A DNA stretch of 64,000 bases from Methylobacterium oryzae (GTDB lineage: Bacteria; Pseudomonadota; Alphaproteobacteria; Rhizobiales; Beijerinckiaceae). The notes beneath the pieces are model-generated. The model worked only from the letters and a program-made list of their open reading frames with translations, searched no databases and was not told the origin of the DNA. Where the stretch lies: positions 1-64,000 of the forward strand of contig NZ_CP090351.1 of the NCBI RefSeq assembly GCF_021398735.1, written 5' to 3'. Position 1 is the stretch's first letter, and each line of letters begins with the position of its first letter. Of this stretch, positions 1 through 64,000 are shown one piece after another. A program made the translations under genes and the position numbers.

Positions 1-2
1 TC

Positions 3-95
3 GTGTTCAACTCCCTCCTCTCGGACCTGGACGGCTGGCTCGAGCCGTTCTGCGCGCTGAGTGGAGTCAGCACTGACTTGAAGGCAGCAGCATGA
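3..95 (+). CDS. 3' end of an upstream gene (partial)
   Basis: An open frame enters from the left edge and stops at a TGA that overlaps the ATG of the next gene (ATGA). Its codons end mostly in G or C, like the real genes here, whereas the other two frames do not. The visible tail contains FNSLLSDLDGWLEPF. The last ten codons run through an operator palindrome, so it is also possible that the true gene ends differently. Function cannot be told from 30 residues. Confidence 0.5.
   Translation: MFNSLLSDLDGWLEPFCALSGVSTDLKAAA
64..79 (+). promoter_or_regulatory. Operator palindrome, copy 1
   Basis: GAGTCAGCACTGACTT, a near-perfect match to the window-wide palindrome, 13 bases before the ATG at 92. 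It lies within the end of the upstream frame; no clear -10 box sits next to it. Confidence 0.7.
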
Positions 96-610
96 GCACC
101 CCGAAGAAGGCGCCCCGGGCCCGGACCCCGCAGCAGAACCTGGAGGCCGGCGTCAGCGCCGTCACCCGCTCCATCACCGCGCTCGTGAAGCTGATCGAGC
201 GCAACGGCGAGAAGCTGTCGGCCGAGGACGCCGTGAAGGCCTTCAGCTTCATCGCGGTGGCCAACAACGCCGGGCAGACGAAGGCGCTGGCCGCGGTGCA
301 GGCGGCGAGCCTCGCCAGCTTCTCGCTGGACCGGGCGATCCCCGTGATCGCCGGCGTGCAGCTCGCCACGGCGCCCACGCCCGTGATGCCCGGCTCCCCG
401 CTGAGCCCGATCCCGGCGCCGGCCGCCGCGCGCCCCGCGGGGCGCCCGTCCGTGGACGAGCTCGGCGGCCGGTTCTGCCGCGACGTGCGCGACGCGGCCA
501 AGCGCATCCCGGGCAACGACCGCGGCCTGATCATGTCGGGCAGCGGCGGCGGCAGCGACGACGTCGGCTTCGTGGACGACGACGAGACCCCTGATAGCGA
601 AGAGGAGTGA
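92..610 (+). CDS. Hypothetical protein with acidic tail, upstream of RecA
   Basis: 172 residues. The first half is basic and probably helical; the middle is Pro/Ala-rich linker; the last 30 residues are Gly-rich and then strongly acidic (DDDETPDSEEE). An acidic tail on a small protein encoded directly before a recombinase recalls single-strand-binding or recombination-mediator proteins, but no OB fold or SSB tail can be read, so that is only a guess. It overlaps or abuts recA and is surely co-transcribed with it. Start ATG has an AAGGCAGCAGC ribosome site upstream. Confidence 0.8.
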   Translation: MSTPKKAPRARTPQQNLEAGVSAVTRSITALVKLIERNGEKLSAEDAVKAFSFIAVANNAGQTKALAAVQAASLASFSLDRAIPVIAGVQLATAPTPVMPGSPLSPIPAPAAARPAGRPSVDELGGRFCRDVRDAAKRIPGNDRGLIMSGSGGGSDDVGFVDDDETPDSEEE

Positions 611-615
611 GCACA

Positions 616-1722
616 ATGGCATCGGCAGCAGACATCGCGAAGGCGCTCGAGGGACTGATCGGCGGTAACGACGACGAGGCGACCGTCGCCCACTTCCTGG
701 ACACCGGCTACGCGCCGCTGAACTACGCCCTGTCCTCGCGCTGGGACGGCGGCTTCCCCGTCGGGCGCCAGGTCGAGGTGGCCGGCCCGTCGACCTCGGG
801 CAAGACGGCCATCGCCACCCGCGCCATGATCGCCGCGCAGCGCGCCGGCGGCATCGCCGGGTTCATGGACCACGAGCGCTCGTTCTCGGGCGTGCTCGCC
901 CAGCGGATCGGCCTCGACACCACGCCCGGCCGGTTCCTCTACAAGAAGCCGCGCACCTTCGAGGACAGCCTCACGATCATGGTGCGGGCGGCCGAGCTGA
1001 TCCGCACCAAGAAGCTGATCGCCCCCGAGGCGCCCATCTGCTTCGTGGCCGACTCCCTCGCCTCGATGGTCCCCCAGTCCGCGCTGATCGACATGAAGAC
1101 CGGCAAGGACAAGGACATGACCGACCGGAACATGAACGACAACACGGCGCTCGCCCGCGCCACCTCGGCTCACCTCCCGGCGTTCAACCTCTACATCGAG
1201 GAGCTCGGGGTCTGCGCGATCTTCACCAACCAGATCCGCATGAAGATCGGCGTCATGTATGGCGATCCCCGGAAGACCCCGGGCGGCGAGGCGCCCTACT
1301 TCTACGACAGCCAGAAGCTGATGCTCGGCGCCGCGGCCAAGATCCAGAAGGGCAAGGGCGAGGACGCCGAGGTCCTGGGCGTCGAGGTCTCGGGCGTGGT
1401 CGCCAAGAACAAGGTCGCCCGGCCGTTCCTGCGCGCCACCTGGCGCTTCATGTTCCAGCCCGACGGCTTCGGGAAGTTCGACGTCGAGCGCTCCCTGATC
1501 GAGTTCCTGGTCAAGGAGAAGCTGATGCCCGAGGGCCGGCCGGGCTTCGTGGTCTGGGACGGCAAGCAGATCGCCAAGGAGGCGCTCGCCCGCAAGATCG
1601 AGGCGGCCGGTGCCCTCGAGGAGCTGCACGCGCTGCTGCCCAAGGCCTACGAGCCGCCGGTGGTCGGCGAGGTCGAACTCACGGGCGAGACCGAAGCGGC
1701 CCCGATCGCCGAAGCCGCATGA
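616..1722 (+). CDS. RecA/UvsX-like recombinase
   Basis: 368 residues of the RecA family, the strand-exchange ATPase used for recombination-dependent replication and repair. Walker A GPSTSGKT is at residues 57-64; a Walker B-like strand ending ICFVADS is near 141-147; IFTNQIRMKIGVMYGDP resembles the RecA L2/NQ region, followed by TPGGEAPYFY like the conserved TPGG segment. Length is typical of RecA. ATG at 616 has AGAGGAG eight bases upstream; a GTG at 607 overlapping the previous stop is an alternative start. With SbcCD-like, RuvC-like and UvsW-like genes elsewhere in the window it completes a phage recombination set. Confidence 0.92.
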   Translation: MASAADIAKALEGLIGGNDDEATVAHFLDTGYAPLNYALSSRWDGGFPVGRQVEVAGPSTSGKTAIATRAMIAAQRAGGIAGFMDHERSFSGVLAQRIGLDTTPGRFLYKKPRTFEDSLTIMVRAAELIRTKKLIAPEAPICFVADSLASMVPQSALIDMKTGKDKDMTDRNMNDNTALARATSAHLPAFNLYIEELGVCAIFTNQIRMKIGVMYGDPRKTPGGEAPYFYDSQKLMLGAAAKIQKGKGEDAEVLGVEVSGVVAKNKVARPFLRATWRFMFQPDGFGKFDVERSLIEFLVKEKLMPEGRPGFVVWDGKQIAKEALARKIEAAGALEELHALLPKAYEPPVVGEVELTGETEAAPIAEAA

Positions 1723-1818
1723 GCTCGATGCGGCGCCTCATCGTCGGTTGAGGCGCCCATCGCACTTTCACCCCGACTCGCGCGACGCTACGTTTCTACC
1801 CAGAAGGGAAACTGTGTC

Positions 1819-2280
1819 GTGCGTGTCATCTCCGTTTGGAACCCCTATGCGTCGCTCCTGGTGCATGGGCACAAGCTCGTCGAAACCCGGGGTTTCCCCG
1901 CGCCCAAGGGCCTGATCGGTCAGCGGATCGGCATCGCGTCGACCAAGATCGTCCGGCCCGAGCAGCGCGACGCGATGAAGGACCCGGTCTTCGCCCGCTA
2001 CTACTTCGAGACCAACCTGCCTCGTGACATCGAGGAGCTGCCGAATGGCTACCTCCTCGGCACCGTGCTGTTGCACTCGTGCGAGCCGATCAGCGAGGAG
2101 GACCTCGAGGACGTGACGGAGGAGGAGAAGGTCTACGGCTGGTGGACGGAAGGGCGCTACGCCTGGCGCGTCCGCGAGCCTGACGCCTTCGACGATCCGG
2201 TGCCGGTCCGGGGCGCGCAGGGAATTTGGACCCTGCCCGATGCTGTCGTGCTCCCCTTCCCCCGAACCCAGGCTGCTTGA
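1819..2280 (+). CDS. ASCH-domain protein
   Basis: 153 residues. The N-terminus RVISVWNPYASLLVHGHK followed by KLVETRG is the ASCH/PUA-like signature (W.PYA..i..G.K..E.R). ASCH domains are small beta barrels thought to bind RNA or modified nucleotides; phage members have no agreed role. GTG start at 1819 preceded by AGAAGGGA nine bases upstream; an ATG is not available in frame. The 3' end overlaps the next gene by 41 bases in another frame. Confidence 0.75.
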   Translation: MRVISVWNPYASLLVHGHKLVETRGFPAPKGLIGQRIGIASTKIVRPEQRDAMKDPVFARYYFETNLPRDIEELPNGYLLGTVLLHSCEPISEEDLEDVTEEEKVYGWWTEGRYAWRVREPDAFDDPVPVRGAQGIWTLPDAVVLPFPRTQAA

Positions 2281-2659
2281 GAAGGTCAAGAAGGGCCGCC
2301 GGCTCTACGGCGCCATCTACCAAGTGGCCGACGGCCGGCGCGTCTACCTGGCCTACCGCTCGCGCAAGGAGATCTTCCGCTCGGGTGAGAACTGCATCTC
2401 GGACGCCGTCCGCGAGGGCAAGGCTTGCTGGGCGCTCGATGACGCCACCCTCCTGATGCTGCGCGCCCGCAAGATCGAGTTCGCGGGCGTGCTGCTCAAG
2501 GACACCGGCGACAAGTGGCTGACCCGCACGGAGATCTTCTTCGACCGGGACAAGGCCAGCGTGAAGAACTACTCCGGCCGCGGCGGCGCGCTTCAGCGTT
2601 ATCTGCCATTGCGCAATTTCGCATTTCGGCGAGCCCCTATAAAAATTCCAAAGAGATAA
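2240..2659 (+). CDS. Hypothetical protein truncated or altered at a low-GC junction
   Basis: 139 residues, no recognised family. Codon use is phage-like and GC-rich up to about base 2590, then changes abruptly to AT-rich sequence encoding a basic tail (NFAFRRAPIKIPKR). This suggests that the original 3' end was replaced when the adjacent low-GC gene was acquired. The start overlaps the ASCH gene, so the two are probably translationally coupled. Confidence 0.65.
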   Translation: MLSCSPSPEPRLLEKVKKGRRLYGAIYQVADGRRVYLAYRSRKEIFRSGENCISDAVREGKACWALDDATLLMLRARKIEFAGVLLKDTGDKWLTRTEIFFDRDKASVKNYSGRGGALQRYLPLRNFAFRRAPIKIPKR

Positions 2660-2753
2660 ACAATCTCGAAGCTAGGAACTATTTTATCAAACCTATATCC
2701 AGCGATTTAAATCCATGTTAGCTTACTTCCGTTCCGATAATGGGAGCAGCGCC

Positions 2754-3530
2754 ATGGTGAATTTAACAAAAATAGCCGCAATAGGCTTGTTTGTGTTTGC
2801 AAGCTCCAATCACTCGTATGGACAGCAACCGCCCGCGCCACCACCAACACCAGATATTCAGCAAAAGATTACTCTCAACAACAGAGTATTCCTCAACGCC
2901 GCCAATGTCTACGACCCAACATATGGTCTACTAAGGATAGGCTATATCAAAGATAATGTTCTTTCGTTTCTGCCGACAAATAAGCCTATAAGAAATATTG
3001 AAATGCCGACCCCACAATCAAAAAGTTTTGTTGTATACAGCTTTACGTCCAAGGAAGGCGCCGAGGGAAAGGTTGATATCCCGATAATTGGATCGGCCTC
3101 CGCCGCCAAAGATCAGGTTGTATACGCCAACATGGAAGACATAAACGAAGTCTATGCGCCGCCAGCGAGCGTAGCTCTGTCGACCTGCGAAATCTGGGCT
3201 TTGATAGATCCAAATCAGATACCGAACGGCTCAACTGTCATATTCACAGATCATGCCGTATTCAGCAAAATTGCCTACGGTGTCGCCGATAAACAAGCTG
3301 GCGAAGCAAAAGCTTCAGTCGGAACATTCATAAGTGTCGGGGCGTCCGCATATAAGCAGGCTGCCTCGGAGACAAAAGTTCCTCTTATATCTGTGACTGG
3401 CGTTCAATTTGTCGTTGATGATGTCAAAAAATTCTGCACCGTATCGACTGCTATACCGGAGGTAACCAATTTTAGAAGCGTCAACGATTTGGTGAAGCCA
3501 AATAATCTGCTTGTTAAAGGAATATTCTAA
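2754..3530 (+). CDS. Secreted hypothetical protein (low-GC moron 1)
   Basis: 258 residues. A Sec signal peptide (MVNLTKIAAIGLFVFASS, then NHSYGQQ with a probable cleavage after YGQ or nearby) precedes a Pro-rich linker and a beta-rich body with two cysteines (STCEIW, KKFCTV) that could pair in the periplasm. ATG at 2754 has GGGAG seven bases upstream; an in-frame ATG at 2715 would bury the signal peptide. Base composition is markedly AT-richer than its neighbours, indicating recent transfer. A terminator-like hairpin follows. Function unknown. Confidence 0.8.
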   Translation: MVNLTKIAAIGLFVFASSNHSYGQQPPAPPPTPDIQQKITLNNRVFLNAANVYDPTYGLLRIGYIKDNVLSFLPTNKPIRNIEMPTPQSKSFVVYSFTSKEGAEGKVDIPIIGSASAAKDQVVYANMEDINEVYAPPASVALSTCEIWALIDPNQIPNGSTVIFTDHAVFSKIAYGVADKQAGEAKASVGTFISVGASAYKQAASETKVPLISVTGVQFVVDDVKKFCTVSTAIPEVTNFRSVNDLVKPNNLLVKGIF

Positions 3531-3592
3531 CGACGCTCAACTGCTGGGACACCCAGTCAACCGCATATGGTGTCCCGGCAATTTCAGCGTCG
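3531..3592 (+). terminator. Nested inverted repeat after moron 1
   Basis: Outer arms CGACGCT (3531-3537) and AGCGTCG (3586-3592) enclose a strong inner stem GGGACACC (3546-3553) with GGTGTCCC (3569-3576). It lies between two same-strand units and probably ends the moron transcript. Confidence 0.55.
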
Positions 3593-3644
3593 AATTGGAG
3601 GTTCGCATGGCCGCTTGAACCCACGCAAAAGCCAACGTGTGCTC

Positions 3645-3668
3645 GCTATAATCAGTCAGCAATGACAC
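3645..3668 (+). promoter_or_regulatory. Promoter and operator, copy 2 (sbcD operon)
   Basis: A -10 box TATAAT at 3647-3652 abuts the palindrome AGTCAGTCAGCAATGACACA (core GTCAGCAATGAC 3655-3666). The ATG inside the palindrome opens an eight-codon frame that ends in ATGA on the next gene start, possibly by chance. Confidence 0.75.
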
Positions 3669-3684
3669 ACGCACAGAAGGCGAC

Positions 3685-4752
3685 ATGACCTACGGCCTCC
3701 TCTCCGACATCCACGCGCACGCCTGGTCAGCCTTCTCGACCCGGCTGCCGTGCGGCCGCAACTCGCGGCTCCAGATCATCGTGGACGAGCTGAAGCGGGC
3801 GGCCATCGACACCCGGGACGCCGGCGGCGATCTGCTGGTGTTCGGCGGCGACCTCTTCCACACCCGCGGCTCGCTCGACCCGGAGGTGTTCAACCCCGTC
3901 ACCGAGGCGATCAAGGAGCTGCTCGCCGACGGCTTCCGCATCGTGGCGATCCCGGGCAACCACGACCTCAAGTCGAACGAGACCACGGAGCTCGGCAACG
4001 CATTCCAGTCGCTCAAGGGCACGCAGGGCTTCGGCATCGTCACCCAGCCGAAGCTCCTGGACAGCCTGCCGCTGGCGATGGTGCCGTGGATCCCGAAGCT
4101 CGACGACCTCAAGGCCGTGCTCGAGGCGCTCGCGGAGGAGGCGGTGCGCCGGGGCAGCCTGGGTCAGACCGACCTGATCATGCACGCCGGCATCGACGGC
4201 GTCCTGTCGGGCATGCCGGCCCACGGGCTGACCCCGGACTACCTGGTCAAGCTCGGCTTCCGGCGCGTGTTCGCCGGCCACTACCATCACCACTGCTCGT
4301 TCGAGGACGGCAAGGTCTGGTCGATCGGCGCGACGACGCACCAGACGGCGAGCGACATCGGCACCAAGGCCGGGTTCCTGCTGGTGGACGACTCCGGCGT
4401 CGCCTACCGCGCCAGCCGGGCACCCGAGTTCGTCGAAGTCTCGGACGAGACCGACCCGGACGAGATCCCGAACGTGGTCGACGGCAACTACGTCCGGGTG
4501 CGCGGGCTCAAGCTCTCCGAGGCCGACGAGGTCAACCTGCGCGAGGAGCTGATCCGGCTCGGGGCCAAGGGCGTCGTCATGAACGTCGAGCGCCAGACCA
4601 CAAGCGCCCGGGCGTCGGCGCCGTCGGTGAAGGCCAAGAGCCTCGAGGCGTCGGTGGCCGACTACATCGAGCGCCAGGCCTCGCCGCACATGGACGCCGT
4701 GAAGACCCAGGCCGCGGCGATCATCTCGGCTGTTCGCGCCGCCACAGAATAA
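3685..4752 (+). CDS. SbcD/Mre11-like nuclease (phage gp47 type)
   Basis: 355 residues, metallophosphoesterase family. The metal-binding motifs can be read in order: D-x-H in LLSDIHAHAW (residues 6-14), GGDLFH near 52-57, GNHD near 92-95, HAGID near 167 and GHYHHH near 196-201. In T4 the equivalent gp47 works with gp46 as an exonuclease that processes DNA ends. The SbcC-like partner lies two genes downstream in the same operon, as in other phages. Start ATG follows AGAAGGCG. Confidence 0.92.
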   Translation: MTYGLLSDIHAHAWSAFSTRLPCGRNSRLQIIVDELKRAAIDTRDAGGDLLVFGGDLFHTRGSLDPEVFNPVTEAIKELLADGFRIVAIPGNHDLKSNETTELGNAFQSLKGTQGFGIVTQPKLLDSLPLAMVPWIPKLDDLKAVLEALAEEAVRRGSLGQTDLIMHAGIDGVLSGMPAHGLTPDYLVKLGFRRVFAGHYHHHCSFEDGKVWSIGATTHQTASDIGTKAGFLLVDDSGVAYRASRAPEFVEVSDETDPDEIPNVVDGNYVRVRGLKLSEADEVNLREELIRLGAKGVVMNVERQTTSARASAPSVKAKSLEASVADYIERQASPHMDAVKTQAAAIISAVRAATE

Positions 4753-4774
4753 GCCGCGAATATCCCGAGATCGT

Positions 4775-4800
4775 CTCGCTATATTCGTCTGAGCAACAAC
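4775..4800 (+). promoter_or_regulatory. Possible internal promoter without operator
   Basis: GCTATATT resembles the GCTATA -10 boxes of the operator promoters, but no palindrome follows. It lies in the 63-base gap before the gene at 4816. Confidence 0.35.
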
Positions 4801-4815
4801 GAACGCGAGGGCAAC

Positions 4816-5214
4816 ATGAGCCAGTATTTCAAGATCACTTACGTCCGCAAGCAAGTCATCACTGACTATTTGCCCGGCGGCGCGACCCGCGAGGTCACGC
4901 GCGAGATCGAGGAGACGATCGGCGGCCTGCCCGGCTCGACGGTCGCGAACTACCGTCGGGTGCTGGGCGACCAAATCCGCCGGGTCGAGGCCGAGGCGGT
5001 GGAGCCGAGCGTGGCGCACAAGGGCCGGCGTCCGTCCGCAGGCGCCCGGCAGGCGTTCGGCCTGGGCGCGGCACCCGAGGGCTACGCCCCGAGCCCGGAG
5101 CGCGGCACGTCCATCCACACCGGCAAGGCGCCGGCGGCCACCGAGACCGAGAACGATCCGTTCGGCGTCTCCTACGCCGACGTCGTCAACGCGATGGTCG
5201 AGAAGGCAGCCTGA
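4816..5214 (+). CDS. Hypothetical protein between sbcD- and sbcC-like genes
   Basis: 132 residues, no recognised family. The N-terminal half (YFKITYVRKQV, then charged helix) may be an ordered domain; residues 70-110 are Pro/Gly/Ala-rich and the last part, NDPFGVSYADVVNAM, is helical. The stop overlaps the next start (TGATG). Position inside the nuclease operon suggests a role in DNA-end processing or replication, by context only. Confidence 0.8.
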   Translation: MSQYFKITYVRKQVITDYLPGGATREVTREIEETIGGLPGSTVANYRRVLGDQIRRVEAEAVEPSVAHKGRRPSAGARQAFGLGAAPEGYAPSPERGTSIHTGKAPAATETENDPFGVSYADVVNAMVEKAA

Positions 5215-5537
5215 TGTTCCTCGTCACCGACCTCGCGATGAAGCCCGAGGCCGACGACGTCGAGCGCGGATGGATCGGCGTCGAGTCCGTCGTCCATCTG
5301 GGCGCCGAGGATGCCATCGCAGACCTGATCGGGCGCGTCCGCTTCTCCCTCGGCTACGAGCTCGACACGGAGCTCGGCCAAGGCGAGCCGGCGCTCCCGG
5401 TCGCGGCTGAGCGGATGATCGCGCTCTGGAAGAAGCACCAGCTCAGCAACGGTCATGGCGCGGCAACCCTGCGCATCGACACCCGCGACTTCCAGCACCT
5501 CCTGATCCCCGTCGCACACCCGAGGGCGGCCTCATGA
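5214..5537 (+). CDS. Hypothetical protein preceding the sbcC-like gene
   Basis: 107 residues, no recognised family. It begins MFLVTDLAMKP and is overlapped at both ends by its neighbours (TGATG upstream, ATGA downstream), so it belongs to the same translationally coupled operon as the SbcCD-like pair. No motif supports a function. Confidence 0.8.
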   Translation: MFLVTDLAMKPEADDVERGWIGVESVVHLGAEDAIADLIGRVRFSLGYELDTELGQGEPALPVAAERMIALWKKHQLSNGHGAATLRIDTRDFQHLLIPVAHPRAAS

Positions 5538-7474
5538 AAATCCTCGACGTCGAGATCGAGAACTTCCTCACGCTGGCGAGCGCCCGGGTCGGCATGTCCG
5601 ACCGGGGCTTGGTGCTCGTGCAGGGCGAGAACCAGGCCGACACGTCGGCCGACTCCAACGGCGCCGGCAAGAGCTCCTTCGCCGACGCCGTCTTCTGGTG
5701 CCTCTACGGCGAGACCAGCCGTGGCATCTCGGGCGACGACGTCATCAACTGGGCGGCCAAGAAGGGCACCCGCGTCGCAACCCGGATCCAGGAAGGCGAC
5801 CTCACCTACACGATCGCCCGGCACCGCAAGCACAAGGCCGGCAAGAACGCCCTGCGCGTCCTGCTGCTCGACGCGGCCGGCGACACCCACGACCTGACGA
5901 AGGGCACCGACAAGCTCACGCAGGCCCTGGTGAACGAGATCCTCGGCGCCTCGCGCGAGGTGTTCATCTCGGCCGTCCTCGCTGGCCAGGACCAGATGCC
6001 GGACCTGCCCGGCATGACCGACAAGAACCTGAAGGTGATCGTCGAGGAGGCCGCCGGCACGACGGTGCTGGAGAAGGGCCACAAGGTCGCCCTGGCGCAC
6101 CACAACGAGGCGAAGATCGCCGTCCAGGCGGCAACCCAGGGCGTCGCGAACGCCCAGAGCTGGCTCGATGCCTCGCGCAGCCAGGTCGAGGCCGCGGTCG
6201 TCGACATGAGCGAATGGGAGCAAGCACGAAAGCTCGAAATCGAGAACCTCACGACCGGCGTCCGCGCCATCGTCGCCGAAGTGAAGACGGCCCGGGCCGA
6301 GCTGGCGAAGACCGACAAGGCGGCCCTCGAGGCGCAGCTCGCCGACGCCTCCGCGCGGCTCAACGGCCTGGCCGGCGAGCAGCAGGAGGATCGCCGCTTG
6401 GGCGAGCTGTCGAACCAGGCTCATCGGGCGCGCGACCGGGCGAAGCTCGACCTGGATCTTGCGACCGAGAAGGCGCGCAAGGAGAAGGCGGCTCACGACG
6501 ACGTCGACCACCTGGTCGGGTGCCCGTGCCGGAGCTGCTCCAAGCCCTACACCGCCGACGACATCGCCCCGGCCAAGGAACAGGCCGCCAAGGCGCTGCG
6601 GGACGCGCTGCTCGCTCTGCGCGACGCGAAGTCAGCGCACGCGAGCGCGACAGAAGCGCTCGAAATCGCTCGCACAGCGATGGAAACGCATCGCGCGAGC
6701 ATGACTGACGCGAGCGCGACGAACGCTCTCAGCGCTCAATTGCGCGCGTCCATCGCGGCCTACGACCGGGAGGCCGACCGCATCGAGGCCCGGGCCGCGG
6801 AAGCGCGACGCGAAGCCGACCGGATCAAGGCGGTCCAGGCCCAGGTGAACCCCTATGCCGCGGTGAAGGCCCGGCACGAGGCGTCGGTGGTCGAGAAGGA
6901 GGAGCTGCTCAAGACGGCCCAGGCCGGTCTGGAGAAGGCTCAGACCGAACTCGAGATCGCCGAGGAGGTCTGCAAGGTGTTCGCGCCGGCCGGCGCCCGG
7001 GCCGAGATGCTCGACGAGGTGACGCCCTACCTCAACGCCCAGACGACGAAGTATCTGGGCACGCTGTCGGACGGCAACATCCAGGCGACCTGGTCGACGC
7101 TCACCCGCAACAAGGCCGGCGAGCTGAAGGAGAAGTTCGCCATCGAGGTGGACCACGCGCTGGGCGGGACCCGGTTCGCAGCGATCTCGGGCGGCGAGCA
7201 GCGCAAGGTCCGCATCGCGGCAGCGCTCGCGCTCCAGGACCTGGTGGCGTCCCGGGCCTCGAAGCCGATCCCGCTGTTCGTGGGCGACGAGATCGACAAC
7301 GCCCTCGACCCGGCCGGCGTCGAGCGGCTGACCATGATCCTCCAGGAGAAGGCCCGCGAGCGCGGGACCGTCTTCATCATCAGCCACAGCGACCTGAAGG
7401 ACTGGGTCCCGCAGGTGATGAAGGTCACGAAGACCGGGCGCGGCGCGTCCACCATCGAGGAGATTTTCGCCTGA
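5534..7474 (+). CDS. SbcC/Rad50-like ATPase (phage gp46 type)
   Basis: 646 residues with SMC/Rad50 layout: N-terminal P-loop (SNGAGKSSF, about residues 39-47), long Ala/Glu/Lys-rich coiled coils, a central zinc-hook-like CPCRSC near residue 330, a second coiled coil, then the ABC signature ISGGEQRK and Walker B LFVGDEIDNALD near the C-terminus. It should pair with the upstream SbcD-like nuclease in an ATP-regulated complex for DNA ends. About half the length of bacterial SbcC, as expected for phage gp46. Confidence 0.92.
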   Translation: MKILDVEIENFLTLASARVGMSDRGLVLVQGENQADTSADSNGAGKSSFADAVFWCLYGETSRGISGDDVINWAAKKGTRVATRIQEGDLTYTIARHRKHKAGKNALRVLLLDAAGDTHDLTKGTDKLTQALVNEILGASREVFISAVLAGQDQMPDLPGMTDKNLKVIVEEAAGTTVLEKGHKVALAHHNEAKIAVQAATQGVANAQSWLDASRSQVEAAVVDMSEWEQARKLEIENLTTGVRAIVAEVKTARAELAKTDKAALEAQLADASARLNGLAGEQQEDRRLGELSNQAHRARDRAKLDLDLATEKARKEKAAHDDVDHLVGCPCRSCSKPYTADDIAPAKEQAAKALRDALLALRDAKSAHASATEALEIARTAMETHRASMTDASATNALSAQLRASIAAYDREADRIEARAAEARREADRIKAVQAQVNPYAAVKARHEASVVEKEELLKTAQAGLEKAQTELEIAEEVCKVFAPAGARAEMLDEVTPYLNAQTTKYLGTLSDGNIQATWSTLTRNKAGELKEKFAIEVDHALGGTRFAAISGGEQRKVRIAAALALQDLVASRASKPIPLFVGDEIDNALDPAGVERLTMILQEKARERGTVFIISHSDLKDWVPQVMKVTKTGRGASTIEEIFA

Positions 7475-7508
7475 GCAACAAGAAAGTTGGTTAGCGCGGG
7501 GCTTAAAT

Positions 7509-7531
7509 ACCTTAGCTATGTCAGCTAAGGT
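7509..7531. promoter_or_regulatory. Inverted repeat before tcmP
   Basis: ACCTTAGCT (7509-7517) and AGCTAAGGT (7523-7531) form a perfect 9-bp inverted repeat with a 5-base spacer at the left border of a low-GC island. It could be an operator for the island or a terminator for the sbcC operon; no U-run follows. Confidence 0.5.
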
Positions 7532-7592
7532 GGCGAATTGCCGTCAGATCCCATTTCAGGCAACCCAAGACGCAGCGTAGCAGGCATAGCGC

Positions 7593-8870
7593 ATGAGCAG
7601 TCATTATGGCTGGAAGGTCGGTCAACCACTACCAAAACTTGGCGCACACAGCTTGGCCAAGCATCAGGTTTTTGCAGATTATACCCGCAAATATCTGCAC
7701 ATATTGTCGCCGATGCTTCAGAAAACGGAACTGCGGCTAACAATAGTCGATGGTTTTTGCGGCGGCGGCGCTTATGATTTAAACGGAACGGTTACCGCCG
7801 GGTCGCCACTAATTTTACTTCGAGCAGTCAAAGCAGCAGAGATTGAACTTGCCAATGCCAGACAGCACGGGTTTACTATTCATTGCGACTTCTATTTCGT
7901 AGATAGAAAAGCAAATCACACCGCTTTCCTGATGGAAGAGATCCAAAATTCTGAGTTCTCAGAGCGCATAGGCCGAGATATACATATAATCACGGGTGAT
8001 TTTGATGAAAAAGCACCCGAAATTGTCGCGGCAATCAAAGCTAAGGGGCGCAGTCAAAGGTCTCTGTTTTTTCTGGATCAATATGGCTGGAGCGCAGTTT
8101 CGTTCGAAACGGTGCGAGGATTATTCAGAGAACTCGCCAATCCAGAGGTATTGATCACCTTTTCCGTCGACACGCTTATCAATTATCTGACCGATCAGAC
8201 TTCGAAAATGCGAGCCGGCCAGCGCATCGAACTGAGCCCTTTGCTGGGTGAAGCTCTTAAGGACATGCGCACAGAGAGAGCACAGAGAGCGGTAATTCAA
8301 GGATTCCTGTATAAACACATCATAGATCGCACCGGGGCCGCCTTTTATACCCCGTTTTTTATAAGATCGCCGCAGAGCCGATGGTCTTATTGGCTGATAC
8401 ATCTATCTATGCATGCCCGCGCCCGGGATGAGATGGCGCGTCGACATTGGGATTTATCCAATACCTTTTCGCACCCGGGTAAATCTGGATTCAATGCCCT
8501 AGGATACGACCCAAGCATAGACAATAATCAGCTTAATTTGGAATTCGATTTTGGCACAAATGCACGGATCGACTCTGTTAACGCTGCCGTCGAGCAACTT
8601 CCCCGGATGATCAACGACGGCTCTGCAGGAGACAGCACGCCCGTGTCGCTCTCTGAACTCTTCGTTGCACACTGCAACGAAACGCCGCTAACGATGAGTT
8701 TAGTCTCCGAAGCCGTCGTGCGCCTCCGAGACGAATATAACGAGATAGAAATATTTGACTCAGAGGGTCGCCTACGCCCACGAGCGACAAAACTCAGCAA
8801 TCTTGACCGTGTTCGCGCAAAGAAACAGCAGAATTTTCTAAGAACTCTGCATCGACCGCGAAATACTTAG
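7593..8870 (+). CDS. tcmP: Three-Cys-motif partner protein TcmP
   Basis: 425 residues. The arrangement HSLAKHQVFADYTRKYL, then TIVDGFCGGGAY (residues about 50-61) and FFLDQYGW (about 159-166) matches the TcmP family, whose genes sit beside genes for the Gp37/Gp68 three-Cys-motif protein. The GFCGGG loop looks like a nucleotide- or SAM-type binding loop. Biochemical role is not established to my knowledge. The family's usual partner is encoded convergently at 9461-10279, with an unknown gene between. AT-rich composition marks the island as acquired. Confidence 0.85.
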   Translation: MSSHYGWKVGQPLPKLGAHSLAKHQVFADYTRKYLHILSPMLQKTELRLTIVDGFCGGGAYDLNGTVTAGSPLILLRAVKAAEIELANARQHGFTIHCDFYFVDRKANHTAFLMEEIQNSEFSERIGRDIHIITGDFDEKAPEIVAAIKAKGRSQRSLFFLDQYGWSAVSFETVRGLFRELANPEVLITFSVDTLINYLTDQTSKMRAGQRIELSPLLGEALKDMRTERAQRAVIQGFLYKHIIDRTGAAFYTPFFIRSPQSRWSYWLIHLSMHARARDEMARRHWDLSNTFSHPGKSGFNALGYDPSIDNNQLNLEFDFGTNARIDSVNAAVEQLPRMINDGSAGDSTPVSLSELFVAHCNETPLTMSLVSEAVVRLRDEYNEIEIFDSEGRLRPRATKLSNLDRVRAKKQQNFLRTLHRPRNT

Positions 8871-9436
8871 CTACCAGAACTTTGTTCGCCCGAAATTGTG
8901 AGTCCCTCCTTAAGTGTGGAGAGGAGGCGCTCCCGTGCAAGAAGCGCTTTTTCATGCCCCGAAGCTGCCGCATCGAACCAAATCCAAAGCGTTTCGGTTT
9001 CCAGTAATTCTTGAAATTTAAAATGAGTGGGGCACAGAGCAAAAGCTACTTTCCACGTATCTTGACCCGCCTGTGTTCTTAGTTTTGTTTCCGCCGTCTT
9101 CGCGATAGCAAACAATCCGGCTCGGTTCGGTGGCGCAAGCGGGAGTTGTGCGATTTGGATATACCCACCTGCCCAATGTCGACGGCTTAATCTCTCACCG
9201 CCGCGCTTATGCGAACCAAGATCGCATCCAACGCTCATCAATTGCGAAGCTTCGCTGGCAAGCATCGCCAGGATTTCGCGCAGTCCTTGGCTTTCTAACG
9301 CCTCCGGAATTTGATTAATTTGTTCTGGCTTGCCACGAAGATCCGTAAACCCGTGATTGCGGCGCACATCATCGAACAACGGTGGATAAGGAACGGTGTT
9401 TCCACGTTCGCTGGGATAGCTGACAATCAATGGCAT
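8867..9436 (-). CDS. Hypothetical protein of the TcmP island
   Basis: 189 residues on the minus strand, no recognised family. It lies 24 bases downstream of the three-Cys-motif gene and its end overlaps the end of tcmP by four bases, so it is part of the same compact cassette. It begins MPLIVSYPSERGN and has scattered single cysteines and no membrane segment. Composition matches its island neighbours rather than the phage backbone. Confidence 0.75.
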   Translation of the reverse strand: MPLIVSYPSERGNTVPYPPLFDDVRRNHGFTDLRGKPEQINQIPEALESQGLREILAMLASEASQLMSVGCDLGSHKRGGERLSRRHWAGGYIQIAQLPLAPPNRAGLFAIAKTAETKLRTQAGQDTWKVAFALCPTHFKFQELLETETLWIWFDAAASGHEKALLARERLLSTLKEGLTISGEQSSGS

Positions 9437-9460
9437 TGCTGAAAATTGCTGCCGCTCTAG

Positions 9461-10279
9461 CTATGCTACTGCGCGAGGAAGGCCGTCCCATGTTTGACCT
9501 TCCAACGTTCGGCCAGCGACCTTTTTGCCTACTCTCAACATAGTAGTCCCATCATCGGCACGCGCGCTACGCACCCGCGCCAAACTGATACCCTGACCTG
9601 GGGCCCAGTCACCCCACTGTTTGAAATGAAATGGAATATCTGCCGCCATACAGAGATTCATCAAGTCCCGAAACCATGACGGGCTAGAGGGCCGCGCGTG
9701 TGGCCCACTCTCGCCGCCAGTTATCACCCAATCGATGCTATCTTTCCAAGCCGTCAGATCTAGCGGTCCGAGTAGCGGCTCAGCAGAAATAAACCGCACT
9801 GCCGCCGGAATTCTTGCGAGCTCTGGCATCCGCTTGTCAGCCCAAGTTTGGTTTTCGACAGTAGTCCCAAGCCAAACATGAGATGGCCATTCTCTGGCCC
9901 AGGGAACTTTTTTAAGCACCAGATCGGGTCGCTTAGTTAGTAGCAACCAGTTCAAACTTGGTGTTGCTTCAATCAGCCGCCACAGTCGTTCGCGCCAAGC
10001 ATCTAGATCGTCTCGATCCTCAAACACGTCCGCCATCGAGGCGCAGAAAACGCGAGCTCGGACCCCGGTCCGCAAAGCTTCGGCGTTCCACCTAAGCGGC
10101 TCGTCCCAGTGCTTATCTCCAAAAAAGCGGCGCGGTGTTTCTACACCCCATACACCGGCCCCTAATCGCTTCGCCCAAGCCTCTGCATAGCAATGCTTGC
10201 ACGCCGGGGACATTTTCACACATCCCCACCATGGGTTGAAGGTGTGTGTGGTCCATTCGATACGAGAATTTTTGGCCAT
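9461..10279 (-). CDS. Phage Gp37/Gp68-family three-Cys-motif protein (DUF5131)
   Basis: 272 residues. The N-terminus SRIEWTTHTFNPWWGC followed by CX6CX2C (Cys20, Cys27, Cys30) is the family signature and resembles a radical-SAM-like cluster site; LLLTKRP, WLGTTVENQ, RFISAEPLLGP and WVITGGESG are further conserved blocks. The family is usually found with TcmP, here the convergent gene at 7593. The start at MAKNSRIEW fits family members better than an upstream in-frame ATG at 10309. Exact reaction is unknown; a nucleic-acid modification or resistance function is only inferred. Confidence 0.88.
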   Translation of the reverse strand: MAKNSRIEWTTHTFNPWWGCVKMSPACKHCYAEAWAKRLGAGVWGVETPRRFFGDKHWDEPLRWNAEALRTGVRARVFCASMADVFEDRDDLDAWRERLWRLIEATPSLNWLLLTKRPDLVLKKVPWAREWPSHVWLGTTVENQTWADKRMPELARIPAAVRFISAEPLLGPLDLTAWKDSIDWVITGGESGPHARPSSPSWFRDLMNLCMAADIPFHFKQWGDWAPGQGISLARVRSARADDGTTMLRVGKKVAGRTLEGQTWDGLPRAVA

Positions 10280-10445
10280 CCGGCGCTCTGAGTCCCACAA
10301 GCCGCGCATCCGTTCCGGATCCGTTCACGTTAGCATAACCTTGCTAGATGAGGAAGTTAGGACCCAGACGCCCTCAGATCGGCAGGATCGCAGTCAGAGC
10401 CTCGGATCAGCCTCGCATTTCTTTATCAAAGACCGGGCATCAATC

Positions 10446-10473
10446 GCTATAGAGTGTATGTCAGCACTTACTT
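10446..10473 (+). promoter_or_regulatory. Promoter and operator, copy 3
   Basis: TATAGA at 10448-10453 is followed by palindrome copy TGTCAGCACTTACTTC (core 10460-10471, one mismatch in the right arm), 13 bases before the next start. Confidence 0.7.
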
Positions 10474-10485
10474 CACGGGTCGGAG

Positions 10486-11010
10486 ATGTCCCAGCTATCC
10501 GAAACGACCGATGGCCATCTGCTCAAGGCCATCACCGATGCCTGCGACGGCCGCATCATCCAGATGCCGGGGCCGATGGCGGTCACGGGCGTCTACCCGG
10601 AGCGCTCGCCGCCCTTCAAGACGATCAAGCTCAAGGGCATCGAGGAGTTCTTGCTCGCCAGCGCCCGGATCGGGAACCGGCAGCCGATCATCCTCAAGCT
10701 GACCCCTATGGACGCGGTCGACTACGAGGCGATCGAGATCGAGAGCAATAAGATCACCCAGTTCGAGGCGCTCGAAAAGCACCTGGTCGATCACCTGGGC
10801 GGCTACTTCAACCTGCTGCTGGGCGAGGCCGGCGCCGACGGGCTCGACGCCCCCTACATCGCCTCGGGCCACTCGCTGAACGCCGCGATCACGATCTTCC
10901 GGCGCGAGGTCGAGCCGCTGCTCGCGCGCATCAAGGCGACCCGCCTGGCCAAGGCCGAACAGGCGGCCGCCCTCGCCTACGCCGACAATGACGATTGGGG
11001 GACTTGGTAG
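10486..11010 (+). CDS. Hypothetical protein with DDWGTW tail
   Basis: 174 residues, no recognised family. Mostly helical and acidic; the last six residues, DDWGTW, are an acidic/aromatic tip similar to the end of the unrelated protein at 28859 (AWGSW). Acidic, aromatic tips are used by single-strand-binding proteins to recruit partners, so a docking tail is possible. It is the first gene of the unit that continues with the RuvC-like gene. Confidence 0.8.
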   Translation: MSQLSETTDGHLLKAITDACDGRIIQMPGPMAVTGVYPERSPPFKTIKLKGIEEFLLASARIGNRQPIILKLTPMDAVDYEAIEIESNKITQFEALEKHLVDHLGGYFNLLLGEAGADGLDAPYIASGHSLNAAITIFRREVEPLLARIKATRLAKAEQAAALAYADNDDWGTW

Positions 11011-11049
11011 CCCCCTCCCCTTCCACCAACGGAGGCCCCGCGCGGGCAT

Positions 11050-11616
11050 GTGAGCATGAAGATCCCGATCCTGACGAACGACCCGAGCTTCACCTCCTGG
11101 GGCATGGCCCGGATGCTGCTCGACACCGACACGCTGGAGCTGGAGCTCCAGGAGCTGGTGCTCGTGAAGACGAAGAAGACCACGGAGAAGCGCGCCCGGG
11201 TGTCCTCGGACAAGCTGGAGCGGGCCGAGACCCTGTCCCGGGCCTTCCTCAAGATGGCGCAGGGCGTCAGCGCGATCTTCTCCGAGGTGCCCTCGGGCGC
11301 CCAGGACGCGAACTCGGCCAACGCCTTCGGCATCGTCGTCGGCATCCTGGCGGCCGCCCCGATCCCGATCACGCAGGTGATGCCGCTCGAGACCAAGGAG
11401 GCGACCGGGCTCGGCAAGAACGCCACCAAGGCCGAGATCATCGCGTGGGCGTTCGAGAAGTATCCGCACCCGACCTGGCTGCGCGCTCGCGGCAAGGCGG
11501 ACGGGCCGCTGGTCGCCGACAACGAGCACCTCGCCGACGCCATCGCGGTGGCCGAAGCCGGGGTGCTGACGGACGAATTTCGCCGCTCCCTGTCGCTTAT
11601 GCGCCGAGCTGCATAA
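11050..11616 (+). CDS. RuvC-like Holliday junction resolvase
   Basis: 188 residues with an RNase H-like layout. The acidic residues expected for a RuvC active site occur in order: Asp in ILTNDPSFTSWG near residue 11, Glu in FSEVPSGAQ near 80, and Asp residues in DNEHLADAIAVA near 158-164. Lys/Ala-rich GLGKNATKAEI matches the conserved segment before the last motif. It would cut branched DNA before packaging. GTG at 11050 lies 13 bases after GGAGG; ATG at 11056 is an alternative. Confidence 0.7.
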   Translation: MSMKIPILTNDPSFTSWGMARMLLDTDTLELELQELVLVKTKKTTEKRARVSSDKLERAETLSRAFLKMAQGVSAIFSEVPSGAQDANSANAFGIVVGILAAAPIPITQVMPLETKEATGLGKNATKAEIIAWAFEKYPHPTWLRARGKADGPLVADNEHLADAIAVAEAGVLTDEFRRSLSLMRRAA

Positions 11617-11640
11617 CCGGCTTCGCTTGTCCAGTCTGAT

Positions 11641-11656
11641 AAGTCATCACTGACTT
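11641..11656 (+). promoter_or_regulatory. Operator palindrome, copy 4 (ribonucleotide reductase)
   Basis: AAGTCATCACTGACTT, with one mismatch to the consensus, in the gap before the reductase gene. No unambiguous -10 box is seen. Confidence 0.65.
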
Positions 11657-11694
11657 TCCTACACTCTCCAACCCCGCAATCGAGATCGACGAAA

Positions 11695-14205
11695 ATGGCA
11701 GGCCTTTCCCCCGAGTCGCTGACCCCGGCTCGCTCCTACTTCCCCGGCATGGGGCAGGCGGTCGCCGACCGCACCGTGAACCGCAAGATCCAGAAGCCCT
11801 ACGCGGCGGAAGCCGTCGTCACCTTCAAGATCCCCCGCGACGACAGCACCTCGCTCGACAGCCAGGTCGCGGCCTACGCCAAGAGCCAGGGCTACGGGCT
11901 CGCCGACTACCACGTCGACCAGGGTGACGACGTCACCGTGTCCGGCTGGTTCATCCCGCCCTACACGATCCAGACCGAAGAATGGGCGGACGTCGCCTAC
12001 CGGGTCGCCGTCGGCAACGCCTCCCTCGACCGGCGCCTGCGCCCGGCCGGCATGGATCCGGTCGACGCGATGTTCGACGCGGGCACCAACAAGGTGTTCA
12101 CCGACGAGTTCGGCCGCATGCACCATCACCTGCGGCAGGCCTCGCTCCTCATGAGCGGCCGGCATCTCCAGCACGGCGACGCCACCCAGCGCGACCGCAA
12201 CATGGAGGTGTTCACGAACTGCTCGACCAGCGCGACCACGTTCCTACTGTTCTACCTGCTGCTCAACGGCTCCGGCGTCGGCCGCGACTACTCGGACGCC
12301 ATGATCCGGGCCGACCTCAACCAGATGCCCATCGTGGTGCCGGTCATCGACTGGAACCACGCGGACGTCGGCAAGGGCCTGATCCAGGGCTACCTGACGG
12401 AGCGCGACGCGCGCCACCTCTACGCGGGGCGCACGATCACCACCTTCAAGGTGCCGGACTCCCGCGAGGGCTGGGCCAAGGCCGTCGAGATCATCGAGCG
12501 CTTCGCGTTCGAGGGGCGCCGGGAAGAGGTCCTGATCCTCGACTTCACCGACGTGCGCCCGAACGGCGCGCCGATCGCCGGCATGCAGGGCCGGCCGGCC
12601 TCGGGACCGGGCCCGCTGATGGGCGCCATCAAGTCGATCGCCCAGGTTCGCGACGCCGGCATGGCCCCGTGGCGCGCGGCCCTCTACGCCGACCACTACG
12701 CGGCCGAGTGCGTGCTCGTGGGCGGCGCCCGGCGCGCGGCGCGCATGGCCACGAAGTTCTGGAAGGACCGCACGGTCCTGGACTTCATTTCGGTCAAGCG
12801 CGGCGGCTTCCTCTGGAGCTCGAACAACTCGGTCACGATCGACGAGGAGTTCCGGTCCGCGGTGCGCAAGCTGCACCAGCTCGCCGGCGGCTACGAGGGT
12901 GAGGGTCTCAACCTGCGCCTCAACCTGCTCCAGCTCTCGGGGCAGATCACCGACGACGAGGCGCACGCCTACCGGGTGCTGCGCGCGGCCGCCCACGCCG
13001 CCTACCACGACGGCACGGGCGAGCCGGGCTTCATCAACCAGGACAAGCTGACCTCGAAGCCGGAAGGCCTGGACGCCTACCTCGACGGCCTGATCGCCGA
13101 GAGCGCCAAGTTCAAGCTCGACGTCGAGACCCTGCCGCTGATGAAGTCGCTGGTCGAGGCCTGCGCGGCGCTCGGCTGGCCGATGATTACGAACCCGTGC
13201 GGGGAGATCTGCCTCCTGATGCTCGGGGCCTACTGCGTGATCGCCGACGTGGTGCCCTTCCACGCATCGAGCGACGACGACGCCGAGGACGCCTTCCGCA
13301 CGGCCGTGCGGGCGCTGATCCGGACGAACACGATGGACAGCCTCTACAGCCGCGAGGTGAAGCGGACCAACCGCATCGGCGTGGGCATGACGGGCTTCCA
13401 CGAGTGGGCCTACGACCGCTTCGGCTTCACCTGGCACGACCTGGTCGACGAGGAGAAGTCCAAGGCGCTGTGGCTCACGGTCAGCCGGTTCAAGCGCGCC
13501 GTGGTCGACGAGGCCCGGTCCTTCTCCGAGCTGCTCGGCGTCACGGTCCCGCACACCGACACGACGTTCAAGCCGGCCGGCACCACCTCGAAGCTGTTCG
13601 GGCTCACGGAAGGGGCGCATCTGCCCTCGATGCGCGAGTTCCTGCGCTGGGTGCAGTTCCGCAACGACGACCCGCTGGTGAAGGTCTACGAGGAGAAGGG
13701 CTACCCTGCCCGGCGCCTCAAGAGCTACTCCGGCACGACCATCGTCGGCTTCCCGACCAAGCCCGCGATCTGCGAGCTGGGCGACGGGCAGTGGGTGGTC
13801 ACGGCCGCCGAGGCGACGCCCGAGGAGCAGTATCAGTTCCTGCGCCTCCTCGAGAAGTATTGGCTCACGGGCGTCGAGGAAGACGGCGTCACCCCGCTGT
13901 CGACCGAGAGCGGCAACCAGATCTCCTACACGCTCAAGTATGACCCGAAGGAGGTCTCCTACGGCCAGTTCCTCGAGACGCTGATCGAGGGCCAGTTCTC
14001 TATCCGCTGCTGCTCGGTGATGCCGCAGGCCGACACCACGGCCTACGAGTATCAGCCGGAGGATCCGGTGACGAAGCTGGAGTTCCAGAAGATCGTCGCG
14101 GCGATCTCGAACGACAACGAGGTCAAGGAGGAGATCGGCTTCGAGCACGTCGACTGCGGCACCGGCGGCTGCCCGGTCGACTTCAACGAGGAGAAGGCCG
14201 CCTGA
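11695..14205 (+). CDS. Class II (adenosylcobalamin-dependent) ribonucleotide reductase
   Basis: 836 residues. Reduces ribonucleotides to deoxyribonucleotides in the cytoplasm. Visible marks: FTNCSTSATTF with the N-terminal redox Cys near 180, the finger-loop NPCGEI at about 500-505 carrying the thiyl-radical Cys and catalytic Glu, and a C-terminal CGTGGC (CX4C) pair that matches the swinging-arm cysteines of monomeric Lactobacillus-type enzymes. No small subunit or activase gene is nearby, consistent with class II. It needs cobalamin from the host. It is followed directly by a 52-residue gene and a terminator. Confidence 0.93.
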   Translation: MAGLSPESLTPARSYFPGMGQAVADRTVNRKIQKPYAAEAVVTFKIPRDDSTSLDSQVAAYAKSQGYGLADYHVDQGDDVTVSGWFIPPYTIQTEEWADVAYRVAVGNASLDRRLRPAGMDPVDAMFDAGTNKVFTDEFGRMHHHLRQASLLMSGRHLQHGDATQRDRNMEVFTNCSTSATTFLLFYLLLNGSGVGRDYSDAMIRADLNQMPIVVPVIDWNHADVGKGLIQGYLTERDARHLYAGRTITTFKVPDSREGWAKAVEIIERFAFEGRREEVLILDFTDVRPNGAPIAGMQGRPASGPGPLMGAIKSIAQVRDAGMAPWRAALYADHYAAECVLVGGARRAARMATKFWKDRTVLDFISVKRGGFLWSSNNSVTIDEEFRSAVRKLHQLAGGYEGEGLNLRLNLLQLSGQITDDEAHAYRVLRAAAHAAYHDGTGEPGFINQDKLTSKPEGLDAYLDGLIAESAKFKLDVETLPLMKSLVEACAALGWPMITNPCGEICLLMLGAYCVIADVVPFHASSDDDAEDAFRTAVRALIRTNTMDSLYSREVKRTNRIGVGMTGFHEWAYDRFGFTWHDLVDEEKSKALWLTVSRFKRAVVDEARSFSELLGVTVPHTDTTFKPAGTTSKLFGLTEGAHLPSMREFLRWVQFRNDDPLVKVYEEKGYPARRLKSYSGTTIVGFPTKPAICELGDGQWVVTAAEATPEEQYQFLRLLEKYWLTGVEEDGVTPLSTESGNQISYTLKYDPKEVSYGQFLETLIEGQFSIRCCSVMPQADTTAYEYQPEDPVTKLEFQKIVAAISNDNEVKEEIGFEHVDCGTGGCPVDFNEEKAA

Positions 14206-14363
14206 TGGCGACGATGGAGTGCAAGGTGCGGATCCGCCAGGCTTGGTGGGTCCGCCCCTACATCCGCCTCGCCCGCTTCAACGCGAGCCTGGGCATCCCG
14301 GTGGACCCCGACCGCTTGGTCGAGACCATCCTCAAGCACGGGATCAGCTACGAGTTATCATAA
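14205..14363 (+). CDS. Small basic protein after the reductase
   Basis: 52 residues, too short for most gene finders. Its ATG overlaps the reductase stop (TGATG) and codon use is GC-rich. Sequence runs MATMECKVRIRQAWWVRP and ends SYELS. No cysteine pair suggests a glutaredoxin role. The terminator follows five bases after its stop, which supports it as the last gene of the unit. Confidence 0.6.
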   Translation: MATMECKVRIRQAWWVRPYIRLARFNASLGIPVDPDRLVETILKHGISYELS

Positions 14364-14367
14364 CATC

Positions 14368-14396
14368 GATCCCGAGGCTTTCGCCTCGGGATCTTC
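14368..14396 (+). terminator. Rho-independent-type terminator after ribonucleotide reductase unit
   Basis: Perfect 11-bp stem GATCCCGAGGC / GCCTCGGGATC with loop TTTC, followed by TTC. It lies between convergent genes. Confidence 0.8.
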
Positions 14397-14408
14397 ATCA
14401 ATTTATAC

Positions 14409-14843
14409 TTACGGAATTTTCAGCCCGTTACCGTCTCTATTTGCCAACCACCCAGCTACCTGAGAGCTTATCTGCGCAACTTTCTTCCAAAATTCTTTAT
14501 CGTTAACTTTATCCCACATTGAGTGCTCAATAACAATCTTTCTAACCTTTTGAACCAATTCGGCCGGGAGATAACCTTCCTGGGTAGCCTGCTTTTTATT
14601 GGGTATGTCGAGTGGGTCGGGATCAAGCCCTGTCACATCCTTCAGAACCGCAACGACATTCCCGCCCTCATCCAGAGCTGTTACGAGAGTAACAAAATGA
14701 TCGCCGTCTACTAGGCGATGATTCTCATATTTGCTTAAAAACCAGAATTTTCCATCTCGATCTAAATATGCCGTCGTGGCCCAGCTTGATTTACCAGGAT
14801 CTGAAGTGTGCTTTGACTCTTCAAAAAGATGATCGCCTGACAT
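14409..14843 (-). CDS. Hypothetical protein (low-GC moron 3)
   Basis: 144 residues on the minus strand, no recognised family. It is AT-rich relative to the backbone and faces the reductase operon with the terminator between. The N-terminal half is beta-rich and aromatic (KFWFLSKYENHRLVDGDHFVTLV), the C-terminal half helical. Position and composition identify it as an acquired accessory gene. Confidence 0.75.
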   Translation of the reverse strand: MSGDHLFEESKHTSDPGKSSWATTAYLDRDGKFWFLSKYENHRLVDGDHFVTLVTALDEGGNVVAVLKDVTGLDPDPLDIPNKKQATQEGYLPAELVQKVRKIVIEHSMWDKVNDKEFWKKVAQISSQVAGWLANRDGNGLKIP

Positions 14844-15026
14844 GCCTACCCCACGATTGCATTGAGTGGACGGCCGAAAATCCGTCGACGCAGCCTAACT
14901 GTCAATGATTACAGTAAGAAAACTATCTTCACCGTTTGTGGATTAAATTGCCCGCCCATTCGTGCTGATCCTTGCGCTAGGGTTCGCGCTGCCGGCGCAC
15001 GCCGTGAGAAAACCCGAGCGTCACGC

Positions 15027-15054
15027 GCTATAGATAATAAGTCAGCACTGACTG
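15027..15054 (+). promoter_or_regulatory. Promoter and operator, copy 5 (thyX operon)
   Basis: GCGCTATAGATAAT box (TATAGA 15029-15034) followed by AAGTCAGCACTGACTG, core 15041-15052. The rest of the 14844-15119 gap holds only a GAGGGGC/GCCCCTC hairpin near 15073-15095. Confidence 0.8.
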
Positions 15055-15119
15055 ACACGAGAGACAGCCCAGGAGGGGCCCTGGTTCGCCCCTCGACCCC
15101 TCCCTTTTGGAGCACCGTC

Positions 15120-15350
15120 ATGAACGAACTTCTGTCCGTCGCCCTCGTGTGCGCCTCGGCGATCCTGCCGGGCAACTGCAACCGCGAGACCGCGCTCGAC
15201 GTGGTCATCGCCCCGGCCAAGTCGCCCTACGAGTGCCTGATGCACGCGCAGGCGATGGCCGCCGGCGCCGGGCTGCCGGGCGGTGCTGATCGCTACCTCA
15301 AGATCGACTGCGAGCGCCGCAAGGTGGCCGCGGCCGAGCCCCGCAACTGA
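15120..15350 (+). CDS. Small, possibly exported protein before thyX
   Basis: 76 residues. The N-terminus (MNELLSVALVCASAILPG) is hydrophobic enough to be a weak signal or anchor, followed by three further cysteines (NCNRE, YECLM, IDCERR). No family recognised. The leader holds the hairpin near 15073, a possible attenuator. It is the first gene of the ThyX/dUTPase unit. Confidence 0.65.
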   Translation: MNELLSVALVCASAILPGNCNRETALDVVIAPAKSPYECLMHAQAMAAGAGLPGGADRYLKIDCERRKVAAAEPRN

Positions 15351-15363
15351 GCCCGGATCCACC

Positions 15364-16254
15364 ATGCTTCCCATCGTCCAGGTGATCGAGGACAGCGTCA
15401 GCCCGCAGGGCGAGCGCCTCACCTCCATCCTCTTCTCCAATCCCCGCATGGTCCATGCGGATTTCATGACGCACCGCGTCTTCTCCCGGAACGGCCGCTC
15501 CTCGCGCGCCGTGCCGACCAAGCGCCTGCTCGCGGAGCCGATCGTGGAGCCGCTGTTCTACGGCTCGAACAAGTCGGGCATGGCCGCGGGCGAGGAGCTC
15601 ACCGGCTGGCGCTACTGGCTCGCCCGGGCTGTCTGGGTCGGCACGGCCCGGCTGACAAAACTCAGCGTGCGGCTGCTGCACTTCGCCGGGCTCCACAAGC
15701 AGTGGGCGAACCGGCCGCTGGAGTGGTTCGGCAAGATCGACGTCCTGGTCACGTCGACCGACTGGGCAAACTTCATGGCGCTGCGCGACGAGGCCGGCGC
15801 GCAGCCCGAGATCGAGGCGCTGGCCCGGGCGATCAAGGCGGCGCTCGACGCCTCCTCCCCGCGCGTCCTCCAGCCCGGACAGTGGCACATGCCCTTCGTG
15901 ACTTTGGCGGAGAGGGAAACCATCTCCGCCAATGAGCAGCTCGTCCTCTCCACCGCGCGCTGCGCCCGGCTGACCATCGAGCCCTTCGACGGGAACGCCG
16001 ACTACGAGGCTGAGAAGGCCCGCTTCGAGCGCCTGGTCATCTCGAAGCCGGTCCACGCGAGCCCGGCCGAGCACCAGGCCACGCCCGACGTGTTCACCGG
16101 CCTGCGCCAGCCCTGGAAGCACCCGCACCTGCACGGCAACTTCCGCGGTTGGATCCAGCACCGGAAGCTCCTCGACAGCGAGGCGGTGTTCGACCAGCCC
16201 TACGCCGGCAAGGCCCTGTTCCTGCGCCCGGCCGACGAGCCCGAGGCCGCATGA
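15364..16254 (+). CDS. thyX: Flavin-dependent thymidylate synthase
   Basis: 296 residues. Makes dTMP from dUMP using FAD and methylene-tetrahydrofolate. The segment FMTHRVFSRNGRSSRAVP (around residues 34-51) is the ThyX motif in the variant form found in many phages (HRxFSRNxxSSRA). W-H-M-P-F near 180 and CARLTIEPFDG near 200 are also family-like. Start ATG at 15364 lies 11 bases after the previous stop. Placed with dUTPase and a P-loop kinase in a nucleotide-supply operon. Confidence 0.9.
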   Translation: MLPIVQVIEDSVSPQGERLTSILFSNPRMVHADFMTHRVFSRNGRSSRAVPTKRLLAEPIVEPLFYGSNKSGMAAGEELTGWRYWLARAVWVGTARLTKLSVRLLHFAGLHKQWANRPLEWFGKIDVLVTSTDWANFMALRDEAGAQPEIEALARAIKAALDASSPRVLQPGQWHMPFVTLAERETISANEQLVLSTARCARLTIEPFDGNADYEAEKARFERLVISKPVHASPAEHQATPDVFTGLRQPWKHPHLHGNFRGWIQHRKLLDSEAVFDQPYAGKALFLRPADEPEAA

Positions 16255-16282
16255 GATCGCCGGCCGCTGGACAACCTGCGGC

Positions 16283-16307
16283 CACATAGATAAGTCAGCG
16301 CTTACAC
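16283..16307 (+). promoter_or_regulatory. Promoter and operator, copy 6 (dUTPase operon)
   Basis: CATAGA (16285-16290) precedes TAAGTCAGCGCTTACA; core 16294-16305 with one mismatch in the right arm. Confidence 0.65.
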
Positions 16308-16318
16308 ACGAGGACGCG

Positions 16319-16594
16319 ATGAGCGAGACCGGAACGGTCGACTTCAAGGACGAGGAGGGAGGCACGTTCGCCTCCGTCACCGTCGGCATCATCCAGCTCG
16401 ATGCCGCCAATAAGCTGGAGCTGTGGCCGGGCTTCTACTTCACCCTGCCCGACCCCGACGCCAAGCCCGGCGCAACGGTGCAGCTCTACGGGCCGCACGA
16501 GACCCGCGAGGCCGCCCTCGAAGCGGCCGGCACCCTGATCCTGGATCTGGCCGACGCCAAGGCCCGCGACGTGGTCAAGGAGATCGCCGCGTGA
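16319..16594 (+). CDS. Hypothetical protein
   Basis: 91 residues, no recognised family. Beta-rich middle (ASVTVGIIQLDAANKLELWPGFYFTLP) and a helical end. The stop overlaps the dUTPase GTG start (GTGA), so the pair is translationally coupled. ACGAGGACGCG precedes the ATG. Confidence 0.78.
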   Translation: MSETGTVDFKDEEGGTFASVTVGIIQLDAANKLELWPGFYFTLPDPDAKPGATVQLYGPHETREAALEAAGTLILDLADAKARDVVKEIAA

Positions 16595-17226
16595 GCAATC
16601 CCTTCCTCATTCCCGTGCGTCTCAAGCGGCTCACCGAGACCGCGGTTATCCCGACCTACGGCAGCGCCCAGGCGGCCGGCATGGATTTTCACGCTGACAT
16701 TTCGCAGCAGCTCATCCTGGAGCCGGGCGGCCGCGCCACGATCCCGACCGGCATCGCGATGGCCCTGCCGGCGCACCTGGCACTGTTCATGTGCCCGCGC
16801 TCGGGTCTGTCGTCCAAGTCCGGCATCACCGTCCACAACGGCCCGGGCGTGATCGACGGCGACTATCGCGGCGGCGTCGGCGTGATCCTGCACAACACCA
16901 CGCACCAGCAGTTCGTGGTGAACCCGGGCGACCGGGTTGCGCAGGGCGTGATCGTGCCGGTGTTCCAGGCCGTGTTCGAGGAGGTCAAGGAGCTCGACGA
17001 GACGGCGCGCGGCGCCGGCGGCTTCGGCTCCACGGGCGTCAGCAAGGCCCCCTCCCCTCCCCTCTCGGTGCTGGACCAGGAGGTTCTTCTCCCGTCGGGC
17101 AAGCCGATGGACCGCAACAGCGTGATTGGTCTCCTGGCGCTCGCACAGGCCGCGCGCGACCGGCGCGGGCACGGGGAGCTTCCGCCGCTCTGGCTCGAGG
17201 CCGCGCCCGAGGGAGACGCCGCGTGA
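16591..17226 (+). CDS. dut: dUTP diphosphatase with C-terminal extension
   Basis: 211 residues. Hydrolyses dUTP to dUMP, feeding ThyX and keeping uracil out of phage DNA. Trimeric dUTPase motifs appear in order: AGMDFHAD (motif 1, near 24), PRSGLSSKSG (motif 2, near 69), GVIDGDYRGGVGVIL (motif 3), GDRVAQGVIVP (motif 4) and the Gly-rich arm GAGGFGSTG (motif 5, near 142). About 60 residues follow motif 5, where the family normally ends; this tail is unexplained. GTG start overlaps the preceding stop; a longer in-frame start exists but lies inside the previous gene. Confidence 0.92.
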   Translation: MSNPFLIPVRLKRLTETAVIPTYGSAQAAGMDFHADISQQLILEPGGRATIPTGIAMALPAHLALFMCPRSGLSSKSGITVHNGPGVIDGDYRGGVGVILHNTTHQQFVVNPGDRVAQGVIVPVFQAVFEEVKELDETARGAGGFGSTGVSKAPSPPLSVLDQEVLLPSGKPMDRNSVIGLLALAQAARDRRGHGELPPLWLEAAPEGDAA

Positions 17227-17480
17227 GCACGGTTCGCCCCGGGCAGATCTGGATCTCGAACACCCGCCTGCCCGGCGGCGAGGCCCGCTACGTGCGCGTC
17301 GACCGGATCGAGGTGCAGACCTCGACCCAGACGGTGCTCGGCCTCTCCCGCACCGTCGAGACGCAGATCGCCCGCGTCTCGACCCGCCCGGCCAGCCGGG
17401 CAGAGTTCCGCCCTACCAACCGCTTCATCCGGCTCGCGCGGTTCAGTCGCTGCTACCGGCTCATCCAGGACACGCCATGA
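17223..17480 (+). CDS. Hypothetical small protein
   Basis: 85 residues, beta-rich and basic: MSTVRPGQIWISN then ARYVRVDRIEVQT. The GQIW..N pattern resembles small SH3-like barrels, but no family can be named. It is coupled by overlaps to dUTPase (GTGA) and to the kinase downstream (ATGA). Confidence 0.75.
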   Translation: MSTVRPGQIWISNTRLPGGEARYVRVDRIEVQTSTQTVLGLSRTVETQIARVSTRPASRAEFRPTNRFIRLARFSRCYRLIQDTP

Positions 17481-18079
17481 TCGGGTTCACCGGCGCCAGC
17501 CGCACTGGCAAGAGCACCCTCGCGCGCCTCGCCGCCGCGAACCTCGGCTTCACCTACCACGAGATGCGGACGGCCGAGATCATGGCCGGCGGCGGCTTCG
17601 AGAACATCGGCAATCTGCCGATCGACGTGCGCATCGCCGCCCAGGAGTTCTACCTCAAGCGCTACGCGGAGATCATCGACGGCCTGCCGCGCCCGGTGCT
17701 GGTCGACCGCACGCCGCTCGACCTGATCGGCTACATGATGGCCGAGGTGGGCATGCACGCGACCACGCCCGAGCAGGGCGAGCGGATCCGCGTGTTCTGC
17801 GAGCGGGCGCTCACGCTCGCCAACCGCAACTTCGGGATCATCTTCATCCCGGTGCCGCTCCCGACTTACCAGGTCGCCGAAGGCAAGGCGCCGGCCAACC
17901 CCGCCTACCAGTGGCACACGCACTGGATCATGGAAGGCGCCGCCCAGATGATGCGCGGCCCGACGATGGTGCGGATCTCGGCGCTCGACCTGGAGACCCG
18001 GGTTAACGGCGTGTGCGAGGTCATCGTGAACTGGATGGAGACGAATGCTCGCAACAATTCTGCAAATTCGCTCCATTGA
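17477..18079 (+). CDS. P-loop kinase/NTPase (AAA_28-like)
   Basis: 200 residues. P-loop GASRTGKST at residues 5-13; VDRTPLDLIGYM near 80 looks like a substrate/lid segment of deoxynucleoside- or thymidylate-kinase-like proteins. In this operon (ThyX, dUTPase) a nucleotide kinase would be logical, but the substrate is not certain. The last 15 residues (NARNNSANSLH) fall where composition shifts to AT-rich, so the C-terminus may have been altered when the adjacent island arrived. Confidence 0.7.
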   Translation: MIGFTGASRTGKSTLARLAAANLGFTYHEMRTAEIMAGGGFENIGNLPIDVRIAAQEFYLKRYAEIIDGLPRPVLVDRTPLDLIGYMMAEVGMHATTPEQGERIRVFCERALTLANRNFGIIFIPVPLPTYQVAEGKAPANPAYQWHTHWIMEGAAQMMRGPTMVRISALDLETRVNGVCEVIVNWMETNARNNSANSLH

Positions 18080-18159
18080 CTGCTAGTTTCCATATATCAG
18101 ATCATGCATATTCGTTTCCTGCCAACGGATTAGAACTATATATTATTGTGTAAATTCGA

Positions 18160-19449
18160 TTATTTTGCTGACATTGCTATTGACTCCTCTATTAATTTTT
18201 CAATAATTTTTCTAATTTTCCCTGTATCATACGACCCGTCCAAAACGCTTTCGATGCTCTGGTCTAGGAAACGCCGCATGTAAGTCTCCTTGTGCTCAAG
18301 TGCGCCGTGCCATCGATCAACCTCTTTCTTATAGTTACTCCAGACCACCTCGGCGCACGGGCGGCCGGGAATTCTAAGATCAAGATAACATTCAATCGCT
18401 GCGGCACGTTCGTTAATATCACTAAGCCTGACGCCCTCAGGGCCACGCGCTGCGAACGCCTTAAAACTGTCAATCGAGGGGAGCATCATAGCTCTCATAT
18501 TTGCGGGCTTTTGTAGAGTTAGAACTTTCGAATAAGCAAATAAACCTTCAGCGTCATTATCAAATACGAATATGATCCGGTTCTGTATGTCGATGCGCAC
18601 GAGACCTTCAGCAAATTTTACGAGATTACCGGTGCCCGGAAAGGGATGACTTTGATCGACATCGATGAAGCGAAAAAAGTCTGCTATATCTGGATGCAAA
18701 ATATCGATCGCGCGACGCAAAATCCGGGCATCAGAAGAACCTTCAGTTGCGACCAGGATCGAGTTCAGACGCCCCGCCCCGCCCTGGAACTGATCTTCAG
18801 CTACCCAGCCCGCGTCAACGATTGGGCCAAATTGCCAAACAACCTCCGCTTTGTGGTGTTTCTCGCTGCATCCAAATACCTGCAGCATCGAATACGGACT
18901 CAAAATGCAAACTATCGAGCCGAAATAGCTCCGCTCCGACCAATACATTCGCTGGTTGTAATCTTCAGGAATTCGGCGGATTTCTTCTCTAAGCGCACTA
19001 AATCTCCCGCGAACGATAGCATCGCAATCTTCAGTGGTTCCATCAATATAAATATTATCCAAATCAGAAATGTCGAAACGTCCACAAAACTCAATAAACT
19101 CTTGGAAATTCATGTAAACAATTTGACCATCTCCTTCTTGACCGCTGTCCCGCTGAACCTCTATCGCGTCGCGGACAACTGCTTCATATTCTTCTTTAGC
19201 CGTCTCTATGGTATGACCTAATAGATTCAATCGCGGAATCACCTGCCCAAGTCGACGAACAAAACAAGCTTCATTCCGGGCCAGCAATTCATCGTCGGGA
19301 TTTTCAACAAAATACTCGTAATCGATCTCATCGGATGGTCGACGCTGCCGATCGTTCTCTTGGAATAGCGGCCCGTGATCATTACCCATATGATTTTTCG
19401 CATAGTCGAGGGTGATACCCCCTAGTTCCAATTCTATGGAAGTCCCCAT
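18160..19449 (-). CDS. HEPN/Toprim-type protein (low-GC moron 4)
   Basis: 429 residues on the minus strand. The N-terminus (MGTSIELELGGITLDYAKN, then NDHGPLFQENDR) resembles the HEPN/Toprim-associated N-terminal domain. A TOPRIM domain follows: the catalytic Glu in LVATEGSSD (E236) and a D-x-D in FVFDNDAEG (D297, D299). TOPRIM domains cut or join nucleic acid with Mg2+; such proteins are mostly found in defence-related contexts. Here it is a single AT-rich gene on the strand opposite to its neighbours, typical of a superinfection-exclusion moron. The defensive role is inferred. Confidence 0.75.
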   Translation of the reverse strand: MGTSIELELGGITLDYAKNHMGNDHGPLFQENDRQRRPSDEIDYEYFVENPDDELLARNEACFVRRLGQVIPRLNLLGHTIETAKEEYEAVVRDAIEVQRDSGQEGDGQIVYMNFQEFIEFCGRFDISDLDNIYIDGTTEDCDAIVRGRFSALREEIRRIPEDYNQRMYWSERSYFGSIVCILSPYSMLQVFGCSEKHHKAEVVWQFGPIVDAGWVAEDQFQGGAGRLNSILVATEGSSDARILRRAIDILHPDIADFFRFIDVDQSHPFPGTGNLVKFAEGLVRIDIQNRIIFVFDNDAEGLFAYSKVLTLQKPANMRAMMLPSIDSFKAFAARGPEGVRLSDINERAAAIECYLDLRIPGRPCAEVVWSNYKKEVDRWHGALEHKETYMRRFLDQSIESVLDGSYDTGKIRKIIEKLIEESIAMSAK

Positions 19450-19591
19450 TTAACACCCCATTGAAAAACTCATTGAAACAGCTCGCGGCAGCAACACGAT
19501 TGCTCGCACTCTACTCATGACCCACCCGCCACGCTGGTCCCTCACTTTGTCCGTCAACCCAACAGCCGGAGGTTGCCCTTCACAACGTAAC

Positions 19592-19620
19592 GGTATAGCA
19601 CGGTAAGTCAGCGCTGACTG
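19592..19620 (+). promoter_or_regulatory. Promoter and operator, copy 7
   Basis: TATAGC (19594-19599) with an upstream TTGCCC, then TAAGTCAGCGCTGACT, core 19607-19618, a perfect palindrome. Nothing else is evident in the 19450-19697 gap. Confidence 0.75.
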
Positions 19621-19697
19621 TGACATTCCGACGTCGCAACGCTACAAATGAGTCGCGACGTCGAGAACGCGACGCGCACACAGACTGGGAGGCAAAA

Positions 19698-20075
19698 GTG
19701 AGCGAGCGACACGAGTTTCATATCGCCTGCCGGGCCGGGGCCGATGCGCTCAACAAGCACCGGCCCGGCACCAGCGCAGCGGCCAAGCTGACGGTCCTCG
19801 CCGGTCGCCTGATCGAGGCGCCGAAGGCTCCCAAGCGCGAAAGCCCGAATGCGAGCAAGGGCGAATGGCCGACGATGCGCGAGGAGCTGACCCGCAAGGC
19901 GCTCCAGGCGGTCCAGGTCGCCAATGCCGCTCGCGACGCCGGGCGGATGACCGACCGGGACCTGTGGTTCGTGATCGATGCCCTGTTCGACGTGACCCAC
20001 GGCCTGATCGCCGAGGACATGAGCGCCCTGCTCTACCGGGCGCGGCAGGAGCTCAAGGAGCACGCGCCGAAGTGA
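19698..20075 (+). CDS. Hypothetical protein
   Basis: 125 residues, helical and charged, no recognised family. GTG at 19698 has GGGAGG five bases upstream; a longer in-frame ATG is at 19647 but lacks a ribosome site. First gene of a unit that leads to the exonuclease; its end overlaps the next start (GTGA). Confidence 0.75.
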   Translation: MSERHEFHIACRAGADALNKHRPGTSAAAKLTVLAGRLIEAPKAPKRESPNASKGEWPTMREELTRKALQAVQVANAARDAGRMTDRDLWFVIDALFDVTHGLIAEDMSALLYRARQELKEHAPK

Positions 20076-20371
20076 GCAAGGGCAAGGTGTTTCGCATCCG
20101 GGACGAGAAGGGGGATCTCGTCTACCGCGCCTTCAAGCAGGAGGCAGTCCGGGTGGCGCGTCGCGTCTCAGTAAAGACGGATCGCGTGGTCGAGATCGAG
20201 CGGGTGACGCTCGCGGAGATGCCCCGGCTCCAGCTCATCGAGGCCCTGTTGAACGACCATGCCTGGAGCGAGGGCGAGCCCGTCGTGGTCGCCCGCTTCC
20301 GGGACGGAGACGAGATCGCCGGCAGCCTCGAGGAGGATGTGCCGCTCACCGACGAGGAGAATGAGGCGTGA
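20072..20371 (+). CDS. Hypothetical protein
   Basis: 99 residues: a basic beta-rich N-terminus (GKVFRIRDEKGDLVYRAFKQ) and an acidic C-terminus (EEDVPLTDEENEA). No family recognised. Coupled by overlaps on both sides, directly before the DnaQ-like exonuclease. Confidence 0.75.
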   Translation: MSKGKVFRIRDEKGDLVYRAFKQEAVRVARRVSVKTDRVVEIERVTLAEMPRLQLIEALLNDHAWSEGEPVVVARFRDGDEIAGSLEEDVPLTDEENEA

Positions 20372-20949
20372 CGCTGATCGCGGGTTGGGACACCGAGACG
20401 ACGGGCTTGCAGCCGGGCGACCATCGCTTCGTCGAGGTCGCGATCCTCACCTACGAGCTGGAGTCGGAGAAGCTCGTGGACACCTACGTGACCAAGATCG
20501 ACCCGCAGCGCTCGATCCCGGCCGACGTCCAGCGGATCCACGGCATCGGCCCGAACGACATCGTGGGCTGCCCGACCTGGTCCGAGATCGCCGAGGAGGT
20601 GCGCCGGCGCCTCGAGGAGCCGGTGTTCACCGTCGCCCACAACGGCGAGGGCTTCGACCTCCCCTTCATGAACTACGAGCTGGGGCGCCTGCGGCTGCCG
20701 GCTCTGACCAAGCCCGTCCTCGACACGATGCTGCGCGGCCGGTTCGCCACCCCGAACGGGGCGGTCCCGAACCTCGGCGTGTTCTGCGCCGCCCTCGGCA
20801 TCGACTACGACCCGTCCCAGGCGCACCGGGCGGAATACGACGTGGACGTGATGATGCGCGCCTTCTTCAACGCGCGCCGTTGGCGCGCCTTCAAGGATCC
20901 CGACCTCGACTTCCTCTACCCCGCCCAGGAGATGTCCCTTGCCGCGTAA
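20368..20949 (+). CDS. DnaQ-like 3'-5' exonuclease (DEDDh)
   Basis: 193 residues, RNase T/DnaQ superfamily. Exo I WDTETTG (Asp8, Glu10), Exo II VAHNGEGFDLPF (Asp near 96) and Exo III HRAEYDVD (His near 152, Asp near 157) give a complete DEDDh active site for removing 3' nucleotides. It may proofread phage replication or act in DNA turnover. No polymerase gene is visible in this window. Confidence 0.9.
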   Translation: MTLIAGWDTETTGLQPGDHRFVEVAILTYELESEKLVDTYVTKIDPQRSIPADVQRIHGIGPNDIVGCPTWSEIAEEVRRRLEEPVFTVAHNGEGFDLPFMNYELGRLRLPALTKPVLDTMLRGRFATPNGAVPNLGVFCAALGIDYDPSQAHRAEYDVDVMMRAFFNARRWRAFKDPDLDFLYPAQEMSLAA

Positions 20950-21235
20950 GCCCGATCCCCTGAACGACTTCCTCGATATCGAGGCTGGACGAAACCCGCG
21001 CTACGCCAGCTCGGTTTACCTCGCGTTCGAGCGGGGCATCCTCCGGGCGCCCGGCTCGCTCATCAATCTGACCTGGTGGCCCCTCGTCACCATGCTGTCG
21101 GGCTTCGCCTTCCTGATCGTGGGCCTCGCTCTGTGGGTGCTGATCCGCCTGCACTTCGTGGTGTTCGGTCTGCTGGGTCATCTACGCCCGAAGTCTGCCC
21201 AGGGCAGTAAGTCAGTGCTGAGTTCCCACCGATGA
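20939..21235 (+). CDS. Small membrane protein
   Basis: 98 residues. A hydrophilic N-terminus of about 40 residues precedes a long hydrophobic stretch (PLVTMLSGFAFLIVGLALW, then VLIRLHFVVFGLLG), enough for one or two membrane segments. The only suitable start is TTG at 20939 with AGGAG seven bases upstream. Its last codons run through operator copy 8. Role unknown. Confidence 0.6.
   Translation: MPRKPDPLNDFLDIEAGRNPRYASSVYLAFERGILRAPGSLINLTWWPLVTMLSGFAFLIVGLALWVLIRLHFVVFGLLGHLRPKSAQGSKSVLSSHR
21209..21224 (+). promoter_or_regulatory. Operator palindrome, copy 8
   Basis: AAGTCAGTGCTGAGTT, core 21211-21222, one mismatch; inside the 3' end of the membrane-protein gene and eight bases before the next start. 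Confidence 0.6.
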
Positions 21236-21543
21236 TCGCGGTCAACGACAATCTCACGATCGCGGAGTTCAAGGCCTACGCCGCGCCCAAGCCCTCGATC
21301 GCGATGGTGATCGAGAACGACCCCGAGATCGCCCGCTACTACCTGATGGGCGGCGAGGGCTGGGCCCTCGTGCGCTTCGGCGCCTACCAGTTCGACCGAC
21401 CTGTGCCGCGCCGCTTCATGGCCTTCCCGGTCGCGGCCGCGCCTCACCCGCTCTGCCCCGCGCACAACTACGCGCCGCCGGCCGCGCACCGCCCTCCCCT
21501 TCGCTCGAAGCTCCGTCCCTCGCACCTGCAGGTGGTCGCATGA
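21232..21543 (+). CDS. Hypothetical protein
   Basis: 103 residues. First 70 residues look folded (IAVNDNLTIAEFKAYAAP, MGGEGWALVRFGAYQF); the last 30 are Pro/His/Arg-rich and probably disordered. No recognised family. Overlaps genes on both sides by four bases. Confidence 0.65.
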   Translation: MIAVNDNLTIAEFKAYAAPKPSIAMVIENDPEIARYYLMGGEGWALVRFGAYQFDRPVPRRFMAFPVAAAPHPLCPAHNYAPPAAHRPPLRSKLRPSHLQVVA

Positions 21544-21698
21544 ACTGGCTCGCCTTCGTCGCCCTCGGCGTCCTCCTGGTCGGCACGGCGATCTTCGACT
21601 GGAGCGAGGGCCTCTACGGCGCCTGCGGCTTTCACGGCGTGCTCGGGGCGCTCGCCTTCGTAGCCGGCGGCCTGGTCGCTGCCGGCGTGCATCTCTGA
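21540..21698 (+). CDS. Two-helix small membrane protein
   Basis: 52 residues, almost wholly hydrophobic: a first segment LAFVALGVLLVGTAIF, a short loop DWSEGLYGACGFH, and a second segment VLGALAFVAGGLVAAGV. The ATG overlaps the previous stop. The layout recalls a pinholin or other small inner-membrane phage protein, but nothing else supports a lysis role. Confidence 0.6.
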   Translation: MNWLAFVALGVLLVGTAIFDWSEGLYGACGFHGVLGALAFVAGGLVAAGVHL

Positions 21699-21726
21699 TC
21701 CCATTCGCACAAGCGAGCATGCGCCC

Positions 21727-21981
21727 ATGATCGTCCTCGGCACCGAGATCCCCGACAGCGTCGTCACGGCGCTCACCAGCTACATCACCAGCGGGTCCGG
21801 CCCCACGGCCACCGCGATCGAGGGCCGCGCCACGTCGCTGCTCCTCGCCGTCGGCATCACCGACCCGAAGCGGATGGTCCCGCACCGGCTCGCCGACCGG
21901 CTCATCCAGAAGCTCCGCACGGCCGGGCAGATCCGGTGCGTGCGCGAGGGCCGGCAGCAGCGCTGGTTCGCCATCCCGTAG
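21727..21981 (+). CDS. Hypothetical, possibly winged-helix protein
   Basis: 84 residues. HRLADRLIQKLRTAGQIR followed by a basic beta strand pair (CVREGRQQRWFAIP) looks like the recognition helix and wing of a small winged-helix domain. No family can be named. Preceded by a GCATTCGC-type intergenic motif. Confidence 0.65.
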   Translation: MIVLGTEIPDSVVTALTSYITSGSGPTATAIEGRATSLLLAVGITDPKRMVPHRLADRLIQKLRTAGQIRCVREGRQQRWFAIP

Positions 21982-22016
21982 CCCATTCGCACAAGCACGA
22001 AAGCGAGCATGCCACC

Positions 22017-22286
22017 ATGAAGGCTGTGAAATTCCACGGGGCGAACCTGCGCCTCTCGCCGCCCAAGGACTGGGACGAAGCCAAGCACGGCAAGTGCCTC
22101 ACGATCTACGGCCACCGGAAGGACGGCCAGGTCACGACCGTCTGGGAGCCGACGCCCGAGGAGCGCGCCCAGATCGCCGCCGGCGCCAACATCTGCATGG
22201 TCGTCGCCGGCCAGACCATCATGCCGGCCGCGATGCTCGTCGCAGATATCCCGGCGGTTCCCGAAGAAATTGCAGAAACCGTCTAA
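22017..22286 (+). CDS. Hypothetical protein
   Basis: 89 residues, no recognised family. Contains GHRKDGQVTTVWEPTPEERAQIA then a hydrophobic strand. ATG at 22017 is the first start after the previous stop; the spacer again holds the GCATTCGC/GCATGC motif. Confidence 0.7.
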   Translation: MKAVKFHGANLRLSPPKDWDEAKHGKCLTIYGHRKDGQVTTVWEPTPEERAQIAAGANICMVVAGQTIMPAAMLVADIPAVPEEIAETV

Positions 22287-22294
22287 AAATTCGG

Positions 22295-22341
22295 TTGCAA
22301 TCCCCGAAGTCGCCTCACTATAGATAAGTCACTGCTGACTG
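22295..22341 (+). promoter_or_regulatory. Promoter and operator, copy 9
   Basis: The clearest promoter of the set: TTGCAA (22295-22300), 18-base spacer, TATAGA (22319-22324), one base, then AAGTCACTGCTGACTG (core 22328-22339). The palindrome would cover the transcription start. Confidence 0.8.
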
Positions 22342-22380
22342 AGTCCGACGCCTTCCACCAGTAGAACAATCAGGAAAGTC

Positions 22381-23364
22381 ATGTCTCGATTTCTTCGTAA
22401 CCTTCTGCTCGCCTCCGTTCTAGTTGCTGCAGCGTCTCCGGCTGCCGCTCAGACCTTCGTGCCGAACGTCCAGGGCACGGGTCAGCCCGGCATCGACGGT
22501 GGCACCATGATGATCTGGAATGCGCCGCAGAACTTCGATCCGACGACCTCTCTGCGGGTCGACCGGCACGTCGGCTCGGGCTCGGGTCAGATGTGGAACA
22601 CCTATCACACCATCTGGGCGCTGGGCTCGACCAACCCGAACAACAAGGGCTTCGAGTGGGTGCTCACGGGCGAGCTGCACAACAACGCCCTCGCCTCGAC
22701 CGGCGCCCAGAACGTCGCGGTGAACGGCACCGCCTTCAAGGAGTCGAACGGCATCGGGCCGGTCGGTCCGACCTGGGCGGGCAACTTCAACTGCTCGGAC
22801 ACCACGGGTGAGGAAGACCCGGTCGCCTCGTGCATCGGCACCGAGATCGACGTCTCGACCACGGCCCACGGCACCGACAAGAACCGGCAGCGCGTCGGCA
22901 TCCAGATCTCCATGTCCGGCACCAACGGCGCCCACTCGGGCTACGGCATCATGATGGGCACGCCGGCCGGCGGCTGGATCGACCGCGGCATCGGCTTCCT
23001 GGGTCAGGGCGGGCAGTTCCAGATCGGCCTCGACACCACGCAGGCCTACTTCTCCAAGGCCGCGATCATGATGGCCCCGAACCAGTTCTTCGCGGTCGAC
23101 GGCGACAACGACGGCAACTTCAAGCACTTCTGGGACTTCGACGGCAGCGCCAGCGCGCTCCGATACCTCACCCCGGGCGGGCCGATGCTCTCGGTCCACG
23201 ACGACGGCCTGGTCGAGGTCGGCCGGCTCGCCAACACCATCCCGCACGTCCCGACCTCGTCGTTCGGCTCCTGCGTGAAGGGCGAGCAGGCCTACAACGC
23301 CAGCTACTTCTTCCAGTGCGTCGACACCAACCACTGGAAACGCGCCGCGCTCCAGGACTTCTGA
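22381..23364 (+). CDS. Secreted protein resembling phage fibre or spike domains
   Basis: 327 residues. A Sec signal peptide (FLRNLLLASVLVAAASPAAAQ, cleavage after AAAQ or nearby) is followed by a Gly/Asn/Thr-rich beta body of the kind seen in tail fibres (repeated GTG, GSGSGQMWNTYHT, NGIGPVGPTW) and a late cysteine pair (FGSCVKGEQ, FFQCVDTN). Virion fibre proteins do not normally carry export signals, so this product probably acts in the periplasm or outside the cell. No enzymatic motif seen. Confidence 0.75.
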   Translation: MSRFLRNLLLASVLVAAASPAAAQTFVPNVQGTGQPGIDGGTMMIWNAPQNFDPTTSLRVDRHVGSGSGQMWNTYHTIWALGSTNPNNKGFEWVLTGELHNNALASTGAQNVAVNGTAFKESNGIGPVGPTWAGNFNCSDTTGEEDPVASCIGTEIDVSTTAHGTDKNRQRVGIQISMSGTNGAHSGYGIMMGTPAGGWIDRGIGFLGQGGQFQIGLDTTQAYFSKAAIMMAPNQFFAVDGDNDGNFKHFWDFDGSASALRYLTPGGPMLSVHDDGLVEVGRLANTIPHVPTSSFGSCVKGEQAYNASYFFQCVDTNHWKRAALQDF

Positions 23365-23497
23365 GCCTCGCACATCGTGACCGAGCGGCCGGGGCTGGAC
23401 CCCGGCCGTTTGGCGGCAAGCGCGCATCAGCGCATGCGCGCAAGAGCGAAAGCTCCCTTCCTGATCCAAGTCGTTCCAGCCGCATCGCCGAGTTCTC

Positions 23498-23520
23498 GTA
23501 GCTATAACGAGATTGTCGAG
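23498..23520 (+). promoter_or_regulatory. Possible promoter without operator
   Basis: AGCTATAACGAG resembles the GCTATA -10 boxes; it precedes the gene at 23566 by about 60 bases and no palindrome is present. Confidence 0.4.
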
Positions 23521-23565
23521 AGCAAGAGAGCAACGACGACAGCAACAGAGAAGGAGAACACACAG

Positions 23566-24378
23566 ATGAACGACGCGAGCACCACCGTGATGACTGCCGA
23601 AGCCGATGAGCTGGACGCTCTGCTGGGCGGCCTGGACATTCCCGACGAGACCATTGTCGACGTGCAAGCGGTCAGCGACGTCGCCGCCGACGACGTGATC
23701 GAGGAGCCGGCGACCGAGGACGGCCAGGTGGAGCTCGCGGCCACCGACGAGACGATCCTCGACGAGGAGACCGCCTCCGCGATCGAGGCCGAGATGCAGC
23801 TCCAGGAGGCCCGCGAGGAGGTCTACGCCAGCCACGAGGGCGGCCCGGTCATCGACCTCGAGGCCACCGACGTCCCCCCGGCCGCCGCCAAGCCGAAGAA
23901 GGCTGCCGGCCCGGCGAAGACCCGCACCCCGCGCGTCTCGATCGACGCCCTGCCGGTCGACGCCTTCGTGCTCACCACCCTCGTGCCCGACGACCTCGAA
24001 GCGAACAAGGCGGCCGTCATCCGCGCCTGCCCGGCGCAGAAGAAGGTCCAGGAGAAGTTCGAGAACCTGCTGGTGTCGATCCACCAGGGCAAGGCGCCGT
24101 CCACCTACGTGATGGACTGCTTCCGCGCCCTCGACGCCGCCGGCGAGATCACCTCCTCGGACATGGTCGCGGCGCTGAAGGCGACCAGCACCAAGAACGG
24201 CACGAAGACCTACGCCGAGGGCACCGCCCGCAGCCAGGTCGGCCAGATCATGGCGCTGTTCCCCGCGCTCAAGATCGCGGTCCGGGCCGGCAACAAGCTG
24301 ACCGTGAACCCCGACAGCGTCCTGGTCCTGGCGCTCCGCACGCTCGCCGCCGGCCCTGCCCCGGCGGAAGCCGCCTGA
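23566..24378 (+). CDS. Hypothetical protein with acidic N-terminus and helical C-terminal domain
   Basis: 270 residues. Residues 1-100 are acidic and low in complexity; 100-130 are Lys/Pro/Ala-rich; from about 130 a helical domain (CPAQKKVQEKFENLLVSIHQ, YVMDCFRALDAAGEITSSDM) ends in a beta-containing tail. The last domain vaguely resembles winged-helix folds. No family assigned. ATG at 23566 with AAGGAG nine bases upstream. Confidence 0.75.
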   Translation: MNDASTTVMTAEADELDALLGGLDIPDETIVDVQAVSDVAADDVIEEPATEDGQVELAATDETILDEETASAIEAEMQLQEAREEVYASHEGGPVIDLEATDVPPAAAKPKKAAGPAKTRTPRVSIDALPVDAFVLTTLVPDDLEANKAAVIRACPAQKKVQEKFENLLVSIHQGKAPSTYVMDCFRALDAAGEITSSDMVAALKATSTKNGTKTYAEGTARSQVGQIMALFPALKIAVRAGNKLTVNPDSVLVLALRTLAAGPAPAEAA

Positions 24379-24451
24379 TCCACCGGGCGGGGCCGACGCG
24401 CCCCGCCCTCCCCTCGATCATTCGCGCATTCGAGCAAAGGAGCTTTCGATC

Positions 24452-24766
24452 ATGCTGGCGCCGTCGGCCGCCTACGCCATCGCCTCCCAGTGGGGCAGCT
24501 ACATCCACTCAGCCGACCCCGGGGCCTGTTTCTACGCCTTCCACGCGGGCGATGGCCGGCCCGTATCCGAAGAACATCGCACCCAGTGCCTCGCGCACCT
24601 CGACGGGACCGTGCTCCCCGAGGCCGAGGACCGGGTCAAGCGCACCTTCCCGCGCCGTCACGGCAAGCGGGGCCACGAGCACTGGAACGCCGTCGAGGAC
24701 CTCAACGAGCTGCGGGTCCTGCGCGACTTCCTGATTGCAACCCCTCTGCGCGAAAGCGCGCATTAG
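24452..24766 (+). CDS. Hypothetical protein
   Basis: 104 residues, many His and Arg, with two cysteines (GACFYAF, TQCLAHL). No recognised family or export signal. Preceded by a GCGCATTCGAGC-type motif and AAAGGAG. Confidence 0.7.
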   Translation: MLAPSAAYAIASQWGSYIHSADPGACFYAFHAGDGRPVSEEHRTQCLAHLDGTVLPEAEDRVKRTFPRRHGKRGHEHWNAVEDLNELRVLRDFLIATPLRESAH

Positions 24767-24785
24767 CGAAAGGACCCAAGCGACC

Positions 24786-25289
24786 ATGAAGAACCGTCAC
24801 ATCGCCCTCGCCCTCTGCTGCCTGCTGGCCGTCCCGGCGAACTCGATCGCCGCCTGCGCGGGCTGGGTCACGAACCACGAGGACGCGCCCAACGGGCACA
24901 TCGAGGCGACGAACAAGGAGGCGCCGAAGGCGGCCCCGGCCCAGACGCCGCGCCCCGACCAGTCCAAGCTGCCGACCGGAACGCCCGAGCAGATCCGGGA
25001 GAGCCGCAACTACCAGGTCCAGGCGACCTTCATCGCCCTGAACAGCTTCGTGGATGGTGGCGCCTGCCCGAACGCCAAGTTCGACCCGGTCGGCGCGGCC
25101 ACCCGGCTCTCCGAGGCCAAGTTCAAGACCGACGGCCTCGACCAGGCGAAGATCAAGGACCTCGCCGATCAGCAGCTCGCCTTCTACCGCGGCATGGAGG
25201 CGAAGCGCGCCTGCGACCTGATCTTCTCCGAGTTCGGGCCGACCGGCAGCGCCATCCCGGACGTGATCGTCAGCGCCGGCAAGAAGTAG
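24786..25289 (+). CDS. Secreted protein, repeated Cys-domain family, member A
   Basis: 167 residues. Signal peptide MKNRHIALALCCLLAVPANS, then a Pro/Ala linker and one copy of a domain of about 85 residues that recurs in the next two genes: an N-terminal helix with one Cys (GGACPNAKF), a variable helical middle and an end block CDLIFSEFGPTGSAIPDVI. The two conserved cysteines probably form a disulfide in the periplasm. Function unknown. Confidence 0.8.
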   Translation: MKNRHIALALCCLLAVPANSIAACAGWVTNHEDAPNGHIEATNKEAPKAAPAQTPRPDQSKLPTGTPEQIRESRNYQVQATFIALNSFVDGGACPNAKFDPVGAATRLSEAKFKTDGLDQAKIKDLADQQLAFYRGMEAKRACDLIFSEFGPTGSAIPDVIVSAGKK

Positions 25290-25304
25290 GCCGCATTCGC
25301 TCAC

Positions 25305-25334
25305 GCGCGCATGCGATCAAGCCCGCATGCGCGC
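25305..25334. repeat. GCATGCG stem-loop
   Basis: GCGCGCATGC (25305-25314) and GCATGCGCGC (25325-25334) form a perfect 10-bp stem between two secreted-protein genes; one of a family of GCATGCG hairpins in 21.7-31.2 kb. Confidence 0.65.
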
Positions 25335-25370
25335 ACCGACACACCCAGCAATCGAGAAGGAAATTCGACC

Positions 25371-26027
25371 ATGCGCGCATGCGCTCTTTCGGCCCTCGCC
25401 CTTGCTCTCGCCCTCACCTCCTCGGCCCAGGCCTACGAGGCGAAGAACGGCTCGCGCGAGATGAAGATCGTCCAGATCGCCTCGGTCAACGTCGTGGCCG
25501 CCTTCGTCTGCCGCAACGTCGAGCCCGACTCCGCGGGCCAGGCCGGCGCCATGAAGGGCTACGGCATCACGGAAGCCGATCTCGTGGACAAGCGCTACGC
25601 GGCCGACATCGCCGAGCTGACGGACCAGTTGCGCAAGGACCCGGTGAACGGCTGCAAGGGGATCGAGGAAGCGTTCGGCCCGCAGGGCACCGTGATCCTC
25701 GGCCTGGTGAAGCCGCGCGAGCAGAGGAAGCCGATCACCGAGCGCTTCCCGGACGGCTCGCCTGAGAACAAGGCGGCGCTGCTGATGGCGTCGAGCTCCT
25801 ACGTCCGCGGCCAGTGCAAGGACATGGAGATCAGCCAGGACACCTTCGTGTCGACGCTCAACGGCCTGGAGGTGCCCCAGGACCACATCAACAGCCCGGC
25901 GCTGGCCAACGAGGCGATGAACCAGGTGGCCGCCTACGTGAAGGATCCGAAGGGCTGCGACACCGCCTGGGGCCGCTTCGGCGACCAGGGCAGCGTGATC
26001 GCCCACGTCATCACCAAGAAGCAATGA
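25371..26027 (+). CDS. Secreted protein, repeated Cys-domain family, member B (two copies)
   Basis: 218 residues. Signal peptide MRACALSALALALALTSSAQA, then two tandem copies of the domain found in its neighbours. Copy 1 ends CKGIEEAFGPQGTVILGLV; copy 2 ends CDTAWGRFGDQGSVIAHVI; each has an earlier partner cysteine (FVCRNVE, GQCKDME). Likely arose by internal duplication. Periplasmic or extracellular, role unknown. Confidence 0.82.
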   Translation: MRACALSALALALALTSSAQAYEAKNGSREMKIVQIASVNVVAAFVCRNVEPDSAGQAGAMKGYGITEADLVDKRYAADIAELTDQLRKDPVNGCKGIEEAFGPQGTVILGLVKPREQRKPITERFPDGSPENKAALLMASSSYVRGQCKDMEISQDTFVSTLNGLEVPQDHINSPALANEAMNQVAAYVKDPKGCDTAWGRFGDQGSVIAHVITKKQ

Positions 26028-26035
26028 CGATCGCA

Positions 26036-26068
26036 ATGGCGCATGCGGGCATGCTCGCATGCGCCCAT
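26036..26068. repeat. GCATGCG stem-loop
   Basis: ATGGCGCATGCG pairs with CGCATGCGCCCAT (one bulged base) just after the member-B gene and before member C. Confidence 0.6.
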
Positions 26069-26106
26069 TCGACCAACTTGCACGCACGGAAGGACCTAGC
26101 CCCAGC

Positions 26107-26478
26107 ATGAAGCGCGCTCTGACCGCCCTCGCCCTGATCGCCCTCGCCGGCCCGGTGCAGGCGCAGACCAACTTCCGGCACCAGCCGCAGCCCGACCACT
26201 TCGACAAGTTGAAGGCGATAGCCGTCATGTTCGGCGACACCCAATACGCCGACAAGGCCTGCCCCGGGCTCCGGGTCGACGGCGACGCCGTGACCAAGAC
26301 GCTCTACGCCAACGGCATCGAGATGATGGACCTGGAGCCCGAGGGGCCCGAGGAGATCTGGCTCGGCCAGCAGAAGCGCCGCGGCAAGCAGGGCGCCCGC
26401 ACCGCCTGCGAGGAGATCCTCGAGGCCTACGGGCCGGCCGGCAGCCGCTTCCCCGGCCTCGTTTCGCCCAAGCGCTAA
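26107..26478 (+). CDS. Secreted protein, repeated Cys-domain family, member C
   Basis: 123 residues. Signal peptide MKRALTALALIALAGPVQAQ followed by one copy of the repeated domain: early Cys in DKACPGLRV and end block CEEILEAYGPAGSRFPGLV. ATG at 26107 chosen because it starts the signal peptide; an upstream ATG at 26059 would precede it with polar residues. Confidence 0.8.
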   Translation: MKRALTALALIALAGPVQAQTNFRHQPQPDHFDKLKAIAVMFGDTQYADKACPGLRVDGDAVTKTLYANGIEMMDLEPEGPEEIWLGQQKRRGKQGARTACEEILEAYGPAGSRFPGLVSPKR

Positions 26479-26493
26479 AGGGAGCATGCGATC

Positions 26494-26964
26494 ATGACAG
26501 CAACCGCGCTTTCGCCCAAGCCCGACTACCTGCCCGGTCGCGGCTCGATCTGGCGCCACCACAAGGGCACCGTCTACCGCGTGGCCGCCGTCTCCCGGCA
26601 CAGCGAGGAGCCCGGCCAGTGGCTCGTGACCTACGAGCCGGTCGAGGGCGGCGACGCCTGGACCCGGGCGCATCTGTTCTCGGCCGAGAACCAGTGGGCG
26701 GGCTTCGCCGATAGCTGGGTCGGCGACGGCGGCACCGACCGCTTCACCTACGTGTCGGGCCCGCGCACCTGGCGCGACGAGCTGCCGGCCGAGCCGACCC
26801 GCGAGCAGCTCCTGGAGATGCTGGACAACGTCTCGGCCGCGGCCCGCAACCTGATCGTCCAGTTCGGCGGCCAGCTCTACCGGGACGACGCTGCCCAGCG
26901 CCGGCAGCTCGTGGACGAGGCGAGGGTGGTGTGCGACCGCCTGATCCGGGGCGAGGTCGCCTGA
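26494..26964 (+). CDS. Protein with DUF1653-like N-terminal domain
   Basis: 156 residues. GRGSIWRHHKGTVYRVAAVSRHSEE near residues 15-38 follows the DUF1653 pattern (G.yrHyKG..Y.v...a.hse), a small SH3-like domain of unknown role. The C-terminal half is helical and charged (LLEMLDNVSAAARNLI). Its stop overlaps the next ATG. Confidence 0.7.
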   Translation: MTATALSPKPDYLPGRGSIWRHHKGTVYRVAAVSRHSEEPGQWLVTYEPVEGGDAWTRAHLFSAENQWAGFADSWVGDGGTDRFTYVSGPRTWRDELPAEPTREQLLEMLDNVSAAARNLIVQFGGQLYRDDAAQRRQLVDEARVVCDRLIRGEVA

Positions 26965-27116
26965 TGGTGCCGTCGATCAGCCACTACGGCAATTCGGGCG
27001 TCCGGGGCCCGGTCCACTCGGGCTTCGGGTCCGAGCCCTCGATCGCCTTCTTCGCGATGGAGGCGGGGCTGATCGCCCTCTTCATCGCCGGCCTGGTGCT
27101 CCGGGCGCGGCGCTGA
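26964..27116 (+). CDS. Small single-pass membrane protein
   Basis: 50 residues: a polar Gly/Ser-rich N-terminus, then one hydrophobic segment (AFFAMEAGLIALFIAGLVL) ending in RARR, which predicts an N-out, C-in topology. Coupled to the preceding gene (TGATG). Confidence 0.6.
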   Translation: MVPSISHYGNSGVRGPVHSGFGSEPSIAFFAMEAGLIALFIAGLVLRARR

Positions 27117-27152
27117 TAGACGGCGCGCTTTCGCGCATAGGAGCATGCGAGC

Positions 27153-27374
27153 ATGATCGAGTTCCTCAAGGACTTCTTCGCGCCCGACGCCAAGGTGTCC
27201 GAGGAGAACGGCAAGCTGCGGATCGTCCTGCCGGACGGCCGCTTCGCCGCCTTCCCGTTCGCGGGCTTCGAATTTGGCAATCCGAGCGCGCAGCCCATGA
27301 AGGATAGCCCGCTACTGGACGACTTCCTCGCCAAGCGCGCTGGCAAGCCTGACGACGATCCCGAGGCGGCCTGA
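27153..27374 (+). CDS. Hypothetical protein
   Basis: 73 residues, no recognised family: short beta-rich core (GKLRIVLPDGRFAAFPFAGF) and acidic C-terminus. Its start follows AGGAGCATGCGAGC, in which the GCATGCG motif and the ribosome site overlap. Confidence 0.7.
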   Translation: MIEFLKDFFAPDAKVSEENGKLRIVLPDGRFAAFPFAGFEFGNPSAQPMKDSPLLDDFLAKRAGKPDDDPEAA

Positions 27375-27426
27375 CACCGATCTGCTGGGGCGACTTCCGC
27401 AGCCCCGTCGTCCTGGCAGGACCTGG

Positions 27427-27450
27427 CCCGCGCAGCACCCGCTGCGCGGG
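27427..27450 (+). terminator. Hairpin terminator
   Basis: CCCGCGCAGC / GCTGCGCGGG, a perfect 10-bp stem with loop ACCC, followed by TCTCTT. Confidence 0.7.
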
Positions 27451-27545
27451 TCTCTTCGCGTAGGCATGCCGGATACGCCCCGTGCTTGATCCCAGGGTGC
27501 CGCCCTGATATTCGCGCCGCCCCGATTAACGGGAAAGGAACCATA

Positions 27546-27845
27546 ATGCCGACGATGAAGGACCACCACGTCACGCTCAAGGCCGAAGAGAACCCCACGC
27601 CTCGCGTGGCGGAAGTCGCCTACGGCGACGACGGCCAGCCCTTCCAGGTCTTTCTCCCGGGCGACCCGAACGTGCTGCCCGTCGGCTCCGTCAACATCGG
27701 TGCCGAGATCCCGAAGCCGAGCACCGGAGCTGGCTCCATCCACGCGACGCACACGTCGGTCCGCTCTCAGCATGTGGACTTGTCCAACACCGGCCCCACG
27801 GCCGGCACCGCGCCGACCAGCGTCACCGGCGGCAGCAAGGCCTGA
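27546..27845 (+). CDS. Hypothetical protein
   Basis: 99 residues. Polar, Thr/Ser/Gly-rich second half, no signal peptide, no recognised family. It stands alone between two terminators with a GGGAAAGGAACC ribosome site, so it is probably a single-gene transcript; promoter not obvious. Confidence 0.7.
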   Translation: MPTMKDHHVTLKAEENPTPRVAEVAYGDDGQPFQVFLPGDPNVLPVGSVNIGAEIPKPSTGAGSIHATHTSVRSQHVDLSNTGPTAGTAPTSVTGGSKA

Positions 27846-27859
27846 AAGTAGCGATCTGA

Positions 27860-27886
27860 AAGCCCCGCTCTCGAGCGGGGCTTTTC
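27860..27886 (+). terminator. Rho-independent terminator
   Basis: AAGCCCCGCTC / GAGCGGGGCTT, 11-bp stem with loop TC and a TTTT run. Textbook form. Confidence 0.88.
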
Positions 27887-28045
27887 ATGCGCGCGTGCGA
27901 GCGTTCGCACATGCTCGCATGGGCTGATGCGCGCTTGCTCTCATAGCGTCGCACAGCGTCGGGGCGCGCTCGCGCGCACGACGACAGCGCGCAGCACGCG
28001 AAGCGTCTCAGCGACGCGCGCACGCGATCCCCGGCCCGGTCGAGC
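27887..28045. repeat. GCG-rich repeat tract
   Basis: Non-coding stretch of interlaced GCATGCG, GCGCGC and GCACAGCGTCGGG words ending in GCGATCCCC. A related tract lies at about 42370-42475. Confidence 0.5.
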
Positions 28046-28086
28046 GGCCGGGCGGGCAGCGTTCTGACAAACTCGAGCCCCTCCTC

Positions 28087-28110
28087 GCTATAGTCAGTCA
28101 GCACTGACTT
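28087..28110 (+). promoter_or_regulatory. Promoter and operator, copy 10 (transglycosylase)
   Basis: GCTATAGTCAGTCAGCACTG: TATAGT (28089-28094) abuts the palindrome AGTCAGCACTGACTTA (core 28097-28108). Confidence 0.82.
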
Positions 28111-28138
28111 ACTCGGTGCGTAACAGAGGAGAGGGCGG

Positions 28139-28738
28139 ATGCGCCTCGTAACGCTGGCGGCCATGGTCGCACTGACGATCACGGCCACGACGGGAGAGGC
28201 TGCGGCCCGGGTCCGTCATCATCACCACCGGCACCACGCGCAGATCGTGGCCATGGAGCCGGTCGCTGTCGAGGCGCCGGCCGAGGAGCCCAGCTTCCTC
28301 GATCAGCTTCTCGGGAAGACCAAGCGGGTCGTCGAGGCGCCGGTCCGCCGGATCAACCGCGGGCTGAACCGCCTCACCGACCAGGCCGAGGGTGGTTCCG
28401 TCCAGGCGATCGTGACCCAGGAAGCGGCCCGCGCCAGCGTGCCCCAGCGACTCGCCCACGCGGTCATCCGGGTCGAGAGCGGCTACAACTGCCGGGCCCG
28501 CAACCGCTCGGGCGCGGCAGGCGCTGGGCAGCTCATGCCGGCGACGGCCCGAGCTATGGGCGTGCGCAACCCGATGGACTGCCGCCAGAACATCGCGGGC
28601 TCGATGCGCTACCTGCGGCAGGCGATCAGCAGGGGAGGGGCGTCCTGCGCGGGCGTGAGCCTCTACAACACCGGCGTCGGCGCCCGGCCGCGCTGCACGG
28701 CCTACGGCCGGAAGGTGATACACTTCGCCGGTCTGTGA
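28139..28738 (+). CDS. Secreted lytic transglycosylase (SLT domain)
   Basis: 199 residues. Signal peptide (MRLVTLAAMVALTITATTGEA), a His-rich stretch, a helical linker, then an SLT-type lysozyme-like domain: catalytic Glu in RVESGYN (E113), GAAGAGQLMPATARAMG, and SLYNTGVG. It would cleave peptidoglycan in the periplasm, during lysis or DNA entry, or to clear space for envelope assembly. It has its own operator promoter and a 15-bp stem-loop after it. Confidence 0.88.
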   Translation: MRLVTLAAMVALTITATTGEAAARVRHHHHRHHAQIVAMEPVAVEAPAEEPSFLDQLLGKTKRVVEAPVRRINRGLNRLTDQAEGGSVQAIVTQEAARASVPQRLAHAVIRVESGYNCRARNRSGAAGAGQLMPATARAMGVRNPMDCRQNIAGSMRYLRQAISRGGASCAGVSLYNTGVGARPRCTAYGRKVIHFAGL

Positions 28739-28745
28739 GCATCGA

Positions 28746-28785
28746 GGCATTCGCGCATGCTCCCATGCCGGCATGCGCGAATGCC
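28746..28785 (+). terminator. GCATGCG stem-loop after transglycosylase gene
   Basis: GGCATTCGCGCATGC (28746-28760) and GCATGCGCGAATGCC (28771-28785) make a perfect 15-bp stem with a 10-base loop. No U-run follows, so it may stabilise mRNA ends rather than stop transcription. Confidence 0.6.
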
Positions 28786-28858
28786 GTCAGGTTCCACCCG
28801 ACCCGGCTGAGCGGCTGTCGTAGCTTCTGAGTGTCGAGAGCGACACGAGAGGAGCGAC

Positions 28859-29179
28859 ATGCACACCGAGAAGACCATCCTGGCGCTGATTGCCAGCTCG
28901 GACACCGCGGTGAAGCGCGCGATCAAGGCGCTGGCGCCCGCGGGCTTCGACGGGCCGGACGCGGCGTTCCTCGCCGACATCCACGCGAAGCTGCCCCGCT
29001 ACAACGACCGCATGACGGCGCCGCAGTATCGCCGGGCCAGGAAGGCGCTCGCCGGCTACGGGGAGAAGCTGCTCGCAATCGCGAATGCGCGCATGGCCGA
29101 AATCGACCAGCAGATCGAGGCGCCAGAGGTTGCCCTCGAGCGCGTGCCCGAAGACGGCTTTGCGTGGGGGAGTTGGTAG
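28859..29179 (+). CDS. Hypothetical protein with AWGSW tail
   Basis: 106 residues, helical and basic, no recognised family. The last residues (EDGFAWGSW) resemble the tail of the protein at 10486 (NDDWGTW), suggesting a shared partner-binding tip. Convergent with the minus-strand gene that ends two bases away. Confidence 0.72.
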   Translation: MHTEKTILALIASSDTAVKRAIKALAPAGFDGPDAAFLADIHAKLPRYNDRMTAPQYRRARKALAGYGEKLLAIANARMAEIDQQIEAPEVALERVPEDGFAWGSW

Positions 29180-29180
29180 C

Positions 29181-29843
29181 TCAGCCGTGGAACGGCGGAT
29201 CGTCGAGCATCGTGCCGTCGTCGTGGCGAGAACCCGCGACCTCGGAGGGGGTCAGCTCCTTGGTCTCCTCGAGATGGACCACGTCCCACGGCTCGCCCGG
29301 GTGTCGCGTGAAGCGCATGCGGTAGACGTGGCCGTGATCCTCGACGATCCGCACGGACTCGGGCGGGGCGTTCTTGGAGAAGATGAAGCTCGCGACGTGG
29401 TGGAAGCCCGGCAGGCTCACCGTCTCGGTCGTGGCCGCGGCGATGATCGTGGAGCCGGTCACAGCCCCGAGGATCGACATGGCCATGCGAGCGCCGGCGA
29501 ACGCCCTGGGGCGCCGCCGACTACGCCCGAAAGGGAACCTGACAACATTCCCACCGAGATCGTCGTCGTTGCCCCCGGACCCGTGGGTCCAAACGTCCAT
29601 CCCGAACGTGAGGGCATCTTGGGCGAGTTCCCTAATCGACTGATGGGACTGGGACATCGCCAGGGCACTGTAGACTTGTCCGTGCTCGCGTGCGTAGACA
29701 GCAAGCGTATCCTCAATCCGAGCTACGAGTTCGGAGCTCATATCGTGGAAGCGACTGACCGACACCTCTGACATCGTGTGTGAGGCTCCCGGGCTTTCTA
29801 GTGTGTGGTGTGGAGACGGGCCGCATTGCTTCCGGGTCGCCAT
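29181..29843 (-). CDS. Hypothetical protein with central hydrophobic segment
   Basis: 220 residues on the minus strand. A helical N-terminal half (LVARIEDTLAVYAREHGQV), a basic patch FGRSRRRPR, a hydrophobic segment (MAMSILGAVTGSTIIAA) and a C-terminal domain (VRIVEDHGHVYRMRFTRHPGEPW). A start at M24 is equally possible. Less GC-rich than its neighbours. The plus-strand frames overlapping it look like shadows. Confidence 0.6.
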   Translation of the reverse strand: MATRKQCGPSPHHTLESPGASHTMSEVSVSRFHDMSSELVARIEDTLAVYAREHGQVYSALAMSQSHQSIRELAQDALTFGMDVWTHGSGGNDDDLGGNVVRFPFGRSRRRPRAFAGARMAMSILGAVTGSTIIAAATTETVSLPGFHHVASFIFSKNAPPESVRIVEDHGHVYRMRFTRHPGEPWDVVHLEETKELTPSEVAGSRHDDGTMLDDPPFHG

Positions 29844-29860
29844 TCACCCGGGGCCGTAGC

Positions 29861-29877
29861 TGTCCATAAATCGGACA
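29861..29877. promoter_or_regulatory. Second-class palindrome TGTCC-N7-GGACA
   Basis: TGTCCATAAATCGGACA, the same 17-bp geometry as the two sites near 34.3 kb. It lies in the gap between the minus-strand gene and the ArfA-like gene. Confidence 0.5.
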
Positions 29878-30021
29878 GCGTTAACATGCTAGTGGGTTAC
29901 GGGCGTAACCAGCGGTCGTGGTAGCGAAATTTTGCAGACCTCACAGATCTCCGTGACATTCGAGCCGACGCCGCAGGAAAAAAGCGCTATTTTCACAACA
30001 CGTTCATGAGGAAGCTGAGCC

Positions 30022-30168
30022 ATGAAGAAAAAATCCCCTACGCGCCGCAACCCACACGCCAAAGTTTTAGCACGCCCAATCTTTAGGCAGCGGGTCATTA
30101 CGAAGAAGACCTACCAGCGGAAGCCCCGGACCCCCTCCGGGGCTTCCGACGCTTTCAACCTATGGTGA
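30022..30168 (+). CDS. ArfA-like ribosome-rescue protein
   Basis: 48 residues, basic. AKVLARPIFRQRVITKK followed by TYQRK lines up with the ArfA core LLHDPLFRQRVEKNKK...YxRKGK of E. coli; FRQRV is residues 21-25. ArfA frees ribosomes stalled on mRNA without a stop codon, with RF2. As in E. coli arfA, a strong hairpin lies inside the reading frame (30119-30147), so truncated, stopless mRNA is expected. GAGGAAGC precedes the ATG. Small phage/bacterial DUF7230-type proteins are an alternative name for such sequences. Confidence 0.55.
   Translation: MKKKSPTRRNPHAKVLARPIFRQRVITKKTYQRKPRTPSGASDAFNLW
30119..30147 (+). terminator. Hairpin inside the ArfA-like gene
   Basis: GGAAGCCCCGGA / TCCGGGGCTTCC, a perfect 12-bp stem with a five-C loop, starting at codon 33 of 48. 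Its place within the coding sequence matches the RNase III/terminator hairpin of arfA genes. Confidence 0.7.
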
Positions 30169-30235
30169 GTCGTTCCGTTCCCTTTTTGTTCTAGCAATCG
30201 GTTCCTACACACGCCACGAAAATCTGAGCGACAGC

Positions 30236-30262
30236 GCGCTATAGACGAGACGCACAGCGCGA
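30236..30262 (+). promoter_or_regulatory. Possible promoter without operator
   Basis: GCGCTATAGACG, a TATAGA-type -10 box about 65 bases before the gene at 30310. Confidence 0.45.
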
Positions 30263-30309
30263 CACGCGCCACATATCCACAGCGCATCCACAGCCAACAA
30301 GGAGACCTC

Positions 30310-30582
30310 GTGAAGCCCAACAGCCTGCTGACCCTGGAGAACACCGTAACCTCACCGATCGAACACGGCGATGCCGGCGTGATCCTCAAGCCCGATGGAA
30401 CCTTCAAGGTGTTCTCGACCGGCATCGACGGCCCGCTGACGCCCGCGCAGGAAGCGCAGGGCCGGAAGCTGATCGCCCTCTCGATCGCCCTGCGCTACCC
30501 CGAGGTCATGATGGTCCTCGAGCGCATGGCGAACGACCCGGCGATCGTCGGCGACGGCATCGACACCGGACCCAGCCACTAG
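30310..30582 (+). CDS. Hypothetical protein
   Basis: 90 residues, no recognised family. KPDGTFKVFSTGIDGPLT looks like a short beta hairpin, then helices (LIALSIALRYPEVMMVLERMA). GTG start with AAGGAGACC upstream. Confidence 0.72.
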   Translation: MKPNSLLTLENTVTSPIEHGDAGVILKPDGTFKVFSTGIDGPLTPAQEAQGRKLIALSIALRYPEVMMVLERMANDPAIVGDGIDTGPSH

Positions 30583-30620
30583 AACCGGGCCAGCGCTCGC
30601 GCTGTGTTGCCCATCTGCAA

Positions 30621-30636
30621 CAGTCACCACTGACTT
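30621..30636 (+). promoter_or_regulatory. Operator palindrome, copy 11
   Basis: CAGTCACCACTGACTT, core 30623-30634, one mismatch; 15 bases before the GTG at 30651. TTGCCC upstream may be a -35. Confidence 0.65.
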
Positions 30637-30650
30637 ACCAGGAGACGACC

Positions 30651-31061
30651 GTGCTCACACCTCACCAGACCCGCTACACGCGGGATAAGCGCCAGACCGT
30701 CGTCCGGGACTGGATCACCCGGGTGTTCGGCCTGCGCACGCTGAACCTGCGCTTCCGGGCCGAGCGGGTCCTGGAGGAGGCGCTGGAGCTCGCCCAGGCG
30801 GCCGGCTACCCGCAGGAGAAGATCGCGGCGCTGACCGCCAAGGTCTACGCCAACCCGCCCGGCGAGGTCGGCCAGGAAGCCGGCGGCCTCGGGCTCAGTC
30901 TGCTCGCCTTCTGCGACACCGCCCAGATCTCGGCCGACGAGTGCGAGGAGCGGGAGATCATGCGGGTGCTCTCGAAGTCCACGGCGCACTTCAAGGCGCG
31001 GATCGAGCGCAAGATCGCCGACGGCGTGTGCAGCGAGGACCTGCTCGAGGAGGCCGCATGA
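30651..31061 (+). CDS. MazG-like nucleotide pyrophosphohydrolase
   Basis: 136 residues. ERVLEEALELAQAAG (near 40-54) and a later acidic block VGQEAGGLGLSLLAFCD and ADECEERE resemble the EExxE..ExxD metal site of the all-alpha NTP pyrophosphatase (MazG/dUTPase-2) superfamily. Phage members are thought to alter nucleotide or ppGpp pools; the substrate here is unknown. GTG start; the stop overlaps the next ATG. Confidence 0.7.
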   Translation: MLTPHQTRYTRDKRQTVVRDWITRVFGLRTLNLRFRAERVLEEALELAQAAGYPQEKIAALTAKVYANPPGEVGQEAGGLGLSLLAFCDTAQISADECEEREIMRVLSKSTAHFKARIERKIADGVCSEDLLEEAA

Positions 31062-31153
31062 GCCGGATCATCACGCAGGACGGCACCGTCATCGAGGATG
31101 GGGAGAGCCGCCCGTCCGACCTGCTCCAGGAGGATCCCGAGAAGCGCCAGTAG
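31058..31153 (+). CDS. Very small protein coupled to the MazG-like gene
   Basis: 31 residues (MSRIITQDGTVIEDGESR then acidic tail). ATG overlaps the previous stop (ATGA) and codon use is GC-rich, which supports translation; no function can be proposed. Confidence 0.45.
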   Translation: MSRIITQDGTVIEDGESRPSDLLQEDPEKRQ

Positions 31154-31165
31154 CTCCCCGATCGT

Positions 31166-31217
31166 CATTCGCGCATTCTCGCATGACAGCAAGCGAGCAA
31201 GCGAGAACGCGCGAATG
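31166..31217 (+). repeat. Stem-loop sequestering a start codon
   Basis: CATTCGCGCATTCTCGC (31166-31182) pairs with GCGAGAACGCGCGAATG (31201-31217), one mismatch in 17 pairs, loop 18 bases. The ATG at 31215 is part of the right arm. Confidence 0.65.
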
Positions 31218-32117
31218 ATCGGTCACGACGCGAACGGGCAGGAGATCGCCCTCGACGCCGACAAGCTCACCGGCACCCACCTCGCGATCATCGGCAACAC
31301 GGGCGCCGGCAAGACGCACACGGTGCGCAAGGTCCTCGAGCAGCTCTGGGGCAAGGGCGTCCACATCATCATCGACCCCGAGCAGGAGTTCCACACCCTG
31401 CGCCAGATCCACCCCTACGTGATCGTGGGCGGCCCCTACGCCGAGATGCACCGCGGCCCTGCCAGGCAGGTTGCCGAGTGGATCCTTCGCTCGAAGACCT
31501 CGGTCATCATCCAGTTCAGCGACACCGACGGCCTGGACCGGCAGCGCGAGTGGATCGGGCAGTTCATTGACGCCCTGATGGTTCAGCCGCGCGAGCTGTG
31601 GCAGCCCGTCTTCCTGGTGATCGACGAGGCGCACCGCTACGCCCCGCAGTCGGGCCCGGCCGGCACCTCGCGGCGCGCGATCTGCACGCTGATGAGCCAG
31701 GGCCGCAAGCGCGGCTTCACCGGCATCCTCTGCACGCAGCGGCTCGCCAAGATCACGAAGGACGCGACCGGCGAGTGCAACACCTGGCTCGTCGGCCGGG
31801 TCGGCCAGGTCCTCGACCGCAACGCCGCGGCGAACAACCTGGGCTTCCCGGTCAAGAGCGACGAGGCGCTTGGCCTGCGCGACCTCGACCCGGGCCAGTT
31901 CTGGGGGTTCGGCGTCGCCATCGGCAAGCGGCCGATCCTCATCACCGTCGCGGCCACCGCGAGCCAGCACCTCAAGCTCGGCGAGAAGTGGGTGCCGGTG
32001 AACCTCAACAAGAAGCTGGTCATCCCGCGGAAATCGAACTGGGCGCCCAAGCTCGCCGTCGCGACCGTGCTCACCGCCTTCGTCGCCTTCATCGTGCTGC
32101 TTCCGCATCTCGCCTGA
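31215..32117 (+). CDS. HerA/FtsK-like P-loop ATPase with C-terminal membrane segment
   Basis: 300 residues. Walker A GNTGAGKT (27-34), Walker B FLVIDEAHRYAP (about 133-144), a sensor-like region GILCTQRLAKITK and an arginine-rich stretch. This is the HerA/DUF87 type of DNA-translocating or pumping ATPase. The last 25 residues (AVATVLTAFVAFIVLLPHL) form a membrane helix, unusual for HerA, so the ring would be tethered to the inner membrane. No NurA partner is adjacent. Start codon lies in a stem-loop. Confidence 0.8.
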   Translation: MIGHDANGQEIALDADKLTGTHLAIIGNTGAGKTHTVRKVLEQLWGKGVHIIIDPEQEFHTLRQIHPYVIVGGPYAEMHRGPARQVAEWILRSKTSVIIQFSDTDGLDRQREWIGQFIDALMVQPRELWQPVFLVIDEAHRYAPQSGPAGTSRRAICTLMSQGRKRGFTGILCTQRLAKITKDATGECNTWLVGRVGQVLDRNAAANNLGFPVKSDEALGLRDLDPGQFWGFGVAIGKRPILITVAATASQHLKLGEKWVPVNLNKKLVIPRKSNWAPKLAVATVLTAFVAFIVLLPHLA

Positions 32118-32136
32118 TGCAACCCGACGCGCGCAC

Positions 32137-32160
32137 GCTATAGTCAGTCAGCACTTACTC
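32137..32160 (+). promoter_or_regulatory. Promoter and operator, copy 12
   Basis: GCTATAGTCAGTCAGCACTT: TATAGT (32139-32144) abuts the palindrome, core 32147-32158. Same arrangement as copy 10. Confidence 0.8.
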
Positions 32161-32178
32161 ACGACCGGAGCACAGCAC

Positions 32179-32718
32179 ATGGACCTCCTGATCCCCGCCC
32201 TCGTCGGCACGGCCAGCGCCGTCACCCTGCTCGGGTCGGCCGTCGTCGCCAACCGCATGCTCGCCCGCGCCCGCAAGCGCGCCGTGCAGATGGAGGAGGG
32301 CGCCGAGGGCCTGATCCAGTATCGGGTCCGCCAGACCCTCGACTACATCGACGGCGTCCGGGCGCGCTGGCGCCAGCTCGACGTGCAGGGCGGCCTCGAC
32401 CTCGCCGCGGCGCTGCGCGAGCGGATCCAGCTCGAGGAGATGGTCCAGGAGCTGCGCGAGGAGAACGCCGACCTGCGCACGGAGCTCGAGGCCCACAAGG
32501 TAGACTCGATAGAGCAGGGGAGGGCGGCCGACGCCTACGCCCGGCAGGCTGGCGAGGCCGACGCCGTGATCGACCACCTGACCTGGGCGATCAACGAGAG
32601 CGGCAACTCCATCCACCTGCCCGGGCACCTGGCCGAGGCCCACGCCGAGAGCCTGATCCGCACCGGCTTGAAAGGTCGTATTGGCCGGACAACCCGCACC
32701 ATCGGGCGTGCGGCCTGA
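32179..32718 (+). CDS. Membrane-anchored coiled-coil protein
   Basis: 179 residues. N-terminal membrane segment (LLIPALVGTASAVTLLGSAVVA), a basic stop-transfer patch, then heptad-rich helix (ERIQLEEMVQELREENADLRTEL). The layout recalls spanins or membrane scaffold proteins; its neighbour is the membrane-tethered ATPase. Stop overlaps next start. Confidence 0.75.
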   Translation: MDLLIPALVGTASAVTLLGSAVVANRMLARARKRAVQMEEGAEGLIQYRVRQTLDYIDGVRARWRQLDVQGGLDLAAALRERIQLEEMVQELREENADLRTELEAHKVDSIEQGRAADAYARQAGEADAVIDHLTWAINESGNSIHLPGHLAEAHAESLIRTGLKGRIGRTTRTIGRAA

Positions 32719-32948
32719 TGGCCAAGCCGCCGATCGACGCGCTCACGGCGCAGATCGCCACCCAGTCCTGGATGGCCGAATGGCGCCGGGCCTGGGTGCG
32801 GCTGCACCCGAACAAGGAATGCCCCATGCTCGCCTGGGAGGACTACTCCCCGAACGAGCAGGGCCTGATGATCCGGGCGGTGAGGGCGGCCATCGCCGCT
32901 GCCACCCCGGAGAACGTCGCCGCGGTAATCGCCCGGCGCGAGGATTAA
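32718..32948 (+). CDS. Hypothetical protein
   Basis: 76 residues, helical, Trp-rich N-terminal half (SWMAEWRRAWVRLHP). No recognised family. Last gene before a low-GC island. Confidence 0.7.
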   Translation: MAKPPIDALTAQIATQSWMAEWRRAWVRLHPNKECPMLAWEDYSPNEQGLMIRAVRAAIAAATPENVAAVIARRED

Positions 32949-33011
32949 ACCACTTAACTTAGCGAGCCACTCAGAGCAGACGTTGCGGCTGCTCGAAGAG
33001 TCACCGGTTAC

Positions 33012-33851
33012 TCAGAACTTTGGCAGAGCTACCGCCGGTGCAGTTGCGGCGACCTCGTTGGCCTTCTCCACAAGCGCGGCGATGTCCGCTTGGGCTGCCC
33101 GATCCGCTACGGTCTTGTCGAACAATTTGATATGTATGGCGCCAACTTTGGTGCCTGACATATCATAATTGTTGCGATCAATCGAGATCCGAAGCAAATA
33201 ATCAGCCTTATTTCCGACCGAGAACCCGCCTCCTTGATAATTAGAGAGTTCATATTGGGGCAACGCGACAGTGCAGTCCAGAAGATTCTCACATTTCACG
33301 TATCTGCCGGAAGAACGAGCAAACGCAATTGTTTTGATGCCTTCGTTCCACTCCTCGAGTGAGGGCTTTCCATATTTATCAATCAGCATCTTATGAATTT
33401 GATCTTTGGTGGGCGCGCGATTCGGATCTTTATAATAAATATCGCGGGCAATCGACATGAGTTTATTGCCGCTTGCTGGAGAAGAGAATTGCAACGAGAT
33501 ACCAGAGATTTTATCTGGGCTCGGAGTTCCAGGCGGCAAATACCACGTTGACAATATATAGACACCGCTAACAAACTGAGTTGTATTTATTTCGACTCCC
33601 TTTGACTTCAAGCTAAACGACTCCGTTTTAGTCTTATATTGCTGGTTTTTATCGTTTTGGTCAAATTCGGCTTCAATGGCTTTCAGACTATCTTTCAAAT
33701 CCATACCGGGGCGAAGCCCCATGGTGTCCAATGAAGGACCTTCCATCGCACTAGGCTGGAGTTTCAATCGTTCGGCCGGAGTAAACTCTACTGCATAGGC
33801 AGAAGACAAAGCCGCGAAAGTGACGGTGAGGGTTGTCAAAAAGACGCGCAT
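33012..33851 (-). CDS. Secreted hypothetical protein (low-GC moron 5)
   Basis: 279 residues on the minus strand. Signal peptide MRVFLTTLTVTFAALSSAYA, then a body with one cysteine pair (KCENLLDCTV). The segment MGLRPGMDLKDSLKAIEAEF resembles a motif common in small bacterial periplasmic proteins (G..pGMs..ev...l), suggesting similarity to bacterial SmpA/BamE-like modules, weakly. AT-rich relative to the phage backbone, single gene, opposite strand: an acquired moron. Confidence 0.75.
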   Translation of the reverse strand: MRVFLTTLTVTFAALSSAYAVEFTPAERLKLQPSAMEGPSLDTMGLRPGMDLKDSLKAIEAEFDQNDKNQQYKTKTESFSLKSKGVEINTTQFVSGVYILSTWYLPPGTPSPDKISGISLQFSSPASGNKLMSIARDIYYKDPNRAPTKDQIHKMLIDKYGKPSLEEWNEGIKTIAFARSSGRYVKCENLLDCTVALPQYELSNYQGGGFSVGNKADYLLRISIDRNNYDMSGTKVGAIHIKLFDKTVADRAAQADIAALVEKANEVAATAPAVALPKF

Positions 33852-33985
33852 GACCTGTCCCGATGATACGCGACAAACTTGCCAAAGATATCTAAATACA
33901 ACGTCAAATTGACGTCGCGAATTTGGCCACCAAACTGTCGCCTCGGACGATGTTCATGGTCTGTTCGATGCCCTAGCTAGACCGC

Positions 33986-34282
33986 ATGGGCCGAGATCCA
34001 GTTCCCCCGATCCTGCTGGGCGAGGTGCGCGAGGCGCGTCTCGCCCTTTCGGCAAGCTGTCCGCGGTGCAAGCACACGGTCGAGGTCAATCCCATGGCGC
34101 TGCGGCTGCCCGACGACCTCGACATGAACCAGGTCGGCCACCGGATGCGCTGCTCGGGATGCGGGAGGAGGGGAGGGCACACCGTCTACCCCGAGCCGGC
34201 CGGCTGGGTGCGGTTCGTGCGCTCCAAGGGCTGGCGACACCGTGAACCGTGGTTCGCACCCATGATTTCCAAGCTGGAATGA
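33986..34282 (+). CDS. Zinc-ribbon protein
   Basis: 98 residues. CPRC near residue 25 and CSGC near residue 56 form a likely four-Cys zinc site separated by a loop, followed by a basic, aromatic tail. Could bind nucleic acid. No family name. Confidence 0.7.
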   Translation: MGRDPVPPILLGEVREARLALSASCPRCKHTVEVNPMALRLPDDLDMNQVGHRMRCSGCGRRGGHTVYPEPAGWVRFVRSKGWRHREPWFAPMISKLE

Positions 34283-34308
34283 GCAACCGGTCCTGACCCA
34301 ACTACTAC

Positions 34309-34359
34309 TGTTCCATCTTGGGACAATTAACGAAACTACGACTGTCCCGTTTCGGGACA
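34309..34359. promoter_or_regulatory. Tandem second-class palindromes
   Basis: TGTTCCATCTTGGGACA (34309-34325) and TGTCCCGTTTCGGGACA (34343-34359) share TGTyCC-N5-GGGACA; their centres are 34 bp apart, close to three helical turns. They lie in a non-coding gap and look like a two-site operator. Confidence 0.6.
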
Positions 34360-34516
34360 TTCTTTGCTCCTTCAAATTCCACTTGCGTGTTTATTTGAGT
34401 CATGCAATCAATCGCGAGTGATCGAGCGTGAATTGCAGGACGGCAAGGTCCCGTGCCCGGTAAGCCGCCGGGTGCCCTAGGCGTAGGCAACGCCGATCGC
34501 AACCCAGGAGGCAACG

Positions 34517-34612
34517 ATGGTGTGGCTCGTTCCACGCATCCGCGTTTCGGTGGTGTTCAAACGAGTGCGGAGGACCAGCTTGCTACTAGCCCTCCGCGTG
34601 CAGCTCGGTTGA
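34517..34612 (+). CDS. Very small basic protein with strong ribosome site
   Basis: 31 residues (MVWLVPRIRVSVVFKRVR...). The ATG follows CCAGGAGGCAACG, the best Shine-Dalgarno in this gap, and a hairpin (CGGGAGG 34631-34637 / CCTCCCG 34647-34653) follows. The 85 bases before it hold two short hairpins (CCCGG/CCGGG and GGCGT/ACGCC), perhaps a structured leader. No function can be proposed. Confidence 0.45.
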   Translation: MVWLVPRIRVSVVFKRVRRTSLLLALRVQLG

Positions 34613-34794
34613 CCTAGCCACTGAAAGGGTCGGGAGGTTCACGAGGCCTCCCGGCCCACTCCCGGGCTGCTGTCTTGCCACAGCGCCCGGAGTGACCATT
34701 AGATAATCGCGCTTCTGCGCCCGAAATCAAGAGGGCAGGGGAGCCGCAAGCGTAGCCGGCACGGCATTCCACCCCGGAACCATGGTTTCCCAAT

Positions 34795-34855
34795 GCCATC
34801 GGCCTGTAATTACTAATATACTACTTATCTATACTTCTAATTACAGGCCCATGGC
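34795..34855. repeat. AT-core inverted repeat element, copy 1
   Basis: Arms GCCATCGGCCTGTAATTA (34795-34812) and TAATTACAGGCCCATGGC (34838-34855) with one mismatch, around a 25-base AT-rich loop. Same arm sequence as copies at 56605 and, half only, 42901. Confidence 0.7.
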
Positions 34856-34921
34856 ACCGGATATCCCGGGCGCACCGTGCCACGATCCGGACCGAGCAGG
34901 GCTTGACGGGCGTTCCGAGTT

Positions 34922-34937
34922 CAGTCACCACTGACTT
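34922..34937 (+). promoter_or_regulatory. Operator palindrome, copy 13
   Basis: CAGTCACCACTGACTT, core 34924-34935. Together with copy 14 it gives two operators 90 bp apart before the gene at 35109. Confidence 0.65.
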
Positions 34938-35011
34938 GCCACACAGCCCCAGCCGACACGTTCGTGCTGCGCAGCTACGTTGTCAGAGCAGACAACGCGC
35001 ACACAGGAAGT

Positions 35012-35027
35012 CAGTCAGCGATGACAC
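35012..35027 (+). promoter_or_regulatory. Operator palindrome, copy 14
   Basis: CAGTCAGCGATGACAC, core 35014-35025. The ATG at 35021 inside it opens a 28-codon frame ending two bases before the next gene, with AGGAAG upstream; whether it is translated is unclear. Confidence 0.6.
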
Positions 35028-35108
35028 ACCTTCTCCCATCGGTCGGCGACCGGATCCGCCTAATTACATCCGACCACGCCCAGCACGCCTATACGGTGAG
35101 CGCCTGAC

Positions 35109-35342
35109 ATGGCCATCCTCGCCTGCGCCAAGTGCCACTGCTTCGAGAACGCGGAGCTTCTCAACGACCGGCTGGAGTGCATCGGCTGCGCCGGCGAGGA
35201 CTGGACGCCGCTCGCCCGCTCCTCGCTCGCCAAGAGCTGCGCCGACCACCTCAAGCACCTCTACGCCGCCTACCGCCTGCGGGTGATCCGGCGCTGGTCC
35301 GGCCTGGACGACACCCAGATGCGGCTCCGCTCAGCCGCCTAG
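35109..35342 (+). CDS. Small Cys-rich, probably zinc-binding protein
   Basis: 77 residues. CAKCHC at 6-11 and CIGCAGED at about 24-31 supply at least four metal ligands in a treble-clef-like spacing; the rest is helical and basic. May bind nucleic acid or a host protein. No family name. Confidence 0.7.
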   Translation: MAILACAKCHCFENAELLNDRLECIGCAGEDWTPLARSSLAKSCADHLKHLYAAYRLRVIRRWSGLDDTQMRLRSAA

Positions 35343-35378
35343 ACGTTCCAGACACACCCTTAAGCCATTGCGCTACAA

Positions 35379-35402
35379 CGTATTATCAGTCAGCACTGAC
35401 AC
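35379..35402 (+). promoter_or_regulatory. Promoter and operator, copy 15
   Basis: TATTAT (35381-35386) abuts CAGTCAGCACTGACAC? palindrome (core GTCAGCACTGAC 35389-35400). Confidence 0.75.
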
Positions 35403-35418
35403 GCAAGAGGAGACAGCC

Positions 35419-35814
35419 ATGACGCCGAAGTCCGCTGCACACGACCGCACCGACGTCCTGCACATGATCGGGCTCCAGCGCGGCGACGCGCTGGGCGGCC
35501 TGAACGAGAGCCTCTACCTCGCCGCCCGCGCCGTGCTCTCGAACTGGGAGGGCGGCGACCTCGCCGGGGCCGTGCGCGAGCTCCAAACCGCGGTGAACGG
35601 GCTCGACGACCATCACGACAAGGTCGCCGCGGTGGACGCCGGCTGGGAGCGCCGGACCGGCGTCTGGATGCGGTTCGCATCAAGGGGCGAGACCATCGAC
35701 CCCGAGCTGCCCAACCACGAGATCTGGGTGTTCGCCGGCATGGTCTACGCCTACCGGGCCGAGCACGCGCTCGCCCAGGACGGGTTCCGCAACACCAAGG
35801 CCGGCGCCCACTGA
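35419..35814 (+). CDS. Hypothetical protein
   Basis: 131 residues, mostly helical, acidic, no recognised family (ESLYLAARAVLSNWEGGDLA; VRELQTAVNGLDDHHDK). ATG at 35419 follows AAGAGGAGACAGCC; an in-frame ATG at 35368 lies upstream of the operator and is unlikely. Confidence 0.75.
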   Translation: MTPKSAAHDRTDVLHMIGLQRGDALGGLNESLYLAARAVLSNWEGGDLAGAVRELQTAVNGLDDHHDKVAAVDAGWERRTGVWMRFASRGETIDPELPNHEIWVFAGMVYAYRAEHALAQDGFRNTKAGAH

Positions 35815-35851
35815 TGGCCCGGACCCAACGTCAGAAGAGGAGACGCCGTCG

Positions 35852-36154
35852 ATGAGGCTCATCACCAAGGAGATCGTCGCCAAGGCGCTGCTCCTCGATC
35901 CGGCCAAGCACAAGGGCATGATCGACAGAGCCATGCTGCTCCTGCGCAACCGCGACGCCTACGCCTACGAGGCGGCCGAGCAGGTGAAAGGCGGGCTCGC
36001 GTTCAGGATCCCGAACACGGGTGAGCTGGTTATGGTCGATGAGGAAGAACTCGTGGGCCTGACCGTGAAGCCGAACGCGGCTCTCAAGGACAAGCACGCC
36101 ATCGAGGATCTTCCGGCCCTCATCGCCTGGGCGACCAAGGGCGGCAAGGCGTAA
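35852..36154 (+). CDS. Hypothetical protein
   Basis: 100 residues, no recognised family. Helical N-terminus (KEIVAKALLLDPAKHKG), then a beta-rich middle (GLAFRIPNTGELVMVDEEELVGLTV is its core). AGAGGAGACG lies upstream of the ATG. Confidence 0.72.
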   Translation: MRLITKEIVAKALLLDPAKHKGMIDRAMLLLRNRDAYAYEAAEQVKGGLAFRIPNTGELVMVDEEELVGLTVKPNAALKDKHAIEDLPALIAWATKGGKA

Positions 36155-36243
36155 CGCCACGCGCTGGAGCACTAGCGCGGTCGGCAAGCTATTCCAGAGT
36201 CAGCCGCAAGTGATTTTTTTCGCAGCCTCCTCGAAATTGTCGC

Positions 36244-36259
36244 TTGTCAGCGCTGACTT
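36244..36259 (+). promoter_or_regulatory. Operator palindrome, copy 16
   Basis: TTGTCAGCGCTGACTT, core 36246-36257, 190 bases upstream of the gene at 36433. With copy 17 it brackets a 135-base non-coding stretch with no other visible feature. Confidence 0.65.
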
Positions 36260-36391
36260 ACTAGAATAGAGTTCAAAAAGTGATCGAGACGCACTGAGCG
36301 ACGCGATCAGAGAGCTTCCCACACCGTGTGCGATACTGCTGTTGAGCGGGTCGTTACGGTGTTCGGAAGGGCGTGCTCTGCTCCGAGTGAG

Positions 36392-36407
36392 CAGTCAGCA
36401 CTGACTT
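36392..36407 (+). promoter_or_regulatory. Operator palindrome, copy 17
   Basis: CAGTCAGCACTGACTT, core 36394-36405, 26 bases before the start at 36433. Confidence 0.7.
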
Positions 36408-36432
36408 AGTCCAGCTTGAAAGGGTCAACTAC

Positions 36433-37848
36433 GTGAAGTCCATGCTCAAGAAGCTCGTGCTCGGCGGTATCGCGCTCGCTGCGCTCGCCGGTGCCGCTGT
36501 GCCCGCCTCTGCCTCGTGGCAGGGCCCGGCCGGAAACGCCTGGTTCAACAACGACGTGCGGCCCCAGGGCTACAACTACGCGCCGTCGATCATCAACACG
36601 GGCGGCACGACCGACGTGTGGTGGTGCGGCCAGGGCGCCACGGACGTCATCTACCACCGCACCGCTACCGGCGCCGGCTTCGGCCCGATCCAGCAGGTCC
36701 TCTTCCCGCGTCAGGCGTGGAACAGCGCCTATACCTGTGACCCGTCGGTCATCCGCGGCAACTTCACCAACCCGCAGGACGGCCAGCACTACACCCACAT
36801 CATGTATTACTCGGGGGCGAACAACCTCCCGGGCAACAACAACCAGCTCGGCCTCGCCTACTCGAACGACGGCATCAACTGGGTCGACTGGCAGGGCGAC
36901 TCCATCCTGAAGCCGATCGGCGACGCCTCCAACAACTACGGCCTGGGTCAGCCCTCGACCTTCAACGCCGACGGTCAGTCCAGCCTGTTCGTGTTCACCA
37001 CCGACACCTCGGTGCCGGCCGATCCGAACTTCGCCCAGATCTTCGTGCGTCACACCCCGAACGGCGTGAACTTCGAGGCTCCGGTCCGTCTCCCGGCCCG
37101 CGCCACCGACGGCACGTCCATCGGCCCGAACTCGGACTTCGGCTACGACTACAACACCGGCGACGTCTACATGATGTCCTCGCTGCCCGGTCGGAACTGC
37201 AACGCCGAGCCGTGCAAGGACAAGGTCAACAACCCTGACCGCGAGACCTACCAGATGGGTCTCTACAAGATGCCGATCTCGCAGGTCCTCTCGGGCCAGC
37301 CGTTCCAGTGGACCCCGCTGGGCCAGCTCAACACCGACCAGACCGGCTTCTACCTGAACCACTCGCCGGGCTTCAACCGCGACCCGTCGGGCAACATCAC
37401 GCCGTTCTTCCCGAACATCCAGATCTTCTTCGCCGGTGGCGATCCCTCGCCGACGACCTGGAAGCTGACGTTCTCGATCCTCAACAAGGACGACCCCTTC
37501 GCGCCGCTGGTCCGTTACTACAACGGCCAGGTCCACAAGGTGACGTCCGGCTACGCCGGCCCGGGCTTCAACGCTGAGTTCCAGCTCGGCCGCGGTCTGG
37601 TCGCCGCCACCGCTGCCACCCACAAGCTCTACTCCTGCTTCACCGGCGCCGACTACTTCCTGTCGAACGACGCCGGCTGCGAGGGCCAGCAGCACCTAGG
37701 CGTGACCGCGGAGGTGTTCAACAACCAGGAGGCCAACACCCACGCGATCTACCGCTGCTGGGCTGGCAACCACCACTTCGCGTCCAACGATCCGGGCTGC
37801 GAGGGCACCACGACCGAGGGCCCGCTGGGCTACATCTACAACAACTGA
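36433..37848 (+). CDS. Secreted beta-propeller-like protein with two C-terminal lectin-like repeats
   Basis: 471 residues. Signal peptide (LKKLVLGGIALAALAGAA, cleavage near ASA), then blades with the look of a GH43-type five-bladed propeller (APSIINTGGTTDVWW, CDPSVIRG, GLAYSNDGINWVDW), and from about 397 two 40-residue repeats (LYSCFTGADYFLSNDAGCEG; IYRCWAGNHHFASNDPGCEG) like DUF5648-type repeats of secreted hydrolases. It may bind or cut polysaccharide outside the cell. Flanked by three operators and a terminator, it is its own transcription unit. GTG start; ATG at 36442 is an alternative. Confidence 0.75.
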   Translation: MKSMLKKLVLGGIALAALAGAAVPASASWQGPAGNAWFNNDVRPQGYNYAPSIINTGGTTDVWWCGQGATDVIYHRTATGAGFGPIQQVLFPRQAWNSAYTCDPSVIRGNFTNPQDGQHYTHIMYYSGANNLPGNNNQLGLAYSNDGINWVDWQGDSILKPIGDASNNYGLGQPSTFNADGQSSLFVFTTDTSVPADPNFAQIFVRHTPNGVNFEAPVRLPARATDGTSIGPNSDFGYDYNTGDVYMMSSLPGRNCNAEPCKDKVNNPDRETYQMGLYKMPISQVLSGQPFQWTPLGQLNTDQTGFYLNHSPGFNRDPSGNITPFFPNIQIFFAGGDPSPTTWKLTFSILNKDDPFAPLVRYYNGQVHKVTSGYAGPGFNAEFQLGRGLVAATAATHKLYSCFTGADYFLSNDAGCEGQQHLGVTAEVFNNQEANTHAIYRCWAGNHHFASNDPGCEGTTTEGPLGYIYNN

Positions 37849-37851
37849 GCG

Positions 37852-37867
37852 CAGTCAGCACTGACAC
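37852..37867 (+). promoter_or_regulatory. Operator palindrome, copy 18
   Basis: CAGTCAGCACTGACAC, core 37854-37865, just after the stop of the propeller gene and before its terminator; a place where a repressor could act as a roadblock. Confidence 0.65.
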
Positions 37868-37878
37868 GCTACTAGTTG

Positions 37879-37909
37879 GGGGCGGCCTTCGGGCCGCCCC
37901 TTTCTTTTT
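37879..37909 (+). terminator. Rho-independent terminator
   Basis: GGGGCGGCC / GGCCGCCCC with loop TTCG and a TTTCTTTTT run. Strong. Confidence 0.9.
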
Positions 37910-37992
37910 GCCCGCTCGATCCCATCCGGTGCCGCGCACAAGCGCGAATGGCTCAGCTAGAAATTGAGCATCGAAGCACACGAGAGAGCGAG

Positions 37993-38142
37993 ATGCCCGA
38001 GACCGTCACCATCAGCGCCGAGACCCTGCGGGCCCTGCTCCGGGCCGCCGAGGTGTTCGCCGACGGGGCGCCCGAGGAGGAGAACCTGGACGCGGCGATC
38101 AGCGCCGCCCGCGCCGCCCTCGGTGAGGTGCCCCAGCCGTGA
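37993..38142 (+). CDS. Small acidic protein
   Basis: 49 residues, helical (ETLRALLRAAEVFADGAPEE). ATG at 37993 with GAGAGCG upstream; the stop overlaps the next GTG. No recognised family. Confidence 0.6.
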   Translation: MPETVTISAETLRALLRAAEVFADGAPEEENLDAAISAARAALGEVPQP

Positions 38143-38507
38143 CCACCGACAAGTTCATCCCCGCGATCGAGGAACTGGGCAGCGCGCTCGGCGCCGGCGA
38201 GAAGCTGGAGACGGCCCTCGTGGAGATCGCCGACGATTACGCGCTCGCCCCGCAGGCGCTGCGCAACCGGGCCGAGCGCGCCCTGGGTGATCTTGCCGCC
38301 TACGCGGTGACACGGGCCGCTGCCGACAAGCACGAGCGGCAGTGGGCCACGGCCCGGCGCCTGGTGATCGGTCGGGCCGCCGAGCGGGGCGAGACCATGA
38401 CGATCGAGGAAGCCGACAATCACATCCGCTTCTGGGGCCTCGAGGATGCCCTCAATCCGCTGCCGCGCGGTTTCCAGCCGACTCACGCCACCTTCGACGA
38501 CGAGTGA
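38139..38507 (+). CDS. Hypothetical helical protein
   Basis: 122 residues, no recognised family: alternating charged helices (LVEIADDYALAPQALRNRAE) and a conserved-looking end (HIRFWGLEDALNPLPRGFQP). GTG start overlapping the previous stop. Confidence 0.72.
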   Translation: MTTDKFIPAIEELGSALGAGEKLETALVEIADDYALAPQALRNRAERALGDLAAYAVTRAAADKHERQWATARRLVIGRAAERGETMTIEEADNHIRFWGLEDALNPLPRGFQPTHATFDDE

Positions 38508-38512
38508 GAACC

Positions 38513-38863
38513 ATGCGCAAGATCGCCATCGTCACCGCCCTGCTGCTCGCCACCACGGGCGCTCAGGCTCAGGAATACCGGGTCAACGGCAAGGGCAACG
38601 ATAGTTGCGCCACCTGGTTGTCATCGCCTGCGCAGGAGAACGCTGGCAGCCACTGGCTTCTGGGTATGTGGACCGGGCTCAACGTCCTCAACCGGCACGA
38701 GCATCACCTGGTCGGCTCGAAGACGGACGGAATGGGCATCATCGGCGAGGTGAAGAAGGCTTGCGCCGAGGCGCCCTCCCAGCTTCTCGTGAACGCAGTC
38801 CTCGAAGCCTACCTGCTCATCGAGAAGCGCGAATATCCTGATACCCTGCCGACGAAGCCCTGA
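38513..38863 (+). CDS. Secreted small protein, Rap1a-like pattern
   Basis: 116 residues. Signal peptide MRKIAIVTALLLATTGAQAQ, then a helical domain with one Cys near the start (DSCATWLSS) and one near the end (KKACAEAPSQLLVNAVLEAYL). A two-Cys helical periplasmic domain of this spacing recalls Rap1a/HdeA-like proteins; the similarity is by pattern only. Confidence 0.72.
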   Translation: MRKIAIVTALLLATTGAQAQEYRVNGKGNDSCATWLSSPAQENAGSHWLLGMWTGLNVLNRHEHHLVGSKTDGMGIIGEVKKACAEAPSQLLVNAVLEAYLLIEKREYPDTLPTKP

Positions 38864-38879
38864 TCTGGAGCGAGCCGAC

Positions 38880-39731
38880 ATGACAACCGAGCGCCCTGGG
38901 CCTCACATGCAGGTCATCAGCGACGCCTACCGCATGATCCAGAACTTTGAAGGTCACGCGGACCACATGCTCGGCGATGCGGACCTCTCCGAGATCCGTA
39001 GGCGGCTCCTAACCTGGCCGCACCCGATCAAGAAGCCCCTGGACCTGGCGCGGGCCGCGCTCCTGTCGCTCCTCTACGACGTCCGGATCGTCGATGGGCA
39101 GATCCAGGACATCTCGAAGCCCGTCCGCGTCCCGATCAGCAAGGAGCTGGAGCACGCGATGGTCGCCAATGCCCGCGTGGACCTCGACATGGACGAGGTG
39201 CAAGCCAGCCTCGCCAAGGCCGACGAGCTGCGCCGCGGCGAGAGCTGGGGCGATTTCATGCAGGGCATCTACCGGCAGATCGACGATGGCCTCGGCGTGC
39301 TGCGTGGGCCGGACGGCCGGGTCCGCATCAAGCGCGACGAGCCGAGCAAGGTGCCGCCCGCGCCCAACCTAGATCCCGTTCTCGTCGAGAAACTGCTCCT
39401 GCGGCGGACCGAGACGGAAGAGGGCCTGTTCAGCCACGCGGATGTCTACCTGGTCTCGCGCTACCGCGAGAGCCGCGACCTCGACCCCGAGCGGCAACCG
39501 CTGGCCACCTCCTTCGCCGTGAGCGAGCAAGAGGCCTTCGCCGAGCTGCTGCGGCTCTCGGGGCTCGACGAGCAGGAGATCGCCGACTACGATCTCACCT
39601 TCGAGCGGCTCACCGGCCCAGCGCCGCTGCTCGAGGAGCTCAAGGCGATCACCGGCGACACCTACGAGATCGCTGTCCACGAGGTGCCTCTGCCGCTTCG
39701 CCCGTCGGTCAAAGGCCAGTTCGAGGGATGA
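38880..39731 (+). CDS. Hypothetical protein with shared C-terminal domain (long paralog 1)
   Basis: 283 residues. The last 75 residues (EQEAFAELLRLSGLDEQEI, then DLTFERLTGPAPLLEELKA and ITGDTYEIAVHEVPLPL) closely match the C-terminal part of the protein at 40002. The N-terminal part is helical and not shared. No known family; probably a phage-specific domain duplicated between neighbours. Confidence 0.75.
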   Translation: MTTERPGPHMQVISDAYRMIQNFEGHADHMLGDADLSEIRRRLLTWPHPIKKPLDLARAALLSLLYDVRIVDGQIQDISKPVRVPISKELEHAMVANARVDLDMDEVQASLAKADELRRGESWGDFMQGIYRQIDDGLGVLRGPDGRVRIKRDEPSKVPPAPNLDPVLVEKLLLRRTETEEGLFSHADVYLVSRYRESRDLDPERQPLATSFAVSEQEAFAELLRLSGLDEQEIADYDLTFERLTGPAPLLEELKAITGDTYEIAVHEVPLPLRPSVKGQFEG

Positions 39732-39958
39732 TCGCCGCCCCGGTTCTCGTCCAGGCGCTCGCCATCATCGAGAAGCACCACGTCAAGCACGGGCAGCCGT
39801 CCGTGCTGGAGATGCGGGACGTGGAGCAGGCCATGGCCGGACGGGTCAATGACCACGTCCTGCCCGAGGAGCTGGCCCAGGACACCCTTGAGGAGCTCGG
39901 CTGGCACGTCGAGATGGTCGACGGCGAGATCTACCGCCTGGAACTGAGCAGCGGCTGA
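39728..39958 (+). CDS. Hypothetical protein
   Basis: 76 residues, acidic, helical with a beta-rich end (WHVEMVDGEIYRLELSS). Coupled to the preceding gene by a four-base overlap. No recognised family. Confidence 0.7.
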   Translation: MIAAPVLVQALAIIEKHHVKHGQPSVLEMRDVEQAMAGRVNDHVLPEELAQDTLEELGWHVEMVDGEIYRLELSSG

Positions 39959-40001
39959 GCCGTTACCGAAGACTGTCCCGTCTCTAATTCAGTGGGCGCT
40001 G

Positions 40002-40823
40002 ATGTCGGTTGAACCTCTCTCGATCGGTGCGGGCTTCGTGGCTGTCGAAATCGCTAAGGCAGCCGGCAAGTGGCTCCTCGACCGCGAAGCCAACAGGCGG
40101 GAAAGGGACGATAAACGTCGCTTCCGTGCGCGGGAGAAGGCGAAGCGCCGATCCTGGAATGCGGCGCCCAGCGTCAGAACGCGGCAAGAGTGGAAGGAGC
40201 AGGTCGATCACCGGGCCGTCTGGCTGGCCTCCATGCGGCCTGCGCACCGCAACTGGCGCCCGGGCGGCTACGAACTCGCCACCATCCGCTGCACCGTGAC
40301 CGACCTGTTCAACGAGGCTAAGCCGATCGCGCCGGCCGTGCGGCCCATCCCCATTGCTTCCGCCGCGGAGCCGGCCACGGTGCAGGGCGTGACGCTTGAG
40401 CCACTCACCTCTCCTCCGATCAGCATGGTGGGGTTGCGCGCTCTCGGCGCCGAGATCGGCCTCAACGAGGATGACCAGCAGAGCCTGGTCGACGCCTACC
40501 GGGAGGCCACCGACTTCGTGTCCATGATCGCGGTGAAGCGGATCTACAACGAGGCCTTGCTCTCCCCGGACCGCGATCCCTCGAGGACCTCGCTCGCCCT
40601 CACGGACGAGCAGGCCTTCCAGGAGCTGCTGCGGCTGTCAGGCCTGCCGAAGGACGAGATCGACTTCTACGGGCTGACCTTCGAGCGCATGCACGGACCT
40701 GCCGGGCTGATCGAGGAGCTGAAGGCGCTCACCGGCGACACCTTCGACATGGAGCGGACCGAGGTGTCGGTGCCGCTGGCCATCAATGTTCTGGCCGCTC
40801 TCACGAGACGCAAGGGATCGTAG
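40002..40823 (+). CDS. Hypothetical protein with shared C-terminal domain (long paralog 2)
   Basis: 273 residues. A hydrophobic/basic N-terminus (GAGFVAVEIAKAAGKWLLD followed by Arg/Lys-rich REANRRERDDKRR) may attach to membrane or nucleic acid. The C-terminal 75 residues (DEQAFQELLRLSGLPKDEI, LTFERMHGPAGLIEELKAL, TGDTFDMERTEVSVPL) are homologous to those at 38880. Confidence 0.75.
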   Translation: MSVEPLSIGAGFVAVEIAKAAGKWLLDREANRRERDDKRRFRAREKAKRRSWNAAPSVRTRQEWKEQVDHRAVWLASMRPAHRNWRPGGYELATIRCTVTDLFNEAKPIAPAVRPIPIASAAEPATVQGVTLEPLTSPPISMVGLRALGAEIGLNEDDQQSLVDAYREATDFVSMIAVKRIYNEALLSPDRDPSRTSLALTDEQAFQELLRLSGLPKDEIDFYGLTFERMHGPAGLIEELKALTGDTFDMERTEVSVPLAINVLAALTRRKGS

Positions 40824-40856
40824 CAAGCCCCTACAGGCCCGGGCTATGCAGAGGGC

Positions 40857-41282
40857 ATGAAGCTCGCTCACATAGCCCTCGCGGCCGCCCTGGGCCTGCC
40901 CTGCGCAGCCGAGGCCACTCCTCGCACCGGAGCCCTGGAAGCGGCCGGCCCGCACACGCTGACCCGCAACCAGGTCGCCTGCCAGTTCTGGCAGGACATC
41001 GACAACCTCACGGTCGCCCGACGCACCAAGGACCGGCTGACCACCGACCGGATCTGGGCGCAGACCAACAACCTGGAGGCCCTGGAGCGCGGAAGGCTGT
41101 GCATGGTCCTGCGCAAGGGCACCACGGTAAGGGTCGTGAAGCGACCCGTGGGCTATGAATGCGTCCAGGTGCAGGGCCACCCGCTGCGCGACTGCCTCTA
41201 CACCGAGAACGTCTCCGGGATCACCACGACGACCCATGAGCCAGTCTTCTCACCCTGGGACCCGGGCTTCTACCGGCCCTGA
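40857..41282 (+). CDS. Secreted protein, SH3-like pattern
   Basis: 141 residues. Signal peptide MKLAHIALAAALGLPCAAEA, then a helical part with a Cys (NQVACQFWQD) and a beta part (LCMVLRKGTTVRVVKRPVGYECVQVQG) that looks like a bacterial SH3-type barrel. Four cysteines in the mature chain may form two disulfides. Role unknown. Confidence 0.75.
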   Translation: MKLAHIALAAALGLPCAAEATPRTGALEAAGPHTLTRNQVACQFWQDIDNLTVARRTKDRLTTDRIWAQTNNLEALERGRLCMVLRKGTTVRVVKRPVGYECVQVQGHPLRDCLYTENVSGITTTTHEPVFSPWDPGFYRP

Positions 41283-41313
41283 CCACGGACCGGCCGCGAC
41301 CAGGCTCCGCGAG

Positions 41314-41502
41314 ATGATGATGACGGGCAGCCCGGGCCTGACGGACTACGCGCTCCGTCGCGCGCTCACGGCTCTGGCACTGGAGAAGCCCAGGCGCCGC
41401 GCCACCAGCCCCTACGCAATCCCGGCGCTGGTCGACGGCCTACCCAACGCCGAGGCCATCATCACCCGGGCAGTCAGGCTCAGAGGGAACCACCATGGCT
41501 AG
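41314..41502 (+). CDS. Short paralog of the 41754 protein
   Basis: 62 residues. ATSPYAIPALVDGLPNAEAII then TRAVRL matches the ASPYSISRLTEGLPSRDRII then DRALRL segment of the protein at 41754. May be a truncated duplicate. ATG at 41314 (three ATG codons in a row); a ribosome site is weak. Confidence 0.6.
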   Translation: MMMTGSPGLTDYALRRALTALALEKPRRRATSPYAIPALVDGLPNAEAIITRAVRLRGNHHG

Positions 41503-41740
41503 CTGGGAACGCGAGCACATCGTCCACGTCCTCACGCACAGCGAGGACATCAAGGAGATCCGCGAGGCGATCTGGGACATGATCGTGGTCAAGCACGACC
41601 ACAACGCCATCATCGCGGAGATCCCACCCGAGCGGCGCAAGACGGTGATGCAGCTCGCCCGGCCGCTGCTCGACAAGTTCAAGCGGGGCGAGGAACTCTA
41701 CCCCGAGGACTGGGAAGCTATGGCGAACCTGGCCCCATAA
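41495..41740 (+). CDS. Hypothetical protein
   Basis: 81 residues, helical, with several His (EREHIVHVLTHSEDIKEIRE; VVKHDHNAIIAEIPPERRK). No recognised family. Overlaps the preceding gene by eight bases; good AGAGGGAACC ribosome site. Confidence 0.72.
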   Translation: MASWEREHIVHVLTHSEDIKEIREAIWDMIVVKHDHNAIIAEIPPERRKTVMQLARPLLDKFKRGEELYPEDWEAMANLAP

Positions 41741-41753
41741 GAGCGAGATCGAC

Positions 41754-42212
41754 ATGAGCCTGACGCCCATGAGCCCCGAGCGGATCCGGGAGGTGTTCGA
41801 GCACCACGCCCTCGATCAGCGCCTCGTGGATCACGCCATCGCGGTGATCCTAGATCAGCTTGAGTGGATCCCGGATCGCGATGCCAAGGCCGCAAGTCCT
41901 TACTCGATCTCCAGGCTCACCGAAGGCCTGCCAAGTCGAGACAGGATCATCGACCGCGCGTTGCGCCTGTCCGAAGAGCGCATGCTCAGAGCAAATCACC
42001 CCCTCCTCATGCCCGACAAGGTGATCGACCCGGAGGAGACGAAGCGCATGCTCGGGGAGGTAGTGAGCCAGATGGAGCAGCTCAAAGAGGCGCTGAAGGA
42101 GGGCAACTCAGTCCGCACCAACGAGGTCACGCAGGAGGATGACCTAGCCGTCGGGGAGCGTCTTCGTCGAAGCATATTCGGACCGAGGCTGGGTCTACAG
42201 CCGGACATCTAA
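41754..42212 (+). CDS. Hypothetical helical protein (paralog pair)
   Basis: 152 residues. Shares the SPY(A/S)I..L..GLP....II.RA.RL segment with the 62-residue protein at 41314; the rest is helical and charged (MLGEVVSQMEQLKEALKEG). Last plus-strand gene before the large non-coding region. Confidence 0.72.
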   Translation: MSLTPMSPERIREVFEHHALDQRLVDHAIAVILDQLEWIPDRDAKAASPYSISRLTEGLPSRDRIIDRALRLSEERMLRANHPLLMPDKVIDPEETKRMLGEVVSQMEQLKEALKEGNSVRTNEVTQEDDLAVGERLRRSIFGPRLGLQPDI

Positions 42213-42222
42213 GGGACAGAAC

Positions 42223-42316
42223 GTCCCCTAAGCGTCCCCTCGGCGTCCAATACGACCAAGCGGGCTTTGTCCCCTCAATGTCCCCCTGGTGTCCCCTAGA
42301 TGTCCCCCGCTTGTCC
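42223..42316. repeat. GTCC array phased at 11 bp
   Basis: GTCC(C/C) words start at 42223, 42234, 42245, then 42269, 42280, 42291, 42302 and 42313: two runs with exact 11-base spacing, mostly TGTCCCC or CGTCCCC. An inverted GGGACA lies just before at 42213. The phasing puts all sites on one face of DNA, as in iteron or architectural-protein arrays. Confidence 0.6.
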
Positions 42317-42994
42317 GGCGAACGGGCGATTTTGCACGGTTTCGGACAAACGGGAGGAGCACAGACAGGGATCGCGTGAGAAGCGCGCACAGCGTCGGGA
42401 TCAAGCGAATGCACACAATCAGCGCACGAGCACGCGACACGTCTCACCAGCGCGCAGAAGCGATCCCCCTAGAGAGGGAGCACGTAGCTCAGACACAGCC
42501 CGGGCAGTGCGAGCGTGTAAGAGCCTATGCGATCCCCACTAGAGGTCTGCATGCGTAAGGGCCTGAACGGGGCACGCTCTATAGGGAGGGGCAAAGAGAG
42601 GGAAACGCGCGCAGAAACCCACCGCGGCCGCGGCGACCCGATCTTCCCTCCCGCACCAAATCCGAAACCTTGCCGCGTCACCGGGCGATCCGGGGCCGAT
42701 CTGGAAATTAGGAACGGCCAGGCACCCCTTCAGGCACCGGTCCATGGCAACCCATGCCGTGCCTCGGCGCTCCGTGGACCGGGCCGTTCCCATATCGAGC
42801 CGCGGCCTTCCATGGGCCGGTCCCGTGGATACCCCGGACCGTTGGATATCCAACTCGGATTTCCTGAGATTAGAGATACCTCTACAGAGTAGGTATTAAC
42901 TTACAGGCCGATGGCGAATTGGGAGTTGGGCATCCGGCTCTCCCATAGACGGCCCGACGCACCTACCAGGCGGTCAGATCATCGATCGCCGCGG
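42317..42994. other. Long non-coding region with repeats
   Basis: No convincing gene. Contains a GCACAGCGTCGGG tract (42387-42475) related to that at 27.95 kb, the 18-bp repeat at 42710, CCATGG words, IR ATACCT/AGGTAT (42876-42896), TTGGATATCCAA, and the half element TTACAGGCCGATGGC at 42901-42915. Candidate replication or partition locus. Confidence 0.5.
42710..42727 (+). repeat. 18-bp direct repeat, copy 1
   Basis: AGGAACGGCCAGGCACCC, identical to 44640-44657; both copies are followed by a CCATGGCA-containing stretch upstream of one of two paralogous genes. Confidence 0.75.
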
Positions 42995-43225
42995 CTAGGC
43001 CGGCTCGATACGGCAGGTCAGAGTGACCGTGCAGACAACCTCATCATCGGCACGCCTGACTCGCACGATGGCCTCGCTACCACCTGACAGGTGAGCACCC
43101 GACATCGCATTCTCCATCGCGAGACCGACGGCTTCGCGGCAAGCGCTGTAGCGATCGGACAATTCGCGGCCAACACGGTCACGTGAACTTATCTCTCCAT
43201 CAATGTCGAAGAAGAATAGCGACAT
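42995..43225 (-). CDS. DUF6894-like small protein
   Basis: 76 residues on the minus strand. SLFFFDIDGEISSRDRVGREL followed by a helix and a C-terminal beta hairpin (EAIVRVRRADDEVVCTVTLT) fits the DUF6894 pattern common in Rhizobiales. Role unknown; isolated gene in a long non-coding region. Supports an alphaproteobacterial host. Confidence 0.7.
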   Translation of the reverse strand: MSLFFFDIDGEISSRDRVGRELSDRYSACREAVGLAMENAMSGAHLSGGSEAIVRVRRADDEVVCTVTLTCRIEPA

Positions 43226-43517
43226 ACCTTCTCCCTATGTTGCGGCAGACCGCCGACAATTCCCATGTCTATAATGCAAGACAGATAAAGCGTCTCGCCG
43301 CCCATTCTACGCATCTTTAGTGAGACGGCAACCTAACCGATCGAGCACAGCCAACTGCGCCATGATGTTATACAACCTGATGAATTATGAATATCCAAGG
43401 GGATGACGCGACTTGTTCGCCGCCATGCCGTCCCATTAGCACCCGGCTTGTGGAGCATCTACAACAATACTTGTCGAAACGAAGCGCAGTGCTTCACACA
43501 GACAAGGAGTTCGACAG

Positions 43518-44387
43518 ATGGCCCGCAAGACCTCGAAGAAGATCGCCGCCCAGCTCACCGCCGGCACCTTCGCCCAGCACGTCAGCGACTACACCGACCA
43601 CATGCGCTACGAGGACCGCGCCGCGTCCCTGGCCCAGACCTTCGCCACCGAGGGGCTCGACGAGCTGGACCAGGCGCTGTCCACCCTCGAGGTGCAGCCC
43701 GAGCCGGCGCTGGATCTCGCCCAGGAGCTCGAGGACCTGGTGTCCGAGACCGTCGCCGCCAACGACGTCGACTTCCGCGCCCTGATGCTGTCCCACGACG
43801 AGCTGATGGTCCAAGGCATGACCACCCAGATCACCGCGGCGATCGACGCCCGGTCCGCCTTCGAGACCGAGAAGCACGGCAGCGCCCACAACATCCACAA
43901 GACCCTCAACAAGGTCCGCAAGGCGCTGATGTGGAAGGACACGTCCCGGGTGATGCTCGCGGCGAACGTGGATCCCGCCTTCATCAACCGCACGCTCCAC
44001 GACGGCTCCCGCTACAACGTCTACGCCGTCGACAAGGTCGCGGACGCAGTGAAGGGCCTGGCCGACGGGGTCGTCTCCAACGCCATCAACCGGGCCTGCA
44101 TGGTCAGCCTCTTCCAGATGCGGAAGGCGGGCATCCCGTTCACCGGCGAGATCGCCAAGGCGTGCGCCTCGGACAAGGTCCACGTCGACCTCGCCATCCG
44201 CAAGCACCTGCTCCGGCACACGGTCAGCGCCTCCACGGCCCCGACCCAAGCGTCGAGCACCATGCAGGCGCTGGAGACCCTCGGAGTCGTGCGCAGGGAG
44301 GGGTCGAGCCGCAACCCCACCTTCACCCTCACCGACGCCCCGATCACCAAGCGGCTAGAGGAGGTCCTGTTCGCCTACGCTGCCTAG
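43518..44387 (+). CDS. Hypothetical protein, paralog of 44971
   Basis: 289 residues. C-terminal half aligns with the protein at 44971: FINR..(R/D)..RYNVYAVDKVADAVK against FINRQERKNKRFNVYSAQKVANVAR, then TMQALETLGVVR against SINALQMFNVLK. The end looks like a winged-helix. The N-terminal 100 residues are acidic and unique. Each paralog has a long CCATGG-bearing leader; both may bind DNA near a putative origin. GACAAGGAG precedes the start. Confidence 0.78.
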   Translation: MARKTSKKIAAQLTAGTFAQHVSDYTDHMRYEDRAASLAQTFATEGLDELDQALSTLEVQPEPALDLAQELEDLVSETVAANDVDFRALMLSHDELMVQGMTTQITAAIDARSAFETEKHGSAHNIHKTLNKVRKALMWKDTSRVMLAANVDPAFINRTLHDGSRYNVYAVDKVADAVKGLADGVVSNAINRACMVSLFQMRKAGIPFTGEIAKACASDKVHVDLAIRKHLLRHTVSASTAPTQASSTMQALETLGVVRREGSSRNPTFTLTDAPITKRLEEVLFAYAA

Positions 44388-44468
44388 CTGACACCGAGAC
44401 ACGCGCGCCCGAGACGGGCCGAGGGGCATCCCATCCCGGGGTGCCCCTTCTCTCCTGCCGGGCCTCTT

Positions 44469-44708
44469 CCATGGAAGCGCGAGAATTGGCCCGTGGAGCC
44501 CCATGGACCGCTCCGGCGCTGTCCACGGTCGTCCGAGGGGCTCCATGGCCGCCCACGGGCCGTTATTCGCGATTGGTGCGCCATGGGCGTCTCGGTCCAT
44601 GGTGCCGATCCGGGCAGACTCGGCCCATTAGGATTTTCCAGGAACGGCCAGGCACCCATACCGGCGAGCACCCCATGGCAGGCCGCGGCGCCCCATGGGA
44701 CCCCATGG
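44469..44708. repeat. CCATGG cluster
   Basis: Eight CCATGG hexamers in 240 bases (44469, 44501, 44543, 44581, 44597, 44673, 44693, 44703), far above expectation, in the 583-base non-coding gap between the paralogous genes. Confidence 0.7.
44640..44657 (+). repeat. 18-bp direct repeat, copy 2
   Basis: AGGAACGGCCAGGCACCC, identical to 42710-42727, 331 bases before the second paralog. Confidence 0.75.
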
Positions 44709-44970
44709 GAGGCGGGGTGTGGCGGCATTACCGCCACTGTGGCGGCTGCGTTGCCACATGGCTTCCCAGCCACACCCGTCTCCGCGGAGATCCGCGCGCC
44801 CGTCGAGTGGCTTTCCAGCCGACCTCACAGATTTCCCATCCCATGCACAAGTATTCCACGCGGCGAAAAAAGATCAGTCCCCGCTGATTTTCCTCGGGAA
44901 AGCGCTTGCTCCCCCGCCGCCCCCGAGTATTCTACAGAAGTCATCACGACACACAGAGAAAGACACAGAC

Positions 44971-45579
44971 ATGACCAAGAACAACGAAGCCCTCGCCGCC
45001 TACACCGCCGATCTCGCCACCTCGATCGCCGCCCGCGCTGCTTACGAGACGGAGCAGAACCCCGAGAACACGAACATCCAGAAGACCCTGAAGGGTCTCG
45101 CCGAGGACTTCGCCTCTGAGCACGTCACCAAGTTCATGTTCGCTGCCAGCGTGGACGCCAACTTCATCAACCGCCAGGAGCGCAAGAACAAGCGCTTCAA
45201 CGTCTACAGCGCCCAGAAGGTCGCGAACGTGGCTCGCGCCGCTGCCCAAGCCGAGACGCTGAACGCCTACAGCGCCACGCTGCTCCGCACCGCTATCGCG
45301 CTGACCCGCGCGGAGCTGAGCATGACGCACCGCGACGCCCACAGCGCGCTCTGCCTGGATCTGAAGGTCGATGCGGCTAAGGCGCAACACATCGTGCGCT
45401 ACGGCAAGAACATCGCGAGCAACACCGCCGACACCCAGTCGAGCTCCTCCATCAACGCGCTGCAAATGTTCAACGTTCTCAAGGAGATCCGTGACGACCG
45501 CAACGAAGTCGCCTACACGGTCGATCTGAGCAACAAGACCACGAAGGCGCTGTGCAAGGCCCTCGACATCGCGCTCTAA
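44971..45579 (+). CDS. Hypothetical protein, paralog of 43518
   Basis: 202 residues. Helical, Ala/Asn-rich; aligns with the C-terminal two thirds of the protein at 43518 and ends in a winged-helix-like segment (INALQMFNVLKEIRDDRNEVAYTV). Uses somewhat fewer G/C third positions than its neighbours, which fits high expression. A hairpin follows. Role unknown, possibly DNA-binding. Confidence 0.78.
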   Translation: MTKNNEALAAYTADLATSIAARAAYETEQNPENTNIQKTLKGLAEDFASEHVTKFMFAASVDANFINRQERKNKRFNVYSAQKVANVARAAAQAETLNAYSATLLRTAIALTRAELSMTHRDAHSALCLDLKVDAAKAQHIVRYGKNIASNTADTQSSSSINALQMFNVLKEIRDDRNEVAYTVDLSNKTTKALCKALDIAL

Positions 45580-45590
45580 GCGCACCAGGA

Positions 45591-45621
45591 GCTCGCACAG
45601 CGCGTCCGAGCCTGTGCGAGC
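45591..45621 (+). terminator. Hairpin after paralog 2
   Basis: GCTCGCACAG / CTGTGCGAGC, perfect 10-bp stem, 11-base loop, no U-run. Confidence 0.55.
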
Positions 45622-45689
45622 AACAAGGGCAGCACCCGCACGCGGACGCTGCCGGTGAGCTTCCCTCGCACGCTTTCCCTCCTGTGCAT

Positions 45690-45705
45690 AAGTCAGCACT
45701 GACTT
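45690..45705 (+). promoter_or_regulatory. Operator palindrome, copy 19
   Basis: TAAGTCAGCACTGACT, core 45692-45703, about 58 bases before the small gene at 45762. Confidence 0.7.
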
Positions 45706-45761
45706 GCAACCGCCCCGGGGGCGTGCGACAAGTAGTCATCAACAGAGCGACGGAGCAGACG

Positions 45762-45878
45762 ATGACCCTTCAAGATATCGCCGAGATGAACGAAGAAGGT
45801 TTCCGCCTCCACTACATCATGCGCCGCCGTGTTGCGCGGTGGATACGTAGCATGTTTGCCACAGACGTCGACTACTAG
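45762..45878 (+). CDS. Very small protein
   Basis: 38 residues (MTLQDIAEMNEEGFRLHYIM...). Own operator upstream and a GGAGCAGACG ribosome site make translation plausible. Function unknown. The 140 bases after it hold an inverted repeat around CCTCGG but no gene. Confidence 0.5.
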   Translation: MTLQDIAEMNEEGFRLHYIMRRRVARWIRSMFATDVDY

Positions 45879-46018
45879 GGGAGGGTAGCGGAAAAGCCAC
45901 TGTAGATCCTGCGCCACAGTCGAAGTCCTAGGGGTTTGGCGCGCCCTCGGAGGCTATGCCTCGGGTCCCCTCACTGCTCCCAGATCCATCCTTGGGACGA
46001 TCCTTGGGAGACGCCCCG

Positions 46019-46534
46019 TCAGCGATACGGGTCAGGCAGCAGACAGTAGCTACGGAAGTCGTTCTCGAAGGCCGCGTCATGCTCGACGCCTTCCACCATG
46101 GCCGACGGTCCGATTGCATAGTAGCGCTTCATGGGCGCAAATCCGCCGAAGCTATTGCGACCCGTGACCATCCCACAGGCGACGTAGAAGCCACCCTGCG
46201 CAAGCACCTCCATCTGGCTGCTGAAACGAGCGGACGAGGGCTCCAGTAGCGCATTGCGCACAGCAGCTTCACCCATCTGCCGCGCGACCATCTTCGCAGC
46301 CTGCTTGACCTCGAACTCCGAGACGACTGGCGCAGCCGCGACCGCCTCTGGCACGACTGCTTGGCGCTTCATGAACATGGGAGCGATGACCAGACCGAGG
46401 CCGAACAGCGCGAACGCCCCGCATGCCGTCGCATAGTTCTCGCGTCCGTCAGCGTGCGCCCGGATTGCGTGGACTGTTCCGGAGACGAACAGCAAGAACC
46501 CTAATATCGCGAAGATGACAACCATCAGGCCCAT
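46019..46534 (-). CDS. Two-pass membrane protein with exposed C-terminal domain
   Basis: 171 residues on the minus strand. Two membrane segments (VVIFAILGFLLFVSGTV; ATACGAFALFGLGLVIAPMF), then a helix and a domain VACGMVTGRNSFGGFAPMKRYY, which matches a pattern common in bacterial proteins of unknown role (CG.vn.kNsfGgy.g...f). No gene partner evident. Confidence 0.72.
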   Translation of the reverse strand: MGLMVVIFAILGFLLFVSGTVHAIRAHADGRENYATACGAFALFGLGLVIAPMFMKRQAVVPEAVAAAPVVSEFEVKQAAKMVARQMGEAAVRNALLEPSSARFSSQMEVLAQGGFYVACGMVTGRNSFGGFAPMKRYYAIGPSAMVEGVEHDAAFENDFRSYCLLPDPYR

Positions 46535-46643
46535 CCAGACTGGATAAGACCGACCCTAGATTGCGTCCGTTAGCGAGGCGTAACCGACGCTCAAGGAGCC
46601 TGGATGTTGGTTAAACCGGGCGTCACCATGCGAGCCTTGGGTG

Positions 46644-47048
46644 TCAGTAGCGGAACTCTTTCTTGGGCATCACGGGTTGGGCCGCTTCACGCTCCCGATC
46701 TTTGCGTAGGTTCTCATCGCGGACCGCAAATTTCTTCTCCAAGCAGACACGCATCACACGATAAACTCCCGAGAGAGTATTTCCTGCTTCACGCCGGCAA
46801 TCCGCTTGCCAATTTTCCGAGAGCGGCGGCCAGCGATCCTTAAGCCAGTCATAGGCTACCTGCTCTCCATCAACGCAGGCAACATAGCTCTCCTGCGGGG
46901 TCGACTTGACGTCCGGAGGAAAAGCTTTGAACTCGCCGATAGCTGCACGTTTGCAGAGATTGGTGACGTCTTGCCGGGGAAGGTCATACGACGACCCGAG
47001 CGCGGGCCCGGCGACGAGCATCAGAGCGGCAGTGGTGATGATTTTCAT
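46644..47048 (-). CDS. Secreted small protein
   Basis: 134 residues. Signal peptide MKIITTAALMLVAGPALGSS, then four cysteines (NLCKRAA, VACVDGE, ADCRREA, RVCLEKK) likely in two disulfides; the helical spacing resembles lysozyme-inhibitor-like (LprI-type) domains, by pattern. Start overlaps the previous stop (ATGA) in the minus-strand operon. Confidence 0.72.
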   Translation of the reverse strand: MKIITTAALMLVAGPALGSSYDLPRQDVTNLCKRAAIGEFKAFPPDVKSTPQESYVACVDGEQVAYDWLKDRWPPLSENWQADCRREAGNTLSGVYRVMRVCLEKKFAVRDENLRKDREREAAQPVMPKKEFRY

Positions 47049-47305
47049 AGGCCCTTGGGTCCTACCTGCGGGAGATCTGCCTTAGCCTTCTGGACGTCGC
47101 TGCGCGCCATCTCCTCGAGCTGGTAGCCGCGCAGGATCACGCCCATGGCGCGGGCCACCAGAACCTCGACCTCGACACCCTTGGAGATCGCCTCCGCTAT
47201 CGCGGCCGCGCGCTCCTCGGGCGTCATCATGGCCAGGACCTCCCGGGCGCCCTTCAGGACGTCTTGGAGCCTGTGGTGCTCGAGGAGGTCGTAGGGCTCG
47301 CTCAA
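47045..47305 (-). CDS. Hypothetical helical protein
   Basis: 86 residues. TTG start overlapping the upstream stop (TTGA), as the codon pattern changes to coding exactly there; longer frames upstream are shadows of the next gene. Helical (AREVLAMMTPEERAAAIAEAI). No recognised family. Confidence 0.6.
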   Translation of the reverse strand: MSEPYDLLEHHRLQDVLKGAREVLAMMTPEERAAAIAEAISKGVEVEVLVARAMGVILRGYQLEEMARSDVQKAKADLPQVGPKGL

Positions 47306-47514
47306 TGCAGCGTTCTCCTCTTCGCCTCCTGCGCCCGCGCCATGTTGCGCTCGATGGTGTCGGAGGCCCTGTCGAACAGCTCCAGGATGGACATGCCGCC
47401 CTCCTTGGCACGCTGCTCGTAGGCCTCGAGCTCCTTCTCGGACAGGCGCATGCCCGTCAGCTTCTCGAACCTCTGGAACGCCGGCTGCCCGGCGAGCTTC
47501 TCGCGATGATCCAA
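47302..47514 (-). CDS. Hypothetical helical protein
   Basis: 70 residues, charged helices (FEKLTGMRLSEKELEAYEQR; LELFDRASDTIERNMARA). No recognised family. First gene of a small minus-strand operon downstream of parA. Confidence 0.68.
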   Translation of the reverse strand: MDHREKLAGQPAFQRFEKLTGMRLSEKELEAYEQRAKEGGMSILELFDRASDTIERNMARAQEAKRRTLH

Positions 47515-47591
47515 CGCTACACCCTTGAGGATACTCCCCCAAGGGCGAACCCGCTACGCCCGCGGGGCGCGTGGCTCAATGGGGTCTGACG

Positions 47592-47864
47592 CTACCTGTC
47601 GGGCACCGGGTATGTGTCCCGGTAGTGCTGCATGGCCGCCTGGAACAGCTCCTTGTGCTTCATCTTCCGCTTGGCCGCCTCGAGGATGAACTCGTCGCGC
47701 TCGTCCTCGGTCAGCTTGAAGGAGAGGTCCACCCAGCGCTTCTGGTTCGAGGTGGTCATGTTCTGGGGCGCCTCGCCCCGGGCCGGCACGGCGTGCGCCA
47801 GGCGGCCTGCGGGCTTCTCGTCCTTGGGAGGCGGGGGCGGTGCGGACAGGCGGGGGCGGCTCAT
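47592..47864 (-). CDS. Probable ribbon-helix-helix partner of ParA
   Basis: 90 residues. A Pro-rich basic tail of about 45 residues precedes KRWVDLSFKLTEDERDEFIL and a helix, the layout of a ribbon-helix-helix dimer such as ParG/Omega: flexible N-terminus, one strand, two helices. Its start overlaps the parA stop (ATGA). In type Ib partition systems this protein binds the centromere and stimulates ParA. Assignment rests on position and fold pattern. Confidence 0.65.
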   Translation of the reverse strand: MSRPRLSAPPPPPKDEKPAGRLAHAVPARGEAPQNMTTSNQKRWVDLSFKLTEDERDEFILEAAKRKMKHKELFQAAMQHYRDTYPVPDR

Positions 47865-48508
47865 CTCTTGGTCCCTGCGAGCTCGGTGAAGCGGTCGATG
47901 ATCTCTTGCGCGAGCGCGTCGGCCCGCTCGTTGAGGCTCGGATACTGGCTCTCGTTGATCGCGCGCCCCTGGTTCTGGGCGAGCTGGTAGCCGGTCTTCA
48001 CCGGCAGGTCGGTCGCGGCGCAGCGGTAGCCGGCGGCCTCGATGAAGCCCTTGGCGTCGGCGATCGAGGCCGCGCTGTCGAGCGTCTTGTTCAGGACGAA
48101 CAGGATGTCGGACCGCTCCACGCCGCGCTGGAGCAGCTCGTGGGCGAACTTCACCTGCGGGCTCAGGTCGTCGAGCGTCACCTGGGCCGGGATCAGGATC
48201 AGATCGCTCTCCCGGGCGATCTCCAGCGTGATGGTGTCGGAGTCGGGTTTCCCGTCGAACACCATGAGGTCGTATTGGGTCTGCTGGGTCAGCGCCTTCT
48301 TGACGTTGGCGAAGGCCTCGGCCGGCACCTCGGGCGTCAGCTCGTTCTTCAGCCGGTGCCCGGCCCAGTCCACGCTGGTGAGCTGCTTCACGTTGAAGTC
48401 GGCGAGCTTCACGCGCCAGCCGACCCCGGCGTAGGCCGTGGCCATCAGCCGGGCGATCGTGGATTTGCCTACCCCTCCCTTCTGGGAGAGCACGGCGAGG
48501 GTCTTCAT
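47861..48508 (-). CDS. parA: ParA-family partition ATPase
   Basis: 215 residues. Deviant Walker A KGGVGKST at 10-17 with the signature lysine, switch-type MVFDGKPDSDT near 82-92, LILIPAQVTLDDL near 104. Length and lack of an N-terminal helix-turn-helix match type Ib ParA of plasmids. It positions DNA in the cell before division; in a phage it points to plasmid-like lysogeny or to nucleoid localisation. Here FDGKPDS replaces the usual D.P.. pattern slightly. Confidence 0.88.
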   Translation of the reverse strand: MKTLAVLSQKGGVGKSTIARLMATAYAGVGWRVKLADFNVKQLTSVDWAGHRLKNELTPEVPAEAFANVKKALTQQTQYDLMVFDGKPDSDTITLEIARESDLILIPAQVTLDDLSPQVKFAHELLQRGVERSDILFVLNKTLDSAASIADAKGFIEAAGYRCAATDLPVKTGYQLAQNQGRAINESQYPSLNERADALAQEIIDRFTELAGTKR

Positions 48509-48569
48509 GGGCGAACTCGCGCTTGGCCGTATGCGATCATGCTCGCATGAGGCCTCTCATAGGTTCACG

Positions 48570-48616
48570 GACGGTTAACCGCTACGGGAACGGCCCGTGA
48601 ACTCGTAGCGGCCCGC
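48570..48616. promoter_or_regulatory. Inverted repeat upstream of parA
   Basis: CCGCTAC and GTAGCGG flank CGGG...CCCG, giving a nested inverted repeat about 75-105 bases before the parA start. Possible centromere, operator or bidirectional promoter region. Confidence 0.45.
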
Positions 48617-48646
48617 GTGATATGGCCCAGCTTCAAGGAGAGGGCC

Positions 48647-48847
48647 ATGTGGAACGCACTCGGAAGGATCTGGGACACGATCCGGGAGATCTGGGACATC
48701 TTCTGGAGGAGCTACTACCCGGCGGTCCTCGGCATCATCCTCGCCATCGCGATCCCCATGGGCATCCTCGCCTACAGGGCCTACCAGAAGGGGCACCCGC
48801 CCATGCCGTGCGAAGCGACTATCGCTGGCTGTCCCGAGAAGCCGTAG
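48647..48847 (+). CDS. Small single-pass membrane protein
   Basis: 66 residues. Amphipathic Trp-rich N-terminus (MWNALGRIWDTIREIWDIFW), a membrane segment (YYPAVLGIILAIAIPMGILAY) and a short tail with two Cys. AAGGAGAGGGCC precedes the ATG. Divergent from parA. Could be a holin-like or membrane-targeting protein. Confidence 0.65.
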   Translation: MWNALGRIWDTIREIWDIFWRSYYPAVLGIILAIAIPMGILAYRAYQKGHPPMPCEATIAGCPEKP

Positions 48848-48848
48848 C

Positions 48849-49580
48849 TCACCGCCCGGTGAGCGCCTTCCCGAGCGCCCGGTCCATCGCCTTCTGCATC
48901 TCGGAGCCGGCCTTCGCGTAGGCCGCGCCGAGCTGGTTGAGCGTCTTGCCCAGCTCCGACACCGGCATCTTCGCGTTCACGAGCACCGAGGCGAGGTCCG
49001 AGACCGGGCCCGTGACCTTGCCCAGGGTCGAGATTGCGGGCGCGGCGCTCGCCGGCTTCAGGAGCGAGCCCGGCACCTTCAGCGGGGCAGCCTTGGGCAT
49101 CGGCGCGGCCGGCTTGCCCTGGGAGTGGAACAGCGCCTCCTCGGCCATCAGGGCGCCGTCGGCCTCGCCGAAGGGCACGAAGTTGTCGAAGTCGAACAGC
49201 TCCTCGGCCTCCTGGGGCGAGACCACGGCCGCGGTCCAGGTGTAGACGCAGGCCTGCACGCCCTCGAGGCGCGAGCGCCGGGCGTATTCGGGCACGATCG
49301 CGTGGATGTGGTCGAGCGCGGCGTGGGTGCGGTAGTCGGTGAAGCGGGCCTCGAACTCGTCGACCTGGACGCCGCTCATCAACCCTTGCGTCTGCACGCC
49401 GTCCTCGTCCTCGATCACCATCCCGTCCGGGTCGGCCACGAACTCGAGGAGCTCGTCGGGCGGCACCAGCGCCGCCCGAATGCCCGAGATCCAGCCGAGC
49501 AGCCGGCCGGTCTCGTCGCAGCGCACCTCGAGGTGGTCGGCCGGCGCGCGGTTGCCCTTGATGTTCGAGCGCGTCAGCAT
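48849..49580 (-). CDS. Hypothetical protein
   Basis: 243 residues on the minus strand. N-terminal two thirds acidic with mixed structure (GRLLGWISGIRAALVPPDELL), C-terminal third Pro/Ala linker then helices. No recognised family. Start overlaps the 40-residue gene upstream. Confidence 0.72.
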   Translation of the reverse strand: MLTRSNIKGNRAPADHLEVRCDETGRLLGWISGIRAALVPPDELLEFVADPDGMVIEDEDGVQTQGLMSGVQVDEFEARFTDYRTHAALDHIHAIVPEYARRSRLEGVQACVYTWTAAVVSPQEAEELFDFDNFVPFGEADGALMAEEALFHSQGKPAAPMPKAAPLKVPGSLLKPASAAPAISTLGKVTGPVSDLASVLVNAKMPVSELGKTLNQLGAAYAKAGSEMQKAMDRALGKALTGR

Positions 49581-49696
49581 CGCCGGCCCTCCTCCATGAG
49601 CGCGCCTGCCTCCCGGGACACGGCTGTCCAGTAGGCGAGGGTGAGGGCGTTCGAGGTCGTGACCGACCGCAGCCAGAAGTCGAACCAGCGAATCAT
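49574..49696 (-). CDS. Very small protein
   Basis: 40 residues (MIRWFDFWLRSVTTSNALTL...). Overlaps both neighbours by four to seven bases in a coupled operon, GC-rich codons. Amphipathic aromatic N-terminus; function unknown. Confidence 0.5.
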   Translation of the reverse strand: MIRWFDFWLRSVTTSNALTLAYWTAVSREAGALMEEGRRC

Positions 49697-50286
49697 CACG
49701 CGGCCTGCTTGGTGACGCGGGTCAGCCAGTCGGCGCGCCGGGCGTGCAGGTCCTGGAGCGCGGCGAACACCGCCTTCTCGAGGGTGCGCAGGCAGCGGCC
49801 GTCGTTCTCGATCGTGAGGTCGACGACAGATCGGTCGTATCGGTCGAACTCGTAGGGGGAGGGGCCCGCGTTCGGGTTGGTGATCTCGATCACCACGCCG
49901 CCGCGCTCCTGGTAGTAGCGGCCCTGGTCGCGCCGGACCGAGCCGAACGAGAAGTGCCCGGGCCGGCCCGCGACCTGGCGCTCGGTGAGGAAGGGCATCG
50001 CGTGGGGCCCGAGCAGGTCCTCGAGGCGGTTGCCGATCTGGCCGAGCAGGTCGCGAACGACCCAGTCCTTGCCGGCGAGGCTCACGGTCTCGCGCTTACC
50101 GGTCTGGGTGCGGACCTGGTCCCAGGTCAGACCCATGTGCTCGACGGCGATCGAGCGGATCGCGTGCCCGTCGTCGACCGGGGCGACGCCGTAGTCGCGC
50201 CGCAGGATCTCCTGGACGGTGCTCTTGCCCGAGAGCGGGTTGCCGCACAGGGCGACGTAGCGGGGGAGGGTGATCGCGTGGGTCAT
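49696..50286 (-). CDS. P-loop kinase
   Basis: 196 residues from the ATG at 50286. P-loop LCGNPLSGKST near 12-22; DDGHAIRS and DRSVVDLTIEND are later conserved blocks as in dNMP kinase-like proteins. Might phosphorylate a nucleotide or nucleic acid end. The ATG abuts operator copy 20 and has no ribosome site; a GTG at 50316 with AAGGG upstream is an alternative start that would place the operator inside the gene. Confidence 0.72.
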   Translation of the reverse strand: MTHAITLPRYVALCGNPLSGKSTVQEILRRDYGVAPVDDGHAIRSIAVEHMGLTWDQVRTQTGKRETVSLAGKDWVVRDLLGQIGNRLEDLLGPHAMPFLTERQVAGRPGHFSFGSVRRDQGRYYQERGGVVIEITNPNAGPSPYEFDRYDRSVVDLTIENDGRCLRTLEKAVFAALQDLHARRADWLTRVTKQAA

Positions 50287-50300
50287 GTCAGCACTGACTG
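50285..50300 (-). promoter_or_regulatory. Operator palindrome, copy 20
   Basis: ATGTCAGCACTGACTG, core 50287-50298, directly against the start codon of the minus-strand kinase gene. Confidence 0.65.
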
Positions 50301-50352
50301 ATGGCTCCGGGCGCACTAAGCCCTTGGTGAACAACAAGGAAAACCGCCGCCG

Positions 50353-50559
50353 CTAGTGGATGCGGGGCGGGGCGTTCGCGGCGTGGGCCGCCTTCGACTT
50401 GGCCAGGATCTGGTTGATCTTGGTGAGGTTCGCGCGCAGCCGGGCGTTCTCCGTCCGGAGCTGCTGGATGACCGTCTCCTGCACGTCGTAGCTGGAGAGG
50501 GCGTGCCCACGCTCATCGAAGAGGTGGACGGGATCGACGAGGTGGGGCTTCTTGCTCAT
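50353..50559 (-). CDS. Small coiled-coil protein
   Basis: 68 residues: a short ordered start (KKPHLVDPVHLFDERGHALS) and a heptad-rich helix (VIQQLRTENARLRANLTKI). A minus-strand GCTATAG box at 50568-50576 gives it a promoter without an operator. No recognised family. Confidence 0.68.
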   Translation of the reverse strand: MSKKPHLVDPVHLFDERGHALSSYDVQETVIQQLRTENARLRANLTKINQILAKSKAAHAANAPPRIH

Positions 50560-50576
50560 GGAACCCACTATAGCGA

Positions 50577-52268
50577 TCAGGCTGCGCGCTTCGTCGCCGA
50601 AACGAGGTGCCACGGGTGATCGGCACCCGATTTCAGGATCCCCTCGCGGAAGCCGTCGGTGCCCTCGATGATCCCGCGGCGCTCCCGGGCGTGACCCTGC
50701 AGGTGACTGTTCGGGCCGGTCGAGTAGTCCGAGACGAAGAAGATGTTGGCGCCCGTCTTCTTGCGGCGCGCGCCGCGGCCGATCCGCTGCCGGAGCGCGA
50801 CCTCGGCCTTGCCGCCGCCGGCGAGCTGCACCAGGCCGACGGCCGGCACGTCGACGCCGACGTCGAGGATGGTCGTGCCAATCAGGACGTCGATCTCGCC
50901 CCGGGCGAGCTGGTCCAGCGCCCGCTTGCGGGCCTTCTGGTCGTCCTCGCCCTTCAGGAACACGACGCGCAGGCCGACCGCGCGCATGGCGTGGGCGAGC
51001 ACATCGCCGTGGGCGGTGCGCTGGATCAGCGTCATCACTGGCTGGCCGAGCGCGGCCGCCTTCTTCGCCTCGGCCACGATCGCGGCGTGCATGGGCACGT
51101 TGTTGACGTAGCCCATCGCGTAGGCGCGCTGGTAGGGCGTCGACTTGAACAGACCCTTGGGCGTCGGGGTGTCGACGAACCGGAAGTAGGGCTTGGCCAG
51201 GATCCCCTTGTCGATCAGCTCCTTCTCCGTGACCTGGATCAGGATCGGGCCGAAGGCGGCCATCAGGCGCATGTTGTCGGCCGCGTCCGCACGCATGAAC
51301 GGGGTCGCGGTCAGCGCCAGGCGGTAGCGGGCGTTGCGGCAGTGGCGCAGGATCTCGAAGTAGCTGGTGCCGCCGACCTCGTGGGCCTCCTCGCCGATCA
51401 CCAGCTCGATCATCTCGAGGAACTTGATGGTGCGCGCCCGCAGGGTCATCTGCTGGATCGCGCGCCGGGAGGCCTCGTGCGCCATCGCCTCGTCGCTCGG
51501 CCGGGCGTCGATCTGCTCGTTCTCCAGCTTGTCGAGCGCCAGGCTGATGTCCCGGGGCTTGGCGCCGTCGCGCTTCATCCGGGCCTTGAGCGCGGCCCGG
51601 GCCTTCTCCTCGGCGGCCGCGCGGCGCTCGACGCCCTTGATGAGCTCCTTGGAGACGTCGGTCTCCTCGAGCCGGGCGACCAGGGTCTGCACCATCGCGC
51701 AGTTCACGCCCCGGACCGGGCTCCACTCGCCGTCACCGATCAGCCCGACCTTGAAGCCGGCGTCCCGGAAGCCGTCGGCCATCTGGTGCATGAGCACGCC
51801 GCGGGTGGTGATGAACAGCGTGGGCCGGCGGATCCGGGCGACCGCGAGCTTGGCGATCTTCGACTTGCCACCGCCGGTGGCGATCTGGGCGATCCCGCGC
51901 CCGTGGCGCAGGAGCTGCCGGATCGTGCGCATCTGGTAGTCGTAGTCGGGATTGTCGTTGCCGAAGGCGTCGACCTGCGGATCCTCGGGCCCGAGCGGCT
52001 CGGGCAGGGGCTTCTTCACGACGTGGACGCGGTGGCCGGCCCGGACCAGCTCCGAGTGCAGCAGGTGCGCGAAGCCCGCGGGGAAGGTGCCGCGCAGGTT
52101 CGAGAAGAACGACGAGCGCCCGTTCCACTGGCCGTTGCCGGCGCCCGAGAACTCGGCGCCCTCTACCACGTAGGAGAGCGTCTTGTGGGCGATCGCCTTC
52201 ACCGCCTTCGACGGGTTCACGAGCTGGGCGTTCACGGTGCCCACGGCCATCTGGACCAGATCAGTCAC
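50577..52268 (-). CDS. SF2 DNA helicase (UvsW-like)
   Basis: 563 residues. Q-type YQMR (111-114), motif I TGGGKS (131-136), motif II written GEEAHE near 296 instead of DEAH/DECH, motif III LALTATPF near 320, and motif VI QRIGRGARRK near 513. UvsW unwinds branched and R-loop DNA and restarts forks in T4; with RecA-, RuvC- and SbcCD-like genes this fits recombination-dependent replication. GTG start beside a weak operator copy; about 60 residues before the Q motif are family-specific. Confidence 0.88.
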   Translation of the reverse strand: MTDLVQMAVGTVNAQLVNPSKAVKAIAHKTLSYVVEGAEFSGAGNGQWNGRSSFFSNLRGTFPAGFAHLLHSELVRAGHRVHVVKKPLPEPLGPEDPQVDAFGNDNPDYDYQMRTIRQLLRHGRGIAQIATGGGKSKIAKLAVARIRRPTLFITTRGVLMHQMADGFRDAGFKVGLIGDGEWSPVRGVNCAMVQTLVARLEETDVSKELIKGVERRAAAEEKARAALKARMKRDGAKPRDISLALDKLENEQIDARPSDEAMAHEASRRAIQQMTLRARTIKFLEMIELVIGEEAHEVGGTSYFEILRHCRNARYRLALTATPFMRADAADNMRLMAAFGPILIQVTEKELIDKGILAKPYFRFVDTPTPKGLFKSTPYQRAYAMGYVNNVPMHAAIVAEAKKAAALGQPVMTLIQRTAHGDVLAHAMRAVGLRVVFLKGEDDQKARKRALDQLARGEIDVLIGTTILDVGVDVPAVGLVQLAGGGKAEVALRQRIGRGARRKKTGANIFFVSDYSTGPNSHLQGHARERRGIIEGTDGFREGILKSGADHPWHLVSATKRAA

Positions 52269-52318
52269 GGCTTACTTTTTCCCGTCGTTGGCATTGACAA
52301 GTCAGTCAGCACTGACTT
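52262..52318. promoter_or_regulatory. Divergent control region with operator copy 21 and a weak copy
   Basis: AAGTCAGTCAGCACTGACTTA (core 52305-52316) lies between the helicase and ParB-like genes; a degraded copy GTCACGGCTTAC (52264-52275) overlaps the helicase start. TTGACA at 52295 may be a -35. Confidence 0.65.
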
Positions 52319-52331
52319 ACCACATCCTCCC

Positions 52332-53051
52332 ATGCAACCCAACTCGCTCCAGGTCTCGCCTACCGAGCTCCGGCCGAACCCGTGGAACTCCAACCACGTC
52401 GCGCCGGACAACGAGGGCAAGCTCATCGCCTCGATCCGCGAGCGCGGCATCGTGCGCCCGATCCTGGTGCGCGAGACCGACGACGGGTTCGAGATCCTGG
52501 GCGGCGAGCACCGCTGGCGCTGCGCCTCCGATCTGGGCCTGGCCACCGTGCCGGTGCTCAACTTCGGCCGGGTCAGCGACGACGAGGCCAAGAAGATCGG
52601 GCTGATCGACAACGTCCGATACGGCGAGGACGATGCGAGCGAGCTCGCCGCCCTGCTGCGGAGCTTGGACGATGTCGAGGGCTTCCAGGAGACCATGCCG
52701 TTCACAGACCAGGAGATCACGTCGATCTTCTCGTCTTCGACTATAGCGCTGGAGGACTTGGATTTAGACGAGTCCGAGTCCGAACCCGCGCCGGAAGACG
52801 ATCATCCGGTCGCCGCGGCCCCGAAGACGCACGCCATGATGCGCTTCCAGGTGCCGCTGGCCGACGCGGAGCGCCTGACCGACCTCATCACCCGGACGTG
52901 CAAGCGCCAGGGCTTCGAGGCGGCCACCGCCCTCATGAACGCGGGCGACGCGCTCTGCTTCCTCCTCCTCGGCTCCGCAGCGCCCCCAGTGCCCGGCGCC
53001 GAGGAGGAGACGGAGATCCCCGAGGCCGACAGCTTCGGAGAGCCGCTGTGA
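52332..53051 (+). CDS. ParB-like nuclease/CTPase-domain protein 1
   Basis: 239 residues. ParB N-terminal domain at 1-100: LRPNPWNSN, LIASIRERGIVRPILV and the signature GGEHRWRCA (57-65). A C-terminal helical part follows an acidic linker. Phage ParB-domain proteins often accompany DNA-modification or packaging genes rather than partition; the ABC/GNAT genes downstream support this. ATG at 52332; longer in-frame starts upstream are shadow. Confidence 0.85.
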   Translation: MQPNSLQVSPTELRPNPWNSNHVAPDNEGKLIASIRERGIVRPILVRETDDGFEILGGEHRWRCASDLGLATVPVLNFGRVSDDEAKKIGLIDNVRYGEDDASELAALLRSLDDVEGFQETMPFTDQEITSIFSSSTIALEDLDLDESESEPAPEDDHPVAAAPKTHAMMRFQVPLADAERLTDLITRTCKRQGFEAATALMNAGDALCFLLLGSAAPPVPGAEEETEIPEADSFGEPL

Positions 53052-53239
53052 CCGGCATCCGCATCGAGCAGCGCTTCTCGGAGTGCGAGGAGTGCGTCCA
53101 CTTCGATCCGACGCGGCTCGTGCGGGCCTGCCTCGGCTGCAAGGCCGGGGAGAATTTCGACCCCAAGATCGACGACGAGGAGCCCTCGGAGGCGACCCTC
53201 CTCGGCATGCTGAAGGAATGGTCCCGTGACGACGGCTAA
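53048..53239 (+). CDS. Small four-Cys zinc protein
   Basis: 63 residues. CEECVHF near 13-16 and CLGCKAG near 30-33 give a compact four-Cys zinc site, then an acidic tail. GTG start overlaps the previous stop (GTGA) and the end overlaps the second ParB-like gene. Possibly a cofactor of the cassette. Confidence 0.7.
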   Translation: MTGIRIEQRFSECEECVHFDPTRLVRACLGCKAGENFDPKIDDEEPSEATLLGMLKEWSRDDG

Positions 53240-53909
53240 GACGGATCCGGCCAACCTGGTCGTCGAGCACTGGCCGGTCGCGGACCTGGTCCCCTACGCC
53301 AAGAACGCCAAGAAGCACACGCCCGAGAGCACCCGGAAGCTCGCCGGCGTGATCCGGGCCCGCGGCCACTGGACGGCGCCGATCGTCGTGCGGGCCGAGA
53401 CCAAGGAGGTCATCAACGGCCACGGCCGGCGCCTGGCCGCGCTGCACCTCGGCATGAAGACCGTCCCCGTGGTCGTGCTCCACGGGCTCACGGACGCCGA
53501 GGCCGACGCGCTGCGGCTCTCCGACAACCAGGTCTCGAACCAGGACTACGACACCGACCTGCTGCGCCAGGGCCTGTCCGCGCTCGCCGAGACCGGCGGC
53601 ATCGACATGGACAACCTGGGCTTCGACGAGAAGGAGCTCGACTTCCTGGTCGAGGACCCGGGCGAGATGCTGGACGACGCCTTCGTCGAGGACATCGGCG
53701 AGGCCGTCGAGGAGCAGAAGACCGAGAACGACGCCAAGGCGGCCGCGGTCGACGAGGCGCCGGCCCGGCTCGCCGAGGTGTTCGGCTTCACCAAGGTCTC
53801 GGTCGCCGACGGCCGGCGCGTGAAGGCGTTCATGGCCCGGATCGAGGCCGAGACCGGCAAGAAGGGCGCGGAGGCCTTCATGGGCTTCCTCACCGAGTTT
53901 GGCATCTGA
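53226..53909 (+). CDS. ParB-like domain protein 2
   Basis: 227 residues. VADLVPYAKNAKKHTPE, LAGVIRARGHWTAPIVV, VINGHGRRLAALHLG (61-75) and ALRLSDNQVSNQDYD are typical of the ParB/IbrB-type domain found in phages beside methyltransferase or modification genes. A C-terminal acidic linker and helices follow. No catalytic methylase domain is fused. GTG start. Confidence 0.88.
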   Translation: MTTAKTDPANLVVEHWPVADLVPYAKNAKKHTPESTRKLAGVIRARGHWTAPIVVRAETKEVINGHGRRLAALHLGMKTVPVVVLHGLTDAEADALRLSDNQVSNQDYDTDLLRQGLSALAETGGIDMDNLGFDEKELDFLVEDPGEMLDDAFVEDIGEAVEEQKTENDAKAAAVDEAPARLAEVFGFTKVSVADGRRVKAFMARIEAETGKKGAEAFMGFLTEFGI

Positions 53910-53912
53910 GTT

Positions 53913-53928
53913 AAGTCAGGACTGACAC
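53913..53928 (+). promoter_or_regulatory. Operator palindrome, copy 22
   Basis: AAGTCAGGACTGACAC, core 53915-53926, five bases before the ATG at 53933; the short gap suggests a transcript start inside or just before the palindrome. Confidence 0.65.
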
Positions 53929-53932
53929 GCCC

Positions 53933-54379
53933 ATGAGCGACGCCCTCGACGAACTCCGCAAGCGCTTGAAGGCGGTCGCCGACGAGGCGGCCGCGGCCGA
54001 CCCGGCGACCCCGAAGGTGTTCCACATCTTCTCCCGCAAGCCCTACGAGCCGGCGCCCGAGGCCGAGGCCGCCCCGAAGCGCGTCCGGCCGCCGAAGCGC
54101 GACAAGCAGGCGATCGAGGCGCTGACCGAGCTGCTCGAGGACTACCGCGCCGGCCGGCTGCACGGCCTCTGCCTGATCGGCTGGAACGTCGGTGAGAAGC
54201 GCATCGAGCAGCACGTCATCCTGCCGCCGGGCCGGAGCGACCACGAGGCCGCGCTGCTGTTCTCGGGCGGCGCCGTGATGCTCAACCAGGCGCTCCAGGA
54301 CGTGGCTGAGTTCGGCCTGGAGAACATGCAGCAGTCCAACGACGTCGTCCTGATGGACGGCCCGGAGGACGGGCTGTGA
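53933..54379 (+). CDS. Hypothetical protein of the ParB/ABC/GNAT cassette
   Basis: 148 residues. Pro/Ala-rich start with basic KRVRPPKRDKQA, then a folded domain (GLCLIGWNVGEKRIEQHVIL; ALLFSGGAVMLNQALQDVAEF). No family. Coupled by ATGA-type overlap to the ATPase gene. Confidence 0.72.
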   Translation: MSDALDELRKRLKAVADEAAAADPATPKVFHIFSRKPYEPAPEAEAAPKRVRPPKRDKQAIEALTELLEDYRAGRLHGLCLIGWNVGEKRIEQHVILPPGRSDHEAALLFSGGAVMLNQALQDVAEFGLENMQQSNDVVLMDGPEDGL

Positions 54380-55017
54380 CCGTCTACCGGATCTCCAAGG
54401 CCTTCACCTCCTCGGTGGAGCGGACCCCGCGCGTGCTCGAGGTCGCCGAGGGCTTCGGCCTGGGCCTCTCCGACAAGGAGTTCGTCATCTACGACGGGCT
54501 CGAGGTCGAGGTCCGGCCGGCCGACGTCGTCTACATCACCGGCCAGTCGGGCTCGGGCAAGTCGCTGCTCCTGAAGGAGCTCGCCGCCCAGATGCGCGCG
54601 GGCGGCCTGAAGGTCGCCGACCTGAACGAGATCGTCCTCGACGACCGCCCGGTCATCGAGCAGGTCGGCGCGTCGATGACCGAGGCGACCCACCTGCTGG
54701 CGCTCGCCGGCATCTCGGACGCCTGGATCTACATCCGTAAGCCCTCGGAGCTCTCCGATGGCCAGCGCTACCGGCTGAAGCTCGCCAAGGTGCTCGAGAG
54801 CGGCGCCGACGTGTGGATCGCCGACGAGTTCGGCGCGGTCCTCGACCGCGTCACCGCGAAGGTCGTCGCCTTCAACATCCAGAAGGTCGCGCGCCGGCAG
54901 GGCCGGACGCTGATGGTCGCCACGACCCACACCGACCTGACGGCCGAGCTCGCCCCCTCCCTCACCCTGACCAAGCGCTTCCGCGAGCGGGTCGACATCG
55001 AGAAGGCCGCACCATGA
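54376..55017 (+). CDS. ABC-type ATPase, COG2401-like
   Basis: 213 residues. Walker A GQSGSGKS (56-63), signature LSDGQRYR (about 126-133), Walker B VWIADEFGAVLD (about 148-159), then a His switch (TTHTD). The N-terminal phrase PRVLEVAEGFGLGLSDKE is like COG2401, in which such an ATPase is fused to a GNAT acyltransferase; here the GNAT is two genes downstream. No membrane domain exists nearby, so it is not a transporter. Likely couples ATP use to the GNAT reaction or DNA access. Confidence 0.75.
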   Translation: MTVYRISKAFTSSVERTPRVLEVAEGFGLGLSDKEFVIYDGLEVEVRPADVVYITGQSGSGKSLLLKELAAQMRAGGLKVADLNEIVLDDRPVIEQVGASMTEATHLLALAGISDAWIYIRKPSELSDGQRYRLKLAKVLESGADVWIADEFGAVLDRVTAKVVAFNIQKVARRQGRTLMVATTHTDLTAELAPSLTLTKRFRERVDIEKAAP

Positions 55018-55289
55018 CCACTGTCGTCCTGATCCGCCCCACGGGCCCGGCCACCAGCGTCCAGGCGCAGGGGACCCACTTCGTGGAGACCAGCCTCGAG
55101 CAGCTCGTGGTGAAGGCCTCGGCCCGGTCCGTGCTGCTGACCCTCTCGGTCGGCGCCCTGATCCTGGAGGACCTGCGCCTCGAGGACATGCCGGAGCACG
55201 TCCGCAAGTGCGTCGTCGGCGCCACGCTCGGCCAGAGCTGCCCGATCGTCAGCCGCTGGACGTCGCCGCGCACCGGGGATGCGCGGTGA
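55014..55289 (+). CDS. Hypothetical protein
   Basis: 91 residues, between the ATPase and GNAT genes, overlapping both neighbours (ATGA, GTGA). Beta-rich start (TTVVLIRPTGPATSVQAQG), then helical with one or two Cys. No recognised family. Confidence 0.7.
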   Translation: MTTVVLIRPTGPATSVQAQGTHFVETSLEQLVVKASARSVLLTLSVGALILEDLRLEDMPEHVRKCVVGATLGQSCPIVSRWTSPRTGDAR

Positions 55290-55384
55290 GGCCGCGCGAT
55301 CGCCTGGAGGCCGTGCTCGGCCTGGCGCTCGGCGCCTCGATCATCGCCGCGATGCTCATCGCGCAGTCGCTGGGCTACCAGTGA
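55286..55384 (+). CDS. Very small membrane peptide
   Basis: 32 residues: basic start RPRDRLEAV, then a hydrophobic helix (LGLALGASIIAAMLIA) and QSLGYQ. GTG start overlaps the previous stop and its stop overlaps the GNAT ATG (TGATG), so it is probably translated as part of the coupled operon. Would insert with its C-terminus outward. Confidence 0.5.
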   Translation: MRPRDRLEAVLGLALGASIIAAMLIAQSLGYQ

Positions 55385-56328
55385 TGCTCGACGTCGTGCA
55401 GGAACACGCGCCCGGTCGCGCTGGGGAGCTCCCTGGCAGCGTCCGCGCGTTTGAAGCGCCCGAGACACAGATCTCGCGCGAGAACGCCCCTGCGCCCCGG
55501 TTCTCGCTGATCGACGAGATGATCGTGGAGCGCGGCACCAAGGCGGACTGGGAGCTCCTGCACGACCTGCACTACAAGGCCGAGAACCTGCCGATCGGCC
55601 CGCGCTTCTGGAAGCTGACGCTCGCCGGCGAGACGATCGGCGTCCTGGTCACGGCCAACCCGAAGGGTCTCCTGAAGGAACGGCACATCGCCTTCCCGAA
55701 GCTGAAGCCGGGCGGGTCCGAGACCAAGCTCACCAACACCGACCGCTACGTCTGGGTGAACCGCAACATGCGGGTGATCTCGCGCTTCGTCGTGGACACG
55801 ATGTATCGCGGCATCGGCGCCGGCTACCGGATGATGAACCTCGCCTCGCGGCTCGAGGGCGCGCCGATCATGGAGATCCAGAGCTCCATGTCCAAGTTCA
55901 ACCACTTCGGCCAGAAGGCCGGCTTCCGGTTCGTGAAGCCCATGAACGCCAACAAGTTCGAGGCCGGGCTCAAGTTCTTCCGGGGCCACTTCGAGGCGTC
56001 GCCGTCGGACTACGAGGCGATCCTGGCCGAGCTCGACGCCAAGGCCCCGGCCGAGCGTGAGCGGCTGCTCCAGGCGGCCCGGGACTTCTACTACCGGCAC
56101 TCGGCGCTGGAGAAGACCGGCAACAACCGAGACAAGGGGCAGGGCCGGGTCGACGCCATGGAGGCGCGCCAGGTCATCAAGAGCCTCCAGCAGATCACGC
56201 TGGCCTCGCCGATGTATGGCGTGTGGAAGAACCCCGATCGCGGCCGGACCCTGCCCGAGCGCCTTCCCCTGTCCGCATTCGACTGGCAGGGCGTGAACGA
56301 GCCGCTCCGGGAGCCGGTCGATGGCTGA
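55384..56328 (+). CDS. GNAT-fold acyltransferase, possible DNA-modifying (Mom-like) enzyme
   Basis: 314 residues. GNAT motif A is RFVVDTMYRGIGAGYRM (about 134-150), preceded by a beta-rich segment (KLTLAGETIGVLV) and followed by MEIQSSMSKFNHFGQKAGF, like the ...YNPFF.KAG... block of COG2401 and Mom-type GNATs. Mom of phage Mu alters adenines in DNA. The neighbouring COG2401-like ATPase, two ParB-like proteins and the terminase suggest modification of phage DNA before packaging; inference only. ATG at 55384; an in-frame start further up lies in another gene. Confidence 0.7.
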   Translation: MLDVVQEHAPGRAGELPGSVRAFEAPETQISRENAPAPRFSLIDEMIVERGTKADWELLHDLHYKAENLPIGPRFWKLTLAGETIGVLVTANPKGLLKERHIAFPKLKPGGSETKLTNTDRYVWVNRNMRVISRFVVDTMYRGIGAGYRMMNLASRLEGAPIMEIQSSMSKFNHFGQKAGFRFVKPMNANKFEAGLKFFRGHFEASPSDYEAILAELDAKAPAERERLLQAARDFYYRHSALEKTGNNRDKGQGRVDAMEARQVIKSLQQITLASPMYGVWKNPDRGRTLPERLPLSAFDWQGVNEPLREPVDG

Positions 56329-56620
56329 GACCTTCGCCGGCACCGAGAAGCAGCACGAGATCATGAGCCTGGTGTTCGCGGCAGCCGACGGTGGCCGGGA
56401 CATCGGGTTTCACGAGCTGAAGGCGTGCCTGTCCTACGGGGCCGGGATCACGGACCAGGCGCTCCAGTATTCGCTGCGCTACCTGGACCGGCACGGCCTG
56501 ATCGCCCGGAAATACGGGGAGCGCCGGAAGCTGACGATCGCGCCGACGCTGCTCGCCTACCAGATGCTGCGGTCCAATTCCGGTGCCGCGATGGACTTGG
56601 ATCCGGTGCCATCGGCCTGA
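56321..56620 (+). CDS. Winged-helix DNA-binding protein
   Basis: 99 residues. Helix-turn-helix with recognition helix ITDQALQYSLRYLDRHGLI and a wing ARKYGERRKLTIAPT. Overlaps the GNAT gene by eight bases. Could be a regulator or a small packaging factor. Its end flows into the AT-core hairpin element. Confidence 0.72.
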   Translation: MAETFAGTEKQHEIMSLVFAAADGGRDIGFHELKACLSYGAGITDQALQYSLRYLDRHGLIARKYGERRKLTIAPTLLAYQMLRSNSGAAMDLDPVPSA

Positions 56621-56674
56621 ATGTATATAACTACTAGAGAAACAACTATATAATACATACAGGCCGATGGCGCC
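56605..56674. repeat. AT-core inverted repeat element, copy 2
   Basis: GGTGCCATCGGCCTG+AATGTATATA (56605-56629) pairs with TATATAATACATACAGGCCGATGGCGCC region (56647-56674) around a 17-base loop. Same GCCATCGGCCTGTA arm as the copy at 34795. Confidence 0.7.
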
Positions 56675-56702
56675 GGAATGCCCGAGCCATGCCCAATGGA
56701 GT

Positions 56703-56718
56703 AAGTAAGTGCTGACTG
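56703..56718 (+). promoter_or_regulatory. Operator palindrome, copy 23 (terminase operon)
   Basis: AAGTAAGTGCTGACTGG region, core 56705-56716, one mismatch. The small terminase GTG at 56709 is inside the palindrome. Confidence 0.55.
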
Positions 56719-57392
56719 GTGAGGATCAGGTTCCGGGAGACGACGCCGCCCTCGACGACGAGGATGCGGGCGACGCCGGCCGCCGCCTGACGCCCGCTGA
56801 GTGGGCCCAGATCAAGGACCTGTGGGAGCTCGGCACCGCGGACGCCTCGGAGATCTGCGCCCGGTTCAAGATCAAGCCCGACACCCTGGCCAAGCGCATC
56901 AAGCGCGCCGGCATCCGCCGGGGCTCGCGCGCCCACGAGGTGGCCAAGGCCAACACCTCGGCCACCGTGAAGGCCGCCGAGAAGACGGCCGAGGAACTGA
57001 CGGCCGAGCGCAAGCAGAAGATCGAGAAGACCAAGTCCGAGCACCTCCAGTGGACTGAGATCCTCGCCCGGCAGGCCATGGCGCTGATCGCCAAGGCGAA
57101 GCAGGAGGACCGGCCGTTCTCGACCGAGGACAAGAACCTGAAGGCGCTGGAGCGCGCCATGAAGATCGTCGTGGCCGCCCGCAACGAGCGCTTCACCCTG
57201 CTCGACGCCCACGACGAGGTGGATGACCGCGAGCTGCCGCAGCTCGTGATCCGCGACCTCACCGAGGCCGAGATCAAGGCGCGCCGGGACGCCCAGGAAG
57301 CCGACGACGCCGAGATCCTCGACGAGACCGACGAGGCGGCCATCGCCGCGCTCGGCGAGGAAGAGGTGATCGAGGACGGCGACGATGACTAG
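56709..57392 (+). CDS. Putative small terminase subunit
   Basis: 227 residues, directly before the large subunit, overlapping it by eight bases. A helix-turn-helix (LTPAEWAQIKDLWELGTADAS..., recognition helix DTLAKRIKRAGI) at about 25-65, then coiled-coil helices for oligomer formation and an acidic tail. Small terminases recognise the packaging site. GTG start with GGAG seven bases upstream; no ATG is in frame before the domain. Confidence 0.78.
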   Translation: MLTGEDQVPGDDAALDDEDAGDAGRRLTPAEWAQIKDLWELGTADASEICARFKIKPDTLAKRIKRAGIRRGSRAHEVAKANTSATVKAAEKTAEELTAERKQKIEKTKSEHLQWTEILARQAMALIAKAKQEDRPFSTEDKNLKALERAMKIVVAARNERFTLLDAHDEVDDRELPQLVIRDLTEAEIKARRDAQEADDAEILDETDEAAIAALGEEEVIEDGDDD

Positions 57393-58689
57393 CGCTGCCG
57401 CCCTGCTGCCCGGGCTCGGCGGCGCACCGGCGCACGAGTTCACGCTCCACCGCGGCCAGTCGACGGTGTTCAAGGACCCGCGCCGTGTGCGCGTGGTCGT
57501 GGCCGGCCGGCGCTGGGGCAAGACGCAGCTCGCGCGCATCCTCGCGGTCCGGGCGGCCGCGGCCAAGACCAAGCAGCTCATCTGGTATGTGGCCCCGACC
57601 TACGGGATGGCCCGCTCGATCCTCTGGGACGAGCTGAAGGACTCCATCCCGAAGAAGTGGATCCGCTCGATCAACGAGACCCGGATGACCGTCCGGCTGC
57701 GCAACGGCTCACGCATCGAGCTGAAGGGCGCGGACAAGCCCGACAGCCTGCGCGGCGTCGCGCTGAACCTGGTGATCGTCGACGAGGCCCAGGACATCGA
57801 GCCCGACACCTGGTTCAAGGTCCTCTACCCGACGCTGACCTCGACCCGCGGTGAGGCGATCATCATCGGGACGCCCAAGGCCTACAACTGGCTCTACGAC
57901 GTCTACATGAAGGGCCAGCGCGGCGAGACCTACCGCGACAGCAAGGGCCGGCTGCGCAAGAACGACCACAAGTCCTGGCAGTTTCCGACGATCACCTCGC
58001 CGTTCATCCCGCTCGAGGAGATCGCGGCCGCGCGCCAGAACATGGACGAGAAGTCGTTCCGCCAGGAGTTCGAGGCGAGCTTCGAGACCATGTCGGGGCG
58101 CGTCTACTACGCCTTCGACCGCAACATCCACGTCGGCGACTACGCCTTCAACCCACACCTGCCGATCTGGGTGGGCCAGGACTTCAACATCGACCCGATG
58201 TCCTCGGTCATCATGCAGCCGCAGGACAACGGCGAGGTGTGGGTGGTCGGCGAGGCGATCCTGTTCAACTCGTCCACCGCCGAGGTCTGCCTCGAGCTCG
58301 ACCGGCGCTACTTCAAGCAGCAGAAGTCGGTCATCATCTTCCCCGACCCGGCCGGCGCGCAGCGCGGGCACGGCCGCGGCGAGAGCGATCTCGACATCCT
58401 GCGCCAGGGCGGCTTCCGCAAGCTCCAGTATAAGCGCAAGCACCCGCCCGTGGCCGACCGCGTCAACGCGGTGAACCGGATGCTCAAGGCGGCCGACGGC
58501 GTGGTGAAGCTGCGGGTCGACCGGAGCTGCAAGCACGTCATCGCGGGCTTCGAGCAGACCATCTACAAGCCGGGCACCCGCGAGGTGGACAAGTCGCAGG
58601 GCGTCGAGCACCCGATGGACGCGATCGGCTACTGCATCGACTTCAAGTTCCCGGTCCGGCGGATCAGCGTGCTGGGCGTCTCGGTCTGA
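57385..58689 (+). CDS. terL: Large terminase subunit
   Basis: 434 residues. ATPase half: Walker A-like GRRWGKT (41-47) and Walker B LVIVDEAQD (about 129-137). Nuclease half: GQDFNIDPMS near 264, FPDPAGAQRG near 315 and HPMDAIGY near 412 supply the RNase H-like acidic residues. It pumps DNA into proheads and cuts the concatemer. The best anchor for the packaging module. Confidence 0.94.
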   Translation: MTSAAALLPGLGGAPAHEFTLHRGQSTVFKDPRRVRVVVAGRRWGKTQLARILAVRAAAAKTKQLIWYVAPTYGMARSILWDELKDSIPKKWIRSINETRMTVRLRNGSRIELKGADKPDSLRGVALNLVIVDEAQDIEPDTWFKVLYPTLTSTRGEAIIIGTPKAYNWLYDVYMKGQRGETYRDSKGRLRKNDHKSWQFPTITSPFIPLEEIAAARQNMDEKSFRQEFEASFETMSGRVYYAFDRNIHVGDYAFNPHLPIWVGQDFNIDPMSSVIMQPQDNGEVWVVGEAILFNSSTAEVCLELDRRYFKQQKSVIIFPDPAGAQRGHGRGESDLDILRQGGFRKLQYKRKHPPVADRVNAVNRMLKAADGVVKLRVDRSCKHVIAGFEQTIYKPGTREVDKSQGVEHPMDAIGYCIDFKFPVRRISVLGVSV

Positions 58690-58699
58690 GGTTGCAGAC

Positions 58700-58715
58700 A
58701 AGTCAGCGCTGACTT
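58700..58715 (+). promoter_or_regulatory. Operator palindrome, copy 24 (portal)
   Basis: CAAGTCAGCGCTGACT, core 58702-58713, a perfect palindrome, 46 bases before the portal start. Confidence 0.7.
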
Positions 58716-58760
58716 ATCATTGTGGCCCCAGACCCCTGCAATCGGTGAGGCGCGCGGAAC

Positions 58761-60392
58761 ATGCTCTCTGGAGCCAGTCAGAAGCAGCTCCAGGAGTTCC
58801 TGAAGCGGCGCCATCCCGAATACGAGAACCGGATCAAGCACTGGAACTTCCTCGAGGCGACCTACGAAGGGTCGCGCGACTGGTTCAAGGCCAACATCCA
58901 CAAGTATCTCAAGGAGGGGCGCAAGGAGTTCAACGACCGTGTGGCGCGGGCCTACCGCTTCAACCACACGCGCGAGATCGTGGAGCTCGTCCAGAAGTAT
59001 CTCTTCAAGGGCGACGTCGTGCGCAAGGACGACGCGCCCGACTACGTCAAGACCTTCTGGAAGGCCTCGACCCGCTCCAACCTCAACATCGACCAGTTCA
59101 TCCGCCTGGTGTCCTCGACCACCTCGCAGCTCGGGCGCTGCGCGGTGTTCGTCGACTCCACGAAGACCGACGCGACGCTGACCAAGGCCGATGAGAAGAA
59201 GGCCGGCGCCCGGGTCTACGCCTACATCGTCAAGCCCCAGAACATCCTGGACTACGGCTTCGACGACGACGACGGCGAGCTGCTCTGGATCCTGGTCGCC
59301 GAGACCTACCGGGACGACAAGGACCCGATCACGGCCACCGGCAAGGTCAAGGTCCGCTACCGGCTCTGGACCCGCACCAACTGGTATCTCTTCGAGGTCA
59401 ACACGACCCGGGGCGGCAACGCGCGCGTCGACCAGACCGGCGACGGCGAGGTCGCGATCGGCCGCGTGCCATGCTTCTTCGCCGACCACCTGATCGGCGA
59501 GAACCTCTACTGGGCGCCGGGCCTGATCGACGAGATCGCCTACCTGGACCGGGCGACCGCGAACTACCTGTCGAACCTCGACGCCATCATCCAGGACCAG
59601 ACCTTCTCCCAGCTCGCGATGCCGGCCCAGTCGGTGCTGCCGGGCGAGAAGGGCTACGACGCGCTGATCGAGGCCGGCACCAAGCGGACCTTCCTCTACG
59701 ACAGCGAGGGCGGTGAGCCGAAGTTCCTGTCGCCGGATCCCAAGCAGGCGCAGCTCATCATCACCGTTATCAACAAGATCATCGCCGAGATCTACCAGAC
59801 GGCCGGCGCGAGCGGTGAGCGGACCAAGCAGGACAACGCGGTCGGGATCGACAACTCCTCGGGCGTGGCCAAGGCCTACGACTTCGACAAGCTGAACTCG
59901 CTGCTCACCTCGAAGGCGCAGTCGCTCCAGCAGGTCGAGAACAAGATCGTGGAGCTGGTCGCGCTCTGGACCGGCGAGACGCCCCCGGAGGAGAACCTCG
60001 TCTCCTACCCCGAGACCTTCGACGTCCGCTCGCTGTTCGACGAGTTCACGGTCGCCCAGAACCTCGCGCTCATGGACGCGCCGCAGACGGTGCGCGCCGA
60101 GCAGATGAAGCAGGTCATCGAGAAGCTGTTCCCGGGCATCGCCAAGGCGATCAAGGACAAGATGCTCGACGAGCTGAAGGATTGGCCGAAGGACCCGATC
60201 GAGCAGGCCCGGCTGATGTTCAACGCCACGTCGCCGGCCGCCGGCGCCGAGGGCGAGAGTTTGACCGCGAGCCGCAGCAACGCGCCGCCCACGGCCTCCA
60301 AGACTTCCGGGCAGTCCGACACCAAGAAGACCTCGACGAAGGGTCGGCAGGGTCAGGTGACGGACAAGACCCAGAAGAAGACCGCGGCCTGA
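58761..60392 (+). CDS. Portal protein
   Basis: 543 residues, right length and position for a portal. Helical with a long stem region; repeated conserved phrases (YLFKGDVVRKDDAP, FIRLVSSTTSQLGRCAVFVD, PQNILDYGFDD, KQDNAVGIDNSSGVAKAYDFDKLNSLL) match phage portal patterns, including the last, which is close to portal core helices. Twelve copies should form the DNA gate at one capsid vertex. Start ATG at 58761. Confidence 0.88.
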   Translation: MLSGASQKQLQEFLKRRHPEYENRIKHWNFLEATYEGSRDWFKANIHKYLKEGRKEFNDRVARAYRFNHTREIVELVQKYLFKGDVVRKDDAPDYVKTFWKASTRSNLNIDQFIRLVSSTTSQLGRCAVFVDSTKTDATLTKADEKKAGARVYAYIVKPQNILDYGFDDDDGELLWILVAETYRDDKDPITATGKVKVRYRLWTRTNWYLFEVNTTRGGNARVDQTGDGEVAIGRVPCFFADHLIGENLYWAPGLIDEIAYLDRATANYLSNLDAIIQDQTFSQLAMPAQSVLPGEKGYDALIEAGTKRTFLYDSEGGEPKFLSPDPKQAQLIITVINKIIAEIYQTAGASGERTKQDNAVGIDNSSGVAKAYDFDKLNSLLTSKAQSLQQVENKIVELVALWTGETPPEENLVSYPETFDVRSLFDEFTVAQNLALMDAPQTVRAEQMKQVIEKLFPGIAKAIKDKMLDELKDWPKDPIEQARLMFNATSPAAGAEGESLTASRSNAPPTASKTSGQSDTKKTSTKGRQGQVTDKTQKKTAA

Positions 60393-60450
60393 TCCCCAGG
60401 CCCGGCACCACCCCGCGCGCCCGAGAGACTGTGGCGCAAGGAGCATGACA

Positions 60451-61389
60451 GTGACCAAGTTCTACCAGGCCCGCAGCTTCCCGCTGCACTCGATCTTCAC
60501 GCACCCCTTCGGCCACTCCCGGCCGGTCTACGACGCCCCGGGCGAGGGCGGTGCAGGCGGTGGTGGAGAGCCCCCGGCGACCCCGCCCGCGACGCCTCCG
60601 GCCACTCCCCCGGCCACGCCGCCCGCGACGCCGCCCACGACCCCGGAGCCCAACGCCGAGCCGACCGGGCCCAAGGCCGGCGACACGATCACCGACGAGG
60701 TGGCCCGGCTCCTCAAGGACACGATGAAGCACAAGAAGGCGGCCCAGACCGCCCAGGAGAAGCTCGCCGCGTTCGGCCAGGTCACGCCCGAGGAGGTCGC
60801 CACGCTGCTCGCCGAGAAGCGCACCGCTGCCGAGAAGAAGGCGGCCGACGAGCTGGCCGCGGCCGAGGCCCGGGGCGAGTTCGACCGCGTGAAGCAGTCG
60901 ATGACCGAGCAGCACAACACGGCGCTCGAGGCGATCCGCAGCCAGGTGGCCGCCAAGGACACCGAGCTCGCGGCCGCGCAGGCGACGATCTCCGAGCTCA
61001 CCGTCGGCTCGGCCTTTGGCAACTCGTCGTTCATCCGCGAGAAGCTGGTGCTGACGCCGGCCAAGGCCCGGACCGTCTACGGCTCGCACTTCGAGACCGA
61101 GGGCACGAAGGTCGTGGCCTACGACAAGCCGCGCGGCGCCGCTGATCGCACTCCGCTGGTCGACGCCCAGGGCAACAAGCTCGGCTTCGAGGCGGCCATC
61201 GCCAAGCTGGTCGAGCTGGATCCCGACAAGGACCACATGCTGCGCTCCACCATGCCGACGGGTGCCGGGTCGAAGACCACGGACAACACCAAGCAGGCGA
61301 AGACGGCCGGCGCCGAGACGACCGAGCTGACGGGGGCCGCCCGCATCCGCGCGGCTCTCGCTGCGAAGAAGACCGCGCTCGGGGCCTGA
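60451..61389 (+). CDS. Probable scaffold or head-assembly protein
   Basis: 312 residues. A Pro/Ala/Thr repeat (PPATPP units, about residues 40-70) separates a short start from a long charged helix (Lys/Ala/Glu-rich, about 90-200), the layout of scaffolding proteins that lie between portal and capsid genes. GTG at 60451 has AAGGAG seven bases upstream; ATG at 60445 is too close to it. No protease motif seen. Confidence 0.7.
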   Translation: MTKFYQARSFPLHSIFTHPFGHSRPVYDAPGEGGAGGGGEPPATPPATPPATPPATPPATPPTTPEPNAEPTGPKAGDTITDEVARLLKDTMKHKKAAQTAQEKLAAFGQVTPEEVATLLAEKRTAAEKKAADELAAAEARGEFDRVKQSMTEQHNTALEAIRSQVAAKDTELAAAQATISELTVGSAFGNSSFIREKLVLTPAKARTVYGSHFETEGTKVVAYDKPRGAADRTPLVDAQGNKLGFEAAIAKLVELDPDKDHMLRSTMPTGAGSKTTDNTKQAKTAGAETTELTGAARIRAALAAKKTALGA

Positions 61390-61414
61390 AACCCCTTGCG
61401 TGGTGCAAAAAAGT

Positions 61415-61430
61415 CAGTCAGTGCTGACTG
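61415..61430 (+). promoter_or_regulatory. Operator palindrome, copy 25
   Basis: CAGTCAGTGCTGACTG inside AAGTCAGTCAGTGCTGACTG, core 61417-61428, in the gap before the capsid gene. Confidence 0.7.
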
Positions 61431-61461
61431 ATTTTGCTTGGCGACGAGTCCCGTGCCGGAT

Positions 61462-61487
61462 ATCCTATTGTAAGTCACCGCTGACTT
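61462..61487 (+). promoter_or_regulatory. Promoter and operator, copy 26 (major capsid)
   Basis: TATCCTATTGTAAGT then TAAGTCACCGCTGACTTA (core 61474-61485). Two operators, 57 bp apart, guard the capsid gene. Confidence 0.65.
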
Positions 61488-61523
61488 ATGCCCGGCACGG
61501 GCAGTCGCCAAGGAGAATTGGGA

Positions 61524-62426
61524 ATGCCCCTGCTTGTGGAAGAGGCCGCGAAGCTGAGCGTCGATCAGCTCGAGCGCGGCATCATCGAAGAGATCATCGT
61601 CCAGGACGACCTGTTCGCCCTGTTCCCGTTCGTCCACGTCAACGGCAAGGCCTACGACTACATTCGTGAGGCCACGCTGTCCGAGGGCGCGTTCCTCGAC
61701 CCCTACGAGGACATCACCGAGGGCGCCGCGACCTTCGAGGAAGTGCAGGCCAAGCTGCGCATCCTGGCTGGCCACGTCGACCTGGACAACTTCCTGGTCG
61801 AGACCCAGTCCGACACCCAGGACCAGCTCGCCGTGCAGCTCGCCGCCAAGGCGAAGGCCCTCGGCATGCAGTTCCGTCGGACGCTGGTGAACGGCGACAC
61901 CACGAAGAACCGCAAGGAGTTCGACGGCGTCAAGGCGCTGGTTCCGGCCAAGCAGACCCTGATCGCCGGCGCCGACGGCGCGGCCGTCTCCTTCACCATG
62001 CTCGACGAGCTGCGTGACGCGGTCATCGGCGGCGCCGACGTGCTCATGATGCGCAAGGGCACCTGGCGCTCGATCAAGGCGCTGCTGCGCGCCATGGGCG
62101 GCAACGACGCCGGCACGATCATCGTCAAGGACTTCGGCAAGGCGCTGCCGGCGTTCGATGGGACCCCGGTCATCATCAACGACTACATCACCGCCGACGA
62201 GGTCCAGGGCGCGTCGACCGCCTCCACCTCGATCTACGCCCTGCGCCTCAACGAGGTCGACGGCATCCACGGCCTCTACGGCGGCGCCACCGCCGGCCTG
62301 CGGGTCGAGGAGATCGGCAAGCTCGAGGGCAAGGACGCCCAGCGCTGGCGCCTCAAGTGGTATTGCGGCACGGCCCTGAAGCGCACGACCTCGGTGGCCC
62401 GTCTCAAGGGCGTGACCAACATCTAA
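61524..62426 (+). CDS. Major capsid protein
   Basis: 300 residues from the ATG at 61524, which follows AAGGAGAATTGGGA. A helical N-arm (VEEAAKLSVDQLERGIIEEI), a long beta-rich E-loop (EATLSEGAFLDPYEDITEG), helix AVQLAAKAKALGMQFRRTLVNG and the end block GIHGLYGG...VARLKGVTNI fit the HK97 fold of capsid proteins. Place between scaffold and head genes agrees. Own promoter with two operators and a terminator after it, as expected for the most abundant protein. Confidence 0.85.
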   Translation: MPLLVEEAAKLSVDQLERGIIEEIIVQDDLFALFPFVHVNGKAYDYIREATLSEGAFLDPYEDITEGAATFEEVQAKLRILAGHVDLDNFLVETQSDTQDQLAVQLAAKAKALGMQFRRTLVNGDTTKNRKEFDGVKALVPAKQTLIAGADGAAVSFTMLDELRDAVIGGADVLMMRKGTWRSIKALLRAMGGNDAGTIIVKDFGKALPAFDGTPVIINDYITADEVQGASTASTSIYALRLNEVDGIHGLYGGATAGLRVEEIGKLEGKDAQRWRLKWYCGTALKRTTSVARLKGVTNI

Positions 62427-62438
62427 GGTCTCGACAAT

Positions 62439-62454
62439 AAGTCACCACTGACTT
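62439..62454 (+). promoter_or_regulatory. Operator palindrome, copy 27
   Basis: TAAGTCACCACTGACT, core 62441-62452, after the capsid stop and before its terminator, as copy 18 lies before its own. Confidence 0.65.
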
Positions 62455-62463
62455 ACCATCAGA

Positions 62464-62489
62464 GGGCGGGGAGCGATCCCCGCCCTTTC
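62464..62489 (+). terminator. Terminator after major capsid gene
   Basis: GGGCGGGG / CCCCGCCC with loop AGCGAT and a following TTT. Confidence 0.85.
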
Positions 62490-62517
62490 GTCGTCTCGAA
62501 CCCCTGCAAGGACCCAG

Positions 62518-62781
62518 ATGCCAGCGATCCGCATCTACGGGCAGCCGGACTGCATCTGGTGTGCCCGCGCCAAGGCGCTCTGCGAGAACCGCGCCTACGA
62601 CCACAGCTACGCCGACATGAAGGCCGACCCGGGCGCCCGCGCCTACGTCGCCGGCCGCGTCGGCTCCGAGACCTTCACCGCCCCGCAGATCTTCGTCGGC
62701 GAGCGGCTGATCGGCGGCTTCACCCAGCTCGCGCTGGCCGACAATGACGGCTCGCTCCCGCAGATGATCGCGGGGGCCTGA
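62518..62781 (+). CDS. Glutaredoxin-like protein
   Basis: 87 residues. Active site CIWC (Cys12, Cys15), then TAPQIFVGERLIGGF with the cis-proline and glutathione-contact block of glutaredoxins. It can carry electrons to ribonucleotide reductase, but lies in the head operon rather than with the reductase. ATG at 62518 with AAGGACCC upstream. Confidence 0.88.
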   Translation: MPAIRIYGQPDCIWCARAKALCENRAYDHSYADMKADPGARAYVAGRVGSETFTAPQIFVGERLIGGFTQLALADNDGSLPQMIAGA

Positions 62782-62782
62782 C

Positions 62783-63508
62783 ATGGCGCGCATCAAGATC
62801 ACCCAGCCCGGCTGGGCCGGCTTCACCGGCGAGATCGGCATCACGCTGTTCAAGGACGGCATCTCGGTCGACCACGTCGGCCGGCGCGAGATCGTCATGA
62901 TCGGCGCCTCCCTGTCCCTGATCGAGGTGGACGACGAGGGCGACGAGGGCGAGAACCCGGCGCTCCAGCACCGGATGCTCACCGACGGCTCGATGTCGAT
63001 CCCGGCCGAGGTCCTGACGCCGCTCGCGCGCGCCAGCGACGAGCCGAGCGTCCCGGCCGCGCCCCGCGCCGCCAAGGCCGTCGACCCGACCACGATCACC
63101 TTCCACACCAAGGACGAGCTGGAGAAGCTCGCCGAGACCAAGGGCCTCGCCGGGCTCCGGGCGATCATGGACCCGCTCAACATCAAGGCGGTCTCGATCA
63201 ACAAGGCGATCCAGGTGATCCTGAAGGCCGAGCTGCGGCTCAAGGCCGAGCTGGAGCACGCCGGGCACCTGGTGCGCGAGGACCAGGCCAACGCCGGCGC
63301 CTCGACCCCGAACGAGGTCGTCGAGGGTGAGGACGACAAGGCCGGAGAGCAGGGCGGCGAGCAGAGCGGCCAGCAGAACGGCCAGCAGGGCGGCGAGAGC
63401 TCCGAGGAGGCCGAGACCGACGAGGACGGCAAGCCGAAGGCCACGACCCCGCCCAGCGCCAAGAACACCGACGCCGGCCCGGGCGCCGACGGCAGCGAGC
63501 AGGCCTGA
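62783..63508 (+). CDS. Head-module protein with disordered acidic tail
   Basis: 241 residues. Folded first 160 residues: a beta barrel start (GEIGITLFKDGISVDHVGRRE), then helices (ELEKLAETKGLAGLRAIMD). Residues 170-241 are Gln/Gly/Glu/Ser-rich and disordered. Probably a head decoration or internal protein, from position only. Starts two bases after the glutaredoxin stop. Confidence 0.7.
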   Translation: MARIKITQPGWAGFTGEIGITLFKDGISVDHVGRREIVMIGASLSLIEVDDEGDEGENPALQHRMLTDGSMSIPAEVLTPLARASDEPSVPAAPRAAKAVDPTTITFHTKDELEKLAETKGLAGLRAIMDPLNIKAVSINKAIQVILKAELRLKAELEHAGHLVREDQANAGASTPNEVVEGEDDKAGEQGGEQSGQQNGQQGGESSEEAETDEDGKPKATTPPSAKNTDAGPGADGSEQA

Positions 63509-63513
63509 TCCCG

Positions 63514-64000
63514 ATGAAGAACCTCCCGGCCGGCTGCGCCTTCTCCGTCACGGTCCCGTTCCAGAACGCCCAGGGCGTCGCGGTCCAGCCGACCGGGATC
63601 ATCGTCACCGTCCTCAACGAGGACGGCAAGGTCCTGCACGGGCCCGAAATCCCCGATGCGTCCGTGCTCGAGCAGGACGCGATCACCTACAAGGTCCCGG
63701 CCTCGGTCAACGCGCTGCCGGTGGACGTGCCGCTGGCCGTGCGCGTCGTCGAGGTGGAGCTCACCACGGCCGACGGCGTGATCGAGCTGCGCGAGAGCGT
63801 GCTCCTGCGCGCGGGGCTACGCCTGCGCTACCTCGTGAACTCGTTCGGCACCTACGAGCGCCTGGTCATGGCCGCGGCCGACATGCCGCGGATCGAGAGC
63901 TTCAACGCCCTCGAGCAGACCGACCAGGAGCCGGCCCTGATCGAGGCGTTCCGGCGCCTCACCCGCTTCGGCTACCGCGTGCTGCCACCGGGCTACGACG
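63514..64000 (+). CDS. Head or neck protein, cut by window edge
   Basis: At least 162 residues; the frame is open to the right edge. ATG at 63514 after CCTGATCCCG. Begins MKNLPAGCAFSVTVPFQNAQG with beta-rich, Ig-like pattern (VLNEDGKVLHGPEIPDASV). Not recognised; position suggests a head-tail connector or decoration protein. Confidence 0.65.
   Translation, partial: MKNLPAGCAFSVTVPFQNAQGVAVQPTGIIVTVLNEDGKVLHGPEIPDASVLEQDAITYKVPASVNALPVDVPLAVRVVEVELTTADGVIELRESVLLRAGLRLRYLVNSFGTYERLVMAAADMPRIESFNALEQTDQEPALIEAFRRLTRFGYRVLPPGYD

What the first reader, a model, noticed from the sequence alone, without database searches (positions are those of the whole stretch)
64..62454. A 16-bp palindrome repeated at least 27 times forms a phage-wide operator network
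Copies close to AAGTCAGCACTGACTT lie before nearly every operon, from recA to capsid. In copies 2, 10, 12 and 15 a TATA-type -10 box ends exactly at the palindrome, and in copies 3, 5, 7 and 9 it is 1-5 bases away, so the palindrome sits over the transcription start. Two copies (18, 27) lie after a gene and before its terminator. This resembles the stoperator sites of mycobacteriophage L5, but the sequence is symmetric and placed at promoters. One repressor could silence the whole phage. Copies range from perfect to one or two mismatches, giving graded affinity.
Basis: partly seen in the sequence, partly recalled or inferred. Interest (0 to 1): 0.85.

Follow-up and report, generated by a model that had tools for sequence, protein, structure and literature searches.

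The report
Phage-plasmid-wide repressor operator network
A virus that lives in its bacterial host as a plasmid carries about fifty copies of one short mirror-image DNA word, mostly in front of its viral genes, probably so that a single switch protein can keep them off; related viruses keep the switches in the same places but have changed the spelling of the word.

Summary
The window is the first 64 kb of a 116,758-bp contig that is an SSU5/RHEph10-type phage-plasmid. It holds 28 copies within 4 mismatches; 25 of these lie within 3 mismatches, where shuffles give 0.2. A matrix finds 50 on the contig. 38 of 44 copies lie between genes, and many overlap promoter elements. The likely binder is outside the window: a lambda-repressor-type HTH protein at contig 102308-102760. 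Eleven records with a clear homologue each have 38-68 matrix sites. In E. coli Cyrano the (weak) homologue is the published putative repressor. Pseudomonas phage nickie lacks both the gene and these palindromes. Operator positions are conserved at orthologous genes although the spelling differs (AGTCA here, AGTAA in Rhizobium phages B1VFA and X66), in parallel with recognition-helix residue 44. No site lies within 400 bp upstream of repC (9 genomes) or parA (10). Best reading: one autoregulated lysogeny repressor silences most phage operons, like P1 C1 but with symmetric promoter operators. Binding and repression are inferred. New variant of a known kind.

The parts
63..80 (.). operator, upstream of gene 92-610 and recA-like gene 616-1722
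   Evidence: 22.0 bits; RecA PF00154 in 616-1719
3652..3669 (.). operator before SbcD-like nuclease gene 3685-4752; TATAAT ends on its first base
   Evidence: 19.9 bits; phrog_100
4852..4869 (.). operator-like site just inside called gene 4816-5214
   Evidence: 16.0 bits, called coding; 2 of 4 orthologs also have a site
10457..10474 (.). operator before 10486-11010
   Evidence: 21.3 bits
11640..11657 (.). operator before ribonucleotide reductase-like gene 11695-14205
   Evidence: 23.8 bits; PF21995
15038..15055 (.). operator before 15120-15350; -10-like hexamer just upstream
   Evidence: 28.9 bits
16291..16308 (.). operator before 16319-16594
   Evidence: 23.0 bits
19604..19621 (.). operator before 19698-20075
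   Evidence: 25.8 bits; 5 of 7 orthologs have a site
21208..21225 (.). operator near the end of 20939-21235, 7 bp before 21232-21543
   Evidence: 19.7 bits, called coding
22325..22342 (.). operator before 22381-23364; TATAGA ends next to it
   Evidence: 26.7 bits
28094..28111 (.). operator before SLT-domain gene 28139-28738; CTGACA and TATAGT upstream
   Evidence: 28.9 bits; PF01464
30620..30637 (.). operator before 30651-31061
   Evidence: 23.3 bits
32144..32161 (.). operator before 32179-32718; TATAGT ends on its first base
   Evidence: 23.8 bits
32997..33014 (.). weak operator-like site
   Evidence: 15.8 bits
34921..34938 (.). operator upstream of 35109-35342
   Evidence: 24.2 bits
35011..35028 (.). 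second operator before 35109-35342
   Evidence: 20.2 bits
35386..35403 (.). operator before 35419-35814
   Evidence: 21.0 bits
36243..36260 (.). operator upstream of 36433-37848
   Evidence: 20.2 bits
36391..36408 (.). operator before 36433-37848
   Evidence: 25.1 bits
37851..37868 (.). site 3 bp after gene 36433-37848, followed by a terminator-like hairpin (stoperator-like)
   Evidence: 17.2 bits; hairpin and T-run
44874..44891 (.). weak operator-like site before 44971-45579
   Evidence: 12.6 bits
45689..45706 (.). only exact copy of the 16-mer in the window; a 51-aa ORF at 45723-45878 follows in one gene call only
   Evidence: 28.2 bits; exact match; ORF called, not
50284..50301 (.). operator at start of leftward kinase-like gene 49696-50286
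   Evidence: 23.4 bits; phrog_139; 7 of 8 orthologs have a site
52261..52278 (.). operator in the divergent helicase / ParB-like promoter region
   Evidence: 17.0 bits
52302..52319 (.). operator between helicase (50577-52268, -) and ParB-like gene (52332-53051, +)
   Evidence: 28.9 bits; a site at 9 of 9 orthologs of each gene
53912..53929 (.). operator before 53933-54379
   Evidence: 18.8 bits
56702..56719 (.). operator at the called start of 56709-57392, the gene before terminase large subunit 57385-58689
   Evidence: 23.7 bits, called coding; 10 of 10 orthologs have a site
58699..58716 (.). operator before portal gene 58761-60392
   Evidence: 28.5 bits; 9 of 10 orthologs have a site
61414..61431 (.). 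first of two operators before major capsid gene 61524-62426
   Evidence: 27.0 bits
61471..61488 (.). second operator before major capsid gene 61524-62426
   Evidence: 28.8 bits; 8 of 10 capsid orthologs have a site
62438..62455 (.). site 12 bp after the capsid gene, before a terminator-like hairpin and gene 62518-62781
   Evidence: 28.5 bits; hairpin; 3 of 6 orthologs of the next gene have a site
47861..48508 (-). parA: plasmid gene outside the network, no site within 400 bp upstream
   Evidence: 58% identical to pAMS5a ParA; no site at any of the 10 parA genes found
52332..53051 (+). ParB-like protein, rival binder; itself behind an operator
   Evidence: only PF02195 matched at E <= 0.1

Best explanation
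The palindromes are operators of one autoregulated lysogeny repressor, the lambda-repressor-type HTH protein at contig 102308-102760, near the plasmid replication gene repC. A dimer binds the 18-bp palindrome, which overlaps or adjoins the -10/start region, the spacer or the -35 of many phage promoters, and blocks RNA polymerase. This holds replication, packaging, capsid and tail genes off while the element lives as a plasmid; repC and parA lack operators and stay on. Shown by sequence: number and placement of sites, overlap with -10-like boxes, co-occurrence with the HTH gene, a conserved site map, a site upstream of the HTH gene in most genomes, none near repC and parA. Inferred: that this protein binds, that binding represses, dimer binding, and how induction happens.
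For: Counts and chance. Promoter overlap is directional: 57 of 171 oriented sites (C3, pAMS5a, G400, Faunimonas) have a -10-like hexamer starting at -10..-4, against a shuffled-flank mean of 14.1 (max 26 in 200) and 14 in the reverse orientation. Co-occurrence: of 397 family genomes only the window's own (21 matches) and G361 (13) have a motif cluster, the other 395 have 0-2; the same two have the portal at high similarity (two others have weak hits, E 1e-8 and 2e-5), and both have the HTH homologue. De novo palindromes are strong in 11 of 11 analysed records with a clear HTH homologue (statistic 104-308; null maxima up to 12.4). nickie, without it, has none of six palindrome classes and a weak, different best word (16.4; nulls 5.6). 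Cyrano's weak homologue (25%, E 4e-7) is CYRAN_45 'putative repressor', listed among prophage genes at 10-fold above background in PMC9928086 Table 1, whose footnote speaks of master repressors of lysogeny (passages). A site lies 44-230 bp upstream of the HTH gene in 10 of 11 genomes by matrix; in the 11th, pAMS5a, the record ends there and its rotated copy G401 has a motif 197 bp beyond the match. No site within 400 bp upstream of repC (9 of 9) or parA (10 of 10). Map conservation: C3 vs G400 33 both, 5 C3 only, 4 G400 only, 65 neither (p 6e-18); C3 vs B1VFA 14, 6, 4, 37 (p 3e-6). Spelling: exact AGTCA/AGTAA palindromes 28/0 in C3, 0/31 in B1VFA, 0/30 in X66, with residue 44 K, R or Q versus N. 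HTH_3 above cut-off.
Against: No binding or expression data. HTH relatives on four other plasmids or plasmid stretches (33-41% identical) have no palindrome of this type (one has a different palindrome 55 bp upstream). G405 has a palindrome network (74.7) but no homologue found by the search, only an HTH-like protein at the syntenic place. In G361 a strict pattern shows two sites downstream of the HTH gene and none in 1.5 kb upstream; it was not matrix-scanned. In C3 one site lies 97 bp upstream of the small gene that precedes repC, so repC there may not be fully exempt (0 of 6 orthologs of that gene have one). The spelling is not absolute: 5 of 44 C3 sites have the A/T form in one half, and RHEph10 and Pararhizobium sites mix forms. 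The residue-44 link rests on few lineages; in a four-genome test ParB, portal and most other genes group the genomes as the HTH protein does. Matrices were trained on intergenic DNA. The G408 matrix is weak, and its map overlap (p 0.045) and G403's (p 0.009) are marginal. The joint promoter scores had no control, and the -10 weights were recalled.
Confidence: 0.86

Rival explanations
1. The sites are centromere-like ParB sites spread over the genome, as with the dispersed SopB sites of N15 (recalled), serving partition and only incidentally near promoters.
For: Two ParB-like genes in the window; a 16-18-bp palindrome is a plausible parS shape (recalled).
Against: A ParB homologue is in 14 of 15 records, including nickie (none of these palindromes), Cyrano and G405 (other palindromes), and is not found in the G403 record, which has a network. 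Neither ParB-like protein matched an HTH family at E <= 0.1. Sites are phased to -10-like boxes. parA has no site.
Confidence: 0.04
2. The binder is the small ribbon-helix-helix (CopG-type) protein beside repC, not the HTH protein.
For: BLAST finds it in 7 of 14 records, all with a network, and not in nickie.
Against: Not detected in G400, Pararhizobium, G403, G408, Cyrano or G405 by that search, although those have networks; other searches do find a relative in Pararhizobium. Only C3 has a site near its gene, 0 of 6 orthologs do, whereas the HTH gene has one upstream in 10 of 11.
Confidence: 0.06
3. The sites act mainly as stoperators: the repressor bound within or after operons blocks elongation, as in L5-type phages.
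For: Two copies follow a gene and precede a terminator-like hairpin; six matrix sites are called coding.
Against: Most C3 copies are intergenic and shortly before a gene, and a third of 171 sites have a sense-oriented -10-like box next to them; the sites are symmetric.
Confidence: 0.08
4. The palindrome is an activator or phage-sigma promoter element that turns genes on in the lytic cycle.
For: A phage sigma-like gene is found in 11 of 14 records and, like the HTH gene, not in nickie.
Against: It is not found in Cyrano or G403, which have networks. The site-to-(-10) distance takes several values (-9, -5, +16), unlike a fixed promoter element. The gene that tracks the sites is a repressor-type HTH with a site of its own.
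Confidence: 0.05

Closest known systems
P1 C1 repressor and its dispersed operators (PMC8546580, passages)
   Same: Phage-plasmid prophage; one repressor; many operators (22) dispersed over the genome that repress lytic genes; C1 acts at its own promoters.
   Different: P1 operators are a 17-bp asymmetric consensus; here an 18-bp palindrome, about 50 copies, and a lambda-type HTH protein as candidate. Homology to C1 was not tested.
Cluster A (L5-clade) mycobacteriophage Rep and stoperators (PMC6550527, passages)
   Same: As many as 30 dispersed repressor sites whose motif differs between phages along with the repressor.
   Different: L5-clade sites are mostly not promoter-associated, run predominantly in one orientation and block elongation; these are symmetric and mostly before genes.
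SSU5-type phage-plasmid Cyrano of E. coli LF82 (PMC9928086, passages)
   Same: Related portal; weakly homologous putative repressor CYRAN_45; own dispersed palindrome.
   Different: Half-site and spacing differ (about ATAAGTANNTACTTAT); the passages seen name no operators.
RHEph10 / pLM21S1 plasmid-like prophages of rhizobia (PMC4447125, passages)
   Same: RHEph10 has the order repC - small gene - HTH - small gene - cobT - cobS and about 37 dispersed palindromes.
   Different: Operator spelled about TCAATCAAT; gp041 is annotated only as hypothetical; the passages seen mention no operators.

Membership tests
SSU5/RHEph10-type phage-plasmid | Related portal, terminase and capsid genes on a ~100-120-kb element | tested here: met
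   Portal 53-54% identical to RHEph10, Cyrano and Acinetobacter elements, 69% to pAMS5a; contig of 116,758 bp; TerL, portal and capsid PHROGs. Circularity was not tested
SSU5/RHEph10-type phage-plasmid | Plasmid replication and partition genes | tested here: met
   RepC 67% and ParA 58% identical to pAMS5a
Lambda/434/P22-type HTH repressor domain | Cro/C1-type HTH (PF01381) above the curated cut-off, lambda-repressor-like fold | tested here: met
   25.2 bits against cut-off 23 (the pAMS5a homologue itself had no Pfam hit); Foldseek hits to lambda repressor and P22 C2 at E 0.002-0.02, none at 0.001 or below
LexA/CI self-cleaving repressor | C-terminal S24 peptidase domain | tested here: not met
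   Only HTH families matched; model helical throughout
P1 C1-type operator network | Many operators dispersed over a phage-plasmid | tested here: met
   About 50 sites
P1 C1-type operator network | Asymmetric 17-bp operator | tested here: not met
   18-bp palindrome
P1 C1-type operator network | Repressor homologous to C1 | not tested
   No C1 comparison was run
L5-type stoperators | Asymmetric sites, mostly not at promoters | tested here: not met
   Palindromic; 38 of 44 intergenic; -10-like boxes beside a third of sites
L5-type stoperators | Block transcription elongation | not testable with these tools
   Needs reporter or transcript data
ParB centromere (parS) sites | Presence follows the ParB protein | tested here: not met
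   ParB in 14 of 15 records, including nickie, which has none of these palindromes

The most novel reading that the evidence does not exclude
SSU5/RHEph10-type phage-plasmids share an ancestral repressor regulon whose map of some 40-60 promoter operators is kept over very long times while the operator word itself is rewritten across the whole genome (AGTCA, AGTAA and TCAAT forms) in step with one recognition-helix position (residue 44: K, R or Q versus N). Absence of the repC-HTH cassette, as in nickie, goes with absence of the operators. The group would be a natural series of regulatory code changes with intermediates: 5 of the 12 Shinella sites listed (chosen genes) have one half of each spelling.
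Probability: 0.6. Interest if true: 0.75.

Novelty: new variant of a known kind. Interest (0 to 1): 0.64.

Why it matters
The searches made here turned up little on how SSU5-type phage-plasmids hold their lytic genes off. This gives a candidate repressor, its operator, the genes it should control and the genes it spares, in a widespread group. It also offers a case of how a repressor and dozens of binding sites change together, testable with natural proteins and natural sites.

Tried and rejected
ParB as binder: rejected on its distribution. RepC as binder: its identities group RHEph10 with B1VFA (70%), while the operators group RHEph10 with Pararhizobium. The same test gives the HTH protein's grouping for the other nine proteins compared (RHH, sigma, CobS, ParA, ParB1, ParB2, portal, TerL, DnaE), so it is no specific evidence for the HTH protein.

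Repressor relatives on small plasmids (Lichenihabitans, Cereibacter, Gemmobacter) and in a 49-kb stretch of a large Ruegeria plasmid: looked for matching palindromes to link motif and protein outside phages; none of this type.

Whole-sequence palindrome counts gave TCGACGA-type words in most records, nickie included; I judged them a codon effect (not tested) and then restricted to intergenic DNA with shuffles.

Gene calls are from my own simple caller, which misses genes of unusual composition (for example 7593-10309), so intergenic fractions are approximate.

SOS control: an exact GTTC-N7-GTTC box lies 108-133 bp upstream of a conserved ~90-aa gene in C3, pAMS5a and G400 and 21 bp upstream in Shinella; the other four orthologs have no exact box (Pararhizobium one with a mismatch). 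4 of 8, kept as a lead only.

No Rfam family at gathering threshold in the window. Literature searches (open-access PMC only) listed no paper that, by title or start of abstract, describes dispersed palindromic operators in this group; I saw passages of five papers and the listings of the rest.

Full report
What the element is. The window is contig C3:1-64000 of an unnamed 6.65-Mb genome in 5 contigs; C3 is 116,758 bp. Its portal is 69% identical to that of plasmid pAMS5a of Methylobacterium sp. AMS5 and 53-54% to Rhizobium phage RHEph10, E. coli Cyrano and Acinetobacter elements. It has RepC and ParA homologues and TerL, portal and capsid genes. I take it as a phage-plasmid of the SSU5/RHEph10 type; PMC9928086 calls Cyrano close to SSU5 (passages).

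The palindrome. 28 copies at up to 4 mismatches lie in the window, 25 places at up to 3, where shuffles give 0.21. On the whole contig 44 copies at up to 3 mismatches, 38 of them intergenic although 18% of the sequence is. The matrix finds 50, 31 of them in the window. The unit is about 18 bp, T[A/C]AGTCA[G/C]NN[C/G]TGACT[T/G]A; 5 of 44 sites have the TTACT form in the right half. All 13 exact matches of the 12-base core in the genome are on C3.

Position on promoters. Among 43 oriented C3 sites, -10-like hexamers cluster at offset -5 (9 sites, ending on the first palindrome base) and +16 (6 sites); pAMS5a and G400 add offset -9. In Faunimonas 20 of 37 sites have a -35-like TTGACT in the right half, which its consensus contains anyway. 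For 171 sites of four genomes, 57 have a -10-like hexamer starting at -10..-4, against 14.1 with shuffled flanks and 14 in the reverse orientation. A bound protein would cover or adjoin the start, spacer or -35. Two C3 sites, 37851 and 62438, lie after a gene and before a terminator-like hairpin.

Relatives. Of 397 genomes of the family, two have a cluster of the motif (21 and 13 matches; the other 395 have 0-2), and they are the same two with a close portal. I analysed 14 phage or phage-plasmid records, whole or nearly so (G403 is an 85-kb record, perhaps a fragment). De novo search of intergenic DNA gives a dominant palindrome in C3, pAMS5a, G400 (probably Methylorubrum, from the name given), Faunimonas contig G402, G403, G408, RHEph10, B1VFA, X66, Pararhizobium p5 and Shinella (statistic 104-308; null maxima 5.0-12.4), weaker in Cyrano (57) and G405 (75), and only a weak, different word in Pseudomonas phage nickie (16.4; nulls 5.6). 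Exact AGTCA-4-TGACT palindromes: C3 28, pAMS5a 40, G400 34, G402 17, G403 22, G408 5, RHEph10 3, Pararhizobium 3, Shinella 1, B1VFA and X66 0. Exact AGTAA-4-TTACT: B1VFA 31, X66 30, Shinella 9, G405 8, the others 0. RHEph10 and Pararhizobium have TCA[A/G]TCAAT-like arms.

The repressor. pAMS5a's XRE-family gene has a homologue at C3 102308-102760, between repC and a cobT-like gene. It matches Pfam HTH_3 above cut-off; the pAMS5a protein does not match Pfam at E 0.1 but matches PHROG regulator families. The AlphaFold model (pLDDT 83.6, pTM 0.59) is helical, and its best Foldseek matches are C.AhdI and lambda-repressor-type domains, none at E <= 0.001. In the 15 records homologues are found in 12, not in nickie, G405 and G413. 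The Cyrano hit (25%, E 4e-7) is CYRAN_45, 'putative repressor', listed at 10-fold above background in PMC9928086 Table 1 (passages). In nickie's annotation the ligase is followed by one small gene and cobT, where RHEph10 has repC, a small gene, the HTH gene and another small gene before cobT. G405 has an HTH-like protein near its cobT-like gene, not tested against Pfam.

Regulon map. With a site counted if centred from -130 to +45 of a start, C3 and its reciprocal-best orthologues agree: G400 33 both, 5 C3 only, 4 G400 only, 65 neither; pAMS5a 28/5/4/60; Faunimonas 16/5/4/39; RHEph10 13/6/3/35; Pararhizobium 16/3/2/38; B1VFA 14/6/4/37; X66 15/5/3/38; Shinella 17/4/6/34; G403 7/6/3/22 (p 0.009); G408 11/4/13/18 (p 0.045). 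Sites stand before the helicase/ParB-like divergent pair (9 of 9 orthologues each), the gene before TerL (10 of 10), portal (9 of 10) and capsid (8 of 10). For nine chosen genes the sequences are listed: C3 and B1VFA use different spellings at the same promoters. repC (9 of 9) and parA (10 of 10) have no site within 400 bp upstream; in C3 alone one site lies 97 bp upstream of the small gene before repC. The HTH gene has a site 44-230 bp upstream in 10 of 11 genomes, and pAMS5a in its rotated copy; in G361 a strict pattern shows only downstream sites.

Code change. Recognition-helix residue 44 (C3 numbering) is K or R in C3, G400, G402, G361, G403, pAMS5a and G408, and Q in RHEph10, Y2_11 and Pararhizobium; these have TCA-type half-sites where measured (not measured for Y2_11). 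It is N in B1VFA, X66, R. beringeri, Shinella and Cyrano; TAA-type half-sites were measured for B1VFA, X66 and Shinella, and a related GTA-type word in Cyrano, none for R. beringeri. This is correlation over few lineages, and most other genes share the same grouping.

Judgement. The arrangement works like the P1 C1 system (22 dispersed operators, PMC8546580) and, in how the motif changes with the repressor, like L5-clade stoperators (PMC6550527). It fails the asymmetry of the P1 operators and the mainly non-promoter placement of stoperators. I file it as a new variant of the dispersed-operator kind. What is missing is any experiment.

Noticed in passing
window 7593-10309: Genes 7593-8867 (+) and 9464-10309 (-) match PADLOC candidate defence families PDC-M30A/B and PDC-M41A/B (E 1.5e-26 and 5.6e-58); the second is DUF5131. 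The matrix finds no site between 4852 and 10457, so this locus lies outside the network.
   Followed up: partly
window 18163-19449 (-): Protein with a HEPN/Toprim N-terminal domain (PF18871, E 3.1e-52), possibly a defence gene; no PADLOC hit.
   Followed up: no
window 30177-30582: LexA-type box GTTC-N7-GTTC 133 bp before a 90-aa gene without a Pfam hit; the box is also exact in pAMS5a, G400 and, nearer the start, Shinella, not in four other orthologs. Candidate SOS-controlled antirepressor.
   Followed up: partly
L003 6894-7142 (contig 102893-103141): 82-aa gene right after the repressor with homologues in pAMS5a and G400; a site before it in all three. A possible modulator of the repressor.
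   Followed up: no
window 43518-44384 and 44971-45579: Likely paralogues: the pAMS5a homologue of each also hits the other at about 30% identity; no Pfam family for the first.
   Followed up: no
L127 6690-7019 and 8008-9105: G405 has an HTH-like gene and an integrase-like gene beside its cobT-like gene, where relatives carry the repC-HTH cassette (labels from my reading, no family search).
   Followed up: no
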